This document shows, piece by piece, positions 1 to 64,000 of a stretch of DNA of 64,000 nt. Position numbers and translations under genes: made by a program. The DNA comes from Streptomyces sp. NBC_01255 (GTDB lineage: Bacteria > Actinomycetota > Actinomycetes > Streptomycetales > Streptomycetaceae), in the NCBI RefSeq assembly GCF_036226445.1, contig NZ_CP108474.1, forward strand, positions 992,001 through 1,056,000. The letters are read 5' to 3'. The notes under the pieces were generated by a model that did no database searches, was not told where the DNA came from, and was given only the letters and a program-made list of their open reading frames with translations. Numbering within the stretch: position 1 is the first letter of the stretch; each line of letters starts with the position of its first letter.

Positions 1-528
1 ACCGGACTGGAGGACGGACTGGAAGGCGGTGACGCGGCCGCCCCGGTAGCCGTGGTTCGTGACCCGGGTGTCTGCACGCAGGACGACCGGGGTCAGCCCG
101 CGCAGCCAGCCGGAGACGTTCGTCTCGGGGATGCCGGCGGCCTCGGCAAAGGCGCGCGTCCTGCCGTGGTCGCCGGAGAGGAACGAGACCTGCTGCTCGA
201 CGTCGCAGCTGGCCTCCGACCGGGTGCCGCCGTAGAGGCCGGGGGTGGAACCGGTGATCTCGCGGACCTGCTGGACGGAGGCGGCGTCCGGGTCCCGCTC
301 CGGGACGACCGCCCGGCCGGTGATCCGGGCGCTGGAGGCGGTGAAGGGGTCGGGGCCCCGCGCGGCGAGCGGCTGGAGGTGGACGTCCTGGGCGGTGGCC
401 GCCGCAGGCTGCTCGCCGTGACTGCCGCCCTGCTCGTCGGAGGAGCAGCCGGCGACGAGGAGAGCCGAGGCGAGCGTCGCGGTGATCGCGGTGGGGGTTC
501 GCCGCGTCCGGCGCAGAGGTGTGCGCAC
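1..528 (-). CDS. DUF6777-like secreted lipoprotein (3' part missing)
   Basis: Reading leftward from a GTG at 528, preceded by GGGAGAACCAG, the frame stays open to the window edge (176 codons). The N-terminus is basic (VRTPLRRTRRTPT), then hydrophobic, then a lipobox ending in AGCSS, so it should be a lipid-anchored exported protein. The mature part contains LQPLAARGPDPFT, GLYGGTR, SCDVEQQ and LRGLTPVVLRADTRVTNHG, the conserved motifs I associate with Streptomyces DUF6777 lipoproteins. The biochemical role of that family is unknown. The gene is divergent from the operon starting at 736. The C-terminal half lies outside the window. Confidence 0.75.
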   Translation of the reverse strand, partial: MRTPLRRTRRTPTAITATLASALLVAGCSSDEQGGSHGEQPAAATAQDVHLQPLAARGPDPFTASSARITGRAVVPERDPDAASVQQVREITGSTPGLYGGTRSEASCDVEQQVSFLSGDHGRTRAFAEAAGIPETNVSGWLRGLTPVVLRADTRVTNHGYRGGRVTAFQSVLQSG

Positions 529-665
529 CTGGTTCTCCCGTTTTCTCTCTCCGGGGCCCGGCGCCCGGTTCCGGCCAGTCCCTCATGTCTGTCGCAGCGC
601 ACGGGCCCCCGCAAGCGGAGGAAGGCCGACCGGGTCGGCCGACACCCGGCCGGTCGAACGACCCA

Positions 666-721
666 CTTGAACGCGTTCAAGAAAACCCCTACGCTCAGCG
701 TGCCAGTTGAACACGTTCAAG
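666..721 (+). promoter_or_regulatory. Promoter with two palindromic TetR-type operators
   Basis: CTTGAACGCGTTCAAG (666-681) is a perfect 16-bp palindrome, and a second site TTGAACACGTTCAA lies at 707-720, 40 bp away. TTGAAC of the first site (667-672) is followed after exactly 17 bp by TACGCT (690-695), a good -35/-10 pair. A repressor on site 1 would cover the -35, and one on site 2 would sit at or just after the transcription start. The GTG of the YndJ-like gene follows at 736. Palindromes of this kind are typical of TetR-family operators. No TetR gene is visible nearby, so the regulator is inferred. Confidence 0.7.
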
Positions 722-735
722 TCGGGGGGTGTCTC

Positions 736-1680
736 GTGACCGCGCTGTCGATCCTGGTGAACCCGGTCGTGATGATCGGCATGTTCTGGGTCGTACCGAC
801 GGGGCTCGCGCTCCTGGACGGGCCCAGACCACCGGGCCTGGACCCGCTCCGGCGCGCCTGGCCGCTGCTCGCCGCCCCCGGAGCACTGGCCCTGTGGCTG
901 CCCCGCTCCGGCTTCTCGGCTGCGCTTGCCGCCGTCTACGCCCTCGCCACGGTGGCACTCGCGCTCCAGGCCCCGGCCCGCCTCATGCTGACCCGCTCCC
1001 TGCGGCCCAGGGAGATCGCCGTGCTCACCGCGCTGGCCGCCCCCTCCGTCGCCGGTCTGGCGCTCGTCGCCGAACGGGCCTCGTACCCGCTCTTCGGCTT
1101 CGAACTGGACATCCTCGCGCTGACCGTCCCGCACTTCCACTTCGCGGGATTCGCCGCCGCCCTGGTCGCCGGTCTCGTCTGCCGCGCCGACGACGGCCCC
1201 ACCGCCCGCTTCGCCGCGCTCAGCGTGCCGGCGGGCACGCTGCTGGTCCTGGCCGGCTACTTCGTCGACGACTGGGCCGAGCTGGCCGGGGCGGTCGTCC
1301 TGACGGCCGGCATGGCGGGGGTCGCCGTCCTGACCCTGCGGGAACGCCGCGAACTCACGACCGGCCGGCTCACACGCGCGCTGCTCGCCGTCTCGGCCCT
1401 GGTCCTCGTCGTCACGATGCTGCTCGCCCTGAGCTGGGCACTCGGCGAGGCCACCGGCCTGCCCCACCTCAGCCTGACGTGGATGGCCGCGACGCACGGC
1501 CTGGGCAACGCCCTCGGTTTCGCGGTCTGCGCCCTGCTCGCCCGGCGCCGCCTCCGGGCGGACGAGACGGACCGGACGGACCAGACAGACCACACACACG
1601 ACAGGCCCCACTCGCCCTACACGCCCCAACCGGCCCACCCGGCACACCCAGCCCACCCGCGAACGGAGCTCCCGGCATGA
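736..1680 (+). CDS. YndJ-like integral membrane protein
   Basis: The 314-aa product is highly hydrophobic with about eight to nine predicted membrane helices, for example VVMIGMFWVVPTGLALL near the start and LLAVSALVLVVTMLLAL late. Conserved-looking HFHFAGFAA and ATHGLGNALGF segments match the YndJ family of uncharacterised membrane proteins. GTG at 736 is chosen because it follows the promoter and leaves a start rich in membrane residues; upstream sequence in the same frame is low-complexity. The C-terminal tail is rich in Asp, Thr, His and Pro. The stop overlaps the next ATG (ATGA), so translation is probably coupled. Controlled by the twin operators upstream. Confidence 0.75.
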   Translation: MTALSILVNPVVMIGMFWVVPTGLALLDGPRPPGLDPLRRAWPLLAAPGALALWLPRSGFSAALAAVYALATVALALQAPARLMLTRSLRPREIAVLTALAAPSVAGLALVAERASYPLFGFELDILALTVPHFHFAGFAAALVAGLVCRADDGPTARFAALSVPAGTLLVLAGYFVDDWAELAGAVVLTAGMAGVAVLTLRERRELTTGRLTRALLAVSALVLVVTMLLALSWALGEATGLPHLSLTWMAATHGLGNALGFAVCALLARRRLRADETDRTDQTDHTHDRPHSPYTPQPAHPAHPAHPRTELPA

Positions 1681-2237
1681 CCCACCTCACGAACAGCCAC
1701 TCCCACACGACCCGCACCACCCGCCCCCGCCCGGGCCTCACCTACCGCGAGGTCGGCGCCACCCGCTCCCCGGAGGACCTCCCCGAGGGCTACCACCACC
1801 TGCGGCACAGCGTGGTCGTCGGCCACGGCCGCGCCGCCTTCGAAACCGCCGGTACCGCCGTCACCACCTGGCAAACGCACCGCGCCTCCGGGGCGACCGT
1901 CCGCAGCGAGGCCGTCCGCGCCGAGCCCGGCGTCCGTCTGGAGGTGTCGGCGGGCGTCGGCCGGGTCCGTATCGGCGCCCCCTGCGAAGTGATCTGGACG
2001 GCGTACGAGGAGCACCGCACCGGCTTCGCGTACGGCACCCTGACCGGCCACCCGGAGCAGGGCGAGGAGTCCTTCGTCGTCGAGCTGGCGCCCGACGGCA
2101 CGGTCCGGTTCACGGTCACCGCGTTCAGCCGGCCCGCCGCCTGGTACACACGGCTCGCCGGCCCGCTGGTCCCCGTGCTCCAGAAGGCGTACGCCCGGCA
2201 TCTCGGCCGGACGCTCCGGCGTCTCGTCAGGGCGTGA
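1677..2237 (+). CDS. DUF1990 family protein
   Basis: A 186-aa soluble protein starting at the ATG that overlaps the previous stop, with GGAG about 10 bases upstream. Landmarks are GLTYREVGATR near the N-terminus, LPEGYHHLRH, a central GAPCEVIWTAYEE and GFAYGTLTGHPEQGEESF; these are hallmarks of the DUF1990 fold, whose members are of unknown function but are often found with YndJ proteins. It ends with an Arg-rich helix, LGRTLRRLVRA. Middle gene of a three-gene operon; the gap to the next gene is 22 bp. The biochemical activity cannot be deduced. Confidence 0.8.
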   Translation: MTHLTNSHSHTTRTTRPRPGLTYREVGATRSPEDLPEGYHHLRHSVVVGHGRAAFETAGTAVTTWQTHRASGATVRSEAVRAEPGVRLEVSAGVGRVRIGAPCEVIWTAYEEHRTGFAYGTLTGHPEQGEESFVVELAPDGTVRFTVTAFSRPAAWYTRLAGPLVPVLQKAYARHLGRTLRRLVRA

Positions 2238-2259
2238 TCCCGGGCCGATACTGGAAGCG

Positions 2260-3666
2260 ATGGAGTGGTTCACCGCGCCCGACCTCTGGCTGAGCCGGAT
2301 CGCGTTCCAGCGGGGCCTCGCCGGGCTGTACTGCGTGGCGTTCCTGTCGGCCGCCCTCCAGTTCAGGGCGCTGATCGGCGAGCGTGGCATGCTCCCCGTA
2401 CCGGAGTACCTGCGCGTGGCCGGCCCGCGCCGCGCTCCTTCGCTCTTCCACTGGCGCTACTCCGACCGGCTGTTCGCGGCCGTCGCGTGGACCGGGGCAG
2501 CGATCGCCCTCGCCCTCGTGGCGGGCGCCGGTGACGCGGTGCCGCTGCCGGTGTCGATGCTCCTCTGGTTCGTGCTCTGGGTCCTGTACCTGTCGATCGT
2601 GAACGTGGGCCAGACCTGGTACGCCTTCGGCTGGGAGTCGCTGCTCCTGGAGACCGGGTTCCTCGCGGTCTTCCTCGGCAACGACGACACGGCACCGCCC
2701 GTCCTCGTCCTCTTCCTGCTGCGCTGGCTGCTCTTCCGGGTCGAGTTCGGCGCCGGGCTCATCAAGATCCGGGGCGACCGCTGCTGGCGGAACCTCACCT
2801 GTCTCTACCACCACCACGAGACGCAGCCGATGCCCGGCCCACTGAGCTGGTTCTTCCACCACCTGCCGCGCCCGCTGCACCGGGTCGAGGCTGCGGCCAA
2901 CCACGTCGTCCAGCTGTTCGTGCCGCTCCTGCTCTTCACCCCGCAGCCGGTGGCCACGGTCGCCGCCTGCCTCATGATCGCGACACAGCTGTGGCTGGTG
3001 CTCTCCGGCAACTTCGCCTGGCTGAACTGGCTGACCATCGTGCTCGCCGTCTCGGTCGTGGACGCCTCCGCGCTCACCGGTGAGCACCCGCGGCCGGACC
3101 CGCCGCTCTGGTACGTGGTCGTGGTCGTCGCGGTGACCGCCTTCGTCCTGTTCCGGAGCTACCGCCCGGTGCGCAACCTGCTCTCCCGCAACCAGGCGAT
3201 GAACCGCTCGTACGACCCGTTCCACCTGGTCAACACATACGGCGCGTTCGGCACGGTCGGCCGGGTACGGGACGAGATCGTCGTCGAGGGCACCGACGAT
3301 CCGGCACCGCACGCGGGCACGGTCTGGCGGGAGTACGGCTTCCGGGGCAAGCCCGGCGATCCGCGGCGGCTGCCGCGCCAGTTCGCCCCGTACCACCTGC
3401 GCCTGGACTGGCTGATGTGGTTCGCCGCCCTCTCCCCCGGGTACGCGCGGGAGTGGTTCGGGCCCTTCGTGGAGCGGCTGCTCGACGGCGACCGCGACAC
3501 GCTGCGGCTGCTCGCCCACAACCCGTTCCCCGACGCACCGCCGACGCACGTCCGCGCCCGGCTGTACCGGTACCGGTACACGACGTGGCGCGAGCTGCGC
3601 GAGACCGGGGCGTGGTGGCACCGGACGCTGGTGCGGGAGTACCTGCCGCCGATCCGGCTCAGATAG
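2260..3666 (+). CDS. Lipase maturation factor family protein
   Basis: A 468-aa polytopic membrane protein with GGAAG just before the ATG. It begins MEWFTAPDLWLSRIAFQRGL and contains GERGMLPVPEYLR, FGWESLLLETGFLAVFLG, RWLLFRVEFGAGLIKIRGD and a CLYHHHETQPMPGPLSWF block. These are the signature blocks of the lipase maturation factor (LMF1-like) family. Eukaryotic LMF1 helps lipases fold in the ER; what the bacterial members do is not established. The C-terminal soluble part has YGAFGTVGRVRDEIVVEG and a late RARLYRYRYT segment. Third gene of the operon, followed by a strong hairpin. Confidence 0.85.
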   Translation: MEWFTAPDLWLSRIAFQRGLAGLYCVAFLSAALQFRALIGERGMLPVPEYLRVAGPRRAPSLFHWRYSDRLFAAVAWTGAAIALALVAGAGDAVPLPVSMLLWFVLWVLYLSIVNVGQTWYAFGWESLLLETGFLAVFLGNDDTAPPVLVLFLLRWLLFRVEFGAGLIKIRGDRCWRNLTCLYHHHETQPMPGPLSWFFHHLPRPLHRVEAAANHVVQLFVPLLLFTPQPVATVAACLMIATQLWLVLSGNFAWLNWLTIVLAVSVVDASALTGEHPRPDPPLWYVVVVVAVTAFVLFRSYRPVRNLLSRNQAMNRSYDPFHLVNTYGAFGTVGRVRDEIVVEGTDDPAPHAGTVWREYGFRGKPGDPRRLPRQFAPYHLRLDWLMWFAALSPGYAREWFGPFVERLLDGDRDTLRLLAHNPFPDAPPTHVRARLYRYRYTTWRELRETGAWWHRTLVREYLPPIRLR

Positions 3667-3705
3667 GGACGCTCTCGGGCAGGGACGTACTCGGGCAGGG
3701 ACGTA

Positions 3706-3742
3706 CCGCTGCCCCCGGCCGGAAGGAGGACGGGGGCAGCGG
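3706..3742 (+). terminator. Hairpin terminator after the LMF operon
   Basis: CCGCTGCCCCC (3706-3716) pairs perfectly with GGGGGCAGCGG (3732-3742) across a 15-base loop, 39 bp after the LMF stop. It is preceded by an imperfect tandem repeat of tcgggcagggacgtac (about 3675-3705). There is no U-tract, as is usual in Streptomyces. Confidence 0.55.
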
Positions 3743-3815
3743 AGTGGAGCAAGGGTTACGTCAGGGCACCGGTTCGGTCGGGATGACGTGGTCGATGAAT
3801 GACCTGGTCGAAGAC

Positions 3816-3986
3816 TCAGTCGATGCCGGGCAGGATGTGGGGCTCCGCGAGGTCGTCCTCGTAGCCCGCCAGCCGGATCGGGGCCGCGTGGGCCCACACT
3901 TCGAGACTTCCGAGCTCGCCGTTTCGGCGGGGCCGGTCCTGGGATTCGGCCGGTCTCGGTTCCTGCTTCGTCAGTTCGGGTGTCAC
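3816..3986 (-). CDS. Orphan 56-aa acidic peptide, possible RiPP precursor
   Basis: The GTG at 3986 is chosen over an upstream ATG at 4052 because it has a perfect AAAGGAG six bases before it. The peptide starts VTPELTKQEPRPAES and has a charged middle. It ends in a distinctive tail containing LEVWAHAAPIRLAGYEDD and then LAEPHILPGID. A hydrophilic leader-like half followed by a compact, residue-diverse core rich in W, Y, H, P and D resembles ribosomal peptide precursors. I do not recognise the family, and no modifying enzyme (ATP-grasp, YcaO, radical SAM, lanthionine synthetase) lies beside it. The neighbours are the LMF operon (convergent) and an SDR gene. Coding status is supported mainly by the Shine-Dalgarno sequence. 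Confidence 0.55.
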   Translation of the reverse strand: MTPELTKQEPRPAESQDRPRRNGELGSLEVWAHAAPIRLAGYEDDLAEPHILPGID

Positions 3987-4207
3987 CGCGCACTCCTTTG
4001 TGTCGCGTACCAATGGGGCCTTGGTGCCGTCGGTCGCGGTGGCGCCGTTCATCGGGCGGGACCGCGGCCTTGGTGGCAGGCCAGTCCCCGGACCGGCCGT
4101 GAGGATGGTGTGTCTCCTCGGTGGCCGACCGTGGACATCAGAGTAACCAAATGAGCGCGTCCGCGCTCTACCGGGCTCAGAAGTGTGATGCGATCGAGTG
4201 AATGAAG

Positions 4208-4247
4208 CCGAAAGAGCGCCCTACCAGCAGGTAGAGCGCTCTTTCGG
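4208..4247. terminator. Strong hairpin, terminator of the SDR gene
   Basis: An 18-bp stem with a single mismatch (4208-4225 with 4230-4247) and an AGCA loop lies 9 bp beyond the stop of the SDR gene. The stem begins CCGAAAGAGCG. It could serve transcription from both directions. Confidence 0.7.
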
Positions 4248-4256
4248 AGTTGCGTT

Positions 4257-5741
4257 TTACCAGTTGGCGGGGGCGTAGTCCTTGAGGAAGCAGCCGTAGA
4301 GGTCCTCGCCGGCCTCGCCGCGCACGACCGGGTCGTAGACGCGGGCCGCGCCGTCGACCAGGTCGAGCGGGGCGTGGAAGCCCTCCTCGGCGAGGCGCAG
4401 CTTGTCGAAGTGCGGACGCTCGTCGGTGATCCAGCCGGTGTCGACCGAGGTCATGAGGATGCCGTCGGTCTCGAACATCTCCTGGCCGCTGGTCCGCGTC
4501 ACCATGTTCATCGCGGCCTTCGCGGCGTTGGTGTTCGGGTGGCCCGCGCCCTTGTAGCCGCGACTGAAGACGCCCTCCATCGCCGAGACGTTGACGACGT
4601 AGGCGCGCCCGCTGGCCGCCTTCTTCGCGGCGTCGGCCATCGCCGGACGCAGCTTGCTGATCAGGATGAACGGCGCCGTGTAGTTGCACAGCTGGGTTTC
4701 GAGGAGCTCCACCGGGGAGATCTGCTCGATGCTCTGCACCCAGGTGTTGGACTCGACGACGTCCGGCACCAGGCCGCCCGCGTCGATCGCGGTGCCGTCG
4801 AGGTGCCGGGCGATGCTGGCGTTCCCCGCGACCAGGGCGAGGTCGGCGACCTGCTGCGCCTCCAGACCGCTGACACCGACGGGCAGCGCGGCGGCCGTCC
4901 CGAGCTCACCGACCGCGCCGGAGTTGAAGGCGCCGATGACGTGGTGGGCGGGGAGCTCACCCGCGGGCAGCGGGGCGCTCTCGCCGTCGACCAGGGCGGC
5001 GTAGGCGGAGGGCAGGCGGCGCACGGTCTGCGTCGCGTTGTTGATGAGGATGTCCAGCGGACCGGCCTCGGCCATCTGGTCGGCGAGGGCCACGGCCTGG
5101 GCCGGGTCGCGCAGGTCGATGCCGACGACCTCCAGGCGGTGCATCCACTCCGCGGAATCGTCCATGGCCTTGAAGCGGCGGATGGCGTCCTTGGGGAAGC
5201 GCGTGGTGATGGTCGTGTGGGCGCCGTCGCGGAGCAGCCGCAGCGCGATGTACATGCCGATCTTGGCCCGGCCGCCGGTGAGCAGCGCGCGCTTGCCGGT
5301 GAGGTCCGCGCCGGCGTCGCGCTTGGCCCGGTTCAGCGCCGCGCACGGCTGGCAGAGCTGGTGGTAGAAGTAGTCGACCTCGACGAACCGCGTCTTGCAG
5401 ACGTAGCAGGAGCGCGGACGCTGGAGTATCCCGGCGATCCTGCCCTCCTCCGTGACCGAGGAGGGCAGGATGCCCTCGGTCTCGTCGTCGATGCGCTGCG
5501 CGGAGCCGGTGGCCGTGGCCTCGGTGACCGCTTTGTCGTTGGCGGTCTTGGCGGCCCGGCGCTCCTGGCGGCGGCGCTGCTTCACGGTCCGGTAGATCCC
5601 GGCCGTGGCGCGCCGGACGACGATCGCGTCCGGGTGGTCGACGTCCAGCTTGTCGAGCTCGTCGAGGACGCTCAGGCAGACGGCCAGGCGCTCGGGGTCG
5701 ACGCCCGGCCCGTAGTCCTGGTTTTCTTCGGTCACCGTCAT
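4257..5741 (-). CDS. SDR-family Rossmann protein with N-terminal zinc ribbon
   Basis: A 494-aa protein. Residues 1-110 are a charged leader with a helical QRRRQERRAAKTAND stretch. A CYVC...CQPC pair (about 112-133) looks like a zinc ribbon. The rest is a short-chain dehydrogenase/reductase fold: ALLTGGRAKIG for the nucleotide, INNATQ, and VNVSAMEGVF for the catalytic serine. The lysine of the active site is present (NTNAAKAAMNM), but the usual tyrosine four residues before it is Thr, so ordinary SDR redox chemistry is doubtful. A long insert lies between INNATQ and the serine. The ATG at 5741 has GAAGG upstream. Ends in a strong terminator. Confidence 0.8.
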   Translation of the reverse strand: MTVTEENQDYGPGVDPERLAVCLSVLDELDKLDVDHPDAIVVRRATAGIYRTVKQRRRQERRAAKTANDKAVTEATATGSAQRIDDETEGILPSSVTEEGRIAGILQRPRSCYVCKTRFVEVDYFYHQLCQPCAALNRAKRDAGADLTGKRALLTGGRAKIGMYIALRLLRDGAHTTITTRFPKDAIRRFKAMDDSAEWMHRLEVVGIDLRDPAQAVALADQMAEAGPLDILINNATQTVRRLPSAYAALVDGESAPLPAGELPAHHVIGAFNSGAVGELGTAAALPVGVSGLEAQQVADLALVAGNASIARHLDGTAIDAGGLVPDVVESNTWVQSIEQISPVELLETQLCNYTAPFILISKLRPAMADAAKKAASGRAYVVNVSAMEGVFSRGYKGAGHPNTNAAKAAMNMVTRTSGQEMFETDGILMTSVDTGWITDERPHFDKLRLAEEGFHAPLDLVDGAARVYDPVVRGEAGEDLYGCFLKDYAPANW

Positions 5742-5807
5742 GGCCTTCGGGTTCCTCGTTCGCTCGTACGTCGTCGCCGCCGCTCGCGGGCGCTCGAATA
5801 AGCAACT

Positions 5808-6497
5808 TTACGGAGCGGGGGGCCGCGCCTCCAAACCCGTTCGGGGGGCGTGGTCGAAGACACAGTCCCCGCAGAGGCCGCCGCCGGGGCAGCGGTAGTA
5901 GAGGCAGCAGCTGGCGCGGCGCAGCCGGGGGCCTCGGACCGTACCGGCGAGGTCCGGGTGATCGAGGAGCCCGGAGACGAGGACGGCGGCCCGGTCGGCG
6001 ACCTCCGGCCTGCCCTGCGCACGGGCCCAGCGGGTGAGCTCGCGCAGGGCGCCGGCGAGGGCGGAGCCCGCGTTTCCCCAGAGCAGCCGGGGCGAGATCC
6101 GGCCGTCGCGGCGCAGCGCCGCGTGCAGCGGGACGAGGTGGGCCTCCTGGACGGCCGCGCGGAGGGCGTCGACGGTGGCGGGCCGGGTCGTGGAGCCGGA
6201 CCACCACAGGTCGTCGGGTGAGGTCAGCGCCCCGTCCCAGTGCAGCTCGCCGGGGGCGAGGTCGGGGAAGGCGCCGTACAGCGCGGCCGGTCCGAGCGCG
6301 GTCGACCAGAGCCTGGCCGCGAGCCCGAGGTGGGCGACGGAGGCCCCGACCCGCCGCTCGGGAGCGTGGAGCCGGGCGGCGACCCGGTCCACGCGCGCGG
6401 TGAGGGGGCCGTCCTCCCCCGCGTACAGCTCGGCGAGGGGGCGGTGCGCCCCTCCGGTCTCCGGCGCGGTGGTCCGCAGCGCGAAGAATCCGCCCAC
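5808..6497 (-). CDS. FhuF-like (2Fe-2S)-binding protein
   Basis: A 229-aa protein whose C-terminus carries CCLYYRCPGGGLCGDC, the four-cysteine iron-sulfur motif of the FhuF ferric-siderophore reductase C-terminal domain. FhuF-type proteins release iron from imported siderophores in the cytoplasm. The start is the GTG at 6497, placed four bases after GGGGGAGG; the frame is open further upstream to 6572, but that part is the coding shadow of a palindromic repeat. The middle contains WWSGSTTRPATVDALR and LLWGNAGSALAGALREL, typical of the family. No siderophore transporter lies next to it. Confidence 0.8.
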   Translation of the reverse strand: MGGFFALRTTAPETGGAHRPLAELYAGEDGPLTARVDRVAARLHAPERRVGASVAHLGLAARLWSTALGPAALYGAFPDLAPGELHWDGALTSPDDLWWSGSTTRPATVDALRAAVQEAHLVPLHAALRRDGRISPRLLWGNAGSALAGALRELTRWARAQGRPEVADRAAVLVSGLLDHPDLAGTVRGPRLRRASCCLYYRCPGGGLCGDCVFDHAPRTGLEARPPAP

Positions 6498-6501
6498 CGA
6501 T

Positions 6502-6552
6502 CCTCCCCCAGCCTCCGGCCGGGGGTACCCCCATCTCGCTCCGCTCGCCACG
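6502..6552. repeat. Streptomyces-type dispersed palindromic repeat
   Basis: The segment contains the perfect palindrome GGGGGTACCCCC (6521-6532) inside CCTCCGGCC...CATCTCGCTCCGCT. On the minus strand it reads as the sequence that encodes SEMGVPPAGGW when translated, a dispersed intergenic element I recognise from many Streptomyces genomes. Its minus-strand end supplies the GGGGGAGG Shine-Dalgarno of the FhuF-like gene. Confidence 0.6.
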
Positions 6553-6787
6553 AGATCCAGCTCGGGTTCCACGCGCCTGCCCCCACGTCCCTCGGTCCTG
6601 CGGCGAAGACTTCCGTACCGCCATGATTCTTCCGCACCGGCAGGAGGGCGCCGGAAAGATCCCGTTCCACCCCTTCCGACCTGCGCGGGTGTACATCTCC
6701 GGGCGTACGCGCGGGCCGCGTACTGCGACGGCGGTACCCCCCAAGACGTTCCCTGGTACGACGCCGAAATCGCCCGGAAGAGAGATC

Positions 6788-7807
6788 GTGGAGGGTATGA
6801 GCCCCCTCCTGCTGTCCGTGCTCCTGTCTCTGGTCTCGGCGGTCGCCTACGCGGCCGCGGCGATCGTGCAGGAGCGGGTCGCGGCCTCCGCCGCCGGTCC
6901 GCGCTACGCGCCGTTGCGCAGCCCTGCCTGGTGGGTGTCCGTCCTGCTCAACGGTCTCGGCGCGACCCTGCACGTGGTCGCCCTCGCGTACGGCCCGCTC
7001 AGCCTGGTCCAGCCGCTGGGCGCCCTCACGATCGTGTTCGCGCTGCCCATGGCGGCCCTCTTCGTCGGCCGCAGGGCCGGGCGGCGGGCCTGGCGCGGCG
7101 CCCTCATGGCCACGGTCGGCCTCGCCGGCCTGCTGAGCCTCACGAACGGCTCCGACACGCAGTCGCTCGCCGACGGGGAACGGTGGCTGCTCGCGGCCGG
7201 CACGTCCGCCGTGGTGGCCGTCCTGTTCACGGTGGCGCACCTGGTGGGCCGGTCCGTGCTGCGCAGCGTGATCCTGGCCGCCGCGGCCGGTGTCTCCTTC
7301 GGCATGGCCTCGGTCTTCACCAAGTCCGTGGCCGAGGAATGGACCTCCGGCGCCCCGCTCGCCGAGTGGACCGGTCTGCTCGTCCTGTCGGCGCTCGCCG
7401 TGACCGGGCTGCTCCTCTCGCAGGCCTCGTACCGGGGCGCGGGGCTCGCCGCCCCGCTCGCCACGGTCACCGTGGTGAACCCGGTGGTCGCGGCTGCCGT
7501 GGGCCTCACGCTCTTCGGCGAGAGCTTCCGTTACGGCACGGCGGGCACCGTCGCCGCGCTGATCTGCGGCGCGGTCGCGGCGGGCGGCCTGGTCCAGCTC
7601 ACCCTGGACCGCATGACGGTCCCGCCGGAGGCCCTGTCGGTGTCATCGGAGTCATCGGAGTCATCAGCAACAGCAGGGTCAGCGGGGTCAGATGGAGACG
7701 CCCCGCGCCCTGAGGTAGGCCAGCGGGTCGATGTCGGAGCCGTACCCGGGACCCGTCCGTACCTCGAAGTGGAGATGCGGTCCCGAGCTGTTGCCGGTCG
7801 ACCCTGA
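6788..7807 (+). CDS. DMT-superfamily (EamA-like) transporter
   Basis: About 339 aa with roughly ten membrane helices: SAVAYAAAAIVQERVA at the start, PLSLVQPLGALTIVFALP, and a second half with SFGMASVFTKSVAEEW and LATVTVVNPVVAAAVGL. The internal two-fold arrangement and the GPLSLVQPLG / NPVVAAAVG blocks fit DMT-family permeases; the substrate is unknown. GTG at 6788 (GGAAGAGAG upstream) is preferred; ATG at 6797 is the alternative. The last 40 codons are low-complexity Ser/Glu and hydrophilic. They overlap the end of the convergent peptidase gene by 120 bp, so the natural C-terminus may have been shorter before a read-through change. Confidence 0.75.
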   Translation: MEGMSPLLLSVLLSLVSAVAYAAAAIVQERVAASAAGPRYAPLRSPAWWVSVLLNGLGATLHVVALAYGPLSLVQPLGALTIVFALPMAALFVGRRAGRRAWRGALMATVGLAGLLSLTNGSDTQSLADGERWLLAAGTSAVVAVLFTVAHLVGRSVLRSVILAAAAGVSFGMASVFTKSVAEEWTSGAPLAEWTGLLVLSALAVTGLLLSQASYRGAGLAAPLATVTVVNPVVAAAVGLTLFGESFRYGTAGTVAALICGAVAAGGLVQLTLDRMTVPPEALSVSSESSESSATAGSAGSDGDAPRPEVGQRVDVGAVPGTRPYLEVEMRSRAVAGRP

Positions 7808-9094
7808 GCGTCCGATGCGCTGACCTCCCTGGACGCGCTGGCCCTCACGGACGGTGAGGGCGGAGAGGTGGGCGTACTGGCTGTAGCGGCCGTCCTCATG
7901 GCGCAGGACGACCTGGTAGCCGTACGCACCACCCCACCCCGCGGAGACGACCCGGGCGTCGGCGACGGCCTTGACCGAGGTGCCGGTGGGGACGGGGAAG
8001 TCGACGCCGGTGTGGTAGCCGCTGGACCAGGACGAGCCGCGGGTGCCGTAGCGGGTGCCGATGCCGGCGGCGATGGGAGCGGAGTAGCGGTCCTCGTCGG
8101 GCGTGGCGGCGGGACGGGGCTTGGACGCGGGCCGGTTGACGGGCTTCGTCTGCGCCTTCGGCTTCGGCTTCGCGGAGGGCTTGGCAGTGGGAGTGGCACG
8201 CGGGGCCGGGGTCTTGGCGGCGGGCGCCTTCGTGACCGGGGCCTTCGTGACCGGGGGCCTCGTGACCGGGGGCCTCGTCGTCGGCGGCTTCGCCGGGGGC
8301 GCCTTCGTGACCGGGGGCTTGACGGCCGCGGCCTTCACCGGAGGGGCTGCCTTCACGGGCGGGGGTGTCACGGCCCGCGGGGGTGTCTTAGCCTCCGTCG
8401 CCTTCTTGGTCTTGGGGGCGGCGATGCGCAGGATCAGCCGCTGGCCGGGGTGGATCAGGTCGGGGTCGTCGCCGACCACGGGCCGGTTCGACTCGTACAG
8501 CCGCTTCCAGCCGCCCTGAACGCGTTCCTCGCGGGCGATCTTCGAGAGGGAGTCGCCGGGCGTGACCGTGTACATCTCACGGATGGTGGGCACGGTGGTC
8601 GGGCCGGCGCGCTTGGTGGCCTGCTCGGGTAAGACGCGCTGCCCGGGCAGGGACGCGGTCCTCGGCGCGTTCCCCCGGCCGGACGGGCCCTCGGCAGTGC
8701 TGCCGGGCGCCTCGCCGCCCCGGGCGAGGCCGGCGCGCGGCCCGCACGAGGGCCAGGCGCCGGGCCCCTGTCCCTTGAGGACGCGCTCGGCGATCACGAT
8801 CTGCTGGTCCTTGGAGGCGAGGTCGGCGCGCGGCGCGTAGTGCGTGCCGCCGTAGCTCTCCCAGGTGGACTGGCTGAACTGGAGGCCGCCGAAGTAGCCG
8901 TTCCCGGTGTTGATGCGCCAGTTGGAGGAGGACTCGCAGGCCGCGACCTTCTCCCAGACGTCCAGCGATGCGGCCTGTACGGCTCCCGCGCCGATCAGCG
9001 GCAGCGCCATTCCGGCGCCTCCCGCGGTGACGGTGAGCGAGGCACGGTTGATCCGGCTCGGCTGGTGGCGGCGGTGACGTCCGCGTACGCCCAT
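7688..9094 (-). CDS. Secreted Rpf-like / LysM / M23 cell-wall hydrolase
   Basis: A 468-aa modular exported protein. After a signal sequence (RASLTVTAGGAGMALPL, cleaved near VQAAS) comes a resuscitation-promoting-factor-like transglycosylase domain with VWEKVAACESSSNW and GGLQFSQSTWESYGG (about 45-115). A LysM domain follows (TVTPGDSLSKIA to LIHPGQRLIL, about 175-225). Next is a long Lys/Pro/Ala-rich wall-spanning linker and then an M23 peptidase domain. There HTGVDFPVPTGTSV and GPHLHFEV carry zinc ligands. It should cut both glycan and peptide bonds of peptidoglycan. ATG at 9094 follows GGGGGGCCC; an ATG six codons upstream is possible. Its 3' end overlaps the DMT gene tail to tail. Confidence 0.85.
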   Translation of the reverse strand: MGVRGRHRRHQPSRINRASLTVTAGGAGMALPLIGAGAVQAASLDVWEKVAACESSSNWRINTGNGYFGGLQFSQSTWESYGGTHYAPRADLASKDQQIVIAERVLKGQGPGAWPSCGPRAGLARGGEAPGSTAEGPSGRGNAPRTASLPGQRVLPEQATKRAGPTTVPTIREMYTVTPGDSLSKIAREERVQGGWKRLYESNRPVVGDDPDLIHPGQRLILRIAAPKTKKATEAKTPPRAVTPPPVKAAPPVKAAAVKPPVTKAPPAKPPTTRPPVTRPPVTKAPVTKAPAAKTPAPRATPTAKPSAKPKPKAQTKPVNRPASKPRPAATPDEDRYSAPIAAGIGTRYGTRGSSWSSGYHTGVDFPVPTGTSVKAVADARVVSAGWGGAYGYQVVLRHEDGRYSQYAHLSALTVREGQRVQGGQRIGRSGSTGNSSGPHLHFEVRTGPGYGSDIDPLAYLRARGVSI

Positions 9095-9186
9095 GGGCCC
9101 CCCTTGGAACACAGCGACAGCCGTCCAAGTTAGGGGTGGCGCACGCTCCGTGACAAGGGGCGGCGCGGAACATCAAGCGCCTTCCG

Positions 9187-9396
9187 TCACCTTCCTGTTG
9201 ACGGCGGGCGGAGTCCCGCAGGGCCCGGCTGGGGCTGAGGCTCGGGTTCCGGTACGGGTCCGCCGGGCTGGGGCACCGGGGTGGGCACGGGATCGGGCGG
9301 CACCGGTACGGGGTTGGGCGGGGGTACCGGCGGCGGGGTGGGCACCGGGGGCGGGACGGGTGAGGGCTGCGGATCGGGGACGGGGTGGGTCATCAC
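9187..9396 (-). CDS. Small proline-rich hypothetical protein
   Basis: A 69-aa frame made almost entirely of Pro, Val and Gln (MTHPVPDPQPSPVPPPVP...), with AGAGGTCC upstream of its start. Such repeats can be real surface or adaptor peptides, but simple-repeat DNA of this kind also keeps frames open by chance. Same strand as the flanking acetyltransferase and the wall hydrolase; no function can be assigned. Confidence 0.35.
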   Translation of the reverse strand: MMTHPVPDPQPSPVPPPVPTPPPVPPPNPVPVPPDPVPTPVPQPGGPVPEPEPQPQPGPAGLRPPSTGR

Positions 9397-9478
9397 GGAC
9401 CTCTCGATGGTCGGGATCCTCCCTCCCCAGGGTGACCCGGCGGACGGGCTCGCGCCCGCCGGATCGCTCCCTTCGGGG

Positions 9479-9823
9479 TCACCAGAGGCCGGGGGTGGCC
9501 TTGAGCTGGAGCTTCGCCGCGCGTACGACGTCCGCCGGGGGGACGGGGGCCTCGTCCGGGTGGCGCTCGGCCCACTTGGCGGCGTACGGGCAGAGCGGCA
9601 CGACGGGGACGCCCTCGCCGGCGGCGATCGTGTAGAACTCGCGCACGAGCGCTCCGGCGATGCCCTTCCCCTCGTGCCCGTCCTCGACGATGGTGTGGAC
9701 CGCCACCAGGGCGTGGGGGTCGGCGTCGAGGACGAAGTAGACGATCACACCGACGAAGGTGTCCTCCTCGAACGCCTCCAGGCGCCCGTTCGTCCGGTCG
9801 TCGCGGATCTTCAGCTCGGCCAT
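9479..9823 (-). CDS. GNAT-family N-acetyltransferase
   Basis: A compact 114-aa GCN5-related acetyltransferase domain. It shows FVGVIVYFVLD, then HTIVEDGHEGKGIAGALV, the acetyl-CoA pyrophosphate loop (usual Q/R-x-x-G-x-G/A replaced by HEGKGIA), then VVPLCPYAAKWAERHPD near the end. It resembles the short YjdJ-type members. The start MAELKIRDD (9823) is preferred over an upstream in-frame codon because it begins the domain and is 19 bp from the panD stop, suggesting co-transcription with panD. The substrate is unknown. Confidence 0.8.
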   Translation of the reverse strand: MAELKIRDDRTNGRLEAFEEDTFVGVIVYFVLDADPHALVAVHTIVEDGHEGKGIAGALVREFYTIAAGEGVPVVPLCPYAAKWAERHPDEAPVPPADVVRAAKLQLKATPGLW

Positions 9824-9842
9824 GCGGCGGCTCTCCCTCGGC

Positions 9843-10268
9843 TCAGATCTGTGCGGGCACGGCGTGCGGGGCACGGACCGTGTCGCTTCCGGGGACGGGC
9901 GCGGAGGCGTCCTCCCCGAGCTCCACGATGCGGTTGTCCGCGTCGACGTGCACGACGCGCGGCGTGAACGCGCGCGCCTCGGCGTCGTCGACCTGTGCGT
10001 AACTGATGAGGATCACGAGGTCGCCGGGGTGCACGAGGTGCGCGGCGGCACCGTTGATCCCGATGACGCCGGAGCCGCGTTCGCCCTCGATGACGTAGGT
10101 CTCCAGCCGGGCCCCGTTGTCGATGTCGACGATGTGCACGAGCTCGCCGGGCAGCAGATCCGCCGCCTCCATCAGCTCGGCGTCGACGGTGACCGACCCG
10201 ACGTAGTGCAGGTCGGCCTGCGTCACGGTCGCGCGGTGGATCTTGGACTTGAACAGAGTGCGCAGCAC
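9843..10268 (-). CDS. panD: Aspartate 1-decarboxylase
   Basis: Pyruvoyl enzyme that decarboxylates L-aspartate to beta-alanine for pantothenate and coenzyme A synthesis. The 141-aa proenzyme has the self-cleavage site Gly24-Ser25 in HYVGSVTVD, Lys9 near the active site, and [18 protein letters not shown] and [10 protein letters not shown] of the core barrel. The start is a GTG with GAGGAG six bases upstream. The first codons and everything upstream of them are repeated at 37.9 kb next to an integrase. After integration, the panD start region therefore appears to be supplied by the inserted element. Confidence 0.95.
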
Positions 10269-10916
10269 TTTGGACTCCTCGAAGACGGCTCCCTGCCTGC
10301 TTTCTGCAGGTCAAGGGCGGTCTCGAGCTTACACCGACACCCCCGTCCGATGTTTGTGAGGAACATCGCCCCGGTCAGGCGATACGGGTCCCCACCTGGG
10401 CTTTCACGCCGTCACCGACACCTGTTCAAGCAATTCTCCGGGAACGCCGGCGACTCATGCTGACCCGATGCTGACTTACCTGATGAGCCATCAAACATGC
10501 GGGAGACCACTCTGCACACACGGACGACGTGCGTGCACGCACCGACCTGTCGGGCACCGACATCGCTCTGGCTCATGGAACACGGTCCCTTGGCCGTCGG
10601 CCGGTCGACGCTCGACCGCTCCGAAAACGGTCCAACCGATGGCGAACCGCCCTCGCACACCGTGAAGGAGAGCTGTTGAAGCCGACCAAGGAAGTGCTCC
10701 AGGACCTGACCCAGCCGTCGAACGTCTCCGTCCACTCCGACGAGACGCTCGTCGGGAAGGTGGAGGCCGCCATCGGGGCGGACGACAGGAAGCGGAAGGA
10801 GAACGAGGACGAGCCGCTCCGCCGGAAGCCCGACCTCGCCCCGATCCCGCAGACGGAGCTGCCCCGGCAGTTCGAAGTGACCCTCTGGGACGTCCTCCAC
10901 ACCCTCGCCCGGGCCA
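10239..10916. repeat. Left copy of long panD-upstream repeat (putative attL side)
   Basis: Matches 37867-38688 in direct orientation. The best part, 10252-10326, is identical over 75 bp to 37880-37954 and covers the first six panD codons, its Shine-Dalgarno and upstream DNA. Beyond it the two copies are recognisably homologous but diverged, with an extra stretch of about 150 bp in the right copy near 38240-38390. Similarity stops abruptly at 10916. The 75-bp identity is a plausible recombination core for the integrase at 36574. Confidence 0.7.
10676..10916 (+). pseudogene. Truncated 5' copy of the gene at 38448
   Basis: The first 80 codons of the unknown gene at 38448 recur here from the same TTG start with the same GGAGAG upstream: KPTKEVLQDLTQPSN... 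RRKPDLAPIPQTELPRQF... LHTLARA. The two copies differ by scattered, mostly conservative changes, so this is not a fresh duplication. Homology ends in the middle of the protein at 10916. The next bases encode, on the other strand, a fragment (AATTAWVNLWDGRTRQGF, about 10920-11050) that also lacks a proper gene context. That makes 10916 a recombination joint. Confidence 0.7.
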
Positions 10917-11098
10917 AGGAACCCCTGCCGGGTGCGGCCGTCCCAGAGGTTGACCCACGCGGTGGTGGCGGCGAGGTGGGCGTCGCGAAGGTCGTCCCCG
11001 GAGGCCCTCCGGTCCGTTTCCGGTCCGAGCCCGGCCTGAGCGAAGGGTGGCACCCCGACCGGCCCGGTCCCGCTCCTGTCGTCGCGGAGGTCGGTCGG

Positions 11099-11812
11099 TC
11101 AGCTCGTCGCCCGTACCGCGTCCCTGATCAGGTCGGCGACCCGTGTGGGCTCGGACAGGACGACGGCGTGGGAGGCGTCCGGAAGTTCGACGACGACGGC
11201 GCCGGCCCGTGCGGCGCCGAAGTGCTGAACCTCGGGGCTGATCGTGCGGTCCGCCCCGGCCACCAGGGCCCAGGACGGTTTGGTCCGCCACGCCGCCGCG
11301 GACGCGGTCTCGGTGAAGGCGGCCGTGGCGAGCGGGCGTTGGGTCGCTGCCAAGACGCCGGCGACGTCCTCGGGAACGTCCGCCGCGAAGACGGAGGGAA
11401 AGGCCGCCTCCTCGATGGTGACCTCGACCCCGTTGTCGCCATCGAGGAGCGGGTACGTCCACTCCTTCAGGTTGCCCGTCAGCGGGGACTCGGGGAAGCT
11501 CCCTTGGAGCTGGCCGAGGCTCTCGCCCTCGTGGGGCACGTAGGCGGCCACGTAGACGAGCGCGACGACGTTCTCCGCGGCGCCGGCCACGGTGATCAGC
11601 GCACCGCCGTAGGAGTGGCCGACGAGTACGGCCGGGCCGTCGACCTGCGCGAGGACGGAGGTGAGGTAGGCGGCGTCCGACGTCAGCCCTCGCAGCGGGT
11701 TCGACGGAGCGATCACCGGGATACCACTGCTCCGCAGTTCCGAGATGACGCCTATCCAGCCTGTCGCGTCGGCGAAGGCACCGTGCACGAGGACGACGGT
11801 GGGGTGGGTCAT
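11099..11812 (-). CDS. Alpha/beta hydrolase, LVHGAFADA type (paralogue 1)
   Basis: A 237-aa cytoplasmic hydrolase beginning MTHPTVVLVHGAFADATGW (oxyanion region). The nucleophile is Ser67 in VLVGHSYGG and the catalytic His is in LPDASHAVVL near the C-terminus. It belongs to the same family as the genes at 27071 and 31878 and the broken copies near 57 kb. These enzymes act on small esters or lactone-type substrates, but the natural substrate is not known. ATG at 11812 follows GAGAAGAGAAC. First gene inside the left edge of the putative island. Confidence 0.8.
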   Translation of the reverse strand: MTHPTVVLVHGAFADATGWIGVISELRSSGIPVIAPSNPLRGLTSDAAYLTSVLAQVDGPAVLVGHSYGGALITVAGAAENVVALVYVAAYVPHEGESLGQLQGSFPESPLTGNLKEWTYPLLDGDNGVEVTIEEAAFPSVFAADVPEDVAGVLAATQRPLATAAFTETASAAAWRTKPSWALVAGADRTISPEVQHFGAARAGAVVVELPDASHAVVLSEPTRVADLIRDAVRATS

Positions 11813-11991
11813 GCGAGTTCTCTTCTCGGTGTCGGGCCGCGTGTGGGGCGTCGTCACGACGGTCAGGTCGCGGCCCGGAGTTCGGCAAGAGGTCCATGCA
11901 GCCGTTACTCACGGTAAAGCCCTGGAAGCGGCTCCTCTTGTACGTGCGCGCAGCCGCGCTGTCATGACAGCGGGCACGCGTCGCGGCGCCT

Positions 11992-12891
11992 TCACTCGTC
12001 CTGGGCGCCGGCGGTCGTCGTCGCGAAGGCCGAGGTCGCCAGCGCCTGCCATTCGCTGGGGCTCATGCCGTAGGCCCCGCGGAACGTGCGGCTGAAGTGC
12101 GAGGGGCTGCTGAAGCCCCAGCGATGTGCCACCGCGGCCATGGTGATCCTCCGGTTGGAGCGGCCCAGCTCGAGCCGGCAGAACTCGAGCCTGCGCTGCC
12201 GCACCCATTGGCTCACCGTGCTGCCGTCGTTCTGGAAGAGCTTCTGCAGGTACCGGACGGAGATGTGGTGGGCGCGTGCGATCGACTCCGGTGAGAGGTC
12301 CGGGTCCATCAGGTGCTCTTCGATGTAGCCGTGGATACGGGACAGCATCTCGTTGGCGGCCCCGGACGCGTCGTCGGCCTCGGCCGTCGTGTCCGCTTCG
12401 AGGAGCTCCATGACCAGGACGGAGAGTAGGTGTACGGCCGTCCGGGCACGCCGGTCCCCGATCGTGGACCGGCGGAACTCCGCCTTTGCGGCGAGCGCGG
12501 TCAGGAAGTCGGACGCCAGCGCCCCGATCCCCTCCCCGCCGCGTACGGGTACGCCGAGCACCTGGTCCAGTTCCGACTGCGTGACGCCCAGATAGCAGCG
12601 GGGCACCCGGAAGAAGATCATCTGGCAGTTCTCGCCGAACTGCAGCAGGTGCTGTCGGGCCGGGTCGCAGAAGACCAGGTCGTTCGGCTCCAACAGGGTC
12701 TTGGCACGCTCGTGGACGACGGTGACGGGCCCACGGACATGGACGCCGAGATAGACGTGGGTCCGGTCGTTCGTCTCCGGCATCTCGGAAAGCATCTGGA
12801 CCAGCCACCCCGAGCGGGAGGAGGGCGAGGCCGGATCGGGCGCTTGCCGGGGCACCCGTTCGGGCGCACGAGACATCAGTGTGAGGGGCAT
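11992..12891 (-). CDS. AraC-family transcriptional regulator
   Basis: A 299-aa protein. The N-terminal half is an AraC-binding-like sensor domain (VYLGVHVRGPVTVVHER, LLEPNDLVFCDPARQH). The C-terminal third carries the double helix-turn-helix: DPDLSPESIARAHHISVRYL and then ITMAAVAHRWGFSSPSHFSR with GMSPSEWQ. GGAAGG lies six bases before the ATG. It lies just downstream of the alpha/beta hydrolase at 12934, which it may control. The ligand is unknown. Confidence 0.85.
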   Translation of the reverse strand: MPLTLMSRAPERVPRQAPDPASPSSRSGWLVQMLSEMPETNDRTHVYLGVHVRGPVTVVHERAKTLLEPNDLVFCDPARQHLLQFGENCQMIFFRVPRCYLGVTQSELDQVLGVPVRGGEGIGALASDFLTALAAKAEFRRSTIGDRRARTAVHLLSVLVMELLEADTTAEADDASGAANEMLSRIHGYIEEHLMDPDLSPESIARAHHISVRYLQKLFQNDGSTVSQWVRQRRLEFCRLELGRSNRRITMAAVAHRWGFSSPSHFSRTFRGAYGMSPSEWQALATSAFATTTAGAQDE

Positions 12892-12933
12892 GGGATTCCT
12901 TCCTGGCCGTAAGTGCGGGCGGCGGGGGCAGGT

Positions 12934-13785
12934 TCACACCCCGTTCGCCGGCTCCTCGGCCAGGAACTTCTCCACCACGGCATTGAAGGCCGGCGGGTTC
13001 TCCAGGAAGGGGAAGTGCGAGCTCGCCACGTCGGAGGCGAAGACGTGCAGGCGTGCGCCGGGAATCCGCTCGGCGACGAAGCGCTGCGAGTCGGGGTGCA
13101 CATGGCTTCCCTCACAGCCGATCACCAAGGTCGGCACATCGATCCGGGGAAGCACGTCGCGCCAGTCCTGCGCGCAGTGGTCGAACAGCAGCGATACGCC
13201 CGCATAGGCGGGTGTCGACCGGATCTCCTCGCCGACGAAGGCCAGCACCTCGGGGTTGGGCTCGCCGGAGAACATGCCGCGCACGAAGTCGGCGCGGACC
13301 GTGTCGCCCTCCGGCCCCGCGAGGGCCGCACCCAGGTACAACAGCCCCGACACATCGAAGATGGCACCGGAGTCCCGCTGTTCCCGCTCGGTCATCCAGG
13401 GCACGGCGGCGACCGCCGCGGGCTGGTCGACGGCGACGAAGCGCCGGATCCGTCCGGTCCCGCACTGGTCGATGAAGCTCCACCACACCGAGACACCCAT
13501 GGACCAGCCCAGTGCGTCGAAGCGGTCGAGACCGAGATGGTCGACGAGTTCGAGCACGTCGCGGGAGAGCCGGGCGATGCGGTAGCCGTGCCGCGGCTTG
13601 CCGGACTTCCCATGGCCGCGGAGGTCGACGGTGACGACGCGACGGCCGGGCGCCAACCCCTCGATCTGGTGGCGGAACATCGCCTGCGTCTGCCCCCAGC
13701 CGTGCAGCATCACCAGCGGGACGCCCTCGCCGCCGGTGTCCTGGTACGCGAACCGTGCGCCGTCCGTCGTGATCAGTTCCTTCAT
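12934..13785 (-). CDS. Alpha/beta hydrolase (haloperoxidase/esterase-like)
   Basis: 283 aa. It has a VMLHGWGQTQAMF oxyanion region, VDLRGHGKSGKP, nucleophile Ser95 in LGWSMGVSV, a likely acid in VIGCEGSHVHPDS, and a late His in SSHFPFLENPPAF. This is the cofactor-free haloperoxidase/ester-hydrolase pattern and a different branch from the LVHGAFADA paralogues. ATG at 13785 with GGGGAGAGG upstream. Followed by the AraC gene after 42 bp, so the two may form one transcript. Confidence 0.8.
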   Translation of the reverse strand: MKELITTDGARFAYQDTGGEGVPLVMLHGWGQTQAMFRHQIEGLAPGRRVVTVDLRGHGKSGKPRHGYRIARLSRDVLELVDHLGLDRFDALGWSMGVSVWWSFIDQCGTGRIRRFVAVDQPAAVAAVPWMTEREQRDSGAIFDVSGLLYLGAALAGPEGDTVRADFVRGMFSGEPNPEVLAFVGEEIRSTPAYAGVSLLFDHCAQDWRDVLPRIDVPTLVIGCEGSHVHPDSQRFVAERIPGARLHVFASDVASSHFPFLENPPAFNAVVEKFLAEEPANGV

Positions 13786-13924
13786 GACCTCTCCCCTGGT
13801 CAGAGGGCGGTACATCGTTCCCGCCCGTCCCGAACATCATCGAATGGGGCCCGCCGCCCGCACCACCGCGAGCTGTAGGAATCGGGCCGTGGATCCTCCT
13901 CGCTTTGTCGAAGCGAGTCCGTGG

Positions 13925-15172
13925 TCAGACGGCCCCGTCGCCGCCCGGCGCGAGGAGTTCCTCGATCCTGAGGCCGAGGTGGAGAGCGAGCCGGTCGGCG
14001 CCGTCGTCGAGGTCGAGTCCGGTGATCTCCTGGATCTGGCGCAGGCGGTAGTAGAGCGAGGTGCGGTGGATTCCCAGCGTGTCCGCGGTCCGGGGAATCG
14101 ATCCCGCGTGTTCGAGGAAGCAACGCAGGGTGTCCCGCAGGCGGTCGCCGCCATGAGTGTCGCTCAGGGTACGGAGCGGCTTCGGGACCAAAGACGCGTT
14201 CAGGGCGTGCTCGGGAAGCTGGAGCAGCACCGCGAGCTCCCCGAGCAGCTCCCAGTCACCGGCGCTCTTCAGGGTGGGCAGTCGGCGTGCCGCGCGTGCC
14301 GCCACGAGCGCCTGCTCGTACGACGTCCATGCGTCGTCCAGACTGGAGTGCCGGCCGCCGGCGCCGATCACGGGGTCCGCCGACGGGCCCAGGAAGGTGC
14401 GGAGTTCGTCCAGGATGCGAGCGGACTGTGCGGTGACCTCGTCCTGGCCGGGTGGGCGGTCGCGCAGCTGGAGCAGTGTCGCCCGCTCCTTGCCGATCGC
14501 GACGAGGCCCTGGGCGGAGCGCGTCTGCCGGAACCCCTCCAGCGCCCCCCACAGGACAGCCTCGGACTGCCGCACGAACTCCGTCGCGCAGCTCAGCTGG
14601 ACGACGGTGACAAGGACGTGCTCCGCCGCTCCGAGCAATCCGAGTTCCCGGCCTCGCCGGCGTGCGGTGGTACGGGCGGCGACGTCGGTACCGACGAGTG
14701 CGAGGACCAGGTCCCGCTCGTCGACCCTCCGGGTGTCGGCGGCGATGTACTCTCCGTACATCTGGGCGGCCATGGCGTCCGCGGCCCGGGCGATGGCATG
14801 TGTCTCCCGCTCTCCTAGCGCCTTCTCGGGCACGACCACCATGAGCAGCCCGAGGAGGTGCCCGCGCTCGCGCAGCGGCACGACGTAACGGGGCAGCAGT
14901 CCGAGATCGTCACGGCCGTCGATGAATCCGGCTCGGGACCACTGGGTCACGCCCTGGGCGAGGATGTAGCGGATGGTCGCGTTGTCGGCGCGGCCCTGCA
15001 ACAGGGTGCCGATGCGTACCGGGTCCTCGTCGCCGAAATGGCGGCTCGTGCAGACCAAGCGGACCAGCGGGTCGTCGACGGCGACGGACCGGCCGAGCCG
15101 CTCCGCGAGCTCGTCGACAAGCGCCTGGAGCTCGGGGCTGCCAGGGCGGGCTCGCTGGAGCCTTACGGTCAT
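13925..15172 (-). CDS. PucR/CdaR-type transcriptional regulator
   Basis: 415 aa. It has an N-terminal sensor region with GRSVAVDDPLVRLVCTSRHF and a central GGDEF-like degenerate region (VIGAGGRHSSLDDAWTSYEQAL). The C-terminal PucR helix-turn-helix reads CFLEHAGSIPRTADTLGIHR, then TSLYYRLRQIQEITGLDL. PucR proteins control catabolic genes in response to metabolites. ATG at 15172 with GAGAGGAAC upstream is preferred over a longer frame that starts at 15325. It sits between a hydrolase and a LAL regulator, part of an unusually regulator-dense stretch. Confidence 0.85.
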   Translation of the reverse strand: MTVRLQRARPGSPELQALVDELAERLGRSVAVDDPLVRLVCTSRHFGDEDPVRIGTLLQGRADNATIRYILAQGVTQWSRAGFIDGRDDLGLLPRYVVPLRERGHLLGLLMVVVPEKALGERETHAIARAADAMAAQMYGEYIAADTRRVDERDLVLALVGTDVAARTTARRRGRELGLLGAAEHVLVTVVQLSCATEFVRQSEAVLWGALEGFRQTRSAQGLVAIGKERATLLQLRDRPPGQDEVTAQSARILDELRTFLGPSADPVIGAGGRHSSLDDAWTSYEQALVAARAARRLPTLKSAGDWELLGELAVLLQLPEHALNASLVPKPLRTLSDTHGGDRLRDTLRCFLEHAGSIPRTADTLGIHRTSLYYRLRQIQEITGLDLDDGADRLALHLGLRIEELLAPGGDGAV

Positions 15173-15308
15173 GCGCTGTTCCTCTCTCGACCAACTGTCC
15201 CCGCGGACTTCTCCATTCCGCGGCTCTTGATCATTCTGAGGAAGCGACGACGTCGGCACATCACACGAATCGTCCATTGCCATGAGGCCCACATGGGATA
15301 CGAAGCGA

Positions 15309-18182
15309 CTACTCTCCGCTGTCACGGTCCTTCGCCAGCCGGGTCAGCTCCCCGCGCGAGGTGACGTCCAGCTTGGTGAAGGCCCGGCGCAGGTGCGAAC
15401 TCACCGTGTGCGGCGAGAGGGAGAGGTGCTCGGCCACCTGCTGGTTGGTCAGCCCTTGGGCCACGAGCCGTACCACCCGTATCTCCGCGGCCGTCAGCTC
15501 GGGCCATGCCCCGGAGAGTCCGGCCGTCGAGGGCCGGCGGCGGACACCAGCGGCCCGCAGGCGCCGGCGGACGCGTGCGACGTCCCGCTCGGCGCCCCCT
15601 CGCGCGTAGAGCGCGAGGGCCGTGTCGAAGTACGGCACCGCTTCGGACTTGCGGGTGGCCGCAAGCTTGCGTCCGGCGTCCTCCAGTGCCGACGCCCGGG
15701 CCAACGGCCGAGGGCAGTCCTCGTACAGCCGGACGGCGCGTACGAGAGGGGCGAGGTCGTTGTCGAGGAGCCCCCGGGCATGCGCGGCGGTAGCGGCCAG
15801 GAACGTGAGGTCGGGGTTGAGCACGGCCAGTCGCTCGGCCAGGGCCACTGCCTGCGCGGCCCGTTCGTGTGCGCCTGCACGCAGCGCCAGGCGGACGAGG
15901 ACCGGGGCGTCGGCGGGGTCGACCAAGCCGGCGTAGGCCGGCCGGTCCGCGGCGGGCGACGTCATCACCTCGTCGAGTTCGGCCATGGCACGGTCGGGAC
16001 GGCCTTCGAAGTCGGCCATCAGCGCCAGCATCCAGGAGCCGAAGTGCCGGACGACGGGTGCGCCGTCGCTCCGCATGCGCCTCGCCTCCGCCGCATACGC
16101 TCGTGCGGTCTGCTGGTCGTTGGTGTGGAGGGCGACGCGCATCATCACGTACCGGAGCGTGACGTCGGCGAGGTTGCCCGGGCCGAGGTCGTCGGTCGTC
16201 GCAGACGCGGCTTCGGCGTCGGCCCGGGCGTCCGTCAGCCGTCCGGCCTCCAGAAGGATGCGGGAGCGGGTCATGAGCCACATACGAGTGGCGGCCGTCC
16301 GGCCCTGCTCCCTGGTGATCCGGATGCCGTCCTCCGCGGCCGCGAGCGCCTCCGCGGAGCGTCCGGTGGTGTTCGACAGGAGAGCGTGCCACAAGGCCTC
16401 CGGAACCCACAGCGAGGTGCTGACGCCCAGGGCGTCGGCCAACGCGACGGACCGCTCGGCCTGCCGGAACGCCTCGGTCAAGTCCATGCGGTGGAAACTC
16501 GCGGCCGAGCGGACCGTCGTCAGCGTGGCCTCGGCGGAGCGGTCCCCCGCTGCCGCTGCGGTCTCCCACGCCTCCGCGGCGACCTGCTCGGCCGCCGAGT
16601 GCTCGCCCGACATCGACAGGCCGACAGCGAGCATGGCGAGCAGTCGCCCCCTCACGTCCACGGGGATCCCGGGCAGTGCCGACCCGGCGCGGGCCTGGCG
16701 GACCGCCTCGGAGAAGTCGAACGGTACGGCGAGGCGTGCCAGGGCAAGGCGTATGCGCGCCTCGTCCTCTGGTCCGAGACCGCCGGTCGCCAGGGCGGAG
16801 ACTCCCAGCTCACGCGCCTGGGCGGCCCGGCCCGTCTGCCAGAGCAGCGGGATCGTCTCGGCGATGACCCGCGGCCGCTCCGGAGCGTCCGCCGTGGTGA
16901 GTTCCAGGGCCTTGAGACTGCGTTCCGCGGCGGGTCCGGGAGCGGTGGCCGCGAGTTCCGCCGCGGCGGTGCGCAGCCGGTCGGCCTCCGCCGCGTCTCC
17001 CGGCCCCGCTCTCCCGGCCTCCGCCGCATCTGCCGGCGCTCTCCCGGCCGACGGCCCTGGACGCTCGACGGGGGAGGCCGCAATCCCCGGCGGCAGCTCG
17101 GCGGCTTGACCACGCAGGGCCTGAAGCAGGGGCAGGGGGAGGCCGGCTTCCACCGCCTCGCGGATCAGGTCGTGGCGGAAAGCGAGGTGATCGCCGCTTT
17201 CGATGAGCAGATCGGCGTCGAGGGATTCCCGTACCGCTGTGATGAGCGCCGCCGAGGACCTGCCGAGCAGTTCGGCCAGCAGCGCGACGGTGACCGGGCC
17301 GCCCAAGGCGGCCGCCGTCTGCACCAGCGCCCGTGCCTCGTCGGACAGCTGGTCGAGGCGGCGCACGACAGAGGGGAGTTCGTGTGGGGCGGGGGGTCCG
17401 GCCGACAGCCTGGCCGTGCCGTTCTCGGTCGTCACTGCCTCACGAAGCGAGCCGAGCAGCTCGACCAGCAGTTGCGGGACTCCTTCGGCGCGGCGGGCGA
17501 CGCGGAGGACGTCCGGGTCGGGAGCGGCGCCGAGGGCCTCCTCGGTGATCTGTGTGGTGGCCTGGTCGTCCAGCGCTCCCAGCGCCAGCTCTTGTGCGCC
17601 TGCCTGCCGGATCCGGTCCAGGGTCGTGCGCACTCCTGACGGCACGCTGCCGCCGCGCACGGCGACCAGCCACAGGATGGCGTGCGACGAGAGTCCGGCC
17701 GCGAGGGTGTTGAAGGTGAGAAGGGTCAGGTCGTCGCACCACTGGAGGTCGTCGAGGACGACGAGCAGGGGGCCGTTTCGAGCCGTCTCCCGCAGGCGGT
17801 CCCCCAGCTCCTGGAGCAGCCAGAAGCGCTGGCCGGGTGTCGTGGCGAGGTCCCTGAGGCGGACGGCGCCCGACAGCGGTTCCTCGCCGGAGAGCAGGCC
17901 GTCGAGGAGCGGGCCGAGCGGCACGAACTGTTCGTCGGGGTCCGCCGCTCCCTCGAACACCCTCGTCCCGCGCCGCCTCGCGGCAGCCGCGGCCTCCGAG
18001 AGGATCCTGGACCTGCCGATGCCGACGGGGCCTTCGACGCGGATGATCCCGCCTTCGCCCCGGTCGAGCGCGTCGAGCCGCACCTCGATGAACGCCAGTT
18101 CGGCGTCCCTGCCGCGGAGGGGCGTCCGTACACCCTCGCGTTCCTCGGGCACGGTCCTTGTCGTCACTCGGTTCACGCTCAT
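15309..18182 (-). CDS. Large LAL-type LuxR regulator with altered Walker A
   Basis: 957 aa. The N-terminal AAA-like NTPase has LRGRDAELAF, and a P-loop reading EGPVGIGRSR, in which the usual lysine is Arg57. Walker B is LLVVLDDLQWCDD. The middle is TPR-like helical repeats (AEQVAAEAWETAAAAGD, GRSAEALAAAEDGIR). The C-terminal LuxR helix-turn-helix reads LTAAEIRVVRLVAQGLTNQQ then SPHTVSSHLRRAFTKL. LAL proteins are ATP-dependent activators of catabolic or antibiotic clusters. The K-to-R change suggests weak or absent ATP hydrolysis. It lies upstream of the PucR gene on the same strand. Confidence 0.9.
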   Translation of the reverse strand: MSVNRVTTRTVPEEREGVRTPLRGRDAELAFIEVRLDALDRGEGGIIRVEGPVGIGRSRILSEAAAAARRRGTRVFEGAADPDEQFVPLGPLLDGLLSGEEPLSGAVRLRDLATTPGQRFWLLQELGDRLRETARNGPLLVVLDDLQWCDDLTLLTFNTLAAGLSSHAILWLVAVRGGSVPSGVRTTLDRIRQAGAQELALGALDDQATTQITEEALGAAPDPDVLRVARRAEGVPQLLVELLGSLREAVTTENGTARLSAGPPAPHELPSVVRRLDQLSDEARALVQTAAALGGPVTVALLAELLGRSSAALITAVRESLDADLLIESGDHLAFRHDLIREAVEAGLPLPLLQALRGQAAELPPGIAASPVERPGPSAGRAPADAAEAGRAGPGDAAEADRLRTAAAELAATAPGPAAERSLKALELTTADAPERPRVIAETIPLLWQTGRAAQARELGVSALATGGLGPEDEARIRLALARLAVPFDFSEAVRQARAGSALPGIPVDVRGRLLAMLAVGLSMSGEHSAAEQVAAEAWETAAAAGDRSAEATLTTVRSAASFHRMDLTEAFRQAERSVALADALGVSTSLWVPEALWHALLSNTTGRSAEALAAAEDGIRITREQGRTAATRMWLMTRSRILLEAGRLTDARADAEAASATTDDLGPGNLADVTLRYVMMRVALHTNDQQTARAYAAEARRMRSDGAPVVRHFGSWMLALMADFEGRPDRAMAELDEVMTSPAADRPAYAGLVDPADAPVLVRLALRAGAHERAAQAVALAERLAVLNPDLTFLAATAAHARGLLDNDLAPLVRAVRLYEDCPRPLARASALEDAGRKLAATRKSEAVPYFDTALALYARGGAERDVARVRRRLRAAGVRRRPSTAGLSGAWPELTAAEIRVVRLVAQGLTNQQVAEHLSLSPHTVSSHLRRAFTKLDVTSRGELTRLAKDRDSGE

Positions 18183-18242
18183 ACGGCGGAACAGTATGAA
18201 CCATATGAACCACCCCGCCGCCGCCCGGCCCGGGGGCCCGTC

Positions 18243-18857
18243 TCAGTCGAAGCGCAGGTCGGCGAGTTGCCGTTCGAGGACGGTGACGTCGTCCTCGGGC
18301 TCCTCACTGGCCGGGCGCGCCGCCAGGAGCGCGACGAGCTCGACGCCCGCCCGGCGGACGCGGCCGGGCAGGCCGTCGGTGTACTCGTCTCCCCCCGAGC
18401 CCCAGTCCTCGGAGGCCGCGAACACGGCGGTGGGGACGACGACGGCGCGGAGATAGGCGAAGAGCGGGCGCACGGCGTGCTCAAGGACCAGGGAGTGGCG
18501 GGCGGTACCGCCCGTCGCCGCGATCAGGACCGGCTTCCCGGAGAGGGCGTCCGGATCGATCACGTCGAAGAAGGACTTGAAGAGACCGCTGTAGGAAGCC
18601 GCGAACACGGGAGTCACCACGATCAGGCCGTCAGCCGCCGTCACCGCGTCGATCGCGGCGCTCAGTCGCGGCGGCGGAAAGCCGGTCACGAGGTGGTTGG
18701 CGATGTCGCCGGCCAGTTCCCGCAGCTCCACGACCTCGGTCGACGGCGCCTGCCCCCGGGCGGCGAGTTCGTCGCGGGCCGACTCGGCCAGCCGGTCCGC
18801 GAGCAGGCGGGTGGAGGAGGGGGTGCTCAGCCCCGCGGAGACGACGATCAGCTTCAT
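18243..18857 (-). CDS. NAD(P)H-dependent FMN reductase, CE1759 type
   Basis: A 204-aa flavodoxin-fold reductase: MKLIVVSAGLSTPSSTRLLA (phosphate-binding start), VVTPVFAASYSGLFKSFFD and IAATGGTARHSL. Its ATG overlaps the stop of the preceding LLM oxidoreductase (ATGA), the arrangement of the paired CE1758/CE1759 families, in which the reductase is thought to supply reduced FMN to the monooxygenase. The physiological substrate of the pair is unknown. Confidence 0.88.
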   Translation of the reverse strand: MKLIVVSAGLSTPSSTRLLADRLAESARDELAARGQAPSTEVVELRELAGDIANHLVTGFPPPRLSAAIDAVTAADGLIVVTPVFAASYSGLFKSFFDVIDPDALSGKPVLIAATGGTARHSLVLEHAVRPLFAYLRAVVVPTAVFAASEDWGSGGDEYTDGLPGRVRRAGVELVALLAARPASEEPEDDVTVLERQLADLRFD

Positions 18858-19939
18858 GCGGCGGACACCTCCCGGACGGCTCGGAGCGACGCGTGCGTGG
18901 GGGCCTCCGGCACGTCGGCCGGACGCCCCTTGGCGAATTCCCTCCGCAGCACGGGCACGACCTCTTCGCCGAGGATGTCCAGCTGTTCAAGGACGGTCTT
19001 CAGGGGCAGGCCCGCATGGTCCATCAGGAACAGCTGGCGCTGGTAGTCGCCGACGCTCTCCCGGAACGACAGGGTCCGCTCGATGACCTGCTGGGGAGAG
19101 CCCACCGTCAGCGGGGTCTGCTCGGTGAAGTCCTCCAGCGACGGACCGTGGCCGTACACGGGAGCGTTGTCGAAGTAGGGACGGAACTCCCGTACGGCGT
19201 CCTGGGAGTTCTTCCGCATGAAGACCTGTCCGCCCAAGCCGACGACGGCGTCCTCCGGCCGGCCGTGGCCGTGGTGCGCGAACCGGCGCCGGTAGAGCTG
19301 GACCATGCGCCGGGTGTGGTCGGCCGGCCAGAAGATGTTGTTGTGGAAGAAGCCGTCGCCGTAGTAGGCGGCCTGCTCCGCGATCTCGGGGGACCTGATG
19401 GATCCGTGCCAGACGAAGGGCGGGACGCCGTCCAGGGGCCGGGGTGTCGAGGTGAAGGCCTGGAGCGGCGTACGGAACGTGCCCTCCCAGTCCACGACGT
19501 CCTCGCGCCACAGCCGGCGCAGCAGCGTGTAGTTCTCCTTGGCGAGGTTGATGCCCTGGCGGATGTCCTGTCCGAACCACGGGTAGACCGGACCGGTGTT
19601 GCCGCGCCCCAGCATGAGGTCGACCCGGCCGTCGGCCAGGTGCTGGAGCATCGCGTAGTCCTCGGCGATCTTCACCGGGTCGTTGGTGGTGATCAGCGTC
19701 GTGGACGTGGACAGGATCAGCTTCTCGGTGCGGGCGGCGATGTAGCCGAGCATGGTCGTCGGCGACGACGGGACGAACGGCGGGTTGTGGTGCTCGCCCG
19801 TCGCGAAGACGTCCAGGCCGACTTCCTCGGCCTTGAGAGCGATGGCGACCATCGCCTTGATGCGCTCGTGTTCCGACGGAGTACGGCCGTTGGTGGGGTC
19901 GGGGGTCACGTCCCCGACGGTGAATATGCCGAACTGCAT
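18854..19939 (-). CDS. LLM flavin-dependent oxidoreductase, CE1758 type
   Basis: A 361-aa luciferase-like monooxygenase: MQFGIFTVGDVTPDP, DVFATGEHHNPPFVPSSP, DLMLGRGNTGPVYPWFGQD and ADGRVDLM. The start at 19939 begins the fold; the frame extends upstream, but that part is translated hairpin sequence. Coupled to the FMN reductase downstream. Enzymes of this class oxidise small organic substrates with O2 and reduced FMN. A terminator-like hairpin separates it from the chloroperoxidase-like gene upstream. Confidence 0.88.
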   Translation of the reverse strand: MQFGIFTVGDVTPDPTNGRTPSEHERIKAMVAIALKAEEVGLDVFATGEHHNPPFVPSSPTTMLGYIAARTEKLILSTSTTLITTNDPVKIAEDYAMLQHLADGRVDLMLGRGNTGPVYPWFGQDIRQGINLAKENYTLLRRLWREDVVDWEGTFRTPLQAFTSTPRPLDGVPPFVWHGSIRSPEIAEQAAYYGDGFFHNNIFWPADHTRRMVQLYRRRFAHHGHGRPEDAVVGLGGQVFMRKNSQDAVREFRPYFDNAPVYGHGPSLEDFTEQTPLTVGSPQQVIERTLSFRESVGDYQRQLFLMDHAGLPLKTVLEQLDILGEEVVPVLRREFAKGRPADVPEAPTHASLRAVREVSAA

Positions 19940-19993
19940 GGGGTGTCTGCTCTCCTGAGCTCGTCCGGTTCCCGCGCCGGGGAACCGGGGCCG

Positions 19994-20022
19994 GGGTGAC
20001 GCCGGGGGCTCCGGCGTCACCC
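19994..20022. terminator. Hairpin between hydrolase and LLM gene
   Basis: GGGTGACGCCGG (19994-20005) pairs perfectly with CCGGCGTCACCC (20011-20022) around a 5-base loop, 20 bp after the stop of the hydrolase at 20043. It could end that transcript or attenuate entry into the LLM/FMN-reductase pair. Confidence 0.6.
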
Positions 20023-20042
20023 AGCGGGTCAACGGTGCGGCG

Positions 20043-20939
<897 letters not shown>

Positions 20940-21012
20940 TCACGTTAGGACCGGTCCCGCGCCTCCTGTTGACGCGCCGCGCACCACACCTTGCACGCGG
21001 GCGCAGAGTCAC

Positions 21013-23790
21013 TCAGCTGCCGGTGACCGTACCGGCGGCGCCCTCCGCGAGCACGATCCGGGCCAGGTGGACCCTTGAGCGCACCGAGAGCTTGCGGAAG
21101 ATCGACGCCAGATGGGTGTTGACCGTGTGCGGGGAGACGACGAGGGCCTCCGCGGCCGACCGGTTGGTGTGGCCCGCGGCGATCAGCCGGGCGACCTTGC
21201 GTTCCGAGGCCGTGAGCGCGTCCCAGCCCTGGCCGGGGCGCGGCCGGAGGCTTCCGGTGCGCCGGCCGGAGCGGCTGGTGGCCCGTTCCAGATCGGCCCG
21301 GACCCGGTCGGCCTCGGCATCGGCCCCCGCCTGGGCGTAGATGTCGTGGGCCCTGGTCAGAGCTGGTGTCGCGGCGGGGTCGCCTGCTGTGAGGAGCGCG
21401 CGCCCGAGGTCGGCGGACGCGGCGGCGAGGGGCAGCGGCCGGGGGCCGGTGAGGAGGATGCGGACCGACCGCTCCAGGAGTCCGGGGTCGGCGTTCGCCA
21501 AGGCGGATGCGTGGGCGGCCGCCCCCTGGGCGGTCGGCACGCCCGGGTTGCGGGTGGCGTGTTCGACAGCCTGGGCCGCGAGGTCCTCGGCCAGGTTCCG
21601 GTCCCCGCCGCGCAGGGCGATCCGCACGGCCTGGACGATATGGGGGCGCAGCAGCCGCCATCGGAGGAAGGGGTGGTCCCGCTGCACGGATCGGACCAGT
21701 TCGGCCGCTGCCGCGTGGTCGCCGTCGGCGTCGGCGACGACGGCCTCGAAGTACTGGTGCGTGGCGTGGTTGCCCGTGTTCGGCCGCTCGGCCACGGTCG
21801 CCCGCACGACGTCCAGGTGTTCCCGCGCGGCTTCGCGGTCGCCGCGCAGCATCGCGAGGAGGCCGCGGTTGACGCGGATGTTGACCAGGTTGCCGGGCAC
21901 GTGGAGGTCCGCTTCGAGCCGCTCGGCGGTGACGAGGTCGGCGTCCGCGTCGTCGAGCCGGCCGAGCCCCATGTTCAGGGTTCCCTGGGCCCAGATCAGC
22001 ATGGCGGGGCGCAGGGGAGCGTCGCCCGCCGTCCGGAGCAGTCGCCGTACGGTGTCGAAGTCGTCCATGTGGATCCGGGCGACGGCCTCCTCGGGCAGGA
22101 AGGCCGTGTCGAACACGCTCAGCGCCGTGTGGTGTTCGACGGCGGCGGCGCAGTCGCCCGCGTTGAGGGCGATCTCGCCGAGGCCCCACAGCGCGAGGAC
22201 ACGGGCCTCCCGGTCACCGGACCGCTCCGCCTCGGCGAGCGCCCGTTCGCCGGTCTCGCGAGCGGCCCCGAGGTCGCGCCCGCGGGACCGGGCGAGGGCC
22301 TGCCGGGCGGTGAGCCGGGCGCAGATCGTCGGGTCGGTGACGGCTGCCAGTGCTGCCGTCGAGCGGCGGGTCAGCTCGTGGACGTCGTCGACGTGCCACA
22401 GCGTGTCGCCGAGTACGGACTGCAGACGGGCGAAGACGTCCAGGGGCGGCTGCCGGGCGAGCAGCGTGTCGCCGGCATCCCGTGCCTGGGTGTACCGGCC
22501 CGCGCGGGTCAACGCGACGATGGCCCGTTCTCCCACGTCGAACACCATGGGCGCATGGGGCGGTACGAGTTCCAGGGCGCGTACGGCCAGGTCGGCGGCG
22601 AGGTCGGGCATCACGGCGATCACGTCCGTGGCGGCCGTGCCGAGCAGCCCGATCGCCTCCTGGTCGCCGGGTTCGGCGCTCTTCAGCAGGTGCGGGACCG
22701 CGTCGGTGGAGCTCCGGCCCGCCGCGACGAGCCGGCTCGCGGCCTCACGGTGGAGCGCCCGGCGTACGGAGGGGGCGAGATCGGCGTACACCGCCTGGCG
22801 GAGCAGGTCGTGGCGGAACAGGAGGCGTTCGCCGTCGTCGTGGAGGAGGGCGGCGGCGATCGCCTCGTCCACTTCGGCGCTGAGTCCGGAGGCGGGCCGG
22901 CCGCACAGGGCGGCGGCGTCCGCGAGCGAGAACGCGCGGCCGAGGACCGAGCCGATCCGCAGGAAGTGGAGGGTGTCCGGCCGCAGGTCGGCCAGCCGGT
23001 CGCGTACACCGCGGACCAGCCGCTCCGGCGGCTCCGGCCCCTCCGGCCCCTCCGCGCCCGACGCCGCGATGCCCGAGAGCATCTCGGCAGCGAGGAAGGG
23101 GTTGCCTCCCGCCCCGTCGAGGAGCTCCGCGACCTGCTCCGGTACGTCCACGCCGAGGACGTCCCGTGCCAGCTCGGCCAGGGCCGCATCGGACAGCGGC
23201 CGGAGGGGGAGGGTCGTCGTCCGCGGCCCCTGCCCGTACAGTTCCGGGTCGTTTCTGCCCGTGAGCAGCCAGAGGACCGGGGAGCTGAGCAGCCGTGCCG
23301 GCATGACACTCAGGGCGAACCGGCTCAGCGGGTCGGCCCATTGGACGTCGTCGACCGCGATCAGTACGGGCGTGTTCGCCGAGCGTTCCTCGATCAGCTG
23401 GGCCAGTCGTTCGACGAGCCAGATGCGCTGGCCGTGATGGCCCGCGAGGTCTGCGAAGTCCGTGCTGGACAGCAGCGGCGGGTCACCGTGCAGGAGGCCA
23501 GAGGCCAGTGAGGCGAGCGGTGCGAGCTCGTGCAGTTCCTCGGCGCGTCCATGGCTGACGACGAACCCGTGAGCCCGCGCGATCGAGACGGTCTCCTGCA
23601 GCAGTACGGTCTTCCCGATCCCGGGCTCGCCCAAGAGCAGCGCGATCGCTCCTCCCTCGCCGTCGCGCACCGCCTCGACCAGGGCGCGCAGCCGCTCCAG
23701 CTCGGCTTCGCGGCCCCGCAGCCCGGGCCGGCTCAGCGCCGCGCTCCCTGGCACCGCCATGCCTTCCCCCTCGGGCCGGTCGGGGCTCAT
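21013..23790 (-). CDS. Large LAL-type LuxR regulator
   Basis: 925 aa from the ATG at 23790, which overlaps the stop of the ABC permease gene (ATGA); ATG at 23760, with GAGGGGGAAGG upstream, is an alternative. The NTPase domain is intact: LRGREAELERL, Walker A LGEPGIGKT (Lys60), Walker B LIAVDDVQWADP. The middle has helical repeats. The C-terminus has the LuxR helix-turn-helix LTASERKVARLIAAGHTN and SPHTVNTHLASIFRKL. Translational coupling to a sugar ABC importer suggests a MalT-like activator that senses or controls uptake of that sugar. Confidence 0.9.
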   Translation of the reverse strand: MSPDRPEGEGMAVPGSAALSRPGLRGREAELERLRALVEAVRDGEGGAIALLLGEPGIGKTVLLQETVSIARAHGFVVSHGRAEELHELAPLASLASGLLHGDPPLLSSTDFADLAGHHGQRIWLVERLAQLIEERSANTPVLIAVDDVQWADPLSRFALSVMPARLLSSPVLWLLTGRNDPELYGQGPRTTTLPLRPLSDAALAELARDVLGVDVPEQVAELLDGAGGNPFLAAEMLSGIAASGAEGPEGPEPPERLVRGVRDRLADLRPDTLHFLRIGSVLGRAFSLADAAALCGRPASGLSAEVDEAIAAALLHDDGERLLFRHDLLRQAVYADLAPSVRRALHREAASRLVAAGRSSTDAVPHLLKSAEPGDQEAIGLLGTAATDVIAVMPDLAADLAVRALELVPPHAPMVFDVGERAIVALTRAGRYTQARDAGDTLLARQPPLDVFARLQSVLGDTLWHVDDVHELTRRSTAALAAVTDPTICARLTARQALARSRGRDLGAARETGERALAEAERSGDREARVLALWGLGEIALNAGDCAAAVEHHTALSVFDTAFLPEEAVARIHMDDFDTVRRLLRTAGDAPLRPAMLIWAQGTLNMGLGRLDDADADLVTAERLEADLHVPGNLVNIRVNRGLLAMLRGDREAAREHLDVVRATVAERPNTGNHATHQYFEAVVADADGDHAAAAELVRSVQRDHPFLRWRLLRPHIVQAVRIALRGGDRNLAEDLAAQAVEHATRNPGVPTAQGAAAHASALANADPGLLERSVRILLTGPRPLPLAAASADLGRALLTAGDPAATPALTRAHDIYAQAGADAEADRVRADLERATSRSGRRTGSLRPRPGQGWDALTASERKVARLIAAGHTNRSAAEALVVSPHTVNTHLASIFRKLSVRSRVHLARIVLAEGAAGTVTGS

Positions 23791-24674
23791 CCCTTGACCG
23801 ATCCGGCGAGCAGTCCCCGTGCGAAGTGCCGCCGGAGGGAGAAGAACACGAGCAGCGGGACGAACGCCGCCACGAAGGCTCCTGCGGTGAGCCGCTGCCA
23901 CTCGTTGCCGTACGTCCCGGCCAGGCTCGCCAGTCTGAGCGTCATCGGCGCGGTCTCGGCCGTCCCGCCCGACAGCGTCAGTGCCACGAGGAGGTCGTTC
24001 CACACCCAGATGAACTGGATGATGGCGAAGGAGACCAGGGCCGGGCGGGCCAGGGGCAGCACGATCCGGAGCAGCAGCGTCCCGTGCGACGCGCCGTCGA
24101 CGCGGGCGGCCTCGATCAGGTCCCGGGGCAGCCCCGCCAGGAAGTTGTGCAGGAGGAACACCGCGAACGGCAGCGCGAAGACCGTGTGGGCGAACCAGAT
24201 CTGGCCGAAACGCGCGGGACCGGTGAGGTTCCACGCGGGCAGGAACAGCCAGCCCTGGGAGAACAGCTTCAGGAGGGGGACGAGCGCCATCTGGAGCGGC
24301 ACGACCTGGAGCGCGAAGATGCCGACGACGAGCGCGTCCCGCCCCCTGAAGTCGATCCACGCCAGGGCGTACGCCGCGAAGAACGCCAGCACGAGCGGGA
24401 ACAGCACCGAGGGAAGGGTGATGACGACGGAGTTGACGAAGTACTCCGCGAGCCGCCCCGACCCGTTCCCGCCGCCGGAGAGCACCTCGCCGTAGTTGTC
24501 GAGCGTGAGATGCGGCGTACCGAACACGGTCCACCAGCCCGTCGTCTTGATCTCCTCCTCGGGACGGAACGAGGAGAGCAGCAGACCGAGGGTCGGTGTC
24601 GTCCAGAGGACCGCGATCACCATGGCGATCGACGTGAAGGCGCGGGAGGCCAGACGCTCCCGGACGCAGTTCAC
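23787..24674 (-). CDS. Sugar ABC transporter permease (MalG type)
   Basis: A 295-aa inner-membrane permease of the carbohydrate uptake-1 class with six helices. It has NYGEVLSGGGNG, YFVNSVVITLPSVL and the cytoplasmic EAA loop ARVDGASHGTLLLRIVLPLA. The GTG at 24674 overlaps the stop of the partner permease (GTGA) and has GGAGGGCGG upstream. It ends overlapping the LAL regulator start. Works with the permease at 24671 and the binding protein at 25636. No ATPase gene is in the operon, so a shared MsiK-type ATPase elsewhere is expected. Confidence 0.9.
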   Translation of the reverse strand: MNCVRERLASRAFTSIAMVIAVLWTTPTLGLLLSSFRPEEEIKTTGWWTVFGTPHLTLDNYGEVLSGGGNGSGRLAEYFVNSVVITLPSVLFPLVLAFFAAYALAWIDFRGRDALVVGIFALQVVPLQMALVPLLKLFSQGWLFLPAWNLTGPARFGQIWFAHTVFALPFAVFLLHNFLAGLPRDLIEAARVDGASHGTLLLRIVLPLARPALVSFAIIQFIWVWNDLLVALTLSGGTAETAPMTLRLASLAGTYGNEWQRLTAGAFVAAFVPLLVFFSLRRHFARGLLAGSVKG

Positions 24675-25636
24675 CCCGCCCTCCGCTGGGCCCGGACCTG
24701 GTGGGCGACGAAGGGCGTGACGAGGACGAAGAGGAGCACGGCGAGAGCGGCGCCGCGACCTGTCTCGCCGTAGCGGAAGGCCTGGTCGTACATCTCGTGG
24801 GCGATGACGCCCGTGTCGAACTGTCCTCCGGTCATGGTCTTGACGATGTCGAAGGCCTTGAAGGTGCCGATCGCCTGGGCGAGGACCACGACGAGCAGAG
24901 TGGGTCTGATCGACGGCATGGTGATCCGCCAGAAGATCTGCCGGGGGGACGCGCCGTCGAGTCGGGCCGCTTCGGTCAGCTCTCCGGGAACGGCCCTGAT
25001 CGCGCCGGCCAGCAGGACGGCCGCGAAGCCCGCCTGTGTCCACACCATCACCACGATGAGGAACAGGACGTTCCAGGGAGAGTCCACGAGCCATTGCCTC
25101 GGTTCGCCGCCGAACGCGACGACGAGCTGGTTCAGCAGCCCGATCTGCCCGGCCTCCGCGGGACGGTAGGCGTAGACGAACTTCCAGACGACACCCGCGC
25201 CGACGAAGGAGATCGCCATCGGCATCAGGACGAGGGACAGCGCGAACGCTCTGAACCGCGACCGTACGACGGCCGCCGCGTAGAGCAGACCGACCGAGGC
25301 TGCCAGCAACGGCACGAGCACCACCCACGCCAGGGTGTTGCGCAGCGCCACCATCGCCCGGGGGTCGGTGACCATCCACACGTAGTTGTCGAAGCCGGCC
25401 CACGCGTCTCCCCCGTTCGCCGTGAACGACAGCGCCAGGGTGCGCAGACCGGGCAGGAGGAGACCCACCGTGAGCAGCAGCAGCGCGGGGGCCAGCAGGA
25501 GAAGGGCCGCGGCCCTTCTCCGAACCGGCCCCCGGTGCAGCGCCAGCAGGATCAGGGAGACCACCGCCGCGAAGGCGGCGACGCCCTGGAGCAGGTACAG
25601 CAGCTTGGGCTGCTGGGCGACGACGTCGAACGACAT
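24671..25636 (-). CDS. Sugar ABC transporter permease (MalF type)
   Basis: 321 aa. MSFDVVAQQPKLLYL is followed by several membrane helices (AAALLLLAPALLLLTVGLL, LAWVVLVPLLAASVGLLYAA) and the EAA loop AARLDGASPRQIFWRITMP. The ATG shares a base with the stop of the binding-protein gene (TGATG). The segment RPAEAGQIGLLNQLVVAFGG is typical of alpha-glucoside-type permeases. Forms the membrane channel with the product of 23787. Confidence 0.9.
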   Translation of the reverse strand: MSFDVVAQQPKLLYLLQGVAAFAAVVSLILLALHRGPVRRRAAALLLLAPALLLLTVGLLLPGLRTLALSFTANGGDAWAGFDNYVWMVTDPRAMVALRNTLAWVVLVPLLAASVGLLYAAAVVRSRFRAFALSLVLMPMAISFVGAGVVWKFVYAYRPAEAGQIGLLNQLVVAFGGEPRQWLVDSPWNVLFLIVVMVWTQAGFAAVLLAGAIRAVPGELTEAARLDGASPRQIFWRITMPSIRPTLLVVVLAQAIGTFKAFDIVKTMTGGQFDTGVIAHEMYDQAFRYGETGRGAALAVLLFVLVTPFVAHQVRAQRRAG

Positions 25637-26967
25637 CAGTGGCTCGGCCAGGACCGTTCGATGGAGTCGGCGACCTGCCGGGTGCTCGCGCCGCCGGTCC
25701 AGTCGACGGATCCCTTCCAGAACGTCCCGGCGCCGACCGAAGCGGGCATCAGGTCCGAACCGTCGAACCTGAACTGTGTCCTGGGATCCTGGAGCAGCTG
25801 GATCGAGAGCCTGTCGACCGGGGTGGCGGCATTCGCCGGATCCACGCCCTTGTTCGCCGAGACGAACGGGCCCTTCTTCATACGGGCGTTCGCGAAGTCC
25901 GCGGAGGCCAGATACTCCTGATAGGCCCGGACTTCGGGACGGTCGGCGAACACCGCGGTGAACACCCCACCGCCCAGTACGGGGCGGCCGGCCGGGTCGG
26001 CCCCCGGCAGGAGGAAGGCGTAGACGTCCTTGTCCGGTCCGATCTCGGTGCCCTTCGGCCACATGTCGGCATAGAACGAGGCCTGGCGGTGCATCGCACA
26101 GTCGCCGGAGAGAATCGGTGTGCCGGCCTCCTGGAAGGAGATCGACGCCATCGAACGGGCCGGACCGAAACCGCCGTTGGCGTACCGGTCGTTCTTGAGG
26201 ATGGACCCCACGGTGTCCATGGCCTTGATCACCCGCGGGTCGTTGAACGGGATCTTGTGGGCGACCCACTGGTCGTAGACGTCCGTGCCCTGCTGACGCA
26301 GCAGGACGTCCTCGATCCAGTCCGTCACAGGCCAGCCGGTCGCCTCGGCGGACTCGATGCCCGCGCACCACGGCTTGACGCCCGACGCCGCGACCTTCTC
26401 CGTCACGGCCATCAGCTCGGACCACGTGCGGGGAACGCTCAGTCCCCTGTCGCGGAAGAACTTCGGCGAGTACCAGACGAACGACTTCACGTTCGCGACC
26501 AGCGGCGTGCCGTAGAGGGTGCCGTTCACGGTCGCATAGCTGTTCCAGTCCGCCGACCAGCCCTGCTTGGCGAGGGCCACGACCCCGGCGCTCGCGGGCT
26601 TGAGCTTCCCCGCCCGCGCAAAGCGTTCCAGGAGCCCGGGCTGAGGGAAGAACGCCACGTCAGGCGCACTCCCGCCGTCGACCCGGAGCTGGATCTGGGC
26701 CTCGAACTCCCCGTCCCCCTCGTACTGGACGTCGATTCCCGTGCAGTCCGCGAAGTCCGCCCAGGTCTCTTCGAACAGGTCGGCCTCCCGGTCCCGGTTC
26801 TCCGCGTAGACGGTGACCTTGGTGCCGGGGTGCTTGCCGTACCTGGCGTACGGCCCACAGTCCACGGCGGTGTGCGACGGCGAACCACTGTCCTGCGGAA
26901 CACCGCAGGCGGTGGCAAGGGCGGCGAGGGCGATGACGGCGAGCGCGAGCCTCGCGCCGAACCTCAT
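25636..26967 (-). CDS. Sugar ABC transporter substrate-binding lipoprotein
   Basis: 443 aa with a lipoprotein signal peptide whose acylated residue is Cys21 (ALATACG). The body fits family-1 carbohydrate-binding proteins: VTVYAENRDREADLFEETW, GGSAPDVAFFPQPGLLERFA, GWPVTDWIEDVLLRQQG and GDCAMHRQASFYADMWPKG. Similarity is strongest to the alpha-glucoside (AglE-like) type; the actual ligand is uncertain. First gene of a four-gene coupled operon (binding protein, two permeases, LAL regulator). An inverted repeat lies 80 bp upstream. Confidence 0.9.
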   Translation of the reverse strand: MRFGARLALAVIALAALATACGVPQDSGSPSHTAVDCGPYARYGKHPGTKVTVYAENRDREADLFEETWADFADCTGIDVQYEGDGEFEAQIQLRVDGGSAPDVAFFPQPGLLERFARAGKLKPASAGVVALAKQGWSADWNSYATVNGTLYGTPLVANVKSFVWYSPKFFRDRGLSVPRTWSELMAVTEKVAASGVKPWCAGIESAEATGWPVTDWIEDVLLRQQGTDVYDQWVAHKIPFNDPRVIKAMDTVGSILKNDRYANGGFGPARSMASISFQEAGTPILSGDCAMHRQASFYADMWPKGTEIGPDKDVYAFLLPGADPAGRPVLGGGVFTAVFADRPEVRAYQEYLASADFANARMKKGPFVSANKGVDPANAATPVDRLSIQLLQDPRTQFRFDGSDLMPASVGAGTFWKGSVDWTGGASTRQVADSIERSWPSH

Positions 26968-27046
26968 GGGTGCATCTTCTCCGATCGCCCGCCGAAGGGT
27001 CCTCGGGGGCGATCAGAAGCTACCAGCGCTCGAATATTATCGACTA

Positions 27047-27066
27047 ATCGTTCGATCCCGAACGAT
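27047..27066. promoter_or_regulatory. 8-bp inverted repeat, operator or terminator
   Basis: ATCGTTCG (27047-27054), a 4-base spacer, then CGAACGAT (27059-27066). It lies upstream of the ABC operon and 4 bp beyond the stop of the hydrolase at 27071. The AT-rich TCGATAATATTCG next to it, on the operon side, could be a -10 region. It may be the operator of the sugar operon (LacI- or LAL-type) or the terminator of the hydrolase transcript. Confidence 0.45.
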
Positions 27067-27070
27067 CGGG

Positions 27071-27796
27071 TCAGTGGGCGGTGGCCCGGGCCGCGTCCTG
27101 GATCAGCTCCGCCACGGCCTTGGGCTGGGCGAGCATGACCAGATGGGAGGAGTCGACCTCGACGGTGGTCATGCCGGCGCGCTCGTACCCGAAGCGCTCC
27201 ACATCGGGGTTGATCGTGCGGTCGGAGGAGGCGACCAGGCCCCACGAGGGCTTGGTCTTCCACGCCGCGACAGGCGCCGCCTCCGAGAAGGCACGTGCGG
27301 CCAGGGGGCGCTGGGAGACGGCGAGCACCGCGGCGAGGTCGGGGTCGACGTCCGCCGCGAAGAGGGCGGGGAACTTCTCGATCTCCACCGAGACGTCGGT
27401 GCCGGTCTCGGTGGAGCCGGCCACCGGGAACGGGGTGTAGACGAGCGCGTCGGCGAGACCGGAGTCGGGGAAGCGGCCCTGCAGCTCGCCCAGGCTCTCG
27501 CCCTCCTCCAGCGCGTATCCCGCGAGGTACACCAGTGCGCGGACGTTGTCCTCCGTGCCGGCGAGGGTGATGACGGCGCCGCCGTAGGAGTGTCCGACCA
27601 GGATCACGGGGCCTTCGACGGCGCGGACCACCGAGGCGATGTACGCGGCGTCGTCGACGAGGCTGCGGTTGGGCACCGCCGGGGCCACCACTTCCATGCC
27701 GGCGGCAGTCAGTTCGGGGATGACGCGGGCGAAGCTGGAGGCGTCGGCGAAGGCGCCGTGGACCAGGACGACGGTGGGGCGGGCGTGTCGGGACAT
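27071..27796 (-). CDS. Alpha/beta hydrolase, LVHGAFADA type (paralogue 2)
   Basis: 241 aa: PTVVLVHGAFADASSFARV, nucleophile Ser70 in ILVGHSYGGAVITLAG, VYLAGYALEEGESLGELQG, and a catalytic His in EVDSSHLVML. Paralogous to 11099 and 31878. ATG at 27796. It is the last gene of a run of same-strand genes from 32735 to 27071. The substrate is unknown. Confidence 0.82.
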   Translation of the reverse strand: MSRHARPTVVLVHGAFADASSFARVIPELTAAGMEVVAPAVPNRSLVDDAAYIASVVRAVEGPVILVGHSYGGAVITLAGTEDNVRALVYLAGYALEEGESLGELQGRFPDSGLADALVYTPFPVAGSTETGTDVSVEIEKFPALFAADVDPDLAAVLAVSQRPLAARAFSEAAPVAAWKTKPSWGLVASSDRTINPDVERFGYERAGMTTVEVDSSHLVMLAQPKAVAELIQDAARATAH

Positions 27797-27879
27797 GGGG
27801 GAACTCCTCGGTGCGTGACGGGGAATGGGGCTGGGGACAGGGATGGGGCTGGGGATGCGGGAGATGGATGCGCGGTGCT

Positions 27880-28194
27880 TCACAGGCCGAAGCGGGCGCG
27901 CCTCGCCTCGGGCACCAGGTCGGTGTACTCGGGGTGCTTGCCGATCCAGCCCCGGATGAAGGGGCAGTACGGCAGGACGCGCAGCCCACGGGCCCGGGCG
28001 TCGTCGAGCGCTCCCCGGGCGAGGAGACCGCCCAAGCCCTGGCCGGCGAACCGGCTGTCGATCTCGGTGTGGATGAAGGCGATCTCGCCCTCCGAGAGGT
28101 GGTACTCGGCGAAGCCCGCGGTCTCGGTGCCGTCGTCGCCGGCGAGGATCTCGTACCGGGACTTCTGAGGCCGGTCCGTCACCTGCGGTTCCAT
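27880..28194 (-). CDS. Short GNAT-family acetyltransferase (YjdJ type)
   Basis: 104 aa. It has RYEILAGDDGTETAGFAEYH, EGEIAFIHTEID, the acetyl-CoA loop FAGQGLGGLLARG, and VLPYCPFIRGWIGKHPEY. Nearly the whole protein is the minimal acetyltransferase fold. It is a relative of the gene at 9479, but with the normal QGLGG loop. Located between a hydrolase and an acetate-type transporter. Confidence 0.85.
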   Translation of the reverse strand: MEPQVTDRPQKSRYEILAGDDGTETAGFAEYHLSEGEIAFIHTEIDSRFAGQGLGGLLARGALDDARARGLRVLPYCPFIRGWIGKHPEYTDLVPEARRARFGL

Positions 28195-28239
28195 GGGTGC
28201 TCCTGTGCGGTCGTGGTGTGACGGGGTGGGTGGGCGCGG

Positions 28240-28977
28240 TCAGAGCGTGCGGCGCACGCCCGCCTGGCGTTCCAAGTTGCGGAGCTGGACGGCCAGGTCG
28301 CCTTCCACGGCGAGGTGGGCGGGGCCGCTGCGGCCGATGGGCAGGACCTGCTCGCTGCGCATGTCCTCGAGCATCAGGGCGAACGCCGTGTACATCGCGA
28401 CCAGCGCCACCACGAGGCCGAGCGCGCCGGACGTGCGCGTCAGCCATTCGGCACCGGTGATGCCCCCGAGACCGGTGGCCGCCCAGCGAGGCAGGGAGAC
28501 CGCGAGGACGAGCCACAGCGCGCGCTTGGGCCGGGTCACGGCGGTCATCAGGGCCCCGAAGCAGAGGAGCGCCAGGTTGAACACGCCGAGGACCTGAAGG
28601 CCGTCGGCCGCGCCGCTGAGCATGATGAGCGAGTAGGGCAGCCAGCTGCCGGCGAAGACCGCCATCAGCGTCGCCGCGATCACGTCACGGGCGCCGAAGG
28701 CCAGGAAACTCACCAGGAGTTGGAGCACGAAGGCCGGCAGCACGGTGTAGGCGACGGCGGCGCGGGCCGCCTCGTCGAAGAGCCCGAGCTGGAGGCAGCC
28801 CGTCATCACGGACGCGATGGCTATCGTGAAGAAGCCGAGCGGCATGGGTGAGGCGATGGGGCGCAGGTTGATCCGTGTCATCGACCGGAGGTCCGGTTCG
28901 AAACGGCGTCCCGGGGGCGCGTCCGGCGAGGTCGCCGGGGTGTCGCCGCTGTCGGCGGCGGGGGAGGCTGCGGACAT
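28240..28977 (-). CDS. GPR1/FUN34/YaaH-family (acetate/succinate) transporter
   Basis: A 245-aa protein. A 45-residue soluble N-terminus is followed by six helices starting at ASPMPLGFFTIAIASVMTG, which corresponds to the family NPxPLGL signature with the Asn replaced. Further segments are LLVSFLAFGARDVIAATLMA and LGVFNLALLCFGALMTAV. Members carry acetate or other short carboxylates. Sixteen bases downstream of the amidohydrolase gene, so probably co-transcribed; it may import or export a carboxylate released by the neighbouring hydrolases. Confidence 0.8.
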   Translation of the reverse strand: MSAASPAADSGDTPATSPDAPPGRRFEPDLRSMTRINLRPIASPMPLGFFTIAIASVMTGCLQLGLFDEAARAAVAYTVLPAFVLQLLVSFLAFGARDVIAATLMAVFAGSWLPYSLIMLSGAADGLQVLGVFNLALLCFGALMTAVTRPKRALWLVLAVSLPRWAATGLGGITGAEWLTRTSGALGLVVALVAMYTAFALMLEDMRSEQVLPIGRSGPAHLAVEGDLAVQLRNLERQAGVRRTL

Positions 28978-28993
28978 CGGGTGGATCTCTCTT

Positions 28994-30880
28994 TCAGTGC
29001 TCGAAGCAGGGGTCGACGAAGGACGGCGTCGTGTCGGGGACGGAGCCCCGGGCGACGCGCCAGCGGCGGTGCTGCTCGGACTCGGCGACGGCCTCGGCCA
29101 CGGCCGATGCCTGGCGGGCGCCGCTCTGGTAGCCGCCGAAGTGGGCCACGGGGCTCCACTCCGGGGTGACCGGCGGGACGGCCTCGTCGAGACCTTCGTA
29201 CTCGGCGGAGGCGTAGACGATGCGGCCGCCGACGACGGTGAGGACGGACTCGATGTCGGGAATGACGTCCTCGGGCACAGTGAGGAAGTCGTCGGAGAGG
29301 ATCGTGAGGTCGCCGTAGCAGCCCTCTCGAAGGGTTCCCTTGACGTCCTGCTCGCCGGTGAGCTGCGCTCCGCCCCGGGTGTAGAGGCCGAGGGCGGTCT
29401 CCCGGTCGATCAGGTTCCCGGCCGGGTAGAGGGCCGTGCCGCCGACGGTGCGCCCGGTGACCAGCCAGTGGAGCGCGACCCAGGGGTTGTACGAGGAGAC
29501 GCGGGTGGCGTCGGTTCCGGCGGCGACGGTCAGGCCCCGGTCGAGCATGGCCCGGACCGGCGGGGTGTGGGCGGCGGCCTCGGCGCCGTAGCGGTCGAGG
29601 AAGGCGGCGCCCTGGAAGGACATCCGGTTCTGCACGGACAGCGCGCCGCCGAGGGCCGCGATCCGGTCGAGGCTGTTGGCCGAGACCGTCTCCGCGTGGT
29701 CGAAGAGCCAGCGGTTGCCGCCGGGGAAGAGCCCTTCGGCCGCGAGCTTCTCGAAGACGGCCAGGTCGCGGCGGATCGTCTCGTCGTAGGTCGCGTGGAG
29801 CCTAAAGCCCCAGCCGTTCTCGAGCAGCAGCCGGACGGCGCTCTCGAATTCGGTCTCGTAGCCGGCGGCGAGTTCGGGCCGGGGTTCGGAGAAGTTCTCG
29901 AAGTCGGCGGCGGCCCAAGTCAGGTTCTCTCCCGCGCCGTTGAGCCGGAGCCACTCGTCCCCGTCCCCAGGCTTGACCATCTCGGTCCAGCGCTTCAGGT
30001 CGGCGAGCTCCTGGCCGGCCGTCTGCGGAAAGAGGTGGTAGGCGATCCGGAGGGTCAGCTCCCCCGACCGGGCGAGGTCGACGACCGTGGCGTAGTTGTC
30101 GGGGAAGTTCTGGAACCCGCCGGCGGCGTCGACCGCGGACGTCAGTCCGAAGCGGTTCAGCTCGCGCAGGAAGTGGCGCGTCGACGTCCGCTTGTCGGCC
30201 TCGTCGAGAGCCGGCGCCTTGGCCAGGGTCGAGTACAGGATGAGGGCGCTCGGCGCCGCGAGGAGCACGCCGTTGGGTTCGCCGTCCCGGCCCCGGACGA
30301 TCTGCCCGCCGCGGGGATCCGGGGTGTCGCGGGTGAATCCGGCTGCCTGCACCGCGGCCCGGTTCATCAGCGCCGACTGGTACAGGTGCAGGACGAAGAC
30401 CGGGGTGTCGGGGGCGGCGGCGTTCAGCTCCGCAACGGTCGGCATCCTGCGCTCGGCGAACTGCTCGGCGGTCCAGCCGCCCACCACCCGGATCCACTGC
30501 CCCTTCGGGGTGCGGCCGGCCTGCTCGCGCAGCATCGCGAGGGCGTGTCGGAGGCTTCGTACGCCGTCCCAGCGCAGCTCCAGGACGTAGTTCAGGCCGC
30601 CCCGGATGACATGCAGGTGCGAGTCGTTGAGGCCGGGGATCACCCGGCGGCCGAGGGCGTCGACGACCTTCGTTCCCGGCCCGACGAGGTGGGCGAGGTC
30701 GTGGTCGTCGCCGAGGGCCGCGACCCTGCCGTCGCGGATCGCGACGACACGGGCCTCGGGCCGGTCGGGGTCACCGGTGAAGACCTTGGCGTTACGGACG
30801 AGGAGGTCGGCGTGCTCGCGCTCCCGACGCGGGGCGGGGACGAGGCCCGCCACCGGCATGCTCGTCGACGGCCCGGTCAT
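28994..30880 (-). CDS. YtcJ-like metal-dependent amidohydrolase
   Basis: 628 aa of the amidohydrolase superfamily. The N-terminal NAKVFTGDPDRPEA and VIPGLNDSHLHVIRGG carry the first metal ligands. Later come ENGWGFRLHATYDETIR, RWLFDHAETVS, and the final Asp ligand in TVAAGTDATRVSSYNPW. These proteins hydrolyse amides or related bonds of small molecules (for example NfdA N-substituted formamide deformylase). The start overlaps the stop of the esterase at 30877 (ATGA), so the two are coupled. The C-terminal tail contains a VDPCFEH end. Confidence 0.85.
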   Translation of the reverse strand: MTGPSTSMPVAGLVPAPRREREHADLLVRNAKVFTGDPDRPEARVVAIRDGRVAALGDDHDLAHLVGPGTKVVDALGRRVIPGLNDSHLHVIRGGLNYVLELRWDGVRSLRHALAMLREQAGRTPKGQWIRVVGGWTAEQFAERRMPTVAELNAAAPDTPVFVLHLYQSALMNRAAVQAAGFTRDTPDPRGGQIVRGRDGEPNGVLLAAPSALILYSTLAKAPALDEADKRTSTRHFLRELNRFGLTSAVDAAGGFQNFPDNYATVVDLARSGELTLRIAYHLFPQTAGQELADLKRWTEMVKPGDGDEWLRLNGAGENLTWAAADFENFSEPRPELAAGYETEFESAVRLLLENGWGFRLHATYDETIRRDLAVFEKLAAEGLFPGGNRWLFDHAETVSANSLDRIAALGGALSVQNRMSFQGAAFLDRYGAEAAAHTPPVRAMLDRGLTVAAGTDATRVSSYNPWVALHWLVTGRTVGGTALYPAGNLIDRETALGLYTRGGAQLTGEQDVKGTLREGCYGDLTILSDDFLTVPEDVIPDIESVLTVVGGRIVYASAEYEGLDEAVPPVTPEWSPVAHFGGYQSGARQASAVAEAVAESEQHRRWRVARGSVPDTTPSFVDPCFEH

Positions 30881-31830
30881 GCGAGGGCCTTGCGCAGGGT
30901 GTCAGTGGCGAGACCGATGGCGAGCTCCGCGGCCTGCGTCTCGCGCAGTGCGTTCAGCATCACGAAGTCGTGGATGACGCCCTGGACGCGCAGGGCGGTG
31001 ACGGGGACGCCGGCTGCGCGGAGCTTCGCCGCGTACGCCTCGCCCTCGTCGCGCAGGACGTCCGCCTCGGCGGTGATGACCAGGGCCGGCGGCAGGCCGG
31101 TGAGCTGCTCGGTGGTGGCGCGCAGCGGCGAGGCGGTGATCTGGGCGCGCTCGGCCTCGGCGGTCGTGTACTGGTCCCAGAACCACTTCATGGCGTCGCG
31201 GCGCAGGAAGTAGCCCTCGCCGAACTGGTGGTACGAGTCGGTGTCGAAGCTCGCGTCCGTGACCGGGTAGAAGAGGACCTGCTGGACGAGCACGACGTCG
31301 CCGCGCTGCTTGGCCATGAGGGTGAGGGCGGCGCTCATGTTGCCACCGACCGAGTCGCCCGCGACGGCGATCCGCGTGCCGTCGAGGTCCTTGTGGTGCC
31401 CCTCGCGGGCGACCCACTGGGCGACGCTGTAGTTCTGCTCGATCGCGACGGGGTAGCGCGCCTCGGGCGAGAGGTCGTACTCGGGGAACACCACGGCCGC
31501 CCGGGTGCCGACGGCGAGTTCGCGGACGAGCCGGTCATGGGTGTGGGCGTTGCCGAAGACCCAGCCCGCGCCGTGGATGTAGAGGATGACAGGAAGCGGG
31601 CCGGTGGCGCCGCGGGGGCGGACGATCCGGGCGCGGACGTCGCCGGTCGGGCCGCCGTGGACGGTGATCCACTCCTCGTCGACCTCGGGCAGGGGGACGC
31701 CCTCACCGCTCTGGACACCGTCCACGGCCTTACGGCCTTCGGCGACGGGGATCTGGTAGAGGTACGGCGGCTGGGCGGTGGCGTCGGCGAAGGCCTGGGC
31801 GGCGGGTTCGAGGATCGGTCGGTTCTTCAT
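30877..31830 (-). CDS. HSL-family alpha/beta esterase
   Basis: 317 aa, hormone-sensitive-lipase type: an oxyanion motif ILYIHGAGWVFGNAHTHD (HGGG variant HGAG), VVFPEYDLSPEARYP, nucleophile Ser in VAGDSVGGNMSAAL, acid in ITAEADVLRDEGEAY, His in QGVIHDFVML. Acts on short-chain esters. ATG at 31830 with a leader rich in GGAG. Translationally coupled to the amidohydrolase, which suggests stepwise cleavage of one compound carrying both ester and amide bonds. Confidence 0.88.
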   Translation of the reverse strand: MKNRPILEPAAQAFADATAQPPYLYQIPVAEGRKAVDGVQSGEGVPLPEVDEEWITVHGGPTGDVRARIVRPRGATGPLPVILYIHGAGWVFGNAHTHDRLVRELAVGTRAAVVFPEYDLSPEARYPVAIEQNYSVAQWVAREGHHKDLDGTRIAVAGDSVGGNMSAALTLMAKQRGDVVLVQQVLFYPVTDASFDTDSYHQFGEGYFLRRDAMKWFWDQYTTAEAERAQITASPLRATTEQLTGLPPALVITAEADVLRDEGEAYAAKLRAAGVPVTALRVQGVIHDFVMLNALRETQAAELAIGLATDTLRKALA

Positions 31831-31877
31831 CAGGGGTTCTCCTTCTGGGGATGTACGGGAGGGCGCAGGTCGGGGGC

Positions 31878-32735
31878 TCAGCGGGTCGCCCGTACGGCGT
31901 CGAGGATCACGTCGGTGACCACGGCCGGACGGGAGACGGCCACGGCGTGCGACGCGTCCACTTCGGTGATGTGCGAGCCGGCACGCCGGGCCATCCACCG
32001 TTCGGCGGCCGGCGGGATGTTCTTGTCGGCGGTGGCGATCAGCGCCCAGGACGGGATCGTCTTCCAGGCCGCTTCCCCGGCCGTCTCCTCCAGCGCGGCG
32101 GTGGCGACCGGGCGCTGGGTCGCGGCCATGACGGCCGCGTCGGCGGTGGGGACATCGGCGGCGAACTGCCGGTGGAACTTGGCCCGTTCGATGACGAGTT
32201 CGGTGCCGCTGCCACCGCCGGGCAGCGGGTACGACCGCGGGTTCACGGTGTCGCCGAGGGTGGAGCCGGGGAACTTGGCGGCGAGCTCGGCCGCGCTCTC
32301 GCCCTTGTCCGGGGTGAACGCGGCGATGTAGACGAGGGCCTTCACACGGATGTCGCCCAGCGCGGCGCCACTGATGACGGCGCCGCCGTAGGAGTGGCCG
32401 ACCAGGACGACGGGTCCCTCGACGGCGGCCAGCACGCTGCGCAGGTAGGCGGTGTCCGCGGCGAGACCGCGCAGCGGGTTGGCGGGGGCCAGGACGGGGT
32501 AGCCGGCGCGCTGCAGCCGCCTGATCGTGCCGCTCCAACTGGAGGCGTCGGCGAACGCCCCGTGGACTAGGACGATCGTGGGCTTGGGTCCGTGCCGGTC
32601 GGCGCCGGCGGCGGCCGGGCCACTCGCGGGTGCGGCGGGTGTGGCAGGTGTGGCAGGTGCGGCGGGTGCGGCGCCCATGAGGGCGGCCAGCGTGGCCGGC
32701 AGGGCGAGGGCGAGGGTGCGCCTCTTGGGGTGCAT
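31878..32735 (-). CDS. Exported alpha/beta hydrolase, LVHGAFADA type (paralogue 3)
   Basis: 285 aa. Unlike its paralogues it has an N-terminal export signal (KRRTLALALPATLAALMGAA) followed by an Ala/Pro/Thr-rich spacer. The hydrolase domain is KPTIVLVHGAFADASSW, RGLAADTAYLRSVL, nucleophile Ser115 in LVGHSYGGAV, and His in EVDASHAVAVSR. Probably secreted or tethered outside the membrane. First gene of the leftward run ending at 27071. Confidence 0.85.
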   Translation of the reverse strand: MHPKRRTLALALPATLAALMGAAPAAPATPATPAAPASGPAAAGADRHGPKPTIVLVHGAFADASSWSGTIRRLQRAGYPVLAPANPLRGLAADTAYLRSVLAAVEGPVVLVGHSYGGAVISGAALGDIRVKALVYIAAFTPDKGESAAELAAKFPGSTLGDTVNPRSYPLPGGGSGTELVIERAKFHRQFAADVPTADAAVMAATQRPVATAALEETAGEAAWKTIPSWALIATADKNIPPAAERWMARRAGSHITEVDASHAVAVSRPAVVTDVILDAVRATR

Positions 32736-32838
32736 GAGGGTTTCCTTGTCGGGTGGTGAGGCGTTCGGGTGCGCTCGGGCGGGCGGGAGGGTGCGCCGAT
32801 GGGGCCGAGCGGGTGCGGCGGTCGGGCGGGGCCTCGCC

Positions 32839-34266
32839 TCAGAGGCCGTACGCCTCCAGGAGCCGGAGCCAGACCTCGCTCACCGTCGGGAAGGCGGGCA
32901 CGGCGTGCCACAGGCGCTCCAGGGGGACCTCGCCCACGATGGCCACGGTGGCGGTGTGGATGAGTTCGGTCGCCAGGGGGCCGGTGAGCGTGCAGCCGAC
33001 GACGACTCCCCGGGTCTCGTCGACGACGAGCTTGGCGTGGCCGCGGTAGTCGTCCGCGTGGAGCGCGGCGCCGGCGACGTCGTCGATGCGGTACTCCACC
33101 GTGCGTACCGCGAGACCCGCTTCGCGTGCCGCGCGTTCCGTGAGACCGACGCTCGCGACCTCGGGACGGGTGAAGACGGCCTGGGGGACGGCAATGTGGT
33201 CGGCCTCCGCGCTCCACGGCTGTCGGCCGCCGGTGACGGCCGGGCGCCCTGCTGCCCGCTCGGCGATCGCCGCCGTGCAGGCGCGGGCCTGGTACTTGGC
33301 CATGTGGGTCAGCGGCGCACGGTGATTCACGTCGCCGACGGCGTAGAGCCATGCGCCCTCGACCGCGGTGACCCGACAGGTGTCGTCGACCGGGAGCCAG
33401 TCGCCTGCCGGCAGTCCGACGGAGTCCAGGCCGAGGTCCGCGGTGCGCGGGCGACGGCCGACCGCGGCGAGGACCTCGTCGCAGACGAGGGCGGTGCCGT
33501 CGTCCGTGTTCACGGTCACCGTGCGGGTGTCGGCGTCACGGGCGACTCGGACGGCCGACACCCCGAAGCGGATCGTGACGCCCAGATCGCTCAGCCCCCG
33601 GGTGACCTCTTCGCCGGCACACGGCTCCCAGCCGGTCAGCAGGGCCTGGTCGCGGACCAGCAGAGTGACGGAGGAGCCGAGCGAGCGCCACGCGGTGGCC
33701 ATCTCGCAGGCCACCGCTCCCCCGCCGATGACGACGAGCCGCTCGGGCACCGCGTCGGCCGTGGTGGCCTGCCGGTTGGTCCACACACCGATCCGGTCGA
33801 GCCCTTCGACCGGCGGAAGGGCGGGCTCCGTGCCGGTGCAGACCACGACCGCGAGCCGGGCCCGAAGGGTGTGGACCGTGCCGTCGGCCCCGGTCACCTC
33901 CACCCGGCGCTCACCGGCGAGCCGTCCGTGGCCCCGTACGAGCGCGATGCCCGCACCGTCGAGCCAGTCGGCCTGGCCGGTGTCGTCACCGCGCCCGGTG
34001 AAACGGTCACGCCGGGCCAGGACGCGCGCCGGGTCGAGTGCCGCCGTGACCGACTGCCGGGCCCCGTCGACCGACCGGGCCGCCGCTCGGGCGGCGCCGG
34101 GTCGCAGCAGGGCCTTGCTCGGCACGCAGGCACGGTAGGAGCACTCGCCGCCGACCGCCTCGGCCTCGACGACGACGGCGGTCAGTCCCGACCGGACGGT
34201 CCGGTCGGCGACGACCTCGCCGGCCGGACCGCCGCCGACCACGACGACGTCGTACGTGTCCTCCAT
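32839..34266 (-). CDS. Pyridine nucleotide-disulfide oxidoreductase
   Basis: 475 aa, lipoamide dehydrogenase/mercuric reductase class. FAD site DVVVVGGGPAGEVVADR; redox-active cysteines in GGECSYRACVPSKALL; NAD(P)H site LVVIGGGAVACEMA; second FAD motif WLYAVGDVNHRAPLTH; and a C-terminal HAVPAFPTVSEVW in the place of the usual HPTxSE. It should transfer electrons from NAD(P)H to a disulfide or an electrophile. ATG at 34266 shares a base with the Dps-like stop (TGATG), so translation is coupled. Part of a redox-protection operon. Confidence 0.88.
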   Translation of the reverse strand: MEDTYDVVVVGGGPAGEVVADRTVRSGLTAVVVEAEAVGGECSYRACVPSKALLRPGAARAAARSVDGARQSVTAALDPARVLARRDRFTGRGDDTGQADWLDGAGIALVRGHGRLAGERRVEVTGADGTVHTLRARLAVVVCTGTEPALPPVEGLDRIGVWTNRQATTADAVPERLVVIGGGAVACEMATAWRSLGSSVTLLVRDQALLTGWEPCAGEEVTRGLSDLGVTIRFGVSAVRVARDADTRTVTVNTDDGTALVCDEVLAAVGRRPRTADLGLDSVGLPAGDWLPVDDTCRVTAVEGAWLYAVGDVNHRAPLTHMAKYQARACTAAIAERAAGRPAVTGGRQPWSAEADHIAVPQAVFTRPEVASVGLTERAAREAGLAVRTVEYRIDDVAGAALHADDYRGHAKLVVDETRGVVVGCTLTGPLATELIHTATVAIVGEVPLERLWHAVPAFPTVSEVWLRLLEAYGL

Positions 34267-34844
34267 CAGCTGCGCACCAGGGGGGTGTCGACGAGGTGCT
34301 CGGCCAGGAACCACACCTGTGCCTCGCCGGTGCGGATGACGTCGGAGACGAGCAGGTCGGCGCTGCCCTCGTCGCCCTCCCCGGAGAGCCGGGCGGCGGC
34401 GTCCCGGGCGTCGATCAGGATCCGTTCGTGCGCGTCGAGGAGCCGCGACAGCATGACGGGGACCGGCTCGACGCCGTCCGGCGGCCGGGGTATCGCAGTC
34501 AGCTCCGCGACGTGGCGCGGGTCTCCGACCGCGACGCCGCCGAGGCTCTGGATCCGCTCGGCCAGCGCGTCAACGATGGCCAGTTGGGCTTCCGCGTGCT
34601 TGTCCAGCATCAGGTGGAGCGAGTAGAAGGTAGCCCCGCGCATGAGCCAGTGGTGCTTCTTGTAGAGGGAGTACAGGATCTGCGTGTCGGCGAGTACGCG
34701 GTTCAGCCGCTGGCACGCGTACATGCGGGTGTCGTGGCCGAGACCGATCGGCAGCTGCTTGAGCGTGCCGAACGCCTGGGTCTCGGCGCCCTTCTGATGC
34801 AGCAGCGGCTGGCCACCGCCGTGCAGGGTCGTGAGGGTGTCCAT
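34266..34844 (-). CDS. Dps-like ferritin-family protein
   Basis: 192 aa. A four-helix ferritin-like domain with YACQRLNRVLADTQILYSLY, KKHHWLMRGATFYSLHLMLD (ferroxidase-site histidines and acids) and DKHAEAQLAIVDALAERIQ fits DNA-binding proteins from starved cells. It should store iron and remove peroxide. ATG at 34844. Coupled to the disulfide reductase downstream and 92 bp from the DoxX gene upstream. Confidence 0.85.
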   Translation of the reverse strand: MDTLTTLHGGGQPLLHQKGAETQAFGTLKQLPIGLGHDTRMYACQRLNRVLADTQILYSLYKKHHWLMRGATFYSLHLMLDKHAEAQLAIVDALAERIQSLGGVAVGDPRHVAELTAIPRPPDGVEPVPVMLSRLLDAHERILIDARDAAARLSGEGDEGSADLLVSDVIRTGEAQVWFLAEHLVDTPLVRS

Positions 34845-34936
34845 CGGGTGCTCCTGTTCGGGAGAGAGGGTGGGAAGGGCCCGGCCGCCCGGTCGGGGGT
34901 ACGCGGGCGGCCGGACCCGGTCTGTGCGGCTCGCGC

Positions 34937-35443
34937 TCAGCGGTCGGCGATCGCCGGGGCGGGGGGCCGGTGCAGAACGAGCCGGGTGAGGAGTCCGCTG
35001 CCGAGACCCGCCACGAGCGCGAGGGCGGCCCACCACAGCGGGTACGGCGTGAGGCCGAGGGCCGCGTCGAGGGACCAGGCGCCGGGTCCGGTGGCGGCGA
35101 GGGCGGCGGCGGTGCCGACGAGGACGAGCGGGTACTCGTATCCGTCGTTCTGCACCCAGAGCCCGTGGCGCCATTTCACGGTGAGCGCGACCGTCATGAC
35201 CCCGATGACGCCGGTCGCGGCGAGCGGAGTCAGGAGGCCGGCGGCGAGCAGCAGGCCAGATCCGATCTGACCACCGCCCGCCGCCAGGGCGGTGAGGGCA
35301 CCGCCGCGGAAACCGTCGGCGCGGAACTCCTCGGTACCACCCTCGAGCCCCTTGCCGCCCAGGTGTGAGCTGATCTTCTGCACACCGTGGCCGGCGACGA
35401 GCAGTCCCACCAGCAGACGCAGGATCAGAATGCCGGTGTCCAC
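34937..35443 (-). CDS. DoxX-family membrane protein
   Basis: 168 aa with four membrane helices: GILILRLLVGLLVAGHGVQK, GGGQIGSGLLLAAGLLTPLA, IGVMTVALTVKWRHG and ALALVAGLGSGLLTRL. DoxX proteins work with oxidoreductases in sulfur and redox homeostasis; in mycobacteria a DoxX partner joins a membrane oxidoreductase complex. The gap to the isochorismatase-like gene upstream is 5 bp, so they share a transcript. Confidence 0.85.
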   Translation of the reverse strand: MDTGILILRLLVGLLVAGHGVQKISSHLGGKGLEGGTEEFRADGFRGGALTALAAGGGQIGSGLLLAAGLLTPLAATGVIGVMTVALTVKWRHGLWVQNDGYEYPLVLVGTAAALAATGPGAWSLDAALGLTPYPLWWAALALVAGLGSGLLTRLVLHRPPAPAIADR

Positions 35444-35448
35444 AGGGG

Positions 35449-36111
35449 TCAGCCGGCGGCGTGCGCGCCGATGACGGCCTGCGCGTACACGACGCCCAAG
35501 CCGTAAGCGCCCGCGTGGGCCTTGACGATCTCCATGACCGCGCCGTACGACTCCTGGCGCGCCCAGTCGCGCTGCAGTTCCAGGAGCACCTGCACCCAGG
35601 TCACCGGGACGGCGCCGGCGGCGATCATCCGCTGCAGCGCGTGCTCGTGGGCGGCCGGGCTGACGCCGCCGGAGGCGTCGGAGACCACGTACACCTCGTA
35701 CCCCTGCTCAAGGGCGGAGAGCGCGGGCAGCACCAGGCAGACCTCGGTCCACAGGCCCGACAGGATGATCTTCTTGCGCCCGGTCGCCTTGACCGCCGCC
35801 ACGAGCGCCTCGTCCTCCCAGGCGTTCATGGACGTACGGTCGATGACCTCGTTCTTGGGAAACACCTCGGCGAGCTGCGGCAGCAGAGGCCCGGAGAACG
35901 ACTCGGCGGCGACCGTGGTCAGGACGGCCGGCACATCGAATGCCTGAGCCGCCTTGGCAAGACCCACGGTGCTGTTGATGATCGCGGCGCGATCGCCGCT
36001 GCCGGTGCCGAAGAACATCTGCGGCTGGTGGTCCACGAAGAGCATGACCGAGTTGTCGGGCGTGAGCAGATCCTTGCTCGGGGCGGCCTGCACCTTGTTG
36101 ATGTCGAACAT
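35449..36111 (-). CDS. Isochorismatase-family hydrolase
   Basis: 220 aa. Cysteine-hydrolase fold: DNSVMLFVDHQPQMFFG carries the catalytic Asp, KKIILSGLWTEVCLVL carries the cis-peptide and nucleophile Cys, and VYVVSDASGGVSPAAHEHAL lies near the end. Members act on isochorismate-like ethers, nicotinamide or amides; this subgroup (YcaC-like) has no assigned substrate. ATG at 36111 with GAGAGGA upstream. First gene of the isochorismatase / DoxX / Dps-like / disulfide reductase operon. Confidence 0.88.
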   Translation of the reverse strand: MFDINKVQAAPSKDLLTPDNSVMLFVDHQPQMFFGTGSGDRAAIINSTVGLAKAAQAFDVPAVLTTVAAESFSGPLLPQLAEVFPKNEVIDRTSMNAWEDEALVAAVKATGRKKIILSGLWTEVCLVLPALSALEQGYEVYVVSDASGGVSPAAHEHALQRMIAAGAVPVTWVQVLLELQRDWARQESYGAVMEIVKAHAGAYGLGVVYAQAVIGAHAAG

Positions 36112-36573
36112 GAGGGGTCCTCTCGAAGCAATCGGTAACGTGCCCGCCGCGTCCGCGGCTCGGCACTTCTTCAAGCTACGAGCGCCCCGACCGACCGGGT
36201 TGACCTCCTGCGCCCAGGGGTTGGCACGACAGCGCACAACCGGTCAAGGACCAGAGCCGCGCGGTGTCACGGGCGCGAACGCACAAGGTCGCGACGCCGG
36301 CACACTCGCCCTGGGACTCCTCCGAAACGGTGCGCAACCACAGCCCAACCCAACGAAGGGTCGCCTCACCAGCGGAAACACCGTCAGGAACGGGCCGCGG
36401 CTGGGGAGAATCGACCGCGTAGGACGGCGTCACGGTGAAAGCCCCGGAAACGAGCAAAGTCGCAGGCCAGCCCGACTCGTACAGCAATCTGCGCAGGTCA
36501 GCTCGTTGCGGGCGACGGCTTCAAGAAGATCTCCTCGCCACCTCAACAGGTCATGTGTCGCTCTAACCGCCCT
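36112..36573. other. Intergenic stretch beside the integrase, no gene seen
   Basis: About 460 bp between the isochorismatase start and the integrase stop. Open frames here lack ribosome sites or family features. The promoter of the redox operon should lie in the first 100 bp. No excisionase was found. Confidence 0.5.
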
Positions 36574-37722
36574 TCAGGCTGCTTCCCAAAGGCCGGCGTC
36601 CAGGATCCGTGCGGCCTTGGTGATGCTGCCCGGCATCAGGTGCCGGTAGGTCCGGTACGTCTCCTCGATGGACTTGTGGCCCATCCATTCCGCCACGTCG
36701 GTGATCGGGAAGCCGCTGCCGAGGGCGTTCGAGGCGAAGTAGTGCCGGAAGCCGTACATCCCGACACCTTCTTCCGGCGGGAGGTCTTCGAAGAGCCTCT
36801 TCACCCGGCGTCGCTCCATGCCTTCGGTGAAATAGCCGCCCGGGCCGCGCAGGAGGTAGCCCTCCTTCGTGGTGCCGTGCTTGGCCGCGTAGTGCTCGAT
36901 CGCCTCCCGGACCGATCGTGGCAGAGGAACCTCCCGGAACTCCCCCGTCTTGCGGTGCTTCAGCTTCGCCGGCTTGAGCGTGTTGGAGTGGATCTGCTCG
37001 CGCACCCGGTACACGTCCTGGGCTACGACGTTGTGGACGTTCACCGCCCGCGCCTCACCATTCCGCAGGCCACATCCCGCCATCATGACGATTTCCAGCG
37101 CAAGGTCCTCGTCGGCAACCTTCAGCGCCTTTTTCACATAGGCGAGGGACGGGATGGCGACCGTTGCCCGCACGTACTCCGGTTCCTGGACACCCTTCAC
37201 CGGGTCGTCCGCCATGGCCCCCTTGGCATAGGTGTCTCGCAGGATGGTCTTGAGGGCGCGGAATACGTTCACCTGGTTTCCTCGGCCGACCCCGTCGCTC
37301 TCCATCTCGTCCAGGAAGCGTTCGACCACGATCGGTGTGACCGAGTCCAGCTTTCGTGATCCGAGGCGGGGGACGATGTGCACGCTGATCGAGCTGTCGA
37401 CGTGCTCCCCCGTGGAGTAATCCGTCATCTTGCGCTGCCGAGGCCGCCACTGCTTCGCGTATTCCTCGACCGTCTGCTGCCCCAGTTCCCGGCGGGTCGC
37501 CGCCACCGACGGCGCTGTCGTCTTCTTCTCCGCGTACACCTGCGTGAGGCGTTCGATCGCCTCGTCCTGCGTACCGAAACCGGACTCCTCGCGCTGCCTG
37601 CCGAGCGCGTCCCGGAAACGGATCGAGTACGGGTGAGGGCAGCGGGTGGGCTTGGCACAGCCGCAGTCCTTGAAGAAGGACCCCATGCCACGGGCGAGCT
37701 GTCGGGCCATGTCACGCACCAT
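36574..37722 (-). CDS. Tyrosine recombinase (integrase)
   Basis: 382 aa of the actinobacterial ICE/phage integrase type. A Cys-bearing N-terminus (KDCGCAKPTRCPHPY) is followed by a SAM-like core-binding domain (WRPRQRKMTDYSTGEHVD...) and a catalytic domain. Catalytic residues are Arg220 in GCGLRNGEAR, Lys258 in HRKTG, Arg326 in MYGFRHYFAS, His349 in WMGHKSI and Tyr359 in YRTYRHLMP. The first His of the box II HxxR motif is Tyr323 here. It sits at the right edge of the putative island, about 140 bp from the repeat that matches the panD start. Confidence 0.93.
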   Translation of the reverse strand: MVRDMARQLARGMGSFFKDCGCAKPTRCPHPYSIRFRDALGRQREESGFGTQDEAIERLTQVYAEKKTTAPSVAATRRELGQQTVEEYAKQWRPRQRKMTDYSTGEHVDSSISVHIVPRLGSRKLDSVTPIVVERFLDEMESDGVGRGNQVNVFRALKTILRDTYAKGAMADDPVKGVQEPEYVRATVAIPSLAYVKKALKVADEDLALEIVMMAGCGLRNGEARAVNVHNVVAQDVYRVREQIHSNTLKPAKLKHRKTGEFREVPLPRSVREAIEHYAAKHGTTKEGYLLRGPGGYFTEGMERRRVKRLFEDLPPEEGVGMYGFRHYFASNALGSGFPITDVAEWMGHKSIEETYRTYRHLMPGSITKAARILDAGLWEAA

Positions 37723-37866
37723 CCGTTCCAGCCCAAGAACTTGCTCAGGCGCCGCACTGTAGGTCGCAGGTCAGCAAGCGGGTACACGTCTGGGACGCAT
37801 GCTGACCGTTTGCTGACCTGAGGGGGGCACATAATGCCCCTGACCTGTGGCGACGCCAAATAGTCA

Positions 37867-38688
37867 GATCTTAGACTTAAACAGAGTGCGCAGCACTTTG
37901 GACTCCTCGAAGACGGCTCCCTGCCTGCTTTCTGCAGGTCAAGGGCGGTCTCGACTCTACACCGACACCTCCGACCGATGTTTGTGAGGAACATCGCTCC
38001 GGTCAGACGAGACGGCTCCCTACCTGGGCTTTCGCCCCGTCACCGACGCCTGTACAGGCGATCCTCCGGGAGCGCCCGGCGACTCATGCTGACCTACCTG
38101 ATGAGCCATCAACCATGCGGGAGCCCCCTCTATACACACGAGGGACGTGCGTCCACGCACCACCCACCTGTCGGGCACCGACATCACTCTGGATTCATGG
38201 AACACGGCCCCTTTGGCCATCGGCCGGTCGACGCTTGACTGCTCCGCAAGCCAGCTCGCTGCTTGCCTCCCGCCCGAGGCCCCTCGGCAGCGTGGAACTC
38301 GCGAGCGAGGCGGGGCCAAGGCGTCGACGCCGGCCCGCCCGGACCGAAGCCCAGGTCACGCGCCCCTGCGCACTTGCGTGCGCCGCTCCTCCCTTCCGTA
38401 CGGTCCGGCCGATGGTGAACCACCCGCGCACGCCGTGAGGAGAGCTGTTGAAGCCGACCGAGGAAGTGCTCCAGGAACTGACCCAGCCGTCGAACATCTC
38501 CATCCACTCCGACGACGCACTCGTCGGCAAGGTGAAAGCTGCCATCGCGGCGGACGACAAGAAGCGGAAGGAGAACGATGACGAGCCGCTCCGCCGGAAG
38601 CCCGACCTCGCCCCGATCCCGCAGACGGAGCTGCCCCGGCAGTTCGAGGTGACCCTCTGGGACGTCCTCCACACCCTCGCCCGGGCCA
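37867..38688. repeat. Right copy of the panD-upstream repeat (putative attR side)
   Basis: Direct repeat of 10239-10916. On the minus strand it contains a ten-codon remnant of panD: GTG at 37896, then the codons for LRTLFKSKI and a stop. Two codons are changed synonymously (TTC to TTT, TCC to TCT) relative to the real gene. The copy includes the Shine-Dalgarno and upstream DNA and runs on into the complete gene at 38448. Confidence 0.7.
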
Positions 38689-39656
38689 CCGCCCTGTCGT
38701 GGCGTGGTGCGGGCCGGGGACTGGCGGAACACTGGGGAGCGCTCAAGTACACACAGGCACTGGCGGGCGGTCGCAACTCCTTCCTCGGCCTCACCGACGA
38801 GGGCCACCGCATCGCGGACCACTACAAGTCGCTGCAGTCCGGCGAGCTCGGCATCGGCTTCGCGCTCACGCTCACCGAGCACATGCTGGGCAGCCACAGC
38901 GACGCCGCCACCTCCGCCGAGCAGCTGGCCTCCGCCTCGGCCCACGCCGAGGCAGTCCACATCGGAGTGTGGAACGAGACCCCCGGCCTGCTGTTCAGCA
39001 CGCAGCTCCCGACGGACGGCGGCACGATGACCGTCCACGCCCTCCAGGCACTCGGCAGCGGTGGCCGGCTGTCCCCGGCGGAGGACCGGGAGGCGAACCT
39101 GAACGCCCCACCGTTCCAGTCGAACGTGATGCCTGACATCCACCCGCCGACCGAGGGCCTGGTGGCACCGGAACCCGTACGGGGCTGCCACGTGCAGGCG
39201 AAGGACTACGCCTGGTTCCAGGAGTCACTGGCCCACACCACGGCAGCGGGCCTCATGGCGTTCACTGGATCCGGCCACGCCACCGCCCGCCACCTGACCG
39301 ACCGGCAGGGCCGCAAACGCTTCACCGGCCTCGAACACGCGGCCAGCATGAGCATCCAGGACGCCGCCCACACCCTCTTCGGCAACGAGTACGTCGGCAC
39401 CGACCACGTCTTCCGCCTGAACGGCCCCCGCGTCGAAGCCTTCTCCGGCGTGGACGCGGAGGTCTTCCGACTCCTCGCCAGGGGCGACATCGAGGAATAC
39501 CGCGCCCTCGTCCACGCGAGCCGCCACGTCCGCCCCCGCCTCACCTTCGACAAGGACTGGGGCGGCCCCGTCTCCGTCCACGCCGACGGATCGGTCCTCG
39601 CCCTGCGACTGCTGCCGGGGCAGGACGAGGAGCCGCGTCCGGGCTCCCCCCGCTGA
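38448..39656 (+). CDS. Hypothetical protein, intact copy of the duplicated gene
   Basis: 402 aa from a TTG start with GGAGAG upstream. The same TTG and Shine-Dalgarno are kept in the truncated copy at 10676, which supports it. The N-terminal 80 residues are charged (ADDKKRKENDDEPLRRKPD). The middle, ALSWRGAGRGLAEHWGALKY to GIGFALTLTEHMLGSHSD, looks helical. The C-terminal half, with LMAFTGSGHATARHLTD, MSIQDAAHTLFGNEYVGTDH and SVHADGSVLALRLLPG, looks like a mixed alpha/beta domain. I do not recognise a family. It ends at a strong terminator shared with the convergent NUDIX gene. Confidence 0.75.
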   Translation: MKPTEEVLQELTQPSNISIHSDDALVGKVKAAIAADDKKRKENDDEPLRRKPDLAPIPQTELPRQFEVTLWDVLHTLARATALSWRGAGRGLAEHWGALKYTQALAGGRNSFLGLTDEGHRIADHYKSLQSGELGIGFALTLTEHMLGSHSDAATSAEQLASASAHAEAVHIGVWNETPGLLFSTQLPTDGGTMTVHALQALGSGGRLSPAEDREANLNAPPFQSNVMPDIHPPTEGLVAPEPVRGCHVQAKDYAWFQESLAHTTAAGLMAFTGSGHATARHLTDRQGRKRFTGLEHAASMSIQDAAHTLFGNEYVGTDHVFRLNGPRVEAFSGVDAEVFRLLARGDIEEYRALVHASRHVRPRLTFDKDWGGPVSVHADGSVLALRLLPGQDEEPRPGSPR

Positions 39657-39668
39657 CATCGGAAGGCT

Positions 39669-39702
39669 GCCGGGACCGGCTCATCCCAGAGCCGGTCCCG
39701 GC
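39669..39702. terminator. Bidirectional hairpin terminator
   Basis: GCCGGGACCGGCTC (39669-39682) pairs perfectly with its complement at 39689-39702 over a 6-base loop, between the convergent genes ending at 39656 and 39726. Confidence 0.75.
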
Positions 39703-39725
39703 GGCAGGACGACGTACACGCTTGC

Positions 39726-40163
39726 TCAGAGCGACGCCTCGACTCCGAGGCTTCCGGCGCCGACGGCTCCCCTCAGCACGTGCGCGATCTCCTCGGGCTT
39801 GAGGTCGATGCCGTCGAGCCCCTCCAGGGTCAGTGGGACCTCCTCCAGCGCGTACTCGCCGCGGCCTTCGGCACTGAACTCGGGGCCGGTGCGGTCGTCG
39901 AAGGACCAGGTCGCGATGCGGGCGAGGTAGAAGAGCTGGCGCTCGTCGTCGGTCTCCAACGTGTGGAGGAGTCGGATGATGTCAGCCTTTCCCGCGATCT
40001 CCTCGTGGATCTCCCGGTGGAGGGCGGCCTCCCGGGACTCGTCGCTGGGCTCGACGCCGCCGCCGGGCAGGACCCAGTACTCGGGGATGCCGGGCCTGGT
40101 GCGGCGGATGACCAGCATCGTGTCGTCGGCGGTGACGAGGACGGCGCGGACTCGTTCGATCAT
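39726..40163 (-). CDS. NUDIX hydrolase
   Basis: 145 aa. MIERVRAVLVTADDTMLVIRR leads into a complete Nudix box, GGGVEPSDESREAALHREIHEEIAG (positions about 34-58; G-x5-E-x7-REUXEE satisfied). It should cleave a nucleoside-diphosphate-linked substrate; which one is not visible. The gene starts 30 bp from the end of a truncated SDR remnant on the same strand. Confidence 0.88.
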   Translation of the reverse strand: MIERVRAVLVTADDTMLVIRRTRPGIPEYWVLPGGGVEPSDESREAALHREIHEEIAGKADIIRLLHTLETDDERQLFYLARIATWSFDDRTGPEFSAEGRGEYALEEVPLTLEGLDGIDLKPEEIAHVLRGAVGAGSLGVEASL

Positions 40164-40193
40164 TTCGGTTCGTCTCCTTGCTTGTTGAAGGTC

Positions 40194-40290
40194 TCAGTGG
40201 AGCAGACAGCCGCCGTCGACGTGGACGGACTGCCCCGTGATGAACGAGGCGGAGGGGCCCACGAGGAACGCCACCAGGGCAGCGACGTCC
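40194..40290 (-). pseudogene. C-terminal remnant of an SDR dehydrogenase
   Basis: The last 31 codons read DVAALVAFLVGPSASFITGQ and end SVHVDGGCLLH, the classic C-terminus of short-chain dehydrogenases. Everything upstream of about 40290 is unrelated DNA, so the first seven-eighths of the gene are gone. Confidence 0.75.
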
Positions 40291-40717
40291 TCGCATGGCC
40301 ACCAAGCACCTCGCCATGTCCGAGACCGCCATCGCCAAGCCGGCCTCCGCAGCCGGCGACTCCTGGGCCGCCCACTACTCCCCCGGCCGCTGGGCCCACG
40401 AATCCGGCATGATCCTCTCCCGCCTCGGCGACCTCGACGCCGCCGAGGAACACCTCCACCTCGCCCTCGACATCCACGGCCTCGACCGCCGCCGCACCCG
40501 CGCCATCGTCCTCGCCGACCTCGGAGCCGTACGCCTCCGGCAAGGCGACGTCGACGGAGCCCTGGCCACCTGGCGCGACTTCCTCGACTGCGCCGATGGC
40601 ATCCGCTCGGTGAAGGTCCAGGCCGCCCTTCAGGACATGCGGGTCCGCCTTCGCCGGTACAGCGGAGTCGCGGAAGCTCAAGAGCTCCGAGAGAGGGCGA
40701 TCCGCAGCTCGCAGTGA
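40291..40717 (+). pseudogene. C-terminal remnant of a TPR-containing (XRE-type) regulator
   Basis: About 140 codons: MSETAIAKPASAAGDSWAAHY, ILSRLGDLDAAEEHLHLALD, RRTRAIVLADLGAVRLRQGD and a short tail. These helical repeats match the C-terminal sensor half of Streptomyces helix-turn-helix/TPR regulators. The DNA-binding half is missing, and the joint with the SDR remnant lies immediately before it. Confidence 0.65.
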
Positions 40718-40949
40718 TCCGGCATGCAGCAGTCGTGCGGAAATCGAGCACAGCTCCGAACCTCAGCCGGTCGCACGTCGCCCCTGATCCCTCAATTTCA
40801 TTGAACAGTCATCTACGTGGCAGTACGCGGCTAAAGTCACCGCCCTGACAACACCTGCCCCGCCGCAAGCGGGAGCCCATTCAAGCCCGAGAACTGGGCG
40901 ACGCACGCAGGGGAGCGTGCATCTCGCAGGAACAGAGGGGGACCCAAAC

Positions 40950-41672
40950 GTGGCCCAGAACCAGAGACCTCAGCGTACGGCGGAGGACAAGAAGAACTTG
41001 CGCGTCGGCTTCGCGGAGTACCGCCGTCGAGCGCTGCGGGGTCTGGTCGAGAACGGGACGGCCGATCACACGGAGGCCGTCGCCGCGCGCCTGGCGGACC
41101 CCGAGGCGCGGTCCGAAGCGGTGAACGCGCTGGCGCGGCTGGGCGACTCCCGCGCGGTCGGGCCGTTGCTGCGCGAGCACCTGGCAGACGACTCCTCGTT
41201 CGCCCGGTGCGCCGGAACAGCCCTCGACCAGGTCGAGCAGCGCATCGGTGGGCCGCCGGAACCGCCGGCCTGGCGCGAGCTGGGCCCGGTGGTGTTCACC
41301 GCGCAGGCCGTGATGGGCGTGCCGTGGTGCGTGACCGAGATCCTGGTGGAGCCCGGCCAGACCGTCCGGGGTGGCGAACTCATGGCCATCCTGGAGAACG
41401 ACGCGATCTGCCAGGAGCTGATCGCAGACCGGCCCGGCACGGTCACGGAGGTCCGGATCGCGGTGAACGACGAAGTCCCGGAGGAGGCCGTCGTCCTCGT
41501 TGTGCAGTCCCGTCGCCGGATCGGCTCGTACTCCAGTAGGGCTTCGACGTTTGGTGTGTTCAGAAGGCTGCGCGGTGAGTGCAATGAGCTGATGCATCGT
41601 CAGGGACGGTCTTCCCGGGGCTACGGGTCCGCAGTTGGCGCTCCAGGAACGGCAGAGCTCGCGGATCCTTGA
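40950..41672 (+). CDS. HEAT-repeat plus lipoyl-like domain protein, disturbed 3' end
   Basis: From GTG 40950 the protein starts VAQNQRPQRTAEDKKNL. It has HEAT-type helices (EAVAARLADPEARSEAVNAL, ARLGDSRAVGPLLREHLADD), then a biotinyl/lipoyl-like barrel from about residue 117 (ITEILVEPGQTVRGG-like, AILENDAICQELI, GTVTEVRIAVNDEVPEEAVV). The loop that normally carries the modified Lys reads LENDAICQE with no lysine. After VVQ (about 41510) the sequence changes character, and an IS-end-like TACTCCAG begins at 41529, so the natural C-terminus has probably been replaced. The function is unknown. Confidence 0.6.
   Translation: MAQNQRPQRTAEDKKNLRVGFAEYRRRALRGLVENGTADHTEAVAARLADPEARSEAVNALARLGDSRAVGPLLREHLADDSSFARCAGTALDQVEQRIGGPPEPPAWRELGPVVFTAQAVMGVPWCVTEILVEPGQTVRGGELMAILENDAICQELIADRPGTVTEVRIAVNDEVPEEAVVLVVQSRRRIGSYSSRASTFGVFRRLRGECNELMHRQGRSSRGYGSAVGAPGTAELADP
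41529..41560. repeat. Remnant of an IS701-type element end
   Basis: TACTCCAGTAGGGCTTCGAC resembles the start of the complete IS at 45140 (TACTCCAGCAGGACTTTGAT), including the terminal TACTCCAG. No CTAG flank and no transposase are attached, so it is a leftover end. Confidence 0.45.
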
Positions 41673-41883
41673 TGTACTCCAGCGTCTCCATGATTGCCGA
41701 TTCACGCGTGGGGTCCGCCGCCTCGTCGAAGAAGGTGTCAGGGAAGGCGCGGGCAAGGTGTATCTGCGCTTCTCCGGGGCGCCGGCAGTCGTCCCGGTCG
41801 CGGCGCATGATCTCCGCCATGCCCCAGCCCGGTTCGGCCCGACCCGCCCGAATGGCGAGGAGCCGACGAAGACGCACCGGCAC
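41560..41883 (-). pseudogene. Fragment of a helical-repeat (immunity-like) protein
   Basis: The convincing part is AQIHLARAFPDTFFDEAADP and ESAIMETLEYIKDPRALPFL, which look like HEAT-type helices. Both ends run into unrelated sequence: the IS end remnant on one side, and an Arg-rich shadow frame on the other. No reliable start or stop; treated as a remnant. Confidence 0.4.
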
Positions 41884-41937
41884 GGGCCGGACCCCGGACT
41901 TCCGCTTCGCATCCGCCGGGGTCCACGGGAGCCACTG

Positions 41938-42405
41938 TCAGACCTTGCCATCGCCGGCCAGACGCGTCCGCGTTCGCGTTCGCGTCAGGATGCGACCCAG
42001 CATGTTCTTGCCCGTACCCGTGGAACCTCGACCCCAGTAGTGGTCGGTGGTGGTGTCTTCCACGAGTCGCTGCTGGCCGGTTGCCAGCAGGATCAGCCGG
42101 ATTTCCTGGTTCTGCATGAACTTCTCGTAGACCGCTCGCCGCATGACATCATCTTTGACCCCGTCCCAGTCACGACGCAGAGGATACGAGCGGGTGCGCC
42201 CGAGTTCGGCTGCCTGCATGACTGATGGCGCGCGGCGAATCCGGTCTGCGTGGGCAGTCCCGGCGAACTTCTGTGCTTGGAAGTAGTGTTCTGAGGTCGG
42301 CCACCGGAGCCCGTCGGCGAGGAAGGCATGCGGGGAGAAGTTGGAGAAGCAACCGTGCGGGATCTCATCGGCTCCGTAGAAGTAGATCGTCACAGGGTCG
42401 CTCAC
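41938..42405 (-). CDS. NADAR-family (YbiA-like) protein
   Basis: 155 aa. It has VTIYFYGADEIPHGCFSNF, LRWPTSEHYFQAQKFAGTA, LGRTRSYPLRRDWDGVKDDV, FMQNQEIRLILLATGQQRLV and DHYWGRGSTGTGKNMLG, all hallmarks of the NADAR fold. Family members hydrolyse N-glycosidic bonds of riboflavin intermediates or remove ADP-ribose from nucleic acid. GTG at 42405 has GGAAG four bases before; ATG at 42441 is an alternative. The C-terminal RTRTRTRL is a short repeat. Confidence 0.85.
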   Translation of the reverse strand: MSDPVTIYFYGADEIPHGCFSNFSPHAFLADGLRWPTSEHYFQAQKFAGTAHADRIRRAPSVMQAAELGRTRSYPLRRDWDGVKDDVMRRAVYEKFMQNQEIRLILLATGQQRLVEDTTTDHYWGRGSTGTGKNMLGRILTRTRTRTRLAGDGKV

Positions 42406-42673
42406 CTCTCTTCCGTACGAATGGGGTGGCTCGACTTCCATCCCCGCCGAAGCGCTGCGCAAGCCGCACCGAGTACTGGGCAGGCTAACCGCCTGACCCA
42501 TACTCTGCACTTGGTTTCAAGGCCGGTCCGGTACGCCTTCACCGGGTCATGGGGCGGTAGATCGGGGGCGACGGCGAGGGTCGGCCCGTTCACCCGGCGC
42601 AACGGCTGACATCGGACGTCGGTGCCCGTCTCGATCCCGACGTGGAGCGGCAGTCCGTGACGAGGGGTGGTGG

Positions 42674-43132
42674 GTGGTGAGCTGGTGGCTCTGGGCTCTC
42701 GTGGGCGTCGGACCCGCGGTCGTACTCCTTTACGCGTTGCCGCTGAGGATGCTCCTCAACGAGCTTCGGTCGCCCGACACCCGATCGATGGGGTTCGACC
42801 TAGGGCGCGACGCGCAGGGGAACCGACTCTTTCTCGACACAGCCAACAACTGGGCATCCATGGTCGAGATCTACGACCGGGAAATCGCGCGGGAAGTCGA
42901 CTTCCTGGGTGCGAACAGGCTCTCGTTCAACCGCCCGCCGGGGGACAGAGACTGGGGCCGACACTGGCTGAACCGCATCAGATATCTCCAGAAACCGGGC
43001 ACCGAGAACCCGGAGAAGCACATCTCCTACATCGTGCACACCCGGCGGCATGCGGGGCTGCCGGATCTGGAGGGCCATGAAGTCGCAAGGGGCACTGATT
43101 CCTCTGATTCCCCTGCCTCCGAAGGCCCTTGA
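42674..43132 (+). CDS. Small membrane-anchored hypothetical protein
   Basis: 152 aa from adjacent GTG codons. One N-terminal membrane helix (WWLWALVGVGPAVVLLYALP) is followed by a soluble region with GFDLGRDAQGNRLFLD, IYDREIAREVDFLG and HWLNRIRYLQKPGTENPEK. The Ser/Asp-rich tail SSDSPASEGP may be accidental. I do not recognise a family. It is convergent with the MazF-like gene. Confidence 0.55.
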   Translation: MVSWWLWALVGVGPAVVLLYALPLRMLLNELRSPDTRSMGFDLGRDAQGNRLFLDTANNWASMVEIYDREIAREVDFLGANRLSFNRPPGDRDWGRHWLNRIRYLQKPGTENPEKHISYIVHTRRHAGLPDLEGHEVARGTDSSDSPASEGP

Positions 43133-43190
43133 GGCGGCCGCGGGCTGTCGTTCGCGTTGCCTCGTGGTGGCGGGTCGTCGGCGTGAAGGA

Positions 43191-43658
43191 TCACATGCTG
43201 CTGGAATTGCTCCATGGATTCGGCCTGGCCCCGCCCAACGGGGCCGGGGTGTTGAAGTGCGGGCCTTCGAGACGGCGGGCATCTTTGATCTCGCTGATCC
43301 TGGCAGCCGTCATCGGGGTCCACTCCCTCCTCTGTCCAGCGGCACGGAGGGCTTCTCCAACCTCGCTGAGCTTCACGGAGGACAACACGCCCGCCCGCTC
43401 GATCAGGTCGTCCCGGGCCACGGTGGTCAGCCATGTGCACGGAGTAAAGCCTGGACGCGGGAACGCGAACCGCAGCACGCCTTCGAAGGGCAGTCCTTCC
43501 GGGGCTCCTACGGCCACTTCAACGCCCAGGCCGCTGATGTCGACGCCCGCTGGCGCAACGACCTGCATCGCCTGAAACCCGGATGACTCCTCGTCCGAGA
43601 GCAGCACGACCGGGCGTCGCTCATCGAAGTCGACCCACCAGACTTCACCGCGTTGCAT
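43191..43658 (-). CDS. PemK/MazF-like toxin
   Basis: 155 aa beginning MQRGEVWWVDFDERRPVVLL, the characteristic start of MazF-type ribonuclease toxins. It continues with VVAPAGVDISGLGVEVAVG, GVLRFAFPRPGFTPCTWLTT and DDLIERAGVLSSVKLSEVGE, all on the family pattern. The family cleaves mRNA at short sequences. AGGAGG lies seven bases before the ATG. No antitoxin gene is recognisable upstream: the next DNA is a broken IS transposase on the opposite strand. It may therefore be orphaned, or inactive after a tail change (the C-terminal NTPAPLGGARPNPWSNSSSM looks foreign). Confidence 0.75.
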   Translation of the reverse strand: MQRGEVWWVDFDERRPVVLLSDEESSGFQAMQVVAPAGVDISGLGVEVAVGAPEGLPFEGVLRFAFPRPGFTPCTWLTTVARDDLIERAGVLSSVKLSEVGEALRAAGQRREWTPMTAARISEIKDARRLEGPHFNTPAPLGGARPNPWSNSSSM

Positions 43659-43792
43659 GTGTCCTCCTGGCACGAGACGGCGGGCGAACGCTGCATGCCC
43701 CGTGCGGGACACGGAAGGGATGCGGCCCCGTCTTCGCACGTCGTGACCGAGGGGCGGTGAAGACGGGCGCGGCCACCGTTGATCATCGGTGT

Positions 43793-45111
43793 GTGAAGAC
43801 TGAAGATCATGCGGTGGCCGCGAGTCACAGCGTAGACCCTGCCCGCTGGCAGGAGGCGTTCGAGGTCCTGATGTCCCGGATAGCGGGCCGGTTCGCGCGG
43901 GTTGAACCCCGGCGTCGGGTGCGGGACTTAGTACTGGGGCTGCTGTCGGACCTGCCGCGCAGGAACTGCTGGAGCATCGCCGAGTGGACCGGGCAGGCCA
44001 GTCCGCATGGAATGCAGCACCTGCTCGGCCGGGCTAAGTGGGATGCCGACACCGTGCGCGATGACGTGCGCGAGTACGTGCTGGAACATCTGCACGACGA
44101 CGATGCGGTGCTGGTCGTCGATGAGACCGGGGACGTGAAGAAGGGCACGCACACCGTGGGTGTCCAGCGCCAGTACACCGGCACGGCCGGGAGGATCGAA
44201 AACGCTCAGGTCGCTGTCTACCTCGTCTATGCAGGCCGCCGCGGACACGCGGCGATCGACCGCGAGCTGTACGTCCCGCGCTCGTGGACGTGCGACCCGG
44301 ACCGCTGCCGGGCGGCGGGACTGGGCGAGGACACCGTCTTCGCGACCAAGCCGGAGCTGGCCGCCCGCATGATCGGCCGGTTCCTTGACGCCGGGCACCG
44401 TGTGGGCTGGGTCGCGGGCGATGAGGTCTACGGCGGCAACCCCAAACTGCGGGCCGCGCTGGAAGAGCGCCAAGTCGGCTACGTGCTCGCCGTTTGCTTG
44501 CTCGGCCGAAGTCACTACGGGCGCGGGGAAGTTCTGCGCGGATGCCCTGGCCGTGAAGGTGCCGAAGTGGGCCTGGCTGAAGCTGTCAGCAGGGGCCGGC
44601 GGCAAGGGGCACCGCTTCTACGACTGGGCCGTCATCGACCTGGCCGAACCCCGCCTCGGCAGCCACCAACTGCTGATCCGCCGCGACCGCACCACCGGTG
44701 AACTGGCTTACTATCGTTGCTGGTCGCCGGCTGCGGTGCCTTTGGGCCACGCTGGTGCGGGTCGCCGGGTCGAGATGGCGAGTGGAGGAGACCTTCCAGT
44801 CCGGAAAAGGCCTGGCCGGACTGGACGAGCACCAGGTCCGCCGTTTCACCTCGTGGTCTCGCTGGGTCACCCTGGTCATGCTCGCCCACGCCTTTCTCGC
44901 CGTCGTCCGCGCTGACGAACACTCCCGCCATTCCGCCCCGGACGGGCTGATCCCGCTCACCTGCAACGAGATCCAGCCACTATTCACCACGCTCGTCGTT
45001 CGGCCCGTGCACGGTGCAGCCCACCGGCTCGGCTGGTCCGACTGGCGACGCCGCCATCAGGCCCGAGCCCAGACCAGCCATTACCGCCGACAAGCCGCGA
45101 ATCAGACCTGA
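43793..45111 (+). pseudogene. IS701-family transposase with two frameshifts
   Basis: A DDE transposase in three frames. Frame 1 runs from VKTEDHAVAASHSVD through RNCWSIAEWTGQASPHGMQH and VLVVDETGDVKKGTHTVGVQ to YVLAV. An extra T in the run at 44493-44495 shifts it into CSAEVTTGAGKF ... KGHRFYDWAVIDLAEPR. An extra G at 44744-44746 shifts again into TLVRVAGSRWRVEETFQ ... SDWRRRHQARAQTSHYR. Both lesions are in short homopolymers. Its right end, GGCTGGAGTA followed by CTAG, touches the next IS; no left end is recognisable. Confidence 0.85.
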
Positions 45112-45139
45112 AGATCACGATCTACGGCTGGAGTACTAG

Positions 45140-45274
45140 TACTCCAGCAGGACTTTGATGTTTTGCCTGGTCAACGGCTTGGGTTTGGGGAGTGTAGCGG
45201 GGTGGTGCTGGAAGCGGGGCGGGTTCACCTGGCCCGTCCCGCGAACGAGTGCCCTCGCCGTGTGTAGTGACATC
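45140..45274. repeat. Left 135-bp terminal inverted repeat
   Basis: Identical to the reverse complement of 46567-46701 except for the tenth base (A versus C). It lies wholly upstream of the transposase start. Confidence 0.9.
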
Positions 45275-45294
45275 GGGCTGGACAGCCACCATGT

Positions 45295-46524
45295 GTGACT
45301 GATGACGTAACCGCCAACGAGTGGGAACACGAACTGGAAGAACTCTTCCTGCAAGTCGGGCACCGCTTCTCACGTGTTGAGCCGCGACGCCGGATGCGGG
45401 ACTACGTCCGTGGTCTGCTCGGCCCGGTGGGCCGCAAGAACTCCTGGCAACTGGCCGAGTTTGCCGGGCACTCCACGCCGGACGGACTGCAGCACCTCCT
45501 GGCGAAAAGCCGGTGGGAAGCCGACGGAATCCGTGATGACCTGCAGGGTTACGTCGCCGAGCACCTCGGCGCCGACGACGGTGTCCTGATCATCGACGAC
45601 ACCGGCTTCGTCAAGAAGGGTGTCACTTCAGCCGGGGTGCAACGGCAGTACTCCGGCACAGCCGGCCGCACCGAGAACTGCCAGATCGGTGTCTTCGCCG
45701 CCTACGCCACCACCCTGGGCCATGCCTTGGTCGACCGCGAGCTCTACCTGCCCAAGTCCTGGACCGACGACCTCGAGCGCTGCCGTGCTGCCAAGATCCC
45801 CAGCGAGCGTGGCTTCGCGACGAAGAACGACCTGGCCCGCACCATGGTCCTGCGAGCACTCGCCTCCCCGCTGCCCGTCGCCTGGGTCACCGCGGATGCC
45901 GCCTACGGGCAGGACTCCCGCTTCCGCCGGTTCCTGGAAGACGTCGGCCTGTCCTATGTCATGGCCGTACCGAAGTCCCAGCAGGTCCACGGCCCCCGCA
46001 TCGACCATCTCATCGGCCAGGCTCCGCCAGAAGCGTGGCAGCAGCTCTCCTGCGGCGACGGCGCCAAGGGGCCCCGAATCTACGACTGGGCCGCGGCCCG
46101 GCTGCCGGCTGTCTGGGAATTCGACGGCGACGAGCCCACCCGCCAGCGATGGATGCTCGCCCGCCGCAGCATCACCAAGCCGGACGAGCTCGCCTACTTC
46201 CTCGCCTCGGCACCCCTGCAGGCAACCCTCACCGACCTCGTGGGGATCGCCGGCTGCCGCTGGAAGATCGAGGAGTGCTTCCAGAGCGCGAAGAACGAAT
46301 GCGGCCTGGACCAGTACGAAGTCCGCCGCTACACCGGCTGGCACCGGCACATCACTCTCGCCATGCTCGCCCACGCGTTCCTGGCCGTCACCGCCGCCCA
46401 CGCGAGGGAAAAAGGGGAACCGAGCAGAACACTCCCGACCTCGTGGACCTCACACCAGCCGAGATTCGCCGTCTCCTGGCAGCTGCCCACCGACATCCTG
46501 CTGCACAGGGCGACCACTCGATGA
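45295..46524 (+). CDS. IS701-family transposase, C-terminal frameshift
   Basis: 409 aa starting MTDDVTANEWEHELEELFLQ. DDE motifs: VLIIDDTGFVKKGVTSAGVQ (first Asp), VAWVTADAAYGQD (second), and CRWKIEECFQSAKNECGLD (Glu). After AREKGE (near the A5G4 run at 46409-46417) the frame diverges. The family-like tail, with QNTPDLVDLTPAEIRRLL and MNWSRWRRRHQARARR, is in another frame and ends near 46616. One base appears to have been lost. The catalytic core is intact, so the protein may still work. Confidence 0.85.
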   Translation: MTDDVTANEWEHELEELFLQVGHRFSRVEPRRRMRDYVRGLLGPVGRKNSWQLAEFAGHSTPDGLQHLLAKSRWEADGIRDDLQGYVAEHLGADDGVLIIDDTGFVKKGVTSAGVQRQYSGTAGRTENCQIGVFAAYATTLGHALVDRELYLPKSWTDDLERCRAAKIPSERGFATKNDLARTMVLRALASPLPVAWVTADAAYGQDSRFRRFLEDVGLSYVMAVPKSQQVHGPRIDHLIGQAPPEAWQQLSCGDGAKGPRIYDWAAARLPAVWEFDGDEPTRQRWMLARRSITKPDELAYFLASAPLQATLTDLVGIAGCRWKIEECFQSAKNECGLDQYEVRRYTGWHRHITLAMLAHAFLAVTAAHAREKGEPSRTLPTSWTSHQPRFAVSWQLPTDILLHRATTR

Positions 46525-46566
46525 ACTGGTCACGATGGCGCCGTCGGCACCAGGCCAGAGCCCGCA

Positions 46567-46701
46567 GATGTCACTACACACGGCGAGGGCACTCGTTCGC
46601 GGGACGGGCCAGGTGAACCCGCCCCGCTTCCAGCACCACCCCGCTACACTCCCCAAACCCAAGCCGTTGACCAGGCAAAACATCAAAGTCCGGCTGGAGT
46701 A
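46567..46701. repeat. Right 135-bp terminal inverted repeat
   Basis: Mate of 45140-45274. Its inner part overlaps DNA that would code for the original transposase C-terminus in the shifted frame, so the left repeat is effectively an inverted copy of the 3' end of the element. Confidence 0.9.
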
Positions 46702-46869
46702 CTAGGTCCAGGTCTGTTGACGGCATTCCAGGTCCGGTGGAGCCGCCAGTGCACGAGGCTGACGTTTCCTCGGCACCGGGAATGCGTCACACACACGACG
46801 GGTGGCTTCAGAGCATCCTCTTCGAGCCCGGATGGAACATCAAATGCGGTCCTTGGCGACGCCAAGTAG

Positions 46870-47066
46870 CTAGATCTTGGGCGCGCAGTCCGCTCTCCTC
46901 GGGTCCGCCTCCGTCGCGGGCCGCTCGTCCCGGATCCGGTCCAGGTCGGGCTTCCCGAACAGAAGGGGCTCGGCAGCCGAGTCCCAGATCGTCGCCGCCG
47001 GATCGAGCAACTCTCGATCCGGGCCCGGTCCCCCGCCTCATACGCCTCGTACATACCGGTGATCAC
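46870..47066 (-). pseudogene. Frameshifted SnoaL/DUF4440-like (NTF2-fold) remnant
   Basis: VITGMYEAYEAGDRARIES continues after a one-base shift as LDPAATIWDSAAEPLLFG and KPDLDRIRDERPATEADP, ending DCAPKI. That is the N-terminal half of an NTF2-fold protein of the SnoaL/DUF4440 type. The C-terminal half is missing. The stop region forms part of a 24-bp motif also found next to the integrase. Confidence 0.55.
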
Positions 47067-47622
47067 CGCTCAGACCGCCGAGGCGTCGGTGGCCGAGGCC
47101 CCGGGGCGAGCGGCCGAAGAAACGGCAGAGCGCGTGCGTCGGACACGGGAACCTCCAGGTCGGGCTCGATTCAGGCGGGTCACTCCAAGGGGTGCACGCC
47201 GGTCCCTCCGCCGTCCCATCTGCCGCCTCACCCGGGGAGATGCCCCGCCCTCTGCCGCCTTCCAGCCGCATCATCGTCGTACCGCAGGCGCCGTGGGTGT
47301 CGCCTTGGAAGCACAGCAGCAGGGGAGCAGGTCTGACACACAGAGCCCGCTGGCACCAAGATCTGGACCATTCCCGGACCAAACCACTGGCCTGAACCCC
47401 CAGGAGGACGCGGCCGTCCCCATGCGGTCAAGCGCTTCCGGACAGGTCAGCTGGGTGCGGCCTCGGGCCGTCGGCGCTCGGTGCCCTCTCCATGCCCGCT
47501 GCCGGGTATGCCAGGCCGGTCGTGTGCCGGCCGGGATGGCGGGCGGTGGCAGGACGCGGCAGAGCCCGGCCGGATGACTGTTACCGATCGGGCTCTGGGC
47601 GTGTGGGTGAGCAATGCCAGGG
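47067..47622. other. No gene recognised
   Basis: About 550 bp. Several open frames on both strands have Arg/Pro-rich shadow composition and no ribosome site or family motif. Confidence 0.5.
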
Positions 47623-47820
47623 TCAGAGCGTCTCGTCGTGCAGGTCCTCTTCGCGCATCAGGTCGTCCTCGCGGCGGCGCGAGGGCTCCTGCTGTTCTTG
47701 CTTCTGTCCCTGCTCGCGGGACTTGCCCGGCCGGGGGTGTGCGGGGTCTCCGGGGCGCCGGTGTTCCTGCCCCTCGCGGCCCTTGCCCGGCTCCTGGCGC
47801 TTGTCCTGCTTACCGCCCAT
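47623..47820 (-). CDS. Small, highly charged hydrophilic protein
   Basis: 65 aa, MGGKQDKRQEPGKGREGQEH... ending DDLMREEDLHDETL, with GAAGGAG eight bases before the ATG. It is rich in Gln, Glu, Lys and Arg and probably disordered; similar small stress-type proteins occur in Streptomyces. It follows the gene at 47834 after 13 bp, so they likely share a transcript. Confidence 0.6.
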   Translation of the reverse strand: MGGKQDKRQEPGKGREGQEHRRPGDPAHPRPGKSREQGQKQEQQEPSRRREDDLMREEDLHDETL

Positions 47821-47833
47821 GACGGCGACTCCT

Positions 47834-48031
47834 TCATACGGGGTACGGATTTCTCACTTTCACGCTGACACGAACAGTCACCGCTCGCACGATTTCGGTT
47901 ACGTCGTCAGTGGTGGCCACGCGCACGGTCGCCTGCGCCACCGTGGGGGTCGCTGCCCCCACAGTGCTCAAGACGCGGCCGTCAGCGGCCCGCGCGGTGA
48001 CCCGTGTCTCAGGTGCCGTGATGATCGCCAT
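47834..48031 (-). CDS. Small hypothetical protein
   Basis: 65 aa, MAIITAPETRVTARAADGRV, then LSTVGAATPTVAQATVRV and a beta-rich VTEIVRAVTVRVSVKVRNPY end. A strong GGAGGAGG precedes the ATG. No family recognised. First of a two-gene unit with 47623. Confidence 0.55.
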   Translation of the reverse strand: MAIITAPETRVTARAADGRVLSTVGAATPTVAQATVRVATTDDVTEIVRAVTVRVSVKVRNPYPV

Positions 48032-48337
48032 CAGCGGGTTCCTCCTCCCGGAACGCCTGCCCGGTTGGTTGATGCGAGGGCGGTTTTGCCGCGGCTGCTC
48101 CTAACCTGACGCGAGCGCCTCACAACGAGCATCAGAGAATCGATCGAACGGCAGATCAGGTATCCGCATACGCTCTGCCTCCGGTCGCCGTCTTCTGCGA
48201 CCCGACACGGCCGCACCCCATGCCCTGTCTGGAGGCCGAAGCTCACCCCCGGGGTGCACGGCTCGCCACCGCACTCGCAGCCGTTCCCGCGTTCGGGACC
48301 GCTGCGGAACGCGCCTCGGGCCGGACTCGACGCCTCC

Positions 48338-50434
48338 TCAAGGGGCGCGGCGGACGCGGGCGAGGACCAGAACCGTGTCGTCGGCCGGCGGGGCGGGCAG
48401 CAGGCTCGCGAGGATGCGGTCCGCCATGGCTTCCAACGCCCCCGGGGCTCCGCCCAGTTCGGCGCGCAATGCCTTCAGGCCGACCTCGAGGTCCCCGCCA
48501 CGTGTCTCGATGAGGCCGTCGGTATACAGGGCGAGAATCGCGTTCCGGGGAAGTTCGATCTCGATCGTCCTGAAAGGACAGCCGCCGACGCCGAGAGGGA
48601 CTCCCAGGACGTCGTCGATGGTCTCCACGGTGCCGTCCGGCCGGAGCACCAGGGGCGGGGGATGGCCGGCGCTGGCGATGCGGGCGCGCCCGCTCGTCGG
48701 GTCGTAGACGATGTACAGGCACGTCGCCAGCTCGATGCCGGCCTCCTGGGCGCACGCGTCGAGCTCAGTGAGCAGGTCGTCGGGCTCGCTGTCGTGCCTG
48801 GCCAGAGCCTTGGTGGTGATGCGAAGGCGGCCCATGGCAGCCGCGGCCGACACCCCGTGCCCCATCACGTCGCCCACCACGAGCACGACCCGGCCGTCCG
48901 GCAGATTGATCACGTCGTACCAGTCGCCGCCGACCTCGGTGACCCGGCTGCCGGGCAGGTACCGGTGAGCCACGTCCACGTACGGGCTGGTCGCCAACGC
49001 GCTGGGCAGCAATGCCCGCTGCAGTGTGAGGGCGATGTCCTGGACACGGCTGTACAGACGGGCGTTGTCCAAACAGATCGCAGCACGTGAGGCGAGCTCA
49101 CCGGCAAGGCTGACATCGTCCTGGGTGAAGGCCGGCCGGCCTGCGGACCGGCCGAACATGGCGATTCCCTGGACGGTGCCCCTGGCGATGAGCGGGGCGA
49201 CGAGGACGCAGGCCAACCCGCTCTCGGCCAGGAGCCGCGCGCGCGACTCGATGAGGACGGTCCGGGCCAGGAACTCATCGTTCACCACGGCGGAGATGGC
49301 ACGACCGGTTTGCAGCATGTCGTGGATGACGGAGCCGGGCGGATACCGCACCGTTTCCACTCCGCTCACGAGTTCGGTGGCCGGAGGGGGCAGGATCGTC
49401 CCGGATGCGATCCGGCGGGTGATCAGTGGTCGCGCCGGGTCGAAATCCTCCGCTTCATCCATCCACTCCACGACTTCGACCACGGCTCCGTCGCAGAAAT
49501 CCGGCATCGACGCGTCCACCAGCTCCTGGGCCGTGAGGTTCACGTCCAAGGTGGTCCCGATACGCTTGGAGGCCCCGTCCAGGAGAGCCAGTCGTCGCCG
49601 GCTGGCGGTGGCTTCCAGGATCGCCTGTTCCCGGTCCGTCACATCCACCATCAGCCCACCCACTCCGGGACGCGAGCCGACCGCCTGACTCAAGGGGAAA
49701 AAGCTCACAGACCGCACTTGGTCACGGTCCGGATGCCCCCGCGGGCGCATGCCGACCAGCGTCCCCACGACCGGCTCTCCGCCCAGGGCGACGTCGCGGA
49801 GCATGAGCTGGTACTCGCCACCGTCGGACATGATCATGACTTCGTCCATGTGCCGCCCGAGGTGCGCCTCGATCGGAAGGCCGTCCATGTCGGCGAGCGC
49901 CTGGTTGAGGTGGACGTACCGGAGGTCCGCGTCGAGCATGACCAGGCCGATGGGGCAGGTCTCGAAGAGGGCGTCGAGGAAGGCGAGGTTGGTCTTGACC
50001 CGATCGAGCTCGTCGCTACGGCTCGCCAGGATCATCACCGCCGAAGGCCCTCCGGCTCCGGTCACGGAGAAGACCCGGAAGCCGCAGTCGAAGACTGTGC
50101 CGTCACGGTGCCGTGCCGTCAGCCGGCCCCTCCAATACCCCTGGGTCCGGCCACGCTCCGTCAGTCGGGCGCACGATTCGGACGCGCTCTGGGGCCCGTC
50201 GGCGAAGAGAACGGCGCCGGGCTTCGACAGGACGGCGGTGGAGTCGTACCCGAAGAGGTCCCGCGCGCCCGGCCCCCAATAACAGACGAGGTCGCCGGCA
50301 TCGATGCCGAAGACAGCCACCGGCACATGCTCGAGCAGCGTCCCCGGCTCGGACCAGAACGGGCCGTGAGCCTCCTCGCCCCCCGGCCGAGCCGATGGCA
50401 CGAGACGTCCCCTTCCATCCGCCGTTCTATCCAT
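48338..50434 (-). CDS. PAS-PAS-GAF SpoIIE-type PP2C phosphatase
   Basis: 698 aa. PAS-like domain 1 (about 25-140: LLEHVPVAVFGIDAGDLVCY), PAS domain 2 (about 150-270: LFETCPIGLVMLDADLRYVH), and a GAF domain (about 285-460: LACVLVAPLIARGTVQGIAM). The C-terminal PP2C/SpoIIE phosphatase has LPGSRVTEVGGDWYDV, VVLVVGDVMGHGVSAAAAMG, ARIASAGHPPPLVLR and ALYTDGLIETRGGDLEVGL, with the metal-binding aspartates. Such proteins dephosphorylate anti-sigma-factor antagonists in partner-switching networks in response to signals or light. No sigma, anti-sigma or antagonist gene is adjacent. Confidence 0.9.
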   Translation of the reverse strand: MDRTADGRGRLVPSARPGGEEAHGPFWSEPGTLLEHVPVAVFGIDAGDLVCYWGPGARDLFGYDSTAVLSKPGAVLFADGPQSASESCARLTERGRTQGYWRGRLTARHRDGTVFDCGFRVFSVTGAGGPSAVMILASRSDELDRVKTNLAFLDALFETCPIGLVMLDADLRYVHLNQALADMDGLPIEAHLGRHMDEVMIMSDGGEYQLMLRDVALGGEPVVGTLVGMRPRGHPDRDQVRSVSFFPLSQAVGSRPGVGGLMVDVTDREQAILEATASRRRLALLDGASKRIGTTLDVNLTAQELVDASMPDFCDGAVVEVVEWMDEAEDFDPARPLITRRIASGTILPPPATELVSGVETVRYPPGSVIHDMLQTGRAISAVVNDEFLARTVLIESRARLLAESGLACVLVAPLIARGTVQGIAMFGRSAGRPAFTQDDVSLAGELASRAAICLDNARLYSRVQDIALTLQRALLPSALATSPYVDVAHRYLPGSRVTEVGGDWYDVINLPDGRVVLVVGDVMGHGVSAAAAMGRLRITTKALARHDSEPDDLLTELDACAQEAGIELATCLYIVYDPTSGRARIASAGHPPPLVLRPDGTVETIDDVLGVPLGVGGCPFRTIEIELPRNAILALYTDGLIETRGGDLEVGLKALRAELGGAPGALEAMADRILASLLPAPPADDTVLVLARVRRAP

Positions 50435-50527
50435 TCATTATGCGGAGACCTTGGGCTTTCCGCGGCGGGAAGTGCGCCGCGGCGAGGACTGAGCCGAGAG
50501 AGACGTCCCCGGCCACCAGTGGGCGGC

Positions 50528-51083
50528 TCAGCGCAGCAGGGCGGCAACGGCGGCCGCCGGTTCGGCCGCGTCGGGTTCGTCGCCGCTGATCAGGTCCGGG
50601 TGTACGAACGTCGCCGATGCGGGTGACGATGCAGGCGAGGTCCGGGAGCTCCATCGGCGGCACGCGGGCCCCGCGGTCCACCTCTTCCTGAAGGCTCCCT
50701 GGATCTTCGCGACGATGCGGCGCTGCACGACGCCGGCCCTGGTGGTCATCAGTCGGAGGGCCGCCTTGGGCTCGCGGGACACGAAGGTGTGGACGTAGTC
50801 GGCCTCGATGATGCCGCGGGTGAAGTTCTCCACGATGGCGGCGATGCGGGATCCTCCCTGGCCCGGCGCCTCGGCCGCAGCCTGCTCCAGGGCCGGCTCC
50901 GTGAGCGATCAGCTGATCGCGGTTTCCGACCCAGGGAAACAGCACGGCTCGGCTGATGCCGAGCGAGCCGGCGAGGTCCTGCATGTCGACGCGGTCCCCG
51001 GCAAGATACCGCTGACGCGCGAGATCGAACGCGTCCATCAGGCTGCGGCGCGGGACCTTGCCCGCGGCCAGGTGCCGTGACAA
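50528..51083 (-). pseudogene. Multiply frameshifted TetR/QsdR-type regulator
   Basis: The N-terminus from a TTG (GAGGAG upstream) reads RRSLMDAFDLARQRYLAGDR and VDMQDLAGSLGISRAVLFPW, the helix-turn-helix of QsdR-like TetR regulators. After RDQL the frame breaks. MENFTRGIIEADYVHTFVSR resumes in a second frame, GARVPPMELPDLACIVTRIG in a third, and TFVHPDLISGDEPDAAEP returns to the second. At least three indels. Confidence 0.8.
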
Positions 51084-51581
51084 CGGCGTCTCCTCTACGA
51101 CCACCACTGTTCTCGGACGCGGCGGGACAGCAGAAGGTGGCCATGCCCCAGATCCGCAACCGCCTGTGCCGCTGAGCCCGCCCCTGAACGACGGCAGCCC
51201 CCACCTCGACGGACGCTCCATAGCCGTCGCCACTCGTCTGACCTCAGCAGGCGGAGGAAGTTCCGAGGCGGTGTGTGACCAGACATCATTCGGCGCAACG
51301 GCCGGATAGGAAACTACGGATGGCTGCACCCTGCGGCTCACCCGGCCGACTGGCCATCTAAAGGTCGGACAGCGACACGCGGGCCCCCGCCCGGGCACGG
51401 GGCACGGGGCACGGGGCACGAACCAGCCCCCGTGATCACCGTCACCCCGGCGGACCGACGGCGATCCCGACCCCTGCATCCGCGAGGGAACCTCCCGTCG
51501 CCACAGGAACCCTCGAAGCGGCGCGGCAACCTAGCAGCGAATCCCGGGCCGGCAAAGCCGACGAAAGGAGCCGTCTCAACC
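51084..51581. other. No gene recognised
   Basis: About 500 bp without a supported gene. It contains a short tandem gggcacggggcac repeat at about 51395-51420 and ends with AAAGGAG serving the excisionase-like gene. Confidence 0.5.
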
Positions 51582-51780
51582 ATGGAACCGCAGCCGCACC
51601 CCTCCGAAAACAGCCGACCGCGCAGGCGTCAGCCCGTCGAGCCCGTCCTTAGGGACACTTCCGACGTCGCCACGATGCTCAGCATGTCCACGAGCTGGGT
51701 GTACAGGGAGGCGTCGAAGCTGGGCTTGAAGGGATACAAGCTCGGCCGTGGCAAGAATGCCAAGGTCCTGTACAGGAGTC
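51582..51780 (+). pseudogene. Truncated excisionase/MerR-like DNA-binding protein
   Basis: MEPQPHPSENSRPRRRQPVE, then VLRDTSDVATMLSMSTSWVY and KLGLKGYKLGRGKNAKVLYR: a small winged helix-turn-helix of the AlpA/Xis type found beside integrases of actinobacterial integrative elements. AAAGGAG lies about ten bases upstream. Homology stops near 51778, where minus-strand fragments of an unrelated gene (containing GTLYGLHNDIAWQLLPLELG) begin. No integrase is adjacent. Confidence 0.6.
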
Positions 51781-51975
51781 TGCCCGGAGTCGAACCCCAG
51801 CTCCAAGGGCAGCAGTTGCCAGGCGATGTCGTTGTGCAGCCCGTACAGGGTCCCGATGGGCGTGTACGGACCTCCGGGCTTCCCGCAGCCATGGCCTTCC
51901 AGAGTCGGCCGCCGATCCGGCCGACTCCACCACGTACCTCGGTGAGGCGCTGGAGGCAGTCGACCACGTCCGCCG

Positions 51976-52419
51976 TCATAGCGCTTCGAGGTGAGCGAGG
52001 AAGGTGGCCATGAGGCGGGGGCGGGGGACGTCGGGAACAAGCGCGTCGGGCAGGTCGGCTTCCAGGCCCCACTCCGTGTTGAAGGTGATGCTGCTGCCGT
52101 CCGGGACGACGCTGTCCCACAGCCACTTGGCGAACTCCGCTGCGGCATGGACCGTGCAGTCCTCGATGGCGATACCTTCCGGGGATTGTTTGGTGATGCC
52201 CTCCAGTTCCTCCTCGCCGAGCGTGATGCCGAAGTGCATGACGGACCCGCGCACGGGGCCTTCGCCCCCTTCGTCGACACGGACGAACGTGTCCGTCTGC
52301 CGCTCGCGCAGCTTGGCCTCGATCCCCTCGTAGGTCAGACCCCAGGTGGAACCCTCGGCGGGGCCGAAGACGTACATGGTCCGGAGTTCGGCCAGTTCGG
52401 CTAGTTCGGACGCGTCCAC
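51976..52419 (-). CDS. Candidate immunity protein of the polymorphic toxin
   Basis: 147 aa from GTG 52419 (VDASELAELAELRTMYVFGP). It has YEGIEAKLRERQTDTFVRVD, VMHFGITLGEEELEGITKQS, HAAAEFAKWLWDSVVPDGS and TFNTEWGLEADLPDALVPD. It is acidic (many Glu and Asp), suiting an inhibitor of a basic nuclease domain. The start lies inside the last codons of the toxin gene (19-bp overlap), the standard toxin-then-immunity layout. The family is not recognised; the role is inferred from context. Confidence 0.65.
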   Translation of the reverse strand: MDASELAELAELRTMYVFGPAEGSTWGLTYEGIEAKLRERQTDTFVRVDEGGEGPVRGSVMHFGITLGEEELEGITKQSPEGIAIEDCTVHAAAEFAKWLWDSVVPDGSSITFNTEWGLEADLPDALVPDVPRPRLMATFLAHLEAL

Positions 52420-52757
52420 GCGTTCGCTCCCTCGTCGTGCGCTGCTGCGGTTGGTGAGGGTACGTATCGGGCGTAGCCGTTGACGCCGTACGCGGCCGTC
52501 ATGACGCGCCAGTAGGCCACGGAGTCCGCGTTGTTCGTGACCGTCTCGATGCCTCTCATCTCCTTGTTCCGAGGGTCGTTGAGAGCGGCGTTGTACTTCG
52601 CGAGCTCCTTGCGGTCCTTGTCGTACAGGAAGTCCTTCTTGCCGGACCGGTGGTTCGTGCGGAGTTCGTCGAGCGAGCGGTAGCACGGCTTGTTCGGGTT
52701 GTTGACGTACTTGGCCTCGATCGCCATGCCGTCACGGTTACGGAAGCCGTCGACCAT
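52401..52757 (-). CDS. C-terminal nuclease-like toxin tip, frameshifted from its delivery part
   Basis: The frame reads STISANSTLMVDGFRNRDGM then AIEAKYVNNPNKPCYRSLDE, KKDFLYDKDRKELAKYNAAL and IETVTNNADSVAYWRVMTAA. The D...EAK pattern (VDG...AIEAK) is that of restriction-endonuclease-fold toxin tips (Tox-REase-5-like) found at the C-termini of polymorphic toxins. The open frame begins properly near 52788, but only an internal ATG at 52757 is available as a start. A one-base shift near 52780 separates it from the N-terminal part. It ends overlapping the immunity gene. Confidence 0.75.
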   Translation of the reverse strand: MVDGFRNRDGMAIEAKYVNNPNKPCYRSLDELRTNHRSGKKDFLYDKDRKELAKYNAALNDPRNKEMRGIETVTNNADSVAYWRVMTAAYGVNGYARYVPSPTAAAHDEGANAWTRPN

Positions 52758-53886
52758 CAGGGTGCTGTTGGCGCTGATGGTCGAGCGGGATGGGCACCTC
52801 GTATTCGGGGTATCCGGCGACCCGCTTCTCGTAAGCGATCTCGGCGGGATTCCCGCCGGACACGTCTCCGGCGCGCAGGGAGTTCAACCACGTCGGGAAG
52901 TTCTGCTGCTCGGGCGCGGTGAGGGACCGGAAGCGGGGGTCCTGAGGCGTCGGTGGGGCCATCGGCTGTACGCGAGGACCGTTCGGCGGTCGATGGACCA
53001 CGGGGACCAGGAGGGGAAGCCGGATCAGCGGTGCGAGGAAGGGCGGCAGCGACGGGAGGGGGAGGAAGCCGCCTCCGTCAGGTTGTGGCATGGGAACCCT
53101 GGACTCCGAGCTGTCGAGCGCCGGCGGGATGTTGCCCGGGCGGGCGATGCGCGTGTCGCCCGTGACGAGTTCGTGGAGCCCGCCGTCGTGCCCCTCGCCG
53201 CCGAAGAGCGGGCGCTCCCAGATGGCGAGCGGCTCGCCGAGGAGCGGGCTGTCCTCTTCCGGGATCCGCTGCAGCGCGGTGCCGATGTGGTCCGCGTACG
53301 CCTCGCAGGCGCTGGCGATCATCCGGCACGCGGACGGCAGGCTCGCCATCAGGGTCTCCTCCTCGCCGGCTTCGGAGGGAGGCGGGGTCTTGCCCACGAA
53401 AACGGTGAAGAAGGTCTGGACCGCTTCGGCCGTCTCCCCGAGCTGCTGGGCGCTCGCGGTACGCCAGGCGCTGTCGGAGTCCCAGTAGGCGTTGTCGAGG
53501 ATGCTTGCCGCCGAGCGCCACGCGTTCGCTGTCTTGGTGAGCTTGTCGCGCTGGCCGTGGAAGCGGGAGCTGAGCAGGTACTGGTCGGTCCAGCTGGTCT
53601 CGCCGACGGCCTCGGGCAGTTCCTCGGCGTTGTGGCTTCCACGTGGGTTGCAGTCCGGCCTGGGGGGCTGGGAGCCGATGTCGGGTGCTGTGCTCTGGCC
53701 GAGCAGGGACGCGGCGTTCGGGCTCTCCTGCTTGAGGAAGTCCTCGGCGGCCTTGAGCATGGCGCCGGCTCCGTTCGCCATCACCTGATGGGCAAGGCCC
53801 GCCGCCTCGAAGACCGTCTTCACCGCCGGCTTGTACACGGCGGCGACGGCACGGGCCGGCGTTGCCGTCTCCCGCCATCCCGCCAT
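52738..53886 (-). CDS. N-terminal delivery/structural part of a polymorphic toxin
   Basis: 382 aa, MAGWRETATPARAVAAVYKP. It has an N-terminal helical region (ATPARAVAAVYKPAVKTVFE), a WXG100-like helical block with RDKLTKTANAWRSAASILDN and SAWRTASAQQLGETAEAVQT, then a Pro-rich spacer (PPFLAPLIRLPLLVPVVHRP). It ends in a pre-toxin segment LTAPEQQNFPTWLNSLRAGD and AEIAYEKRVAGYPEYEVPI. The WXG-like and pre-toxin layout fits type VII or Esx-linked secreted toxins. After EVPIP the frame runs into nonsense, while the toxin tip is in another frame. A second shift may exist at the start: MVRLRDLIYDMLGLLFTELS in another frame just upstream (53893-53952) looks like natural N-terminal sequence. Confidence 0.75.
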   Translation of the reverse strand: MAGWRETATPARAVAAVYKPAVKTVFEAAGLAHQVMANGAGAMLKAAEDFLKQESPNAASLLGQSTAPDIGSQPPRPDCNPRGSHNAEELPEAVGETSWTDQYLLSSRFHGQRDKLTKTANAWRSAASILDNAYWDSDSAWRTASAQQLGETAEAVQTFFTVFVGKTPPPSEAGEEETLMASLPSACRMIASACEAYADHIGTALQRIPEEDSPLLGEPLAIWERPLFGGEGHDGGLHELVTGDTRIARPGNIPPALDSSESRVPMPQPDGGGFLPLPSLPPFLAPLIRLPLLVPVVHRPPNGPRVQPMAPPTPQDPRFRSLTAPEQQNFPTWLNSLRAGDVSGGNPAEIAYEKRVAGYPEYEVPIPLDHQRQQHPDGRRLP

Positions 53887-54423
53887 GAGCGCTGAGTTCG
53901 GTGAACAACAGACCCAGCATGTCGTAGATCAGGTCCCGCAGCCGCACCATGGACCACGAAGCGTTGACGTAGTTCCCGGCCTTGTGTTGAAGATTCAAGA
54001 CTCCCCCGTGCCCTCACCCACCAGGCTGTCGGGGCTGGAGGCGGGCGCCGAGGCAGCCTCCGACGAGACCGCCCAGGCCACAGGCCAGACCCCTGCCACC
54101 ACCCGGGCGCGGCGGGGTCGGGGCTTGCCATCGCCAGCACGGCGTGTGCGGCGGCCCCGGCGACGGTGGGGTTAAAGCTCGCGGCGAAGGTGGCCGGTGC
54201 AACACGGGTCAGGGGCATGCCACGCGCGGCGAGGATCGGACCAAGCAGAGAGCCGCGGGCGGGGCACAGGGTGCGCAAGCACAGCCACGCCCCGAGCGGC
54301 AGCAGCAGGGCCGCGACCTGCATCCGGAAGACGTCCGGCCGGGGGGCTGAGACGGCGAAGCGGCCCGTGCGAAGGCTGGCGGTACCTCCCCAGCCTGTGC
54401 GCAGCGTGGTGTGGTGGAAAACC
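53887..54423. other. Possible toxin N-terminus, otherwise no gene recognised
   Basis: 53890-53998 may hold the original N-terminus of the toxin (NYVNASWSMVRLRDLIYDML). In 54000-54423 a minus-strand frame with VFRMQVAALLLPLGAWLCLR looks membrane-like but has no start, family or ribosome site; I would not call it. Confidence 0.35.
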
Positions 54424-54975
54424 CTATGCACCCGCCGAATTGCGGGCCGCAGGAGTGAGTAGCTCCAGCGCTTCCGCCCAGTGGAAGGGAGCCGCTCCCC
54501 CACCCGCCTCCGGACGGTGCGGCTCATGGGCCCCGACGAGCACGCCCATCTCCCTCAGCTGCTCCAGACTCCGGCGGTACGCCGGGTGGGCGGCCAAGGC
54601 AGCGTTCACGTACGGCAGGACCACTGTCGGGATGCCCATCCCGTACGCCTCGCACAGGATGCCCAGGGCAAGGGTGTCGGCGATGCCCGCCGCCCACTTG
54701 TTGATGGTGTTGAACGTGGCCGGCGCCACGGCGATGGCGTCGGCAGGCGGGAGCGGGCGCGGGTCGCCGGGGCCGCGCCACGCCGAGCGGATCGGGTAGC
54801 CCGTCTGCCGGGTGAGCGCCTCGGTGTCGAGGAAGCCGAGCCCCTGGGGTGTCGCGACCACACCCACGTCCCAGCCCTGTTTCTGCGCAGCGGTGATCAG
54901 CTTGTGGGCGTCACCCGCGATGCCTGCGGCGCAGACAACGATGTACAGGACGGGCTTCTTCGGCTGGTCATTCAC
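54424..54975 (-). CDS. Flavoprotein (HFCD/phosphopantothenoylcysteine decarboxylase-like)
   Basis: 183 aa from GTG 54975. It has [40 protein letters not shown], the flavin-binding [40 protein letters not shown] and [19 protein letters not shown]. This is the homo-oligomeric flavin-containing Cys decarboxylase fold. The GTG overlaps the stop of a broken FAD oxidase gene (GTGA), so it was once coupled to an amino-acid-oxidase-like enzyme. The reaction is uncertain. Confidence 0.83.
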
Positions 54976-55090
54976 TGCCTGTTCCCTTCACTGGAGGCCA
55001 TGAGGCTCGCGGCTTCCTCGGCGCATCCCCATGAGAGCGTGACGCCGGCACCGCCGTGCCCGTGGTTGTGCACGACCTTCGAGGTCGGCT
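54972..55090 (-). pseudogene. C-terminal remnant of a D-amino-acid-oxidase-type FAD enzyme
   Basis: [35 protein letters not shown] and a stop: the standard C-terminal FAD-contact motif of DAO-family oxidases. Upstream an in-frame stop and unrelated sequence follow at once. Only about 35 codons survive. Confidence 0.75.
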
Positions 55091-55280
55091 ACTGCACCAG
55101 CCCAGTAACCGCCGAACGCTGCGCGGGCCCGCAAGTCGCCAAACACACCAACGGGGCCTAGCCATGCCAGACCTGGTGCACGACGAGGGCGTCCCAGCAC
55201 CGACGCCATACTGACGTCATGGGGCAGACCGGTCTACCTCCGGCCCTCCGGACAGTGTGAGCGCACCCGGCAATTTCGCG

Positions 55281-56012
55281 TCACGCGTTGAGCTGTTGCC
55301 GAATGAGCGTGTCGATTCGCTGCCATGCAGGGGACGAGGCGTTGACCGTGCCTTGGATCAGTGAAGGGATGCCGGAGTCCTCATCCAGGTGGGGTAGCTC
55401 CTCGGAGCCGTAACGAGCCTTGGTCGCCTCGACAATGCGGCGGGCGAGGTCGTCGATGCGGGGATCCTGGGCGTCGAGGTCGTGCGCGTGGTCGTAGTCG
55501 AGGAAGAGCTGCCGTAGGGCCGGCTCGGCCAAGGACTCGGCCTGGTCGTGGAACAGGGTGATCGCGTGGTCCGGGTGGGTGGCGAAGACGAGGATCCACA
55601 GGTCGCGTTGCAGATCGACCCACCGCGGGGTGAATCCCCAGCGGGCCAAGTGCTCCAGGTGGGCAGCGACCTCGGCAGGTACCGGTGCCAGCTGCCCGGC
55701 GACAAGTCGGCGAAGGCGCGCCTGTGTCGCCCGCAGGTCGCGGATGCGCGTAGTGAGCTCCTCGTCGATCTCGCTCAACGCCTCCCGGAACTCCGCGTCG
55801 GTCGCCGATCTCAGCTCTCGGATACGGGCCAGGGGGACGCCGGCTTCGGCGAGCGTCCGGATTTTGATCAGGTCGATGGCGTCGCTGGCGTCGTATCGCC
55901 GGTACCCGGACGCATCACGGTCGGGCTCGGGGAGCAGCCCCTTGTCGTGATAGACGCGGATGGTCTTGATCGATACTCCGACATACGCGGCCAGCTGCCC
56001 GATGGTGATCAC
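55281..56012 (-). CDS. MerR-family transcriptional regulator
   Basis: About 243 aa from GTG 56012. The N-terminal MerR helix-turn-helix reads VITIGQLAAYVGVSIKTIRV, YHDKGLLPEPDRDASGYRRY. It is followed by the coiled-coil dimerisation helix (EIDEELTTRIRDLRATQARL) and a C-terminal helical effector region (LARWGFTPRWVDLQRDLWIL). The frame is open upstream to an ATG-like start near 56060, which would place the start inside the operator; the GTG is preferred. Divergent from the 95-aa gene at 56067, with a clear MerR operator between them. Confidence 0.85.
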   Translation of the reverse strand: MITIGQLAAYVGVSIKTIRVYHDKGLLPEPDRDASGYRRYDASDAIDLIKIRTLAEAGVPLARIRELRSATDAEFREALSEIDEELTTRIRDLRATQARLRRLVAGQLAPVPAEVAAHLEHLARWGFTPRWVDLQRDLWILVFATHPDHAITLFHDQAESLAEPALRQLFLDYDHAHDLDAQDPRIDDLARRIVEATKARYGSEELPHLDEDSGIPSLIQGTVNASSPAWQRIDTLIRQQLNA

Positions 56013-56030
56013 CCGGCCATCGTCGCACTT

Positions 56031-56053
56031 GACCTTTCCCCTGGGGCAGGGTC
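56031..56053. promoter_or_regulatory. MerR-type operator between divergent genes
   Basis: GACC-TTTCCCCTGGGGCAG-GGTC (56031-56053) is an imperfect palindrome preceded by TTGACC (56029-56034), matching the usual TTGACC / long-spacer MerR promoter layout. It probably serves both the regulator gene and the gene at 56067. Confidence 0.6.
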
Positions 56054-56066
56054 GCACCATGGCGTC

Positions 56067-56354
56067 ATGGAGAACACGAATATCGATCGGGAGACCCTGC
56101 GCGAGCTGGCCGACGAGGGCAACGAGTCCGCGTTGGACCGGCTGGCCGACCTTGTCGACGCAGCCGGTGACCTCGACGAGCTGAGCGAACTGTTGGACGA
56201 GGGATCCCTGCGCGCCGGGTTCCTCCTCACCCGACGCGCGGTCGCGGCCGGCGACCTGCGCGAGCTGCAACGCATCTCCGACGCTGGGTACGACGAGGCC
56301 GGGAGTGAGCTGGAGCGGCTGTTGAAGGCATCGGCTGACGAGTACCGGGACTGA
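56067..56354 (+). CDS. Small acidic repeat-like protein divergent from MerR
   Basis: 95 aa, MENTNIDRETLRELADEGNE. It has a leucine-rich helical repeat: ADEGNESALDRLADLVDAAG, LDELSELLDEGSLRAGFLL, LRELQRISDAGYDEAGSELE. The units of about 20-25 residues resemble Sel1/HEAT-type helical hairpins; small proteins of this sort are common in actinobacteria and of unknown function. Likely the regulated target of the MerR gene. Confidence 0.7.
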   Translation: MENTNIDRETLRELADEGNESALDRLADLVDAAGDLDELSELLDEGSLRAGFLLTRRAVAAGDLRELQRISDAGYDEAGSELERLLKASADEYRD

Positions 56355-56370
56355 CCCCGGCACGCCCGTG

Positions 56371-56930
56371 TCAGGTGGTCGTCCCGGCCGCCAGGTCCGG
56401 GAGGGACGGCGGGGAGCCGTCGGCCATGCGCAGGCTCACGGACATGGTCAGCCCGCCGCCGGGGGTGTCCTCGGCCGTCACCGTGCCGTCGATAGCTTCC
56501 GCGAAGCCCCGCGCCACTGCCAGGCCGAGACCGACGCCCGCGCCGCGCGGGGCGTCGCCGCAGCGCTGGAAGGCGCCGAAGATGCGGTCCTCGACCTCGT
56601 CCGGGACTCCGGCTCCGCGGTCGACGACCCGTAGGTCGACGCGGTCGGCCTGAGCGCTCGCCGAGACGAGTACGGGCTGCCCGGGCGGGCTGTGCTTGAC
56701 CGCGTTCTCGACGATGTCGGCGACGGCCCGTTCCAGCAGTCCGCGGTCGACGGCGACCATCGGCAGCGTCTCGGGGATGTCGGGGTCGACGCTGCCCTCG
56801 CGGACGCGGAGCAGTGCCATCGGCACGACCTCGTCGAGGTCGGTCTCCCGGATGACGGCGGTGACGGCGGTGACGGTACCGGTCTCCAGGCGGAAGACGT
56901 CCAGCAGGTTGCCGAGGGAGAGTCGGTCAG
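56371..56930 (-). pseudogene. C-terminal fragment of a KdpD-like sensor histidine kinase
   Basis: From about 56930 to the stop at 56371: NLLDVFRLETGTVTAVTAVI, VDRGLLERAVADIVENAVKH (N box), VDLRVVDRGAGVPDEVEDRI (G1), GVGLGLAVARGFAEAIDGTV (G2). This is the HATPase domain of KdpD-type kinases. The sensor and His-box region are missing. At the break a hydrolase fragment begins on the other strand. Confidence 0.8.
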
Positions 56931-56934
56931 CACC

Positions 56935-57028
56935 CTCATCGCCGGCCCCCCGCCCGGCGCCCCCGTGCCGCCCATCCTCCCGCCCCAGGACGGCTTCCTG
57001 TTCCTGGACCGCGACAAGTTCGCCGCCT
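56935..57028 (+). pseudogene. Internal fragment of an alpha/beta hydrolase
   Basis: LIAGPPPGAPVPPILPPQDG and FLFLDRDKFAAS are the segment that normally lies in the middle of an LVHG-type hydrolase, after the nucleophile. Here it is isolated and sits upstream of the N-terminal fragment of the same family at 57062, in reversed gene order. Confidence 0.6.
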
Positions 57029-57061
57029 CTGCCCACAGCCAGGAGTCCAGGAGTCATTGCC

Positions 57062-57396
57062 ATGGAAAGGCCGACCCGCCGCACGCTGGCGGTCGCCGCT
57101 GCGGCTGCCGCTCTGGCGACCCTCATGCCCACCGTCTCCGCCGCCATCGGCCCGACCGCCACCGAGGCCGGCAGCGCCCCGGAGGCGTCTCCGAGACCGA
57201 CGGTGGTCCTGGTCCACGGAGGATTCGACGACAGCTCCAACTGGAACGGCGTCATCGCGCGCCTGCAGAAGGACGGCGGTCCGGTCGCCGCCCCGGCCAA
57301 TCCCCTGCGCGGCCTGCCGACCGACTAGACGTACCTCTCCAGCGTCCTCGACTCGGTCCAGGGCCCCGTCGTCCTCCTCGGCCACTCCGCGCTGAC
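57062..57396 (+). pseudogene. N-terminal half of an exported alpha/beta hydrolase with in-frame stop
   Basis: MERPTRRTLAVAAAAAALAT is an export signal, followed by PTVVLVHGGFDDSSNWNGVI and PLRGLPTD, then TAG at 57328. The same frame continues TYLSSVLDSVQGPVVLLGHS, the expected family sequence up to the nucleophile Ser, then becomes unrelated. AGGAG lies upstream. A fourth or fifth relative of the hydrolases in the island. Confidence 0.8.
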
Positions 57397-57489
57397 GTGC
57401 CCGGGCCGCCGCCGGCACCGGGATCTCGGCGCCGGCGGCGGCCTGCCTGTTGCTCCACGTGCTGTAGGGCCGTCGTCAGGCCTCCCGGG

Positions 57490-58305
57490 TCAGGAGCCCA
57501 GTGCGTCCTCGACGGTCTGCTGCCAGTACGTGACCGTCAACGAGCTGTCGTAGTAGATGCCCTTCGCCGGAATGGACGGTGTGGCGGACGCCCCGCCGCT
57601 GCTGAGGGGTGTCCGCCCCTGGAAGGCGATCGTGAGCCGCTTTCCGTTTGTCCCGCCCTCGCCACTGCCGTCGGCTGCCGACAGCATGGCCCCCGCGTAG
57701 CCCGACTCGCCAGGCGCGAGGGACACCACGGCCTGCGGCTTGGTGTCCTCCCGCGCGGCCGGTGCCCACTGCATCTCGTCGAACCGGACCACCGGGTAGT
57801 ACGTGAGATCGCAGAGCTTCGAGCCGGTGTTCTTCACCGTGATCAGCATGTGGTTGAGGGGACGGGACACTGTCTGGACGGTGACTGCGGTGTTCGAGCC
57901 GTTGCACGAGACACGATCGGCCGCAGCAGACGGCTTGGCAGAGCGCTTCGCGTCTCCTGGTTCGCTCCCGCTCGTCGCGCCGCCGCCGGTCGCCTGTGAA
58001 CCGCCGCTGCTCGTCTCGAAGCTCGGGGCCGGGGTGCTCGGCTTCGTCTGCTGCCCCGTGGGAAGGCTCTGGGTGTTCGACGCGTCGCGCGGCGACGACG
58101 ACGGCGGCGATGAGGGCGACGGCGCGGCCGTGGTGGAGCCCGGGGCGGCCCCGCCTCCCTCGTCCTTGACGCCTGTGCCGCTCTGACACGCGGTGAGGGC
58201 GAGCGCTGCCAGGGCGACGGCGGCCGCACTCGCGACGCGTCGGGAGTGCGGGGGCCGAAGGGTACGGGCGGTGCTCGTGGGGCGGGTGCCACGGATGGCG
58301 AACAT
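57490..58305 (-). CDS. DUF4232-type secreted lipoprotein
   Basis: 271 aa from ATG 58305 (GAGAGGGA upstream). Lipoprotein signal with Cys40 (ALALTACQSG), a long Ser/Pro/Thr/Gly-rich linker, then a beta-rich domain: SCNGSNTAVTVQTVSRPLNH, LITVKNTGSKLCDLTYYPV, SLAPGESGYAGAML and TVTYWQQTVEDAL. The two Cys (SCNG and KLCD) and the VKNTGSKLCDL motif fit DUF4232. Divergent from the membrane-anchored XRE protein at 58518, which has a similar outer domain. Confidence 0.85.
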   Translation of the reverse strand: MFAIRGTRPTSTARTLRPPHSRRVASAAAVALAALALTACQSGTGVKDEGGGAAPGSTTAAPSPSSPPSSSPRDASNTQSLPTGQQTKPSTPAPSFETSSGGSQATGGGATSGSEPGDAKRSAKPSAAADRVSCNGSNTAVTVQTVSRPLNHMLITVKNTGSKLCDLTYYPVVRFDEMQWAPAAREDTKPQAVVSLAPGESGYAGAMLSAADGSGEGGTNGKRLTIAFQGRTPLSSGGASATPSIPAKGIYYDSSLTVTYWQQTVEDALGS

Positions 58306-58517
58306 AGCGATTCCCTCTCGTACGACAAGCCGTGGGTGGCCGGTTGAAGCCGGTCGCCCAGGGCGCTGTGCTTGGATGACCTGAGCTTGTGGGGAGTTCC
58401 GTCCCAGCTGCCAGACCCGATGGACGGTCAGGGATGCTGGAACACAGAAAGGGGCTCTGAGCTGCTGAAACAACCCGCCCCTGGGACGTGGGACGGGACA
58501 CCGGGGTGGGAGGAACA

Positions 58518-59711
58518 GTGTCGGAAGACACTGCTGGGGCCGAGTTCGCCAGGCTGCTGCGGGAGTTGAAGGACCGGTCCGGGCTCAGCTACGGAACGCT
58601 CGCCAAGCGACTCCATATGAGCACGTCGACTCTGCACCGGTACTGCTCCGGCGATGTCGTACCGATCGAGTACGCACCGGTCGAGCGGCTCGCCCGCCTC
58701 TGCAAGGCATCGCCCGAGGAGCTCGTCGAACTGCACCGGCACTGGGTGCTGGCGGACGCGAACCGTCCACGCAGGGGCACCGAGCCGGACGTCAAGTCCC
58801 CGGCCGGCGCTGCCCCGGTGGCACAGGCGGTCGCGCCGACCCGCGCGCCGCAGGAGACGGGTGCGAGCGTGCCACGGGAACCCGGAACGCCTGCGCCGAA
58901 GGTGCGTCACCGGCGCAGGGCCGTCATCGCCGGGATCGCCGCGGCGGTTGTCGCGGTGGCCGTCGCCGGGACGATCGCGCTCACCACGAACCTGCCCGCT
59001 GGAAGCACGGACGCCCGAAACGGCCCGACCGGTGCTACCGGTGCTACCGGTGCTACCGGGACCCCCTCCTCCGCCGGCCTCGGCGGGGGCACCGGATCGC
59101 GTGCGCCGCTGAGCGTGACCACCCTGCCGCACACGTGGGAATCGCCCTGCGGCCAGCACTATCTGATCGACAAGCCCCCGGCCCAGGTCTCTCCGCCGCC
59201 TGTGGAGCAGGACGCCCCCGCGTGGGTGGCGGCGTCCGGAGCCGTGCCCGCGGGCGAGCAGTACGTCACGCTGACAATTCAGGGCTCGGGCAAGGAGACG
59301 GTGGTCCTGGACGGCCTCACTGTCCGTATGGCCGCCAAACGGGCGCCGCTCGCCTGGAACGACTACGCCATGGGGTACCCGGGCGTCGGCTGCGGTGCCG
59401 GAGTCCCGACCCGCTCCTTCACCGTGGCTCTCGACGCCACGCGCCCGTCCGTCGTCCCCGAGGCGGGGCAGCCGGACTTCCCCTTCAAGGTGAGCGAATC
59501 CGCTCCGGAGGTCTTCTACATCAAGGCCGACGCCTCCGCCTACGACGTCAGCTGGTACCTGGAGCTGACCTGGTCGAGCGGCTCACGCCACGGCACACTC
59601 AAGATCGACAACAAGGGCAAGCCGTTCCGTACGAGCGGACACAACGGGCGTCCCGGCTACGAGTTCCCCCTCGGCGGTGACGGGTGGGTCCCCGAGGGGA
59701 CCACCCTCTGA
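58518..59711 (+). CDS. XRE-type helix-turn-helix protein with membrane helix and outer domain
   Basis: 397 aa from GTG 58518 with GGGAGGAACA upstream. Cytoplasmic helix-turn-helix (LLRELKDRSGLSYGTLAKRL, then HMSTSTLHRYCSGD), a Pro/Ala linker, a membrane helix near 137-156 (IAGIAAAVVAVAVAGTIAL), and a short collagen-like GPTGATGATGATG. The extracytoplasmic domain (SPCGQHYLIDKPPAQ, VVLDGLTVRMAAKRAPLAWN) follows. The layout suggests direct signalling from outside the membrane to DNA. The 9-bp unit ccggtgcta is repeated in tandem at about 59031-59060. Confidence 0.85.
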   Translation: MSEDTAGAEFARLLRELKDRSGLSYGTLAKRLHMSTSTLHRYCSGDVVPIEYAPVERLARLCKASPEELVELHRHWVLADANRPRRGTEPDVKSPAGAAPVAQAVAPTRAPQETGASVPREPGTPAPKVRHRRRAVIAGIAAAVVAVAVAGTIALTTNLPAGSTDARNGPTGATGATGATGTPSSAGLGGGTGSRAPLSVTTLPHTWESPCGQHYLIDKPPAQVSPPPVEQDAPAWVAASGAVPAGEQYVTLTIQGSGKETVVLDGLTVRMAAKRAPLAWNDYAMGYPGVGCGAGVPTRSFTVALDATRPSVVPEAGQPDFPFKVSESAPEVFYIKADASAYDVSWYLELTWSSGSRHGTLKIDNKGKPFRTSGHNGRPGYEFPLGGDGWVPEGTTL

Positions 59712-59732
59712 GCGGGCGACTCGGGTCCGGGC

Positions 59733-59834
59733 ATGAGGACTTGCAAGGTGCCGCAGCAGGTCGACGACGAGTGGGACGCGTACTGGCGCACCCACACGCT
59801 CGACGCGGACGGAAAGATCGTCGACGTGCCGTGA
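59733..59834 (+). pseudogene. Short tail fragment of an unknown protein
   Basis: 33 codons, MRTCKVPQQVDDEWDAYWRT then HTLDADGKIVDVP. The DDEWDAYWRTHTLD...VDVP ending looks like the C-terminus of a larger protein; no ribosome site. Listed as a likely remnant. Confidence 0.3.
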
Positions 59835-59934
59835 CGATGCTCCGCGCACGTCGGCGGAAGGGCGCTCGCTCCTCGGCCCGGCGGCTGGGGGAAGACCACT
59901 CGGAGTCTCTGGACGCGCTGCCGATGGACAGGAA

Positions 59935-60729
59935 CCCGTCCCGGCGGAACATGAGCCGGGCTAGATTCGGTGGGCAGATGTGAACCGCGCCGGGGCGGGT
60001 AACGTCCATCTCCCAGATCTGGATCTCGCGACTCGCCGCCACATGGCGCAGGTGCTGCCGTACTCCGTCTTCCAGGGTTTGCCGCACGACCGGGACGGGA
60101 TGGACCTGTTCACCCGGCCTCCCCAGTCGGCCGACCATCTCGGACTCGGCCACTCGGCCGGCCACAACTCGGAGATCTCCCGGGGCAGTCCACCGGATTC
60201 CCACGCCCGCAGCGTCGCCACGGCCTCATGTCTGCTCGCCTCGGCGAGCGTGGAGGTCCTGATAAGAGGTGACGCCGCTGAAGTGCCTGAGCAGCAACAC
60301 CAACCGTTGCTGCTCGGGCAATTCCTCCACCGCGGCCCAGATCCAGTCGCGCATCGCGTGCTGCTCGACGAACCGCTCGGGATGCCCCACGTCGTCTCTG
60401 CGGAGGCACGGGGACTGAAGTCCGGCGAGGCCTGGTGATTCCCGTATGGCACGCAGGCGCATGCAGCAAGCATTGCGCACGACCGCACGCAGCCATGCGC
60501 CCACTGCCACGGGATCCCGCACGTCACTGATACGGCGCAGGGCAGTCAACGCGACGTCCTGCACTGCATCTTCGGCATCCGGGCCGTAGCCGAGCACACT
60601 CAGCGCCACCGCGCGCATCGGCGCCTGATGGCGCGCCAGCAGCAGCCCCAGGGCAACGGCCTCTCCGGCCTGGGCCCTGCGGGCGAGGTCCTCGTCCGTC
60701 GGACCCGTCTGCGGGTCGAGAGCTGTCAT
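59935..60729 (-). pseudogene. Broken ECF sigma factor with SnoaL-like C-terminus
   Basis: The first 165 codons are intact: DEDLARRAQAGEAVALGLLL, GPDAEDAVQDVALTALRRIS (region 2), and WAAVEELPEQQRLVLLLRHF with SGVTSYQD (region 4). The usual helix-turn-helix end is missing, and the frame stops at HARRGEQT. Pieces of the C-terminal NTF2-like half survive in other frames: ATLRAWESGGLPREISELW, then LEDGVRQHLRHVAASREIQI, WEMDVTRPGAVHICPPNLA. An internal deletion plus shifts. Confidence 0.75.
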
Positions 60730-60873
60730 GTCTCCGAACGCCTCCGTGACTACCCGTCACGAACTCGGCTCCTGGGAGGAGTTGGAGCCCTCCTACTCCC
60801 AAGCGGGCATGCGCGCAGGTAGACCTGGGAGCAAACGGCCGCGACCGTCGCGGGCGGGCGTGTGCTCCAGTGG

Positions 60874-61254
60874 TCAGGCGTCGAACTCGCGGCGGGCGGT
60901 CTCGATGTGCCCGAGGTAGCGGTGGGTCCAGTCGCACAGGCCGTCGATCGTCACCCGCAGAGCGTGACCCGGCTCGGTGAGGGCGTACTCGACCCGCGGC
61001 GGCACGACGGGGTGCACCGTCCGCACGAGGAGGCCGTAGCGCTCCAGCATGCGCAGGTTCTGGGTGAGCATCTTGTGACTGATGCCCTCGATCTCGTCGC
61101 GCAACTCGCTGAAGCGCAGGGTGCGGTCCCCCACTGCCTCGATGATCAGGAGCGCCCATTTGTTGGCGACGTCCGAGAAGATCTGCCGCGCCAGGGAGTC
61201 CGCGCGCCGAAGGTCCGCGTCGTCGGGCGAGCCCGTGAACTGCTTGGTCACCAT
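60874..61254 (-). CDS. HxlR-family transcriptional regulator
   Basis: 126 aa. The winged helix has DVANKWALLIIEAVGDRTLR, FSELRDEIEGISHKMLTQNL, RMLERYGLLVRTVHPVVPPR and VEYALTEPGHALRVTIDGL, all signature blocks. These small regulators often respond to quinones, aldehydes or reactive chlorine. Divergent from the RidA-family gene, with palindromes in the 100-bp intergenic region. Confidence 0.9.
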   Translation of the reverse strand: MVTKQFTGSPDDADLRRADSLARQIFSDVANKWALLIIEAVGDRTLRFSELRDEIEGISHKMLTQNLRMLERYGLLVRTVHPVVPPRVEYALTEPGHALRVTIDGLCDWTHRYLGHIETARREFDA

Positions 61255-61299
61255 CTGGTTCCCCAGTCACCGAAAAGTGCGTTCTTCCATGTCAGCGGC

Positions 61300-61336
61300 C
61301 ACTCTCCTACGGTTTCTGAGTAACCACAAGAGAGTG
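61300..61336. promoter_or_regulatory. Nested palindromes, likely HxlR operator
   Basis: CACTCTC (61300-61306) and GAGAGTG (61330-61336) flank GGTTTCTGAGTAACC (61311-61325), itself a near-perfect palindrome. It lies between the divergent HxlR and RidA genes and 18 bp upstream of the RidA ATG. Confidence 0.55.
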
Positions 61337-61354
61337 TCAGGAAGGACGGAAACC

Positions 61355-61762
61355 ATGACCATCACCCTGATGAACCCCAGCGGACTGCCGGAGATCCCGG
61401 TGTACCGGCAGGTGTCGGTCGCGACCGGAACGAAGCTGGTCTTCGTCGCCGGCCAGGTCTCATGGAACGCCGACGGGGTCACGGTCGGCGCAGGCGACCT
61501 CGCCGCACAGGTCGAGCGCTGCTACCTCAACGTCGGCACCGCGTTGGCCGAGGCCGGCGCCTCCTTCGCCGACGTGGCGAAACTGACCCTCTACGTCGTC
61601 GACTGGACCCCCGACAAGATGCCCCTGGTCCTCGACGGCATCGCCCGGGCATCCGCGCAGCTGGCCATCACCCCCATGGCGCCCGGCACGCTGATCGGCG
61701 TCGCGGCACTCGACGTACCCGAGCACCTGGCCGAGGTCGAAGCCACCGCCGTCGTCGACTGA
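61355..61762 (+). CDS. RidA-family protein
   Basis: 135 aa. It has YRQVSVATGTKLVFVAGQVS, GAGDLAAQVERCYLNVGTAL, VAKLTLYVVDWTPDKMPLVL and a C-terminal GVAALDVPEHLAEVEATAVV. The fold is the trimeric RidA/YjgF type, which hydrolyses reactive enamines or imines. The usual catalytic Arg of the NPxGxYSxR / R105 region is not apparent (TPMAPGTLIGVAAL in its place), so it is probably a non-archetypal Rid subgroup. GGAAGG-like sequence upstream. Likely regulated by HxlR. Confidence 0.85.
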   Translation: MTITLMNPSGLPEIPVYRQVSVATGTKLVFVAGQVSWNADGVTVGAGDLAAQVERCYLNVGTALAEAGASFADVAKLTLYVVDWTPDKMPLVLDGIARASAQLAITPMAPGTLIGVAALDVPEHLAEVEATAVVD

Positions 61763-61838
61763 GCTGCGACCCCGAACCGGCTCTCGACGCCCACCGCGCG
61801 GGATCACAGCACGCCGACCGATGGCGAATCCTAAGCGC

Positions 61839-62209
61839 TCAGTTCGCGTAGGCGGTGATCGCGTGGCCCTCGGGGCCGAGGAAGGTGAACATCCTGCCGA
61901 ACGGGCCGTCATCCGGCCTCGTGACAATGGCGATTCCGGCGACCTTGAGGCGGTCATGAAAGGCCTGGGCGTCACTGGTCCCGCCCCACGGCGAGACGCC
62001 AACACCGGACCGCTCCGCACTGTCGAGGTCCACGCCCGGCAGGGGCTCGCGGACCGCGAACGCGATCAGTTCGGCGGCGAACACCACGGCCCCGGGGGCG
62101 AGGACGGTGCCCGGCGGAGCCCGAGGTGGGTCTCGTAGAAGGCGGCAGCGGCATCGCGCACCTGCAGGGCAACGACATCCGGCCCGGTGACGGAATCGGT
62201 AGTGGTCAT
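61839..62209 (-). pseudogene. VOC/glyoxalase-family gene with one frameshift
   Basis: ATG 62209 (GAGGAG upstream) gives MTTTDSVTGPDVVALQVRDA, AAAFYETHLGLRRAP. After that the frame shifts and VLAPGAVVFAAELIAFAVRE, GGTSDAQAFHDRLKVAGIAI, MFTFLGPEGHAITAYAN follow in another frame, completing a VOC fold. The lesion is near 62110. Confidence 0.8.
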
Positions 62210-62257
62210 GGGAACTCCTCAGCCGGGGCTCGTGTCAGGACTTCGACATAGGAGACC

Positions 62258-62359
62258 GTCCGCGTCGCGCAGCGCATCCTTGCGCTGGCCGCGGCAATCT
62301 GGCACAACCACAGGACCGCGCAGCCTGCCATGCGATCTCTGATCGCCTACGACCACTGA
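62258..62359 (+). pseudogene. C-terminal remnant of an IS982-like transposase
   Basis: 33 codons, VRVAQRILALAAAIWHNHRT then AQPAMRSLIAYDH, ending in TGA: the characteristic ending of Streptomyces IS982-type transposases. Nothing else of the element is left. Confidence 0.65.
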
Positions 62360-62432
62360 TCACATCGGAATCACTCGCCTACAGCGTGCTGAAGTGGGGA
62401 ACTACCTCGGGGCTCGGTGCCGTTCTCCCGGC

Positions 62433-63320
62433 ATGAACTACCTACGCGCAACCCCTGACATCCTGCGATACACCGCCTTCTCCGACAATCCAGAGGGAGG
62501 CAATCCCGCCGGAATCGTTCTCGACGCCACGGGCCTCGGCGACGAGGAGATGCTGGCGATCGCCGCCGAAGTCGGCTACAGCGAGAGCGCGTTCCTGACA
62601 GCGGCGTCCGAGGAAGCGGGATCCGGCGCTTCGGACGCCGGGCGCGCGTACACCATCCGCTACTTCAGCCCCAAGGCGGAGGTGCCCTTCTGCGGTCACG
62701 CCACCGTCGCGACGGCCGTGGCCCTCGCTGAGCGCATCGGCCCCGGCGACCTGGTGTTCACCACGCGTGCCGGGACCGTGCCGGTCACCGTGACGCGGGA
62801 GGGCGGGACGCTGCGGGCGACGCTCACGAGCGTCGAGCCGCACATCGAGGAGATCGCGGCCGATGACCTGGCAGAGGCACTCGCAGCCCTCGACTGGCCG
62901 GCCGACGACCTCGATCCCGCCCTGCCTCCCCGCATCGCCTTTGCGGGCGCCCGCCATCTGATCCTTGCCGCCGCGAGCCGAGAGCGCCTGGCCCGCCTGG
63001 CGTACGACTTCGCCCGCCTTGAGGCCCTGATGCACCGGCTCGACCTGACGACGCTGGAGTTGGTCTGGCGCGCCTCTGCGGAGGTCTTTCACGTCCGCGC
63101 CCCGTTCCCGGTGGGCGGTGTGGTGGAGGACCCGGCGACCGGGGCGGCGGCCGCCGCCTTCGGCGCGTACGCCCGTGAGCTCGCACTCGTGCCCGAGGCG
63201 ACGGTCCTCACCCTCCACCAAGGGGAGGACATGGGGCGTCCTGGCGTCCTGACGGTGGAACTGCGGCCGGGCGACCGTCGGATCAGGGTCGGCGGCGCAG
63301 GGGCCCGCATCTCGGCCTGA
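62433..63320 (+). CDS. PhzF-family isomerase
   Basis: 295 aa with the two-fold diaminopimelate-epimerase-like fold: LRYTAFSDNPEGGNPAGIVL, VGYSESAFLTAA (the Glu corresponds to the PhzF catalytic residue), FSPKAEVPFCGHATVATAVA and, in the second half, FPVGGVVEDPATGAAAAAFG. PhzF itself isomerises a phenazine precursor; most relatives have unknown substrates. ATG at 62433. No phenazine genes nearby. Confidence 0.88.
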   Translation: MNYLRATPDILRYTAFSDNPEGGNPAGIVLDATGLGDEEMLAIAAEVGYSESAFLTAASEEAGSGASDAGRAYTIRYFSPKAEVPFCGHATVATAVALAERIGPGDLVFTTRAGTVPVTVTREGGTLRATLTSVEPHIEEIAADDLAEALAALDWPADDLDPALPPRIAFAGARHLILAAASRERLARLAYDFARLEALMHRLDLTTLELVWRASAEVFHVRAPFPVGGVVEDPATGAAAAAFGAYARELALVPEATVLTLHQGEDMGRPGVLTVELRPGDRRIRVGGAGARISA

Positions 63321-63815
63321 TCCAAGCGAGAGGCCCTGACCGATCAAGTCCGCCGGCTACCGGCCCAGCCCTCGTTCCCGGCATAGCAGCCGCCGGGGAC
63401 GAGGCGCTCCGCATGTGAACGGGTGGCTACCCGATCCGGATGATGTCCAGTGCAGGACGGGTTCTGGGTGTGGCGGTCACGCGGGCGGAACTCCGGTGGA
63501 GGGCCGCTGGGCGCTCTGGCACTGTCCCCGGCCCCCGGCCAAGGAGTTCCCGCCCGTGCTCGACGCCTTCGACCGGCTCCTGGACACGGTCGGAGGCCGT
63601 GTCGGCCTCGCAGGCCGGGAAGACCGAATGCGCTCCGGGCCGCCACCAGCCTTTCCCGGCCCGCTCGGCCGTACTCCGGCCGGGAGCGCCCCCCGCAGCT
63701 GCGCGCGGCGTTGTGGCCGGCATGGGCTGATGGACCGGGCACGGCCCGGGCATCGAGGAAGAACGCGGATCAGGTTACGGAGAGGGCGTGACGGGCTGAT
63801 GACGGCTGCCGAGGG
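63321..63815. other. No gene recognised
   Basis: About 500 bp with several open frames on both strands. A plus-strand frame with ALWHCPRPPAKEFPPVLDAF and DRLLDTVGGRVGLAG (about 63510-63610) has some protein-like character but no credible start, stop or family. Confidence 0.4.
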
Positions 63816-64000
63816 TCAGTCGCCCCCGCAGCCGCCACTCGACCCGCAATTGGAGCCGCAGCCGACCCCGTTGTGCCGGTCACCGAAGCCGCTCCCGCGC
63901 CCCCGGGTCGACGAGCCGCGCGGTGGGTTCCTGCGGCGCTCCTCCGCCTCGCGCTGCGCCTCCCGGTAGCGCTCCGCCTTCTCCCGGCCCTCGCGGAGCC
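63816..64000 (-). CDS. C-terminal part of a Cys/Gly-rich protein (5' end outside window)
   Basis: The leftward frame from the window edge reads LREGREKAERYREAQREAEE (a charged helix), RRRNPPRGSSTRGRGSGFGD and ends GVGCGSNCGSSGGCGGD before TGA at 63818-63816. A Cys-Gly-Ser-rich tail after a charged helix is typical of the C-termini of some Streptomyces membrane proteins with low-complexity CGG tails. The family cannot be fixed from this part. Confidence 0.65.
   Translation of the reverse strand, partial: LREGREKAERYREAQREAEERRRNPPRGSSTRGRGSGFGDRHNGVGCGSNCGSSGGCGGD

Follow-up and report, generated by a model that had tools for sequence, protein, structure and literature searches.

The window, by which we mean the whole 64,000-nucleotide stretch that was analysed (C1:992001-1056000 of the 8.57-Mb genome), contains the vitamin-B5 gene panD and, at the start of this gene, a 27.6-kb block (10239..37954) that ends near an integrase gene. 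The features on which the argument depends are as follows, in window coordinates.

9843..10268, minus strand: panD, encoding aspartate 1-decarboxylase, the target gene, with a GTG start at 10268 (Pfam PF02261, E 2.3e-51)
10239..10326, no strand assigned: attL, comprising the first 10 codons of panD together with its ribosome site and leader; 2 mismatches separate it from its second copy at 37867-37954
10239..10255, no strand assigned: putative crossover core GATCTTGGACTTGAACA, placed by the identity profile of attL and distal att copies in 18 pairs
10287..10318, no strand assigned: near-palindromic panD leader element (GGCTCCCTGCCTGC..GCAGGTCAAGGGC), found with a relaxed pattern in Streptomyces panD loci
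10459..10476, plus strand: two GCTGAC repeats 11 bp apart, spaced as on the integrase side, candidate Int arm-type sites (P' side)
10627..10916, plus strand: truncated copy (first 81 aa, start at 10676) of the gene at 38448-39656, matching G038 1450993-1451281 at 94%
11070..36240, minus strand: cargo, a catabolic and regulatory cluster (Pfam and NCBIfam), with matches to 79-96% of its length away from panD in genomes G038, G015, G076 and G098
36574..37722, minus strand: putatively panD-specific tyrosine integrase, 382 aa (Pfam PF00589/PF14659, conserved residues, and a family with adjacent att)
37769..37849, no strand assigned: integrase-side arm, with GGTCAGCAA, two GCTGACC 11 bp apart and CTGACCTG, conserved in 34 aligned int-att spacers
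37867..37954, no strand assigned: attR, a second copy of the panD 5' end, forming the 88-bp repeat with attL
38448..39656, plus strand: in the right flank, the fuller copy (402 aa, family unknown) of the gene truncated at the left edge, with matches in 41 of 199 genomes, its own genome included
39726..40163, minus strand: NUDIX gene (Pfam) adjoining the gene at 38448-39656, an adjacency also seen in G038

The original prediction was that the 5' end of panD recurs at both edges of the block as a perfect 75-bp direct repeat, and self-comparison of the window recovered exactly this identity (10252-10326 and 37880-37954), contained in an 88-bp repeat (10239-10326 and 37867-37954) of which 86 positions agree. 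The duplication of the panD 5' end at the island edges is thus evident from the repeat itself, as it is from comparison of att pairs in other genomes. Two things had been overlooked: the homology of the edges runs on for 0.6-0.7 kb past the 88 bp, rightwards only, in two segments (10239-10623 with 37867-38246, 87%; 10627-10916 with 38400-38688, 92%), and the genome holds a third copy of the repeat. This third copy (88 bp, 95%, C1:8060782-8060869, minus strand) lies 7 Mb from the window, on the other strand, which counts against the integration model, and adjoins a second copy of the integrase (91%, frameshifted near residue 28). Accompanied by its own diverged integrase, it behaves as another att site and not as the common dispersed repeat that would have spoken against integration. 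An assembly artefact or dispersed repeat might be suspected from the mere existence of a third copy, but is scarcely credible, given the diverged integrase beside that copy and the same layout already seen in independent named genomes. The flank beyond the third att has 2.6-3.0 kb in common with the panD-distal regions of G066, G115 and G052, the corresponding figure for the right flank of the window being 0.5-0.7 kb with each. An inversion between chromosome arms, through which an older array would have lost its right end, was considered, and is possible but weakly supported: the best match of a gene flanking the third att lies 4.9 Mb from panD in G013, and 16 of the other 19 genomes have no match.

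The position of the crossover was sought in a per-position comparison of the panD att copy with distal att copies (18 pairs, 16 genomes; G098, with a partial att, the fourth, weak copy of G124, and W3, G108b and G163, stretches without a panD copy, were omitted), class I/II labels of panD 5' regions by overall identity being too blunt for counting. To the left of 10239, identity averages 0.27 across 25 bp (0.33 or below at 18 of these positions); it rises to 0.95 across a 17-bp core inside panD codons 5-10 (lowest position 0.72), and is 0.78 over the 18 bp right of the core; GACTT is present in all 18 pairs. Only the left limit of the core is sharp, because the leader to its right is conserved anyway. 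Uninterrupted identity over the core extends for 12-21 bp in 15 of the 18 pairs, and for 5, 29 and 35 bp in the other three; the pair of the window itself has 2 mismatches in the core and a longest unbroken run of 5 bp, suggesting either that attR has drifted or that the exchange took place slightly further right. A core inside codons 5-10 implies that the element supplies a new panD 5' end, and att copies may differ right of the core, as expected if the element brings its own start codon, ribosome site and leader. A rival origin of the repeat, in which the region upstream of panD was duplicated in tandem or recombined homologously and the integrase is a bystander, would account for edge homology beyond the 88 bp that exceeds what a core needs, but is very improbable: the left limit at 10239 is sharp and common to independent islands, unbroken core identity is as short as 12-21 bp in most pairs, and integrase identity above 55% predicts the presence of an att copy.

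The tyrosine recombinase that the original prediction placed at the edge of the island is full-length and apparently intact, begins 145 bp from attR, carries both Pfam domains, and has five residues (R220, R326, H327, H349 and Y359) that are invariant across 26 aligned sequences. A scan of genome contigs for its relatives found 176 loci, of which the best 80 were analysed (79 titled Streptomyces). Among these best 80 of 176, 46 exceed 55% identity and 42 of the 46 possess the N terminus; a copy of the panD start adjoins 39 of the 42, was not found beside the other three, and in the loci above 55% lies mostly 135-150 bp upstream of the integrase start. None of the 34 integrases at or below 50.5% identity, again among the best 80 of 176, has such a copy. 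This distribution ties the integrase family to one target gene, panD. Records of phages matching the integrase number 154, all below 60% identity, the 8 matches listed being at 24-26%, and the 27 matching plasmid records are likewise all below 60%; a pattern scan of IMG/VR found no close relatives, and a sequence search of PDB found no match. A comparison aimed at a common backbone gene next to the integrase covered as much as 5 kb of interior in each of 40 islands, that of the window and 39 at named loci; no ORF matched more than four other loci (E 1e-5).

Use of the 5' end of panD as a target had been called unusual; the use of a 5' end stands, but rarity within Streptomyces does not, for the site is a recurrent hotspot. 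In many genomes a conserved gene for an ABC transporter lies 5' of panD, and it was taken as the anchor. Among 34 genomes with panD and the anchor (at least 86% identity) on one contig, three are rearranged, and the panD-anchor interval of the 31 collinear genomes ranges from 1.6 to 178 kb with a median of 29 kb; this count omitted anchors below 86%, and G024, G051, G163 and G195, in which panD is on another contig or unlisted, and took the panD of G009 as listed. A second att copy is present on the contig of panD in at least 17 of 199 genomes of the genus, a lower bound as four candidates were scored per genome, and in 12 of 22 named genomes. In 29 of 29 other genomes, as in the window, the second copy is on the strand of panD and on its 5' side (about 75 bp or more, within 180 kb of panD on the same contig, compiled by eye; partial matches, split contigs, G009, G024 and one 36-bp opposite-strand match in G177 were omitted). 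S. pilosus has, besides panD, two further full att copies, one split copy and three integrases in one orientation, and S. gardneri has two att copies besides that of panD. Comparison of these genomes indicates that the upstream side of panD is a recurrent docking site in Streptomyces, at which some genomes carry several att copies in tandem.

If the island is an insertion, an empty site joining panD directly to the right flank might be expected in relatives, and this expectation was borne out in part. In G179, G178 and G052, panD and att run unbroken into sequence like that from 37955 to approximately 38,590-38,630 (81-85%), which contains some 153 bp that the left copy of the window does not have. 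Beyond 39.7 kb, the panD regions of relatives match the right flank only in short pieces (a transposase at 43345-43987 in G126; 54461-54592 in G124). Since the joined sequence of G179, G178 and G052 also resembles the left inner edge of the island, and the right flank is poorly matched, these are not clean empty sites, and none was found among the relatives compared.

Repeated motifs flank the core on both sides. In the 34 aligned int-att spacers the order is GGTCAGCAA, the paired GCTGACC at 11 bp, CTGACCTGC, then the core. Full-length relatives of the integrase were found in only two of 17 other island-bearing genomes, and no full integrase in the remaining 15 (in the stretches fetched), but TGACCTGC (with at most one mismatch) is beside 21 of 21 distal att copies and 0 of 16 panD copies (control, 51 of 5000 random 22-mers), so that islands without a full integrase still look like products of the panD-integrase family. 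On the other side, the zone 89-330 bp from the start of the core was compared in 35 sequences from the panD side or the att side, the window contributing two: 25 contain GCTGAC or GTCAGC at least once (control, 17.8% of 1980 segments) and 11 at least twice (control, 2.4%), often at +222/+233 or +147/+158, which is the 11-bp spacing of the integrase arm. Of 33 other genomes examined, 23 have the GCTGAC repeat 5' of panD; among all 33, an integrase above 55% identity, even as a fragment (E 1e-60), is found only in G143. It is absent from G068, where the panD-anchor interval is only 1.6 kb, and also from G091, G093, G103 and others with longer intervals, and so does not track interval length.

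The near-palindrome in the panD leader has a different distribution. From the 58 genomes with panD, 30 loci were fetched: the relaxed pattern fits 18 of the 22 from Streptomyces and none of the 8 from two other families. As G068 also carries the element, it looks native; an Rfam search of the leader gave no match. In the eight non-Streptomyces loci another gene closely precedes panD, and its end reads like panC.

Between the integrase and the left edge, every ORF taken as a cargo gene is on the minus strand, in keeping with the earlier description of nearly all cargo as one-directional. Families identified include regulators (AraC, PucR and LuxR), a luciferase-like monooxygenase, FMN reductase, parts of ABC transporters, an amidohydrolase, hydrolases, an oxidoreductase, a Dps/ferritin-like protein and an isochorismatase, and the description of the cargo as metabolic and regulatory, free of conjugation and phage genes, also agrees with the Pfam results: on the cargo ORFs scanned, Pfam named no TraB/FtsK-type transfer gene, no replication gene and no phage structural family, and neither an excisionase nor any transfer gene was recognised. 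The 25-kb cluster is matched at non-panD loci over 96% (G038), 92% (G076), 90% (G015) and 79% (G098) of its length, with limits at 11070-11096 and 36237-36264, and in part (21-48%) in G004, G168, G170, G162 and G052; no att was found beside these copies in the stretches read. Near the cluster end in G015 there is a short piece of an integrase (residues 200-294, 40%).

What had been predicted as one 27.6-kb island stands as a site-specific block, but not as a single simple element, given the remnant at its left edge and a cargo known from non-panD loci. At 1.451-1.481 Mb of G038, at a distance of 0.48 Mb from panD, the gene of unknown family, for which Pfam, PHROG and NCBIfam gave no match, is followed by the NUDIX gene and then by the cluster. 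Both the left edge (10627-10916) and the right flank (38351-40293) match this locus at 93-94% (38888-40293 with G038 1451661-1453060, 93%), the left edge with some 5 kb absent, the right flank over the left part of the locus. The left and right copies are 87-92% identical to each other and each 93-94% to G038, and so look like separate arrivals. The block is composite, comprising the catabolic cluster and a left-edge remnant homologous to the right flank; on the simplest reading, G038-like DNA would have arrived twice at panD and deletions would have followed.

The same matches permit a reading in which the array is site-specific but a G038-like chromosomal block was trapped between att copies, the integrase belonging to a neighbouring or older element. 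The order of gene, NUDIX gene and cluster in G038, far from panD and with no att found there, the match of both window edges to that locus, and the separate look of the two copies all favour it; yet the integrase and its att adjoin as an intact module, and little besides cluster and integrase occupies the interval. We regard this as possible but rather unlikely, and as a refinement of the integration model more than an opposing one.

Comparison across many genomes thus supports the earlier proposal of site-specific integration at the panD 5' end by the edge integrase, and it is very probable that a panD-specific integrase integrated the island at the 17-bp core in codons 5-10, rebuilding panD, at a hotspot where islands stand in tandem. 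The enzyme, if active as predicted, would recombine the attP of the element with the core inside panD; the cut would fall among the first codons of panD, and the element would rebuild the gene at attL with its own start codon, ribosome site and leader, from which panD would presumably continue to be expressed; the former 5' end would persist as attR at a distance of 27.6 kb. On the attR side lies the integrase, with repeated candidate arm-type sites (GCTGACC, 11 bp apart) flanking the core on both sides. Islands, presumably mobile, would pile up in tandem upstream of panD and then decay, their integrases being lost while att copies and arm sites stay behind as fossils; the island of the window would be one catabolic cluster with the remnant of an earlier event.

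The closest known counterparts are the dusA islands, in which, according to the available text of PMC4482086, a housekeeping gene is attacked at its 5' end by the integrase and receives a new 5' end from the island, while the old one marks the far edge; their cargo is diverse and the integrase is the sole universal common feature. The panD island shares with them the site-specific integrase at the edge, the duplicated 5' end of the target, the new 5' end from the element and an integrase family with one target. They differ in that the target is panD in Streptomyces and not dusA in Proteobacteria; in that panD islands stack in tandem, the word "tandem" being absent from the available dusA-island text; and in that excision of dusA islands was shown by PCR (PMC4482086). 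The panD island would thus represent 5'-end integration with gene reconstitution of the dusA-island kind, its integrase not being a dusA-associated integrase proper, as its target is panD.

The PAISt island of Streptomyces turgidiscabies at bacA, as portrayed in the available part of PMC4057263, also has a tyrosine integrase at its edge, a duplicated piece of a protein-coding gene, an internal att and tandem integration, but it uses the bacA 3' end with an 8-bp palindrome and is a large integrative conjugative element of which excision was shown. AICEs likewise are integrated actinobacterial elements that accrete and decay at shared sites, but they carry transfer and replication genes and sit mostly at tRNA genes (available text of PMC3218068, PMC9513070), and no such function was recognised by Pfam on the scanned cargo ORFs of the panD island. 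A prophage would be expected to contain structural genes and a phage-borne relative of the integrase; none of the former was found on the cargo ORFs scanned, and no close example of the latter in phage records or IMG/VR. Samy has a serine integrase that targets a radical-SAM gene (according to the available text of PMC12924846). No report of panD as an attachment site was found in the literature searched; the machine-made island tables behind PMC12884075 may list such islands.

The panD locus emerges as a hotspot for integration in Streptomyces, to which an integrase family, an att core and candidate arm sites can be matched; this accounts for the differences upstream of panD among nearly all the genomes compared. 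With panD, the set of genes known to be reconstituted at their 5' end gains a member, and Streptomyces genetics gains a candidate attB. Every integration would swap the start codon, ribosome site and leader, and so it is conceivable, though doubtful, that many panD leaders are fossil attachment arms and that panD expression in much of Streptomyces is set by the elements and not by the host. If this were true, gain and loss of elements would tune the supply of beta-alanine and pantothenate, a form of control of a target gene by its islands.

The panD leader, which forms the upstream part of attL, contains one conserved feature:
window 10287-10318, near-palindrome in the panD leader.
Among the loci fetched, it is strongly conserved in most Streptomyces panD loci and is missing from eight panD loci belonging to two other families of the same order; an Rfam search assigned it to no family. 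Half of it, TGACCTGC, is found again in the integrase-side arm, between the integrase and attR.

To the right of the island, the protein encoded at 38448-39656 has no match in Pfam, PHROG or NCBIfam. Full and truncated copies of its gene family repeatedly adjoin panD att copies, and the family also occurs at other loci (in the relatives G038 and G076), where homology begins at approximately 38350. Farther right are two transposase genes, of which the second listed is bounded by 139-bp inverted repeats that are 99% identical:
window 43583-44701, DDE_5 gene;
window 45136-46705, DDE_5 transposase gene flanked by inverted repeats.
The C terminus of the protein encoded at 52738-53886 weakly matches, below threshold, a restriction-endonuclease-fold toxin domain.

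Further att copies and integrase sequences lie elsewhere:
NZ_CP108509.1:1447423, panD att sequence on a megaplasmid of Streptomyces sp. NBC_01237;
NC_016113.1:746140, panD att sequence on a megaplasmid of Streptantibioticus cattleyicolor;
L285:10201-10482 (relative G015), short integrase fragment (40%), orientation opposite to that in the window;
G000:C1:8060782-8062158 (chromosome of NBC_01255, arm opposite panD), third att copy and a second, frameshifted integrase of the panD-specific family.
The G015 fragment directly adjoins the end of that genome's copy of the catabolic cluster. In two named islands (L197 and L228), the integrase-adjacent att copy is broken into two, as if insertion had occurred immediately to the right of the att core. 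Because three relatives have, in their panD-distal region, 2.6-3.0 kb in common with the flank past the third att copy, an inversion between the chromosome arms may possibly lie behind this copy.
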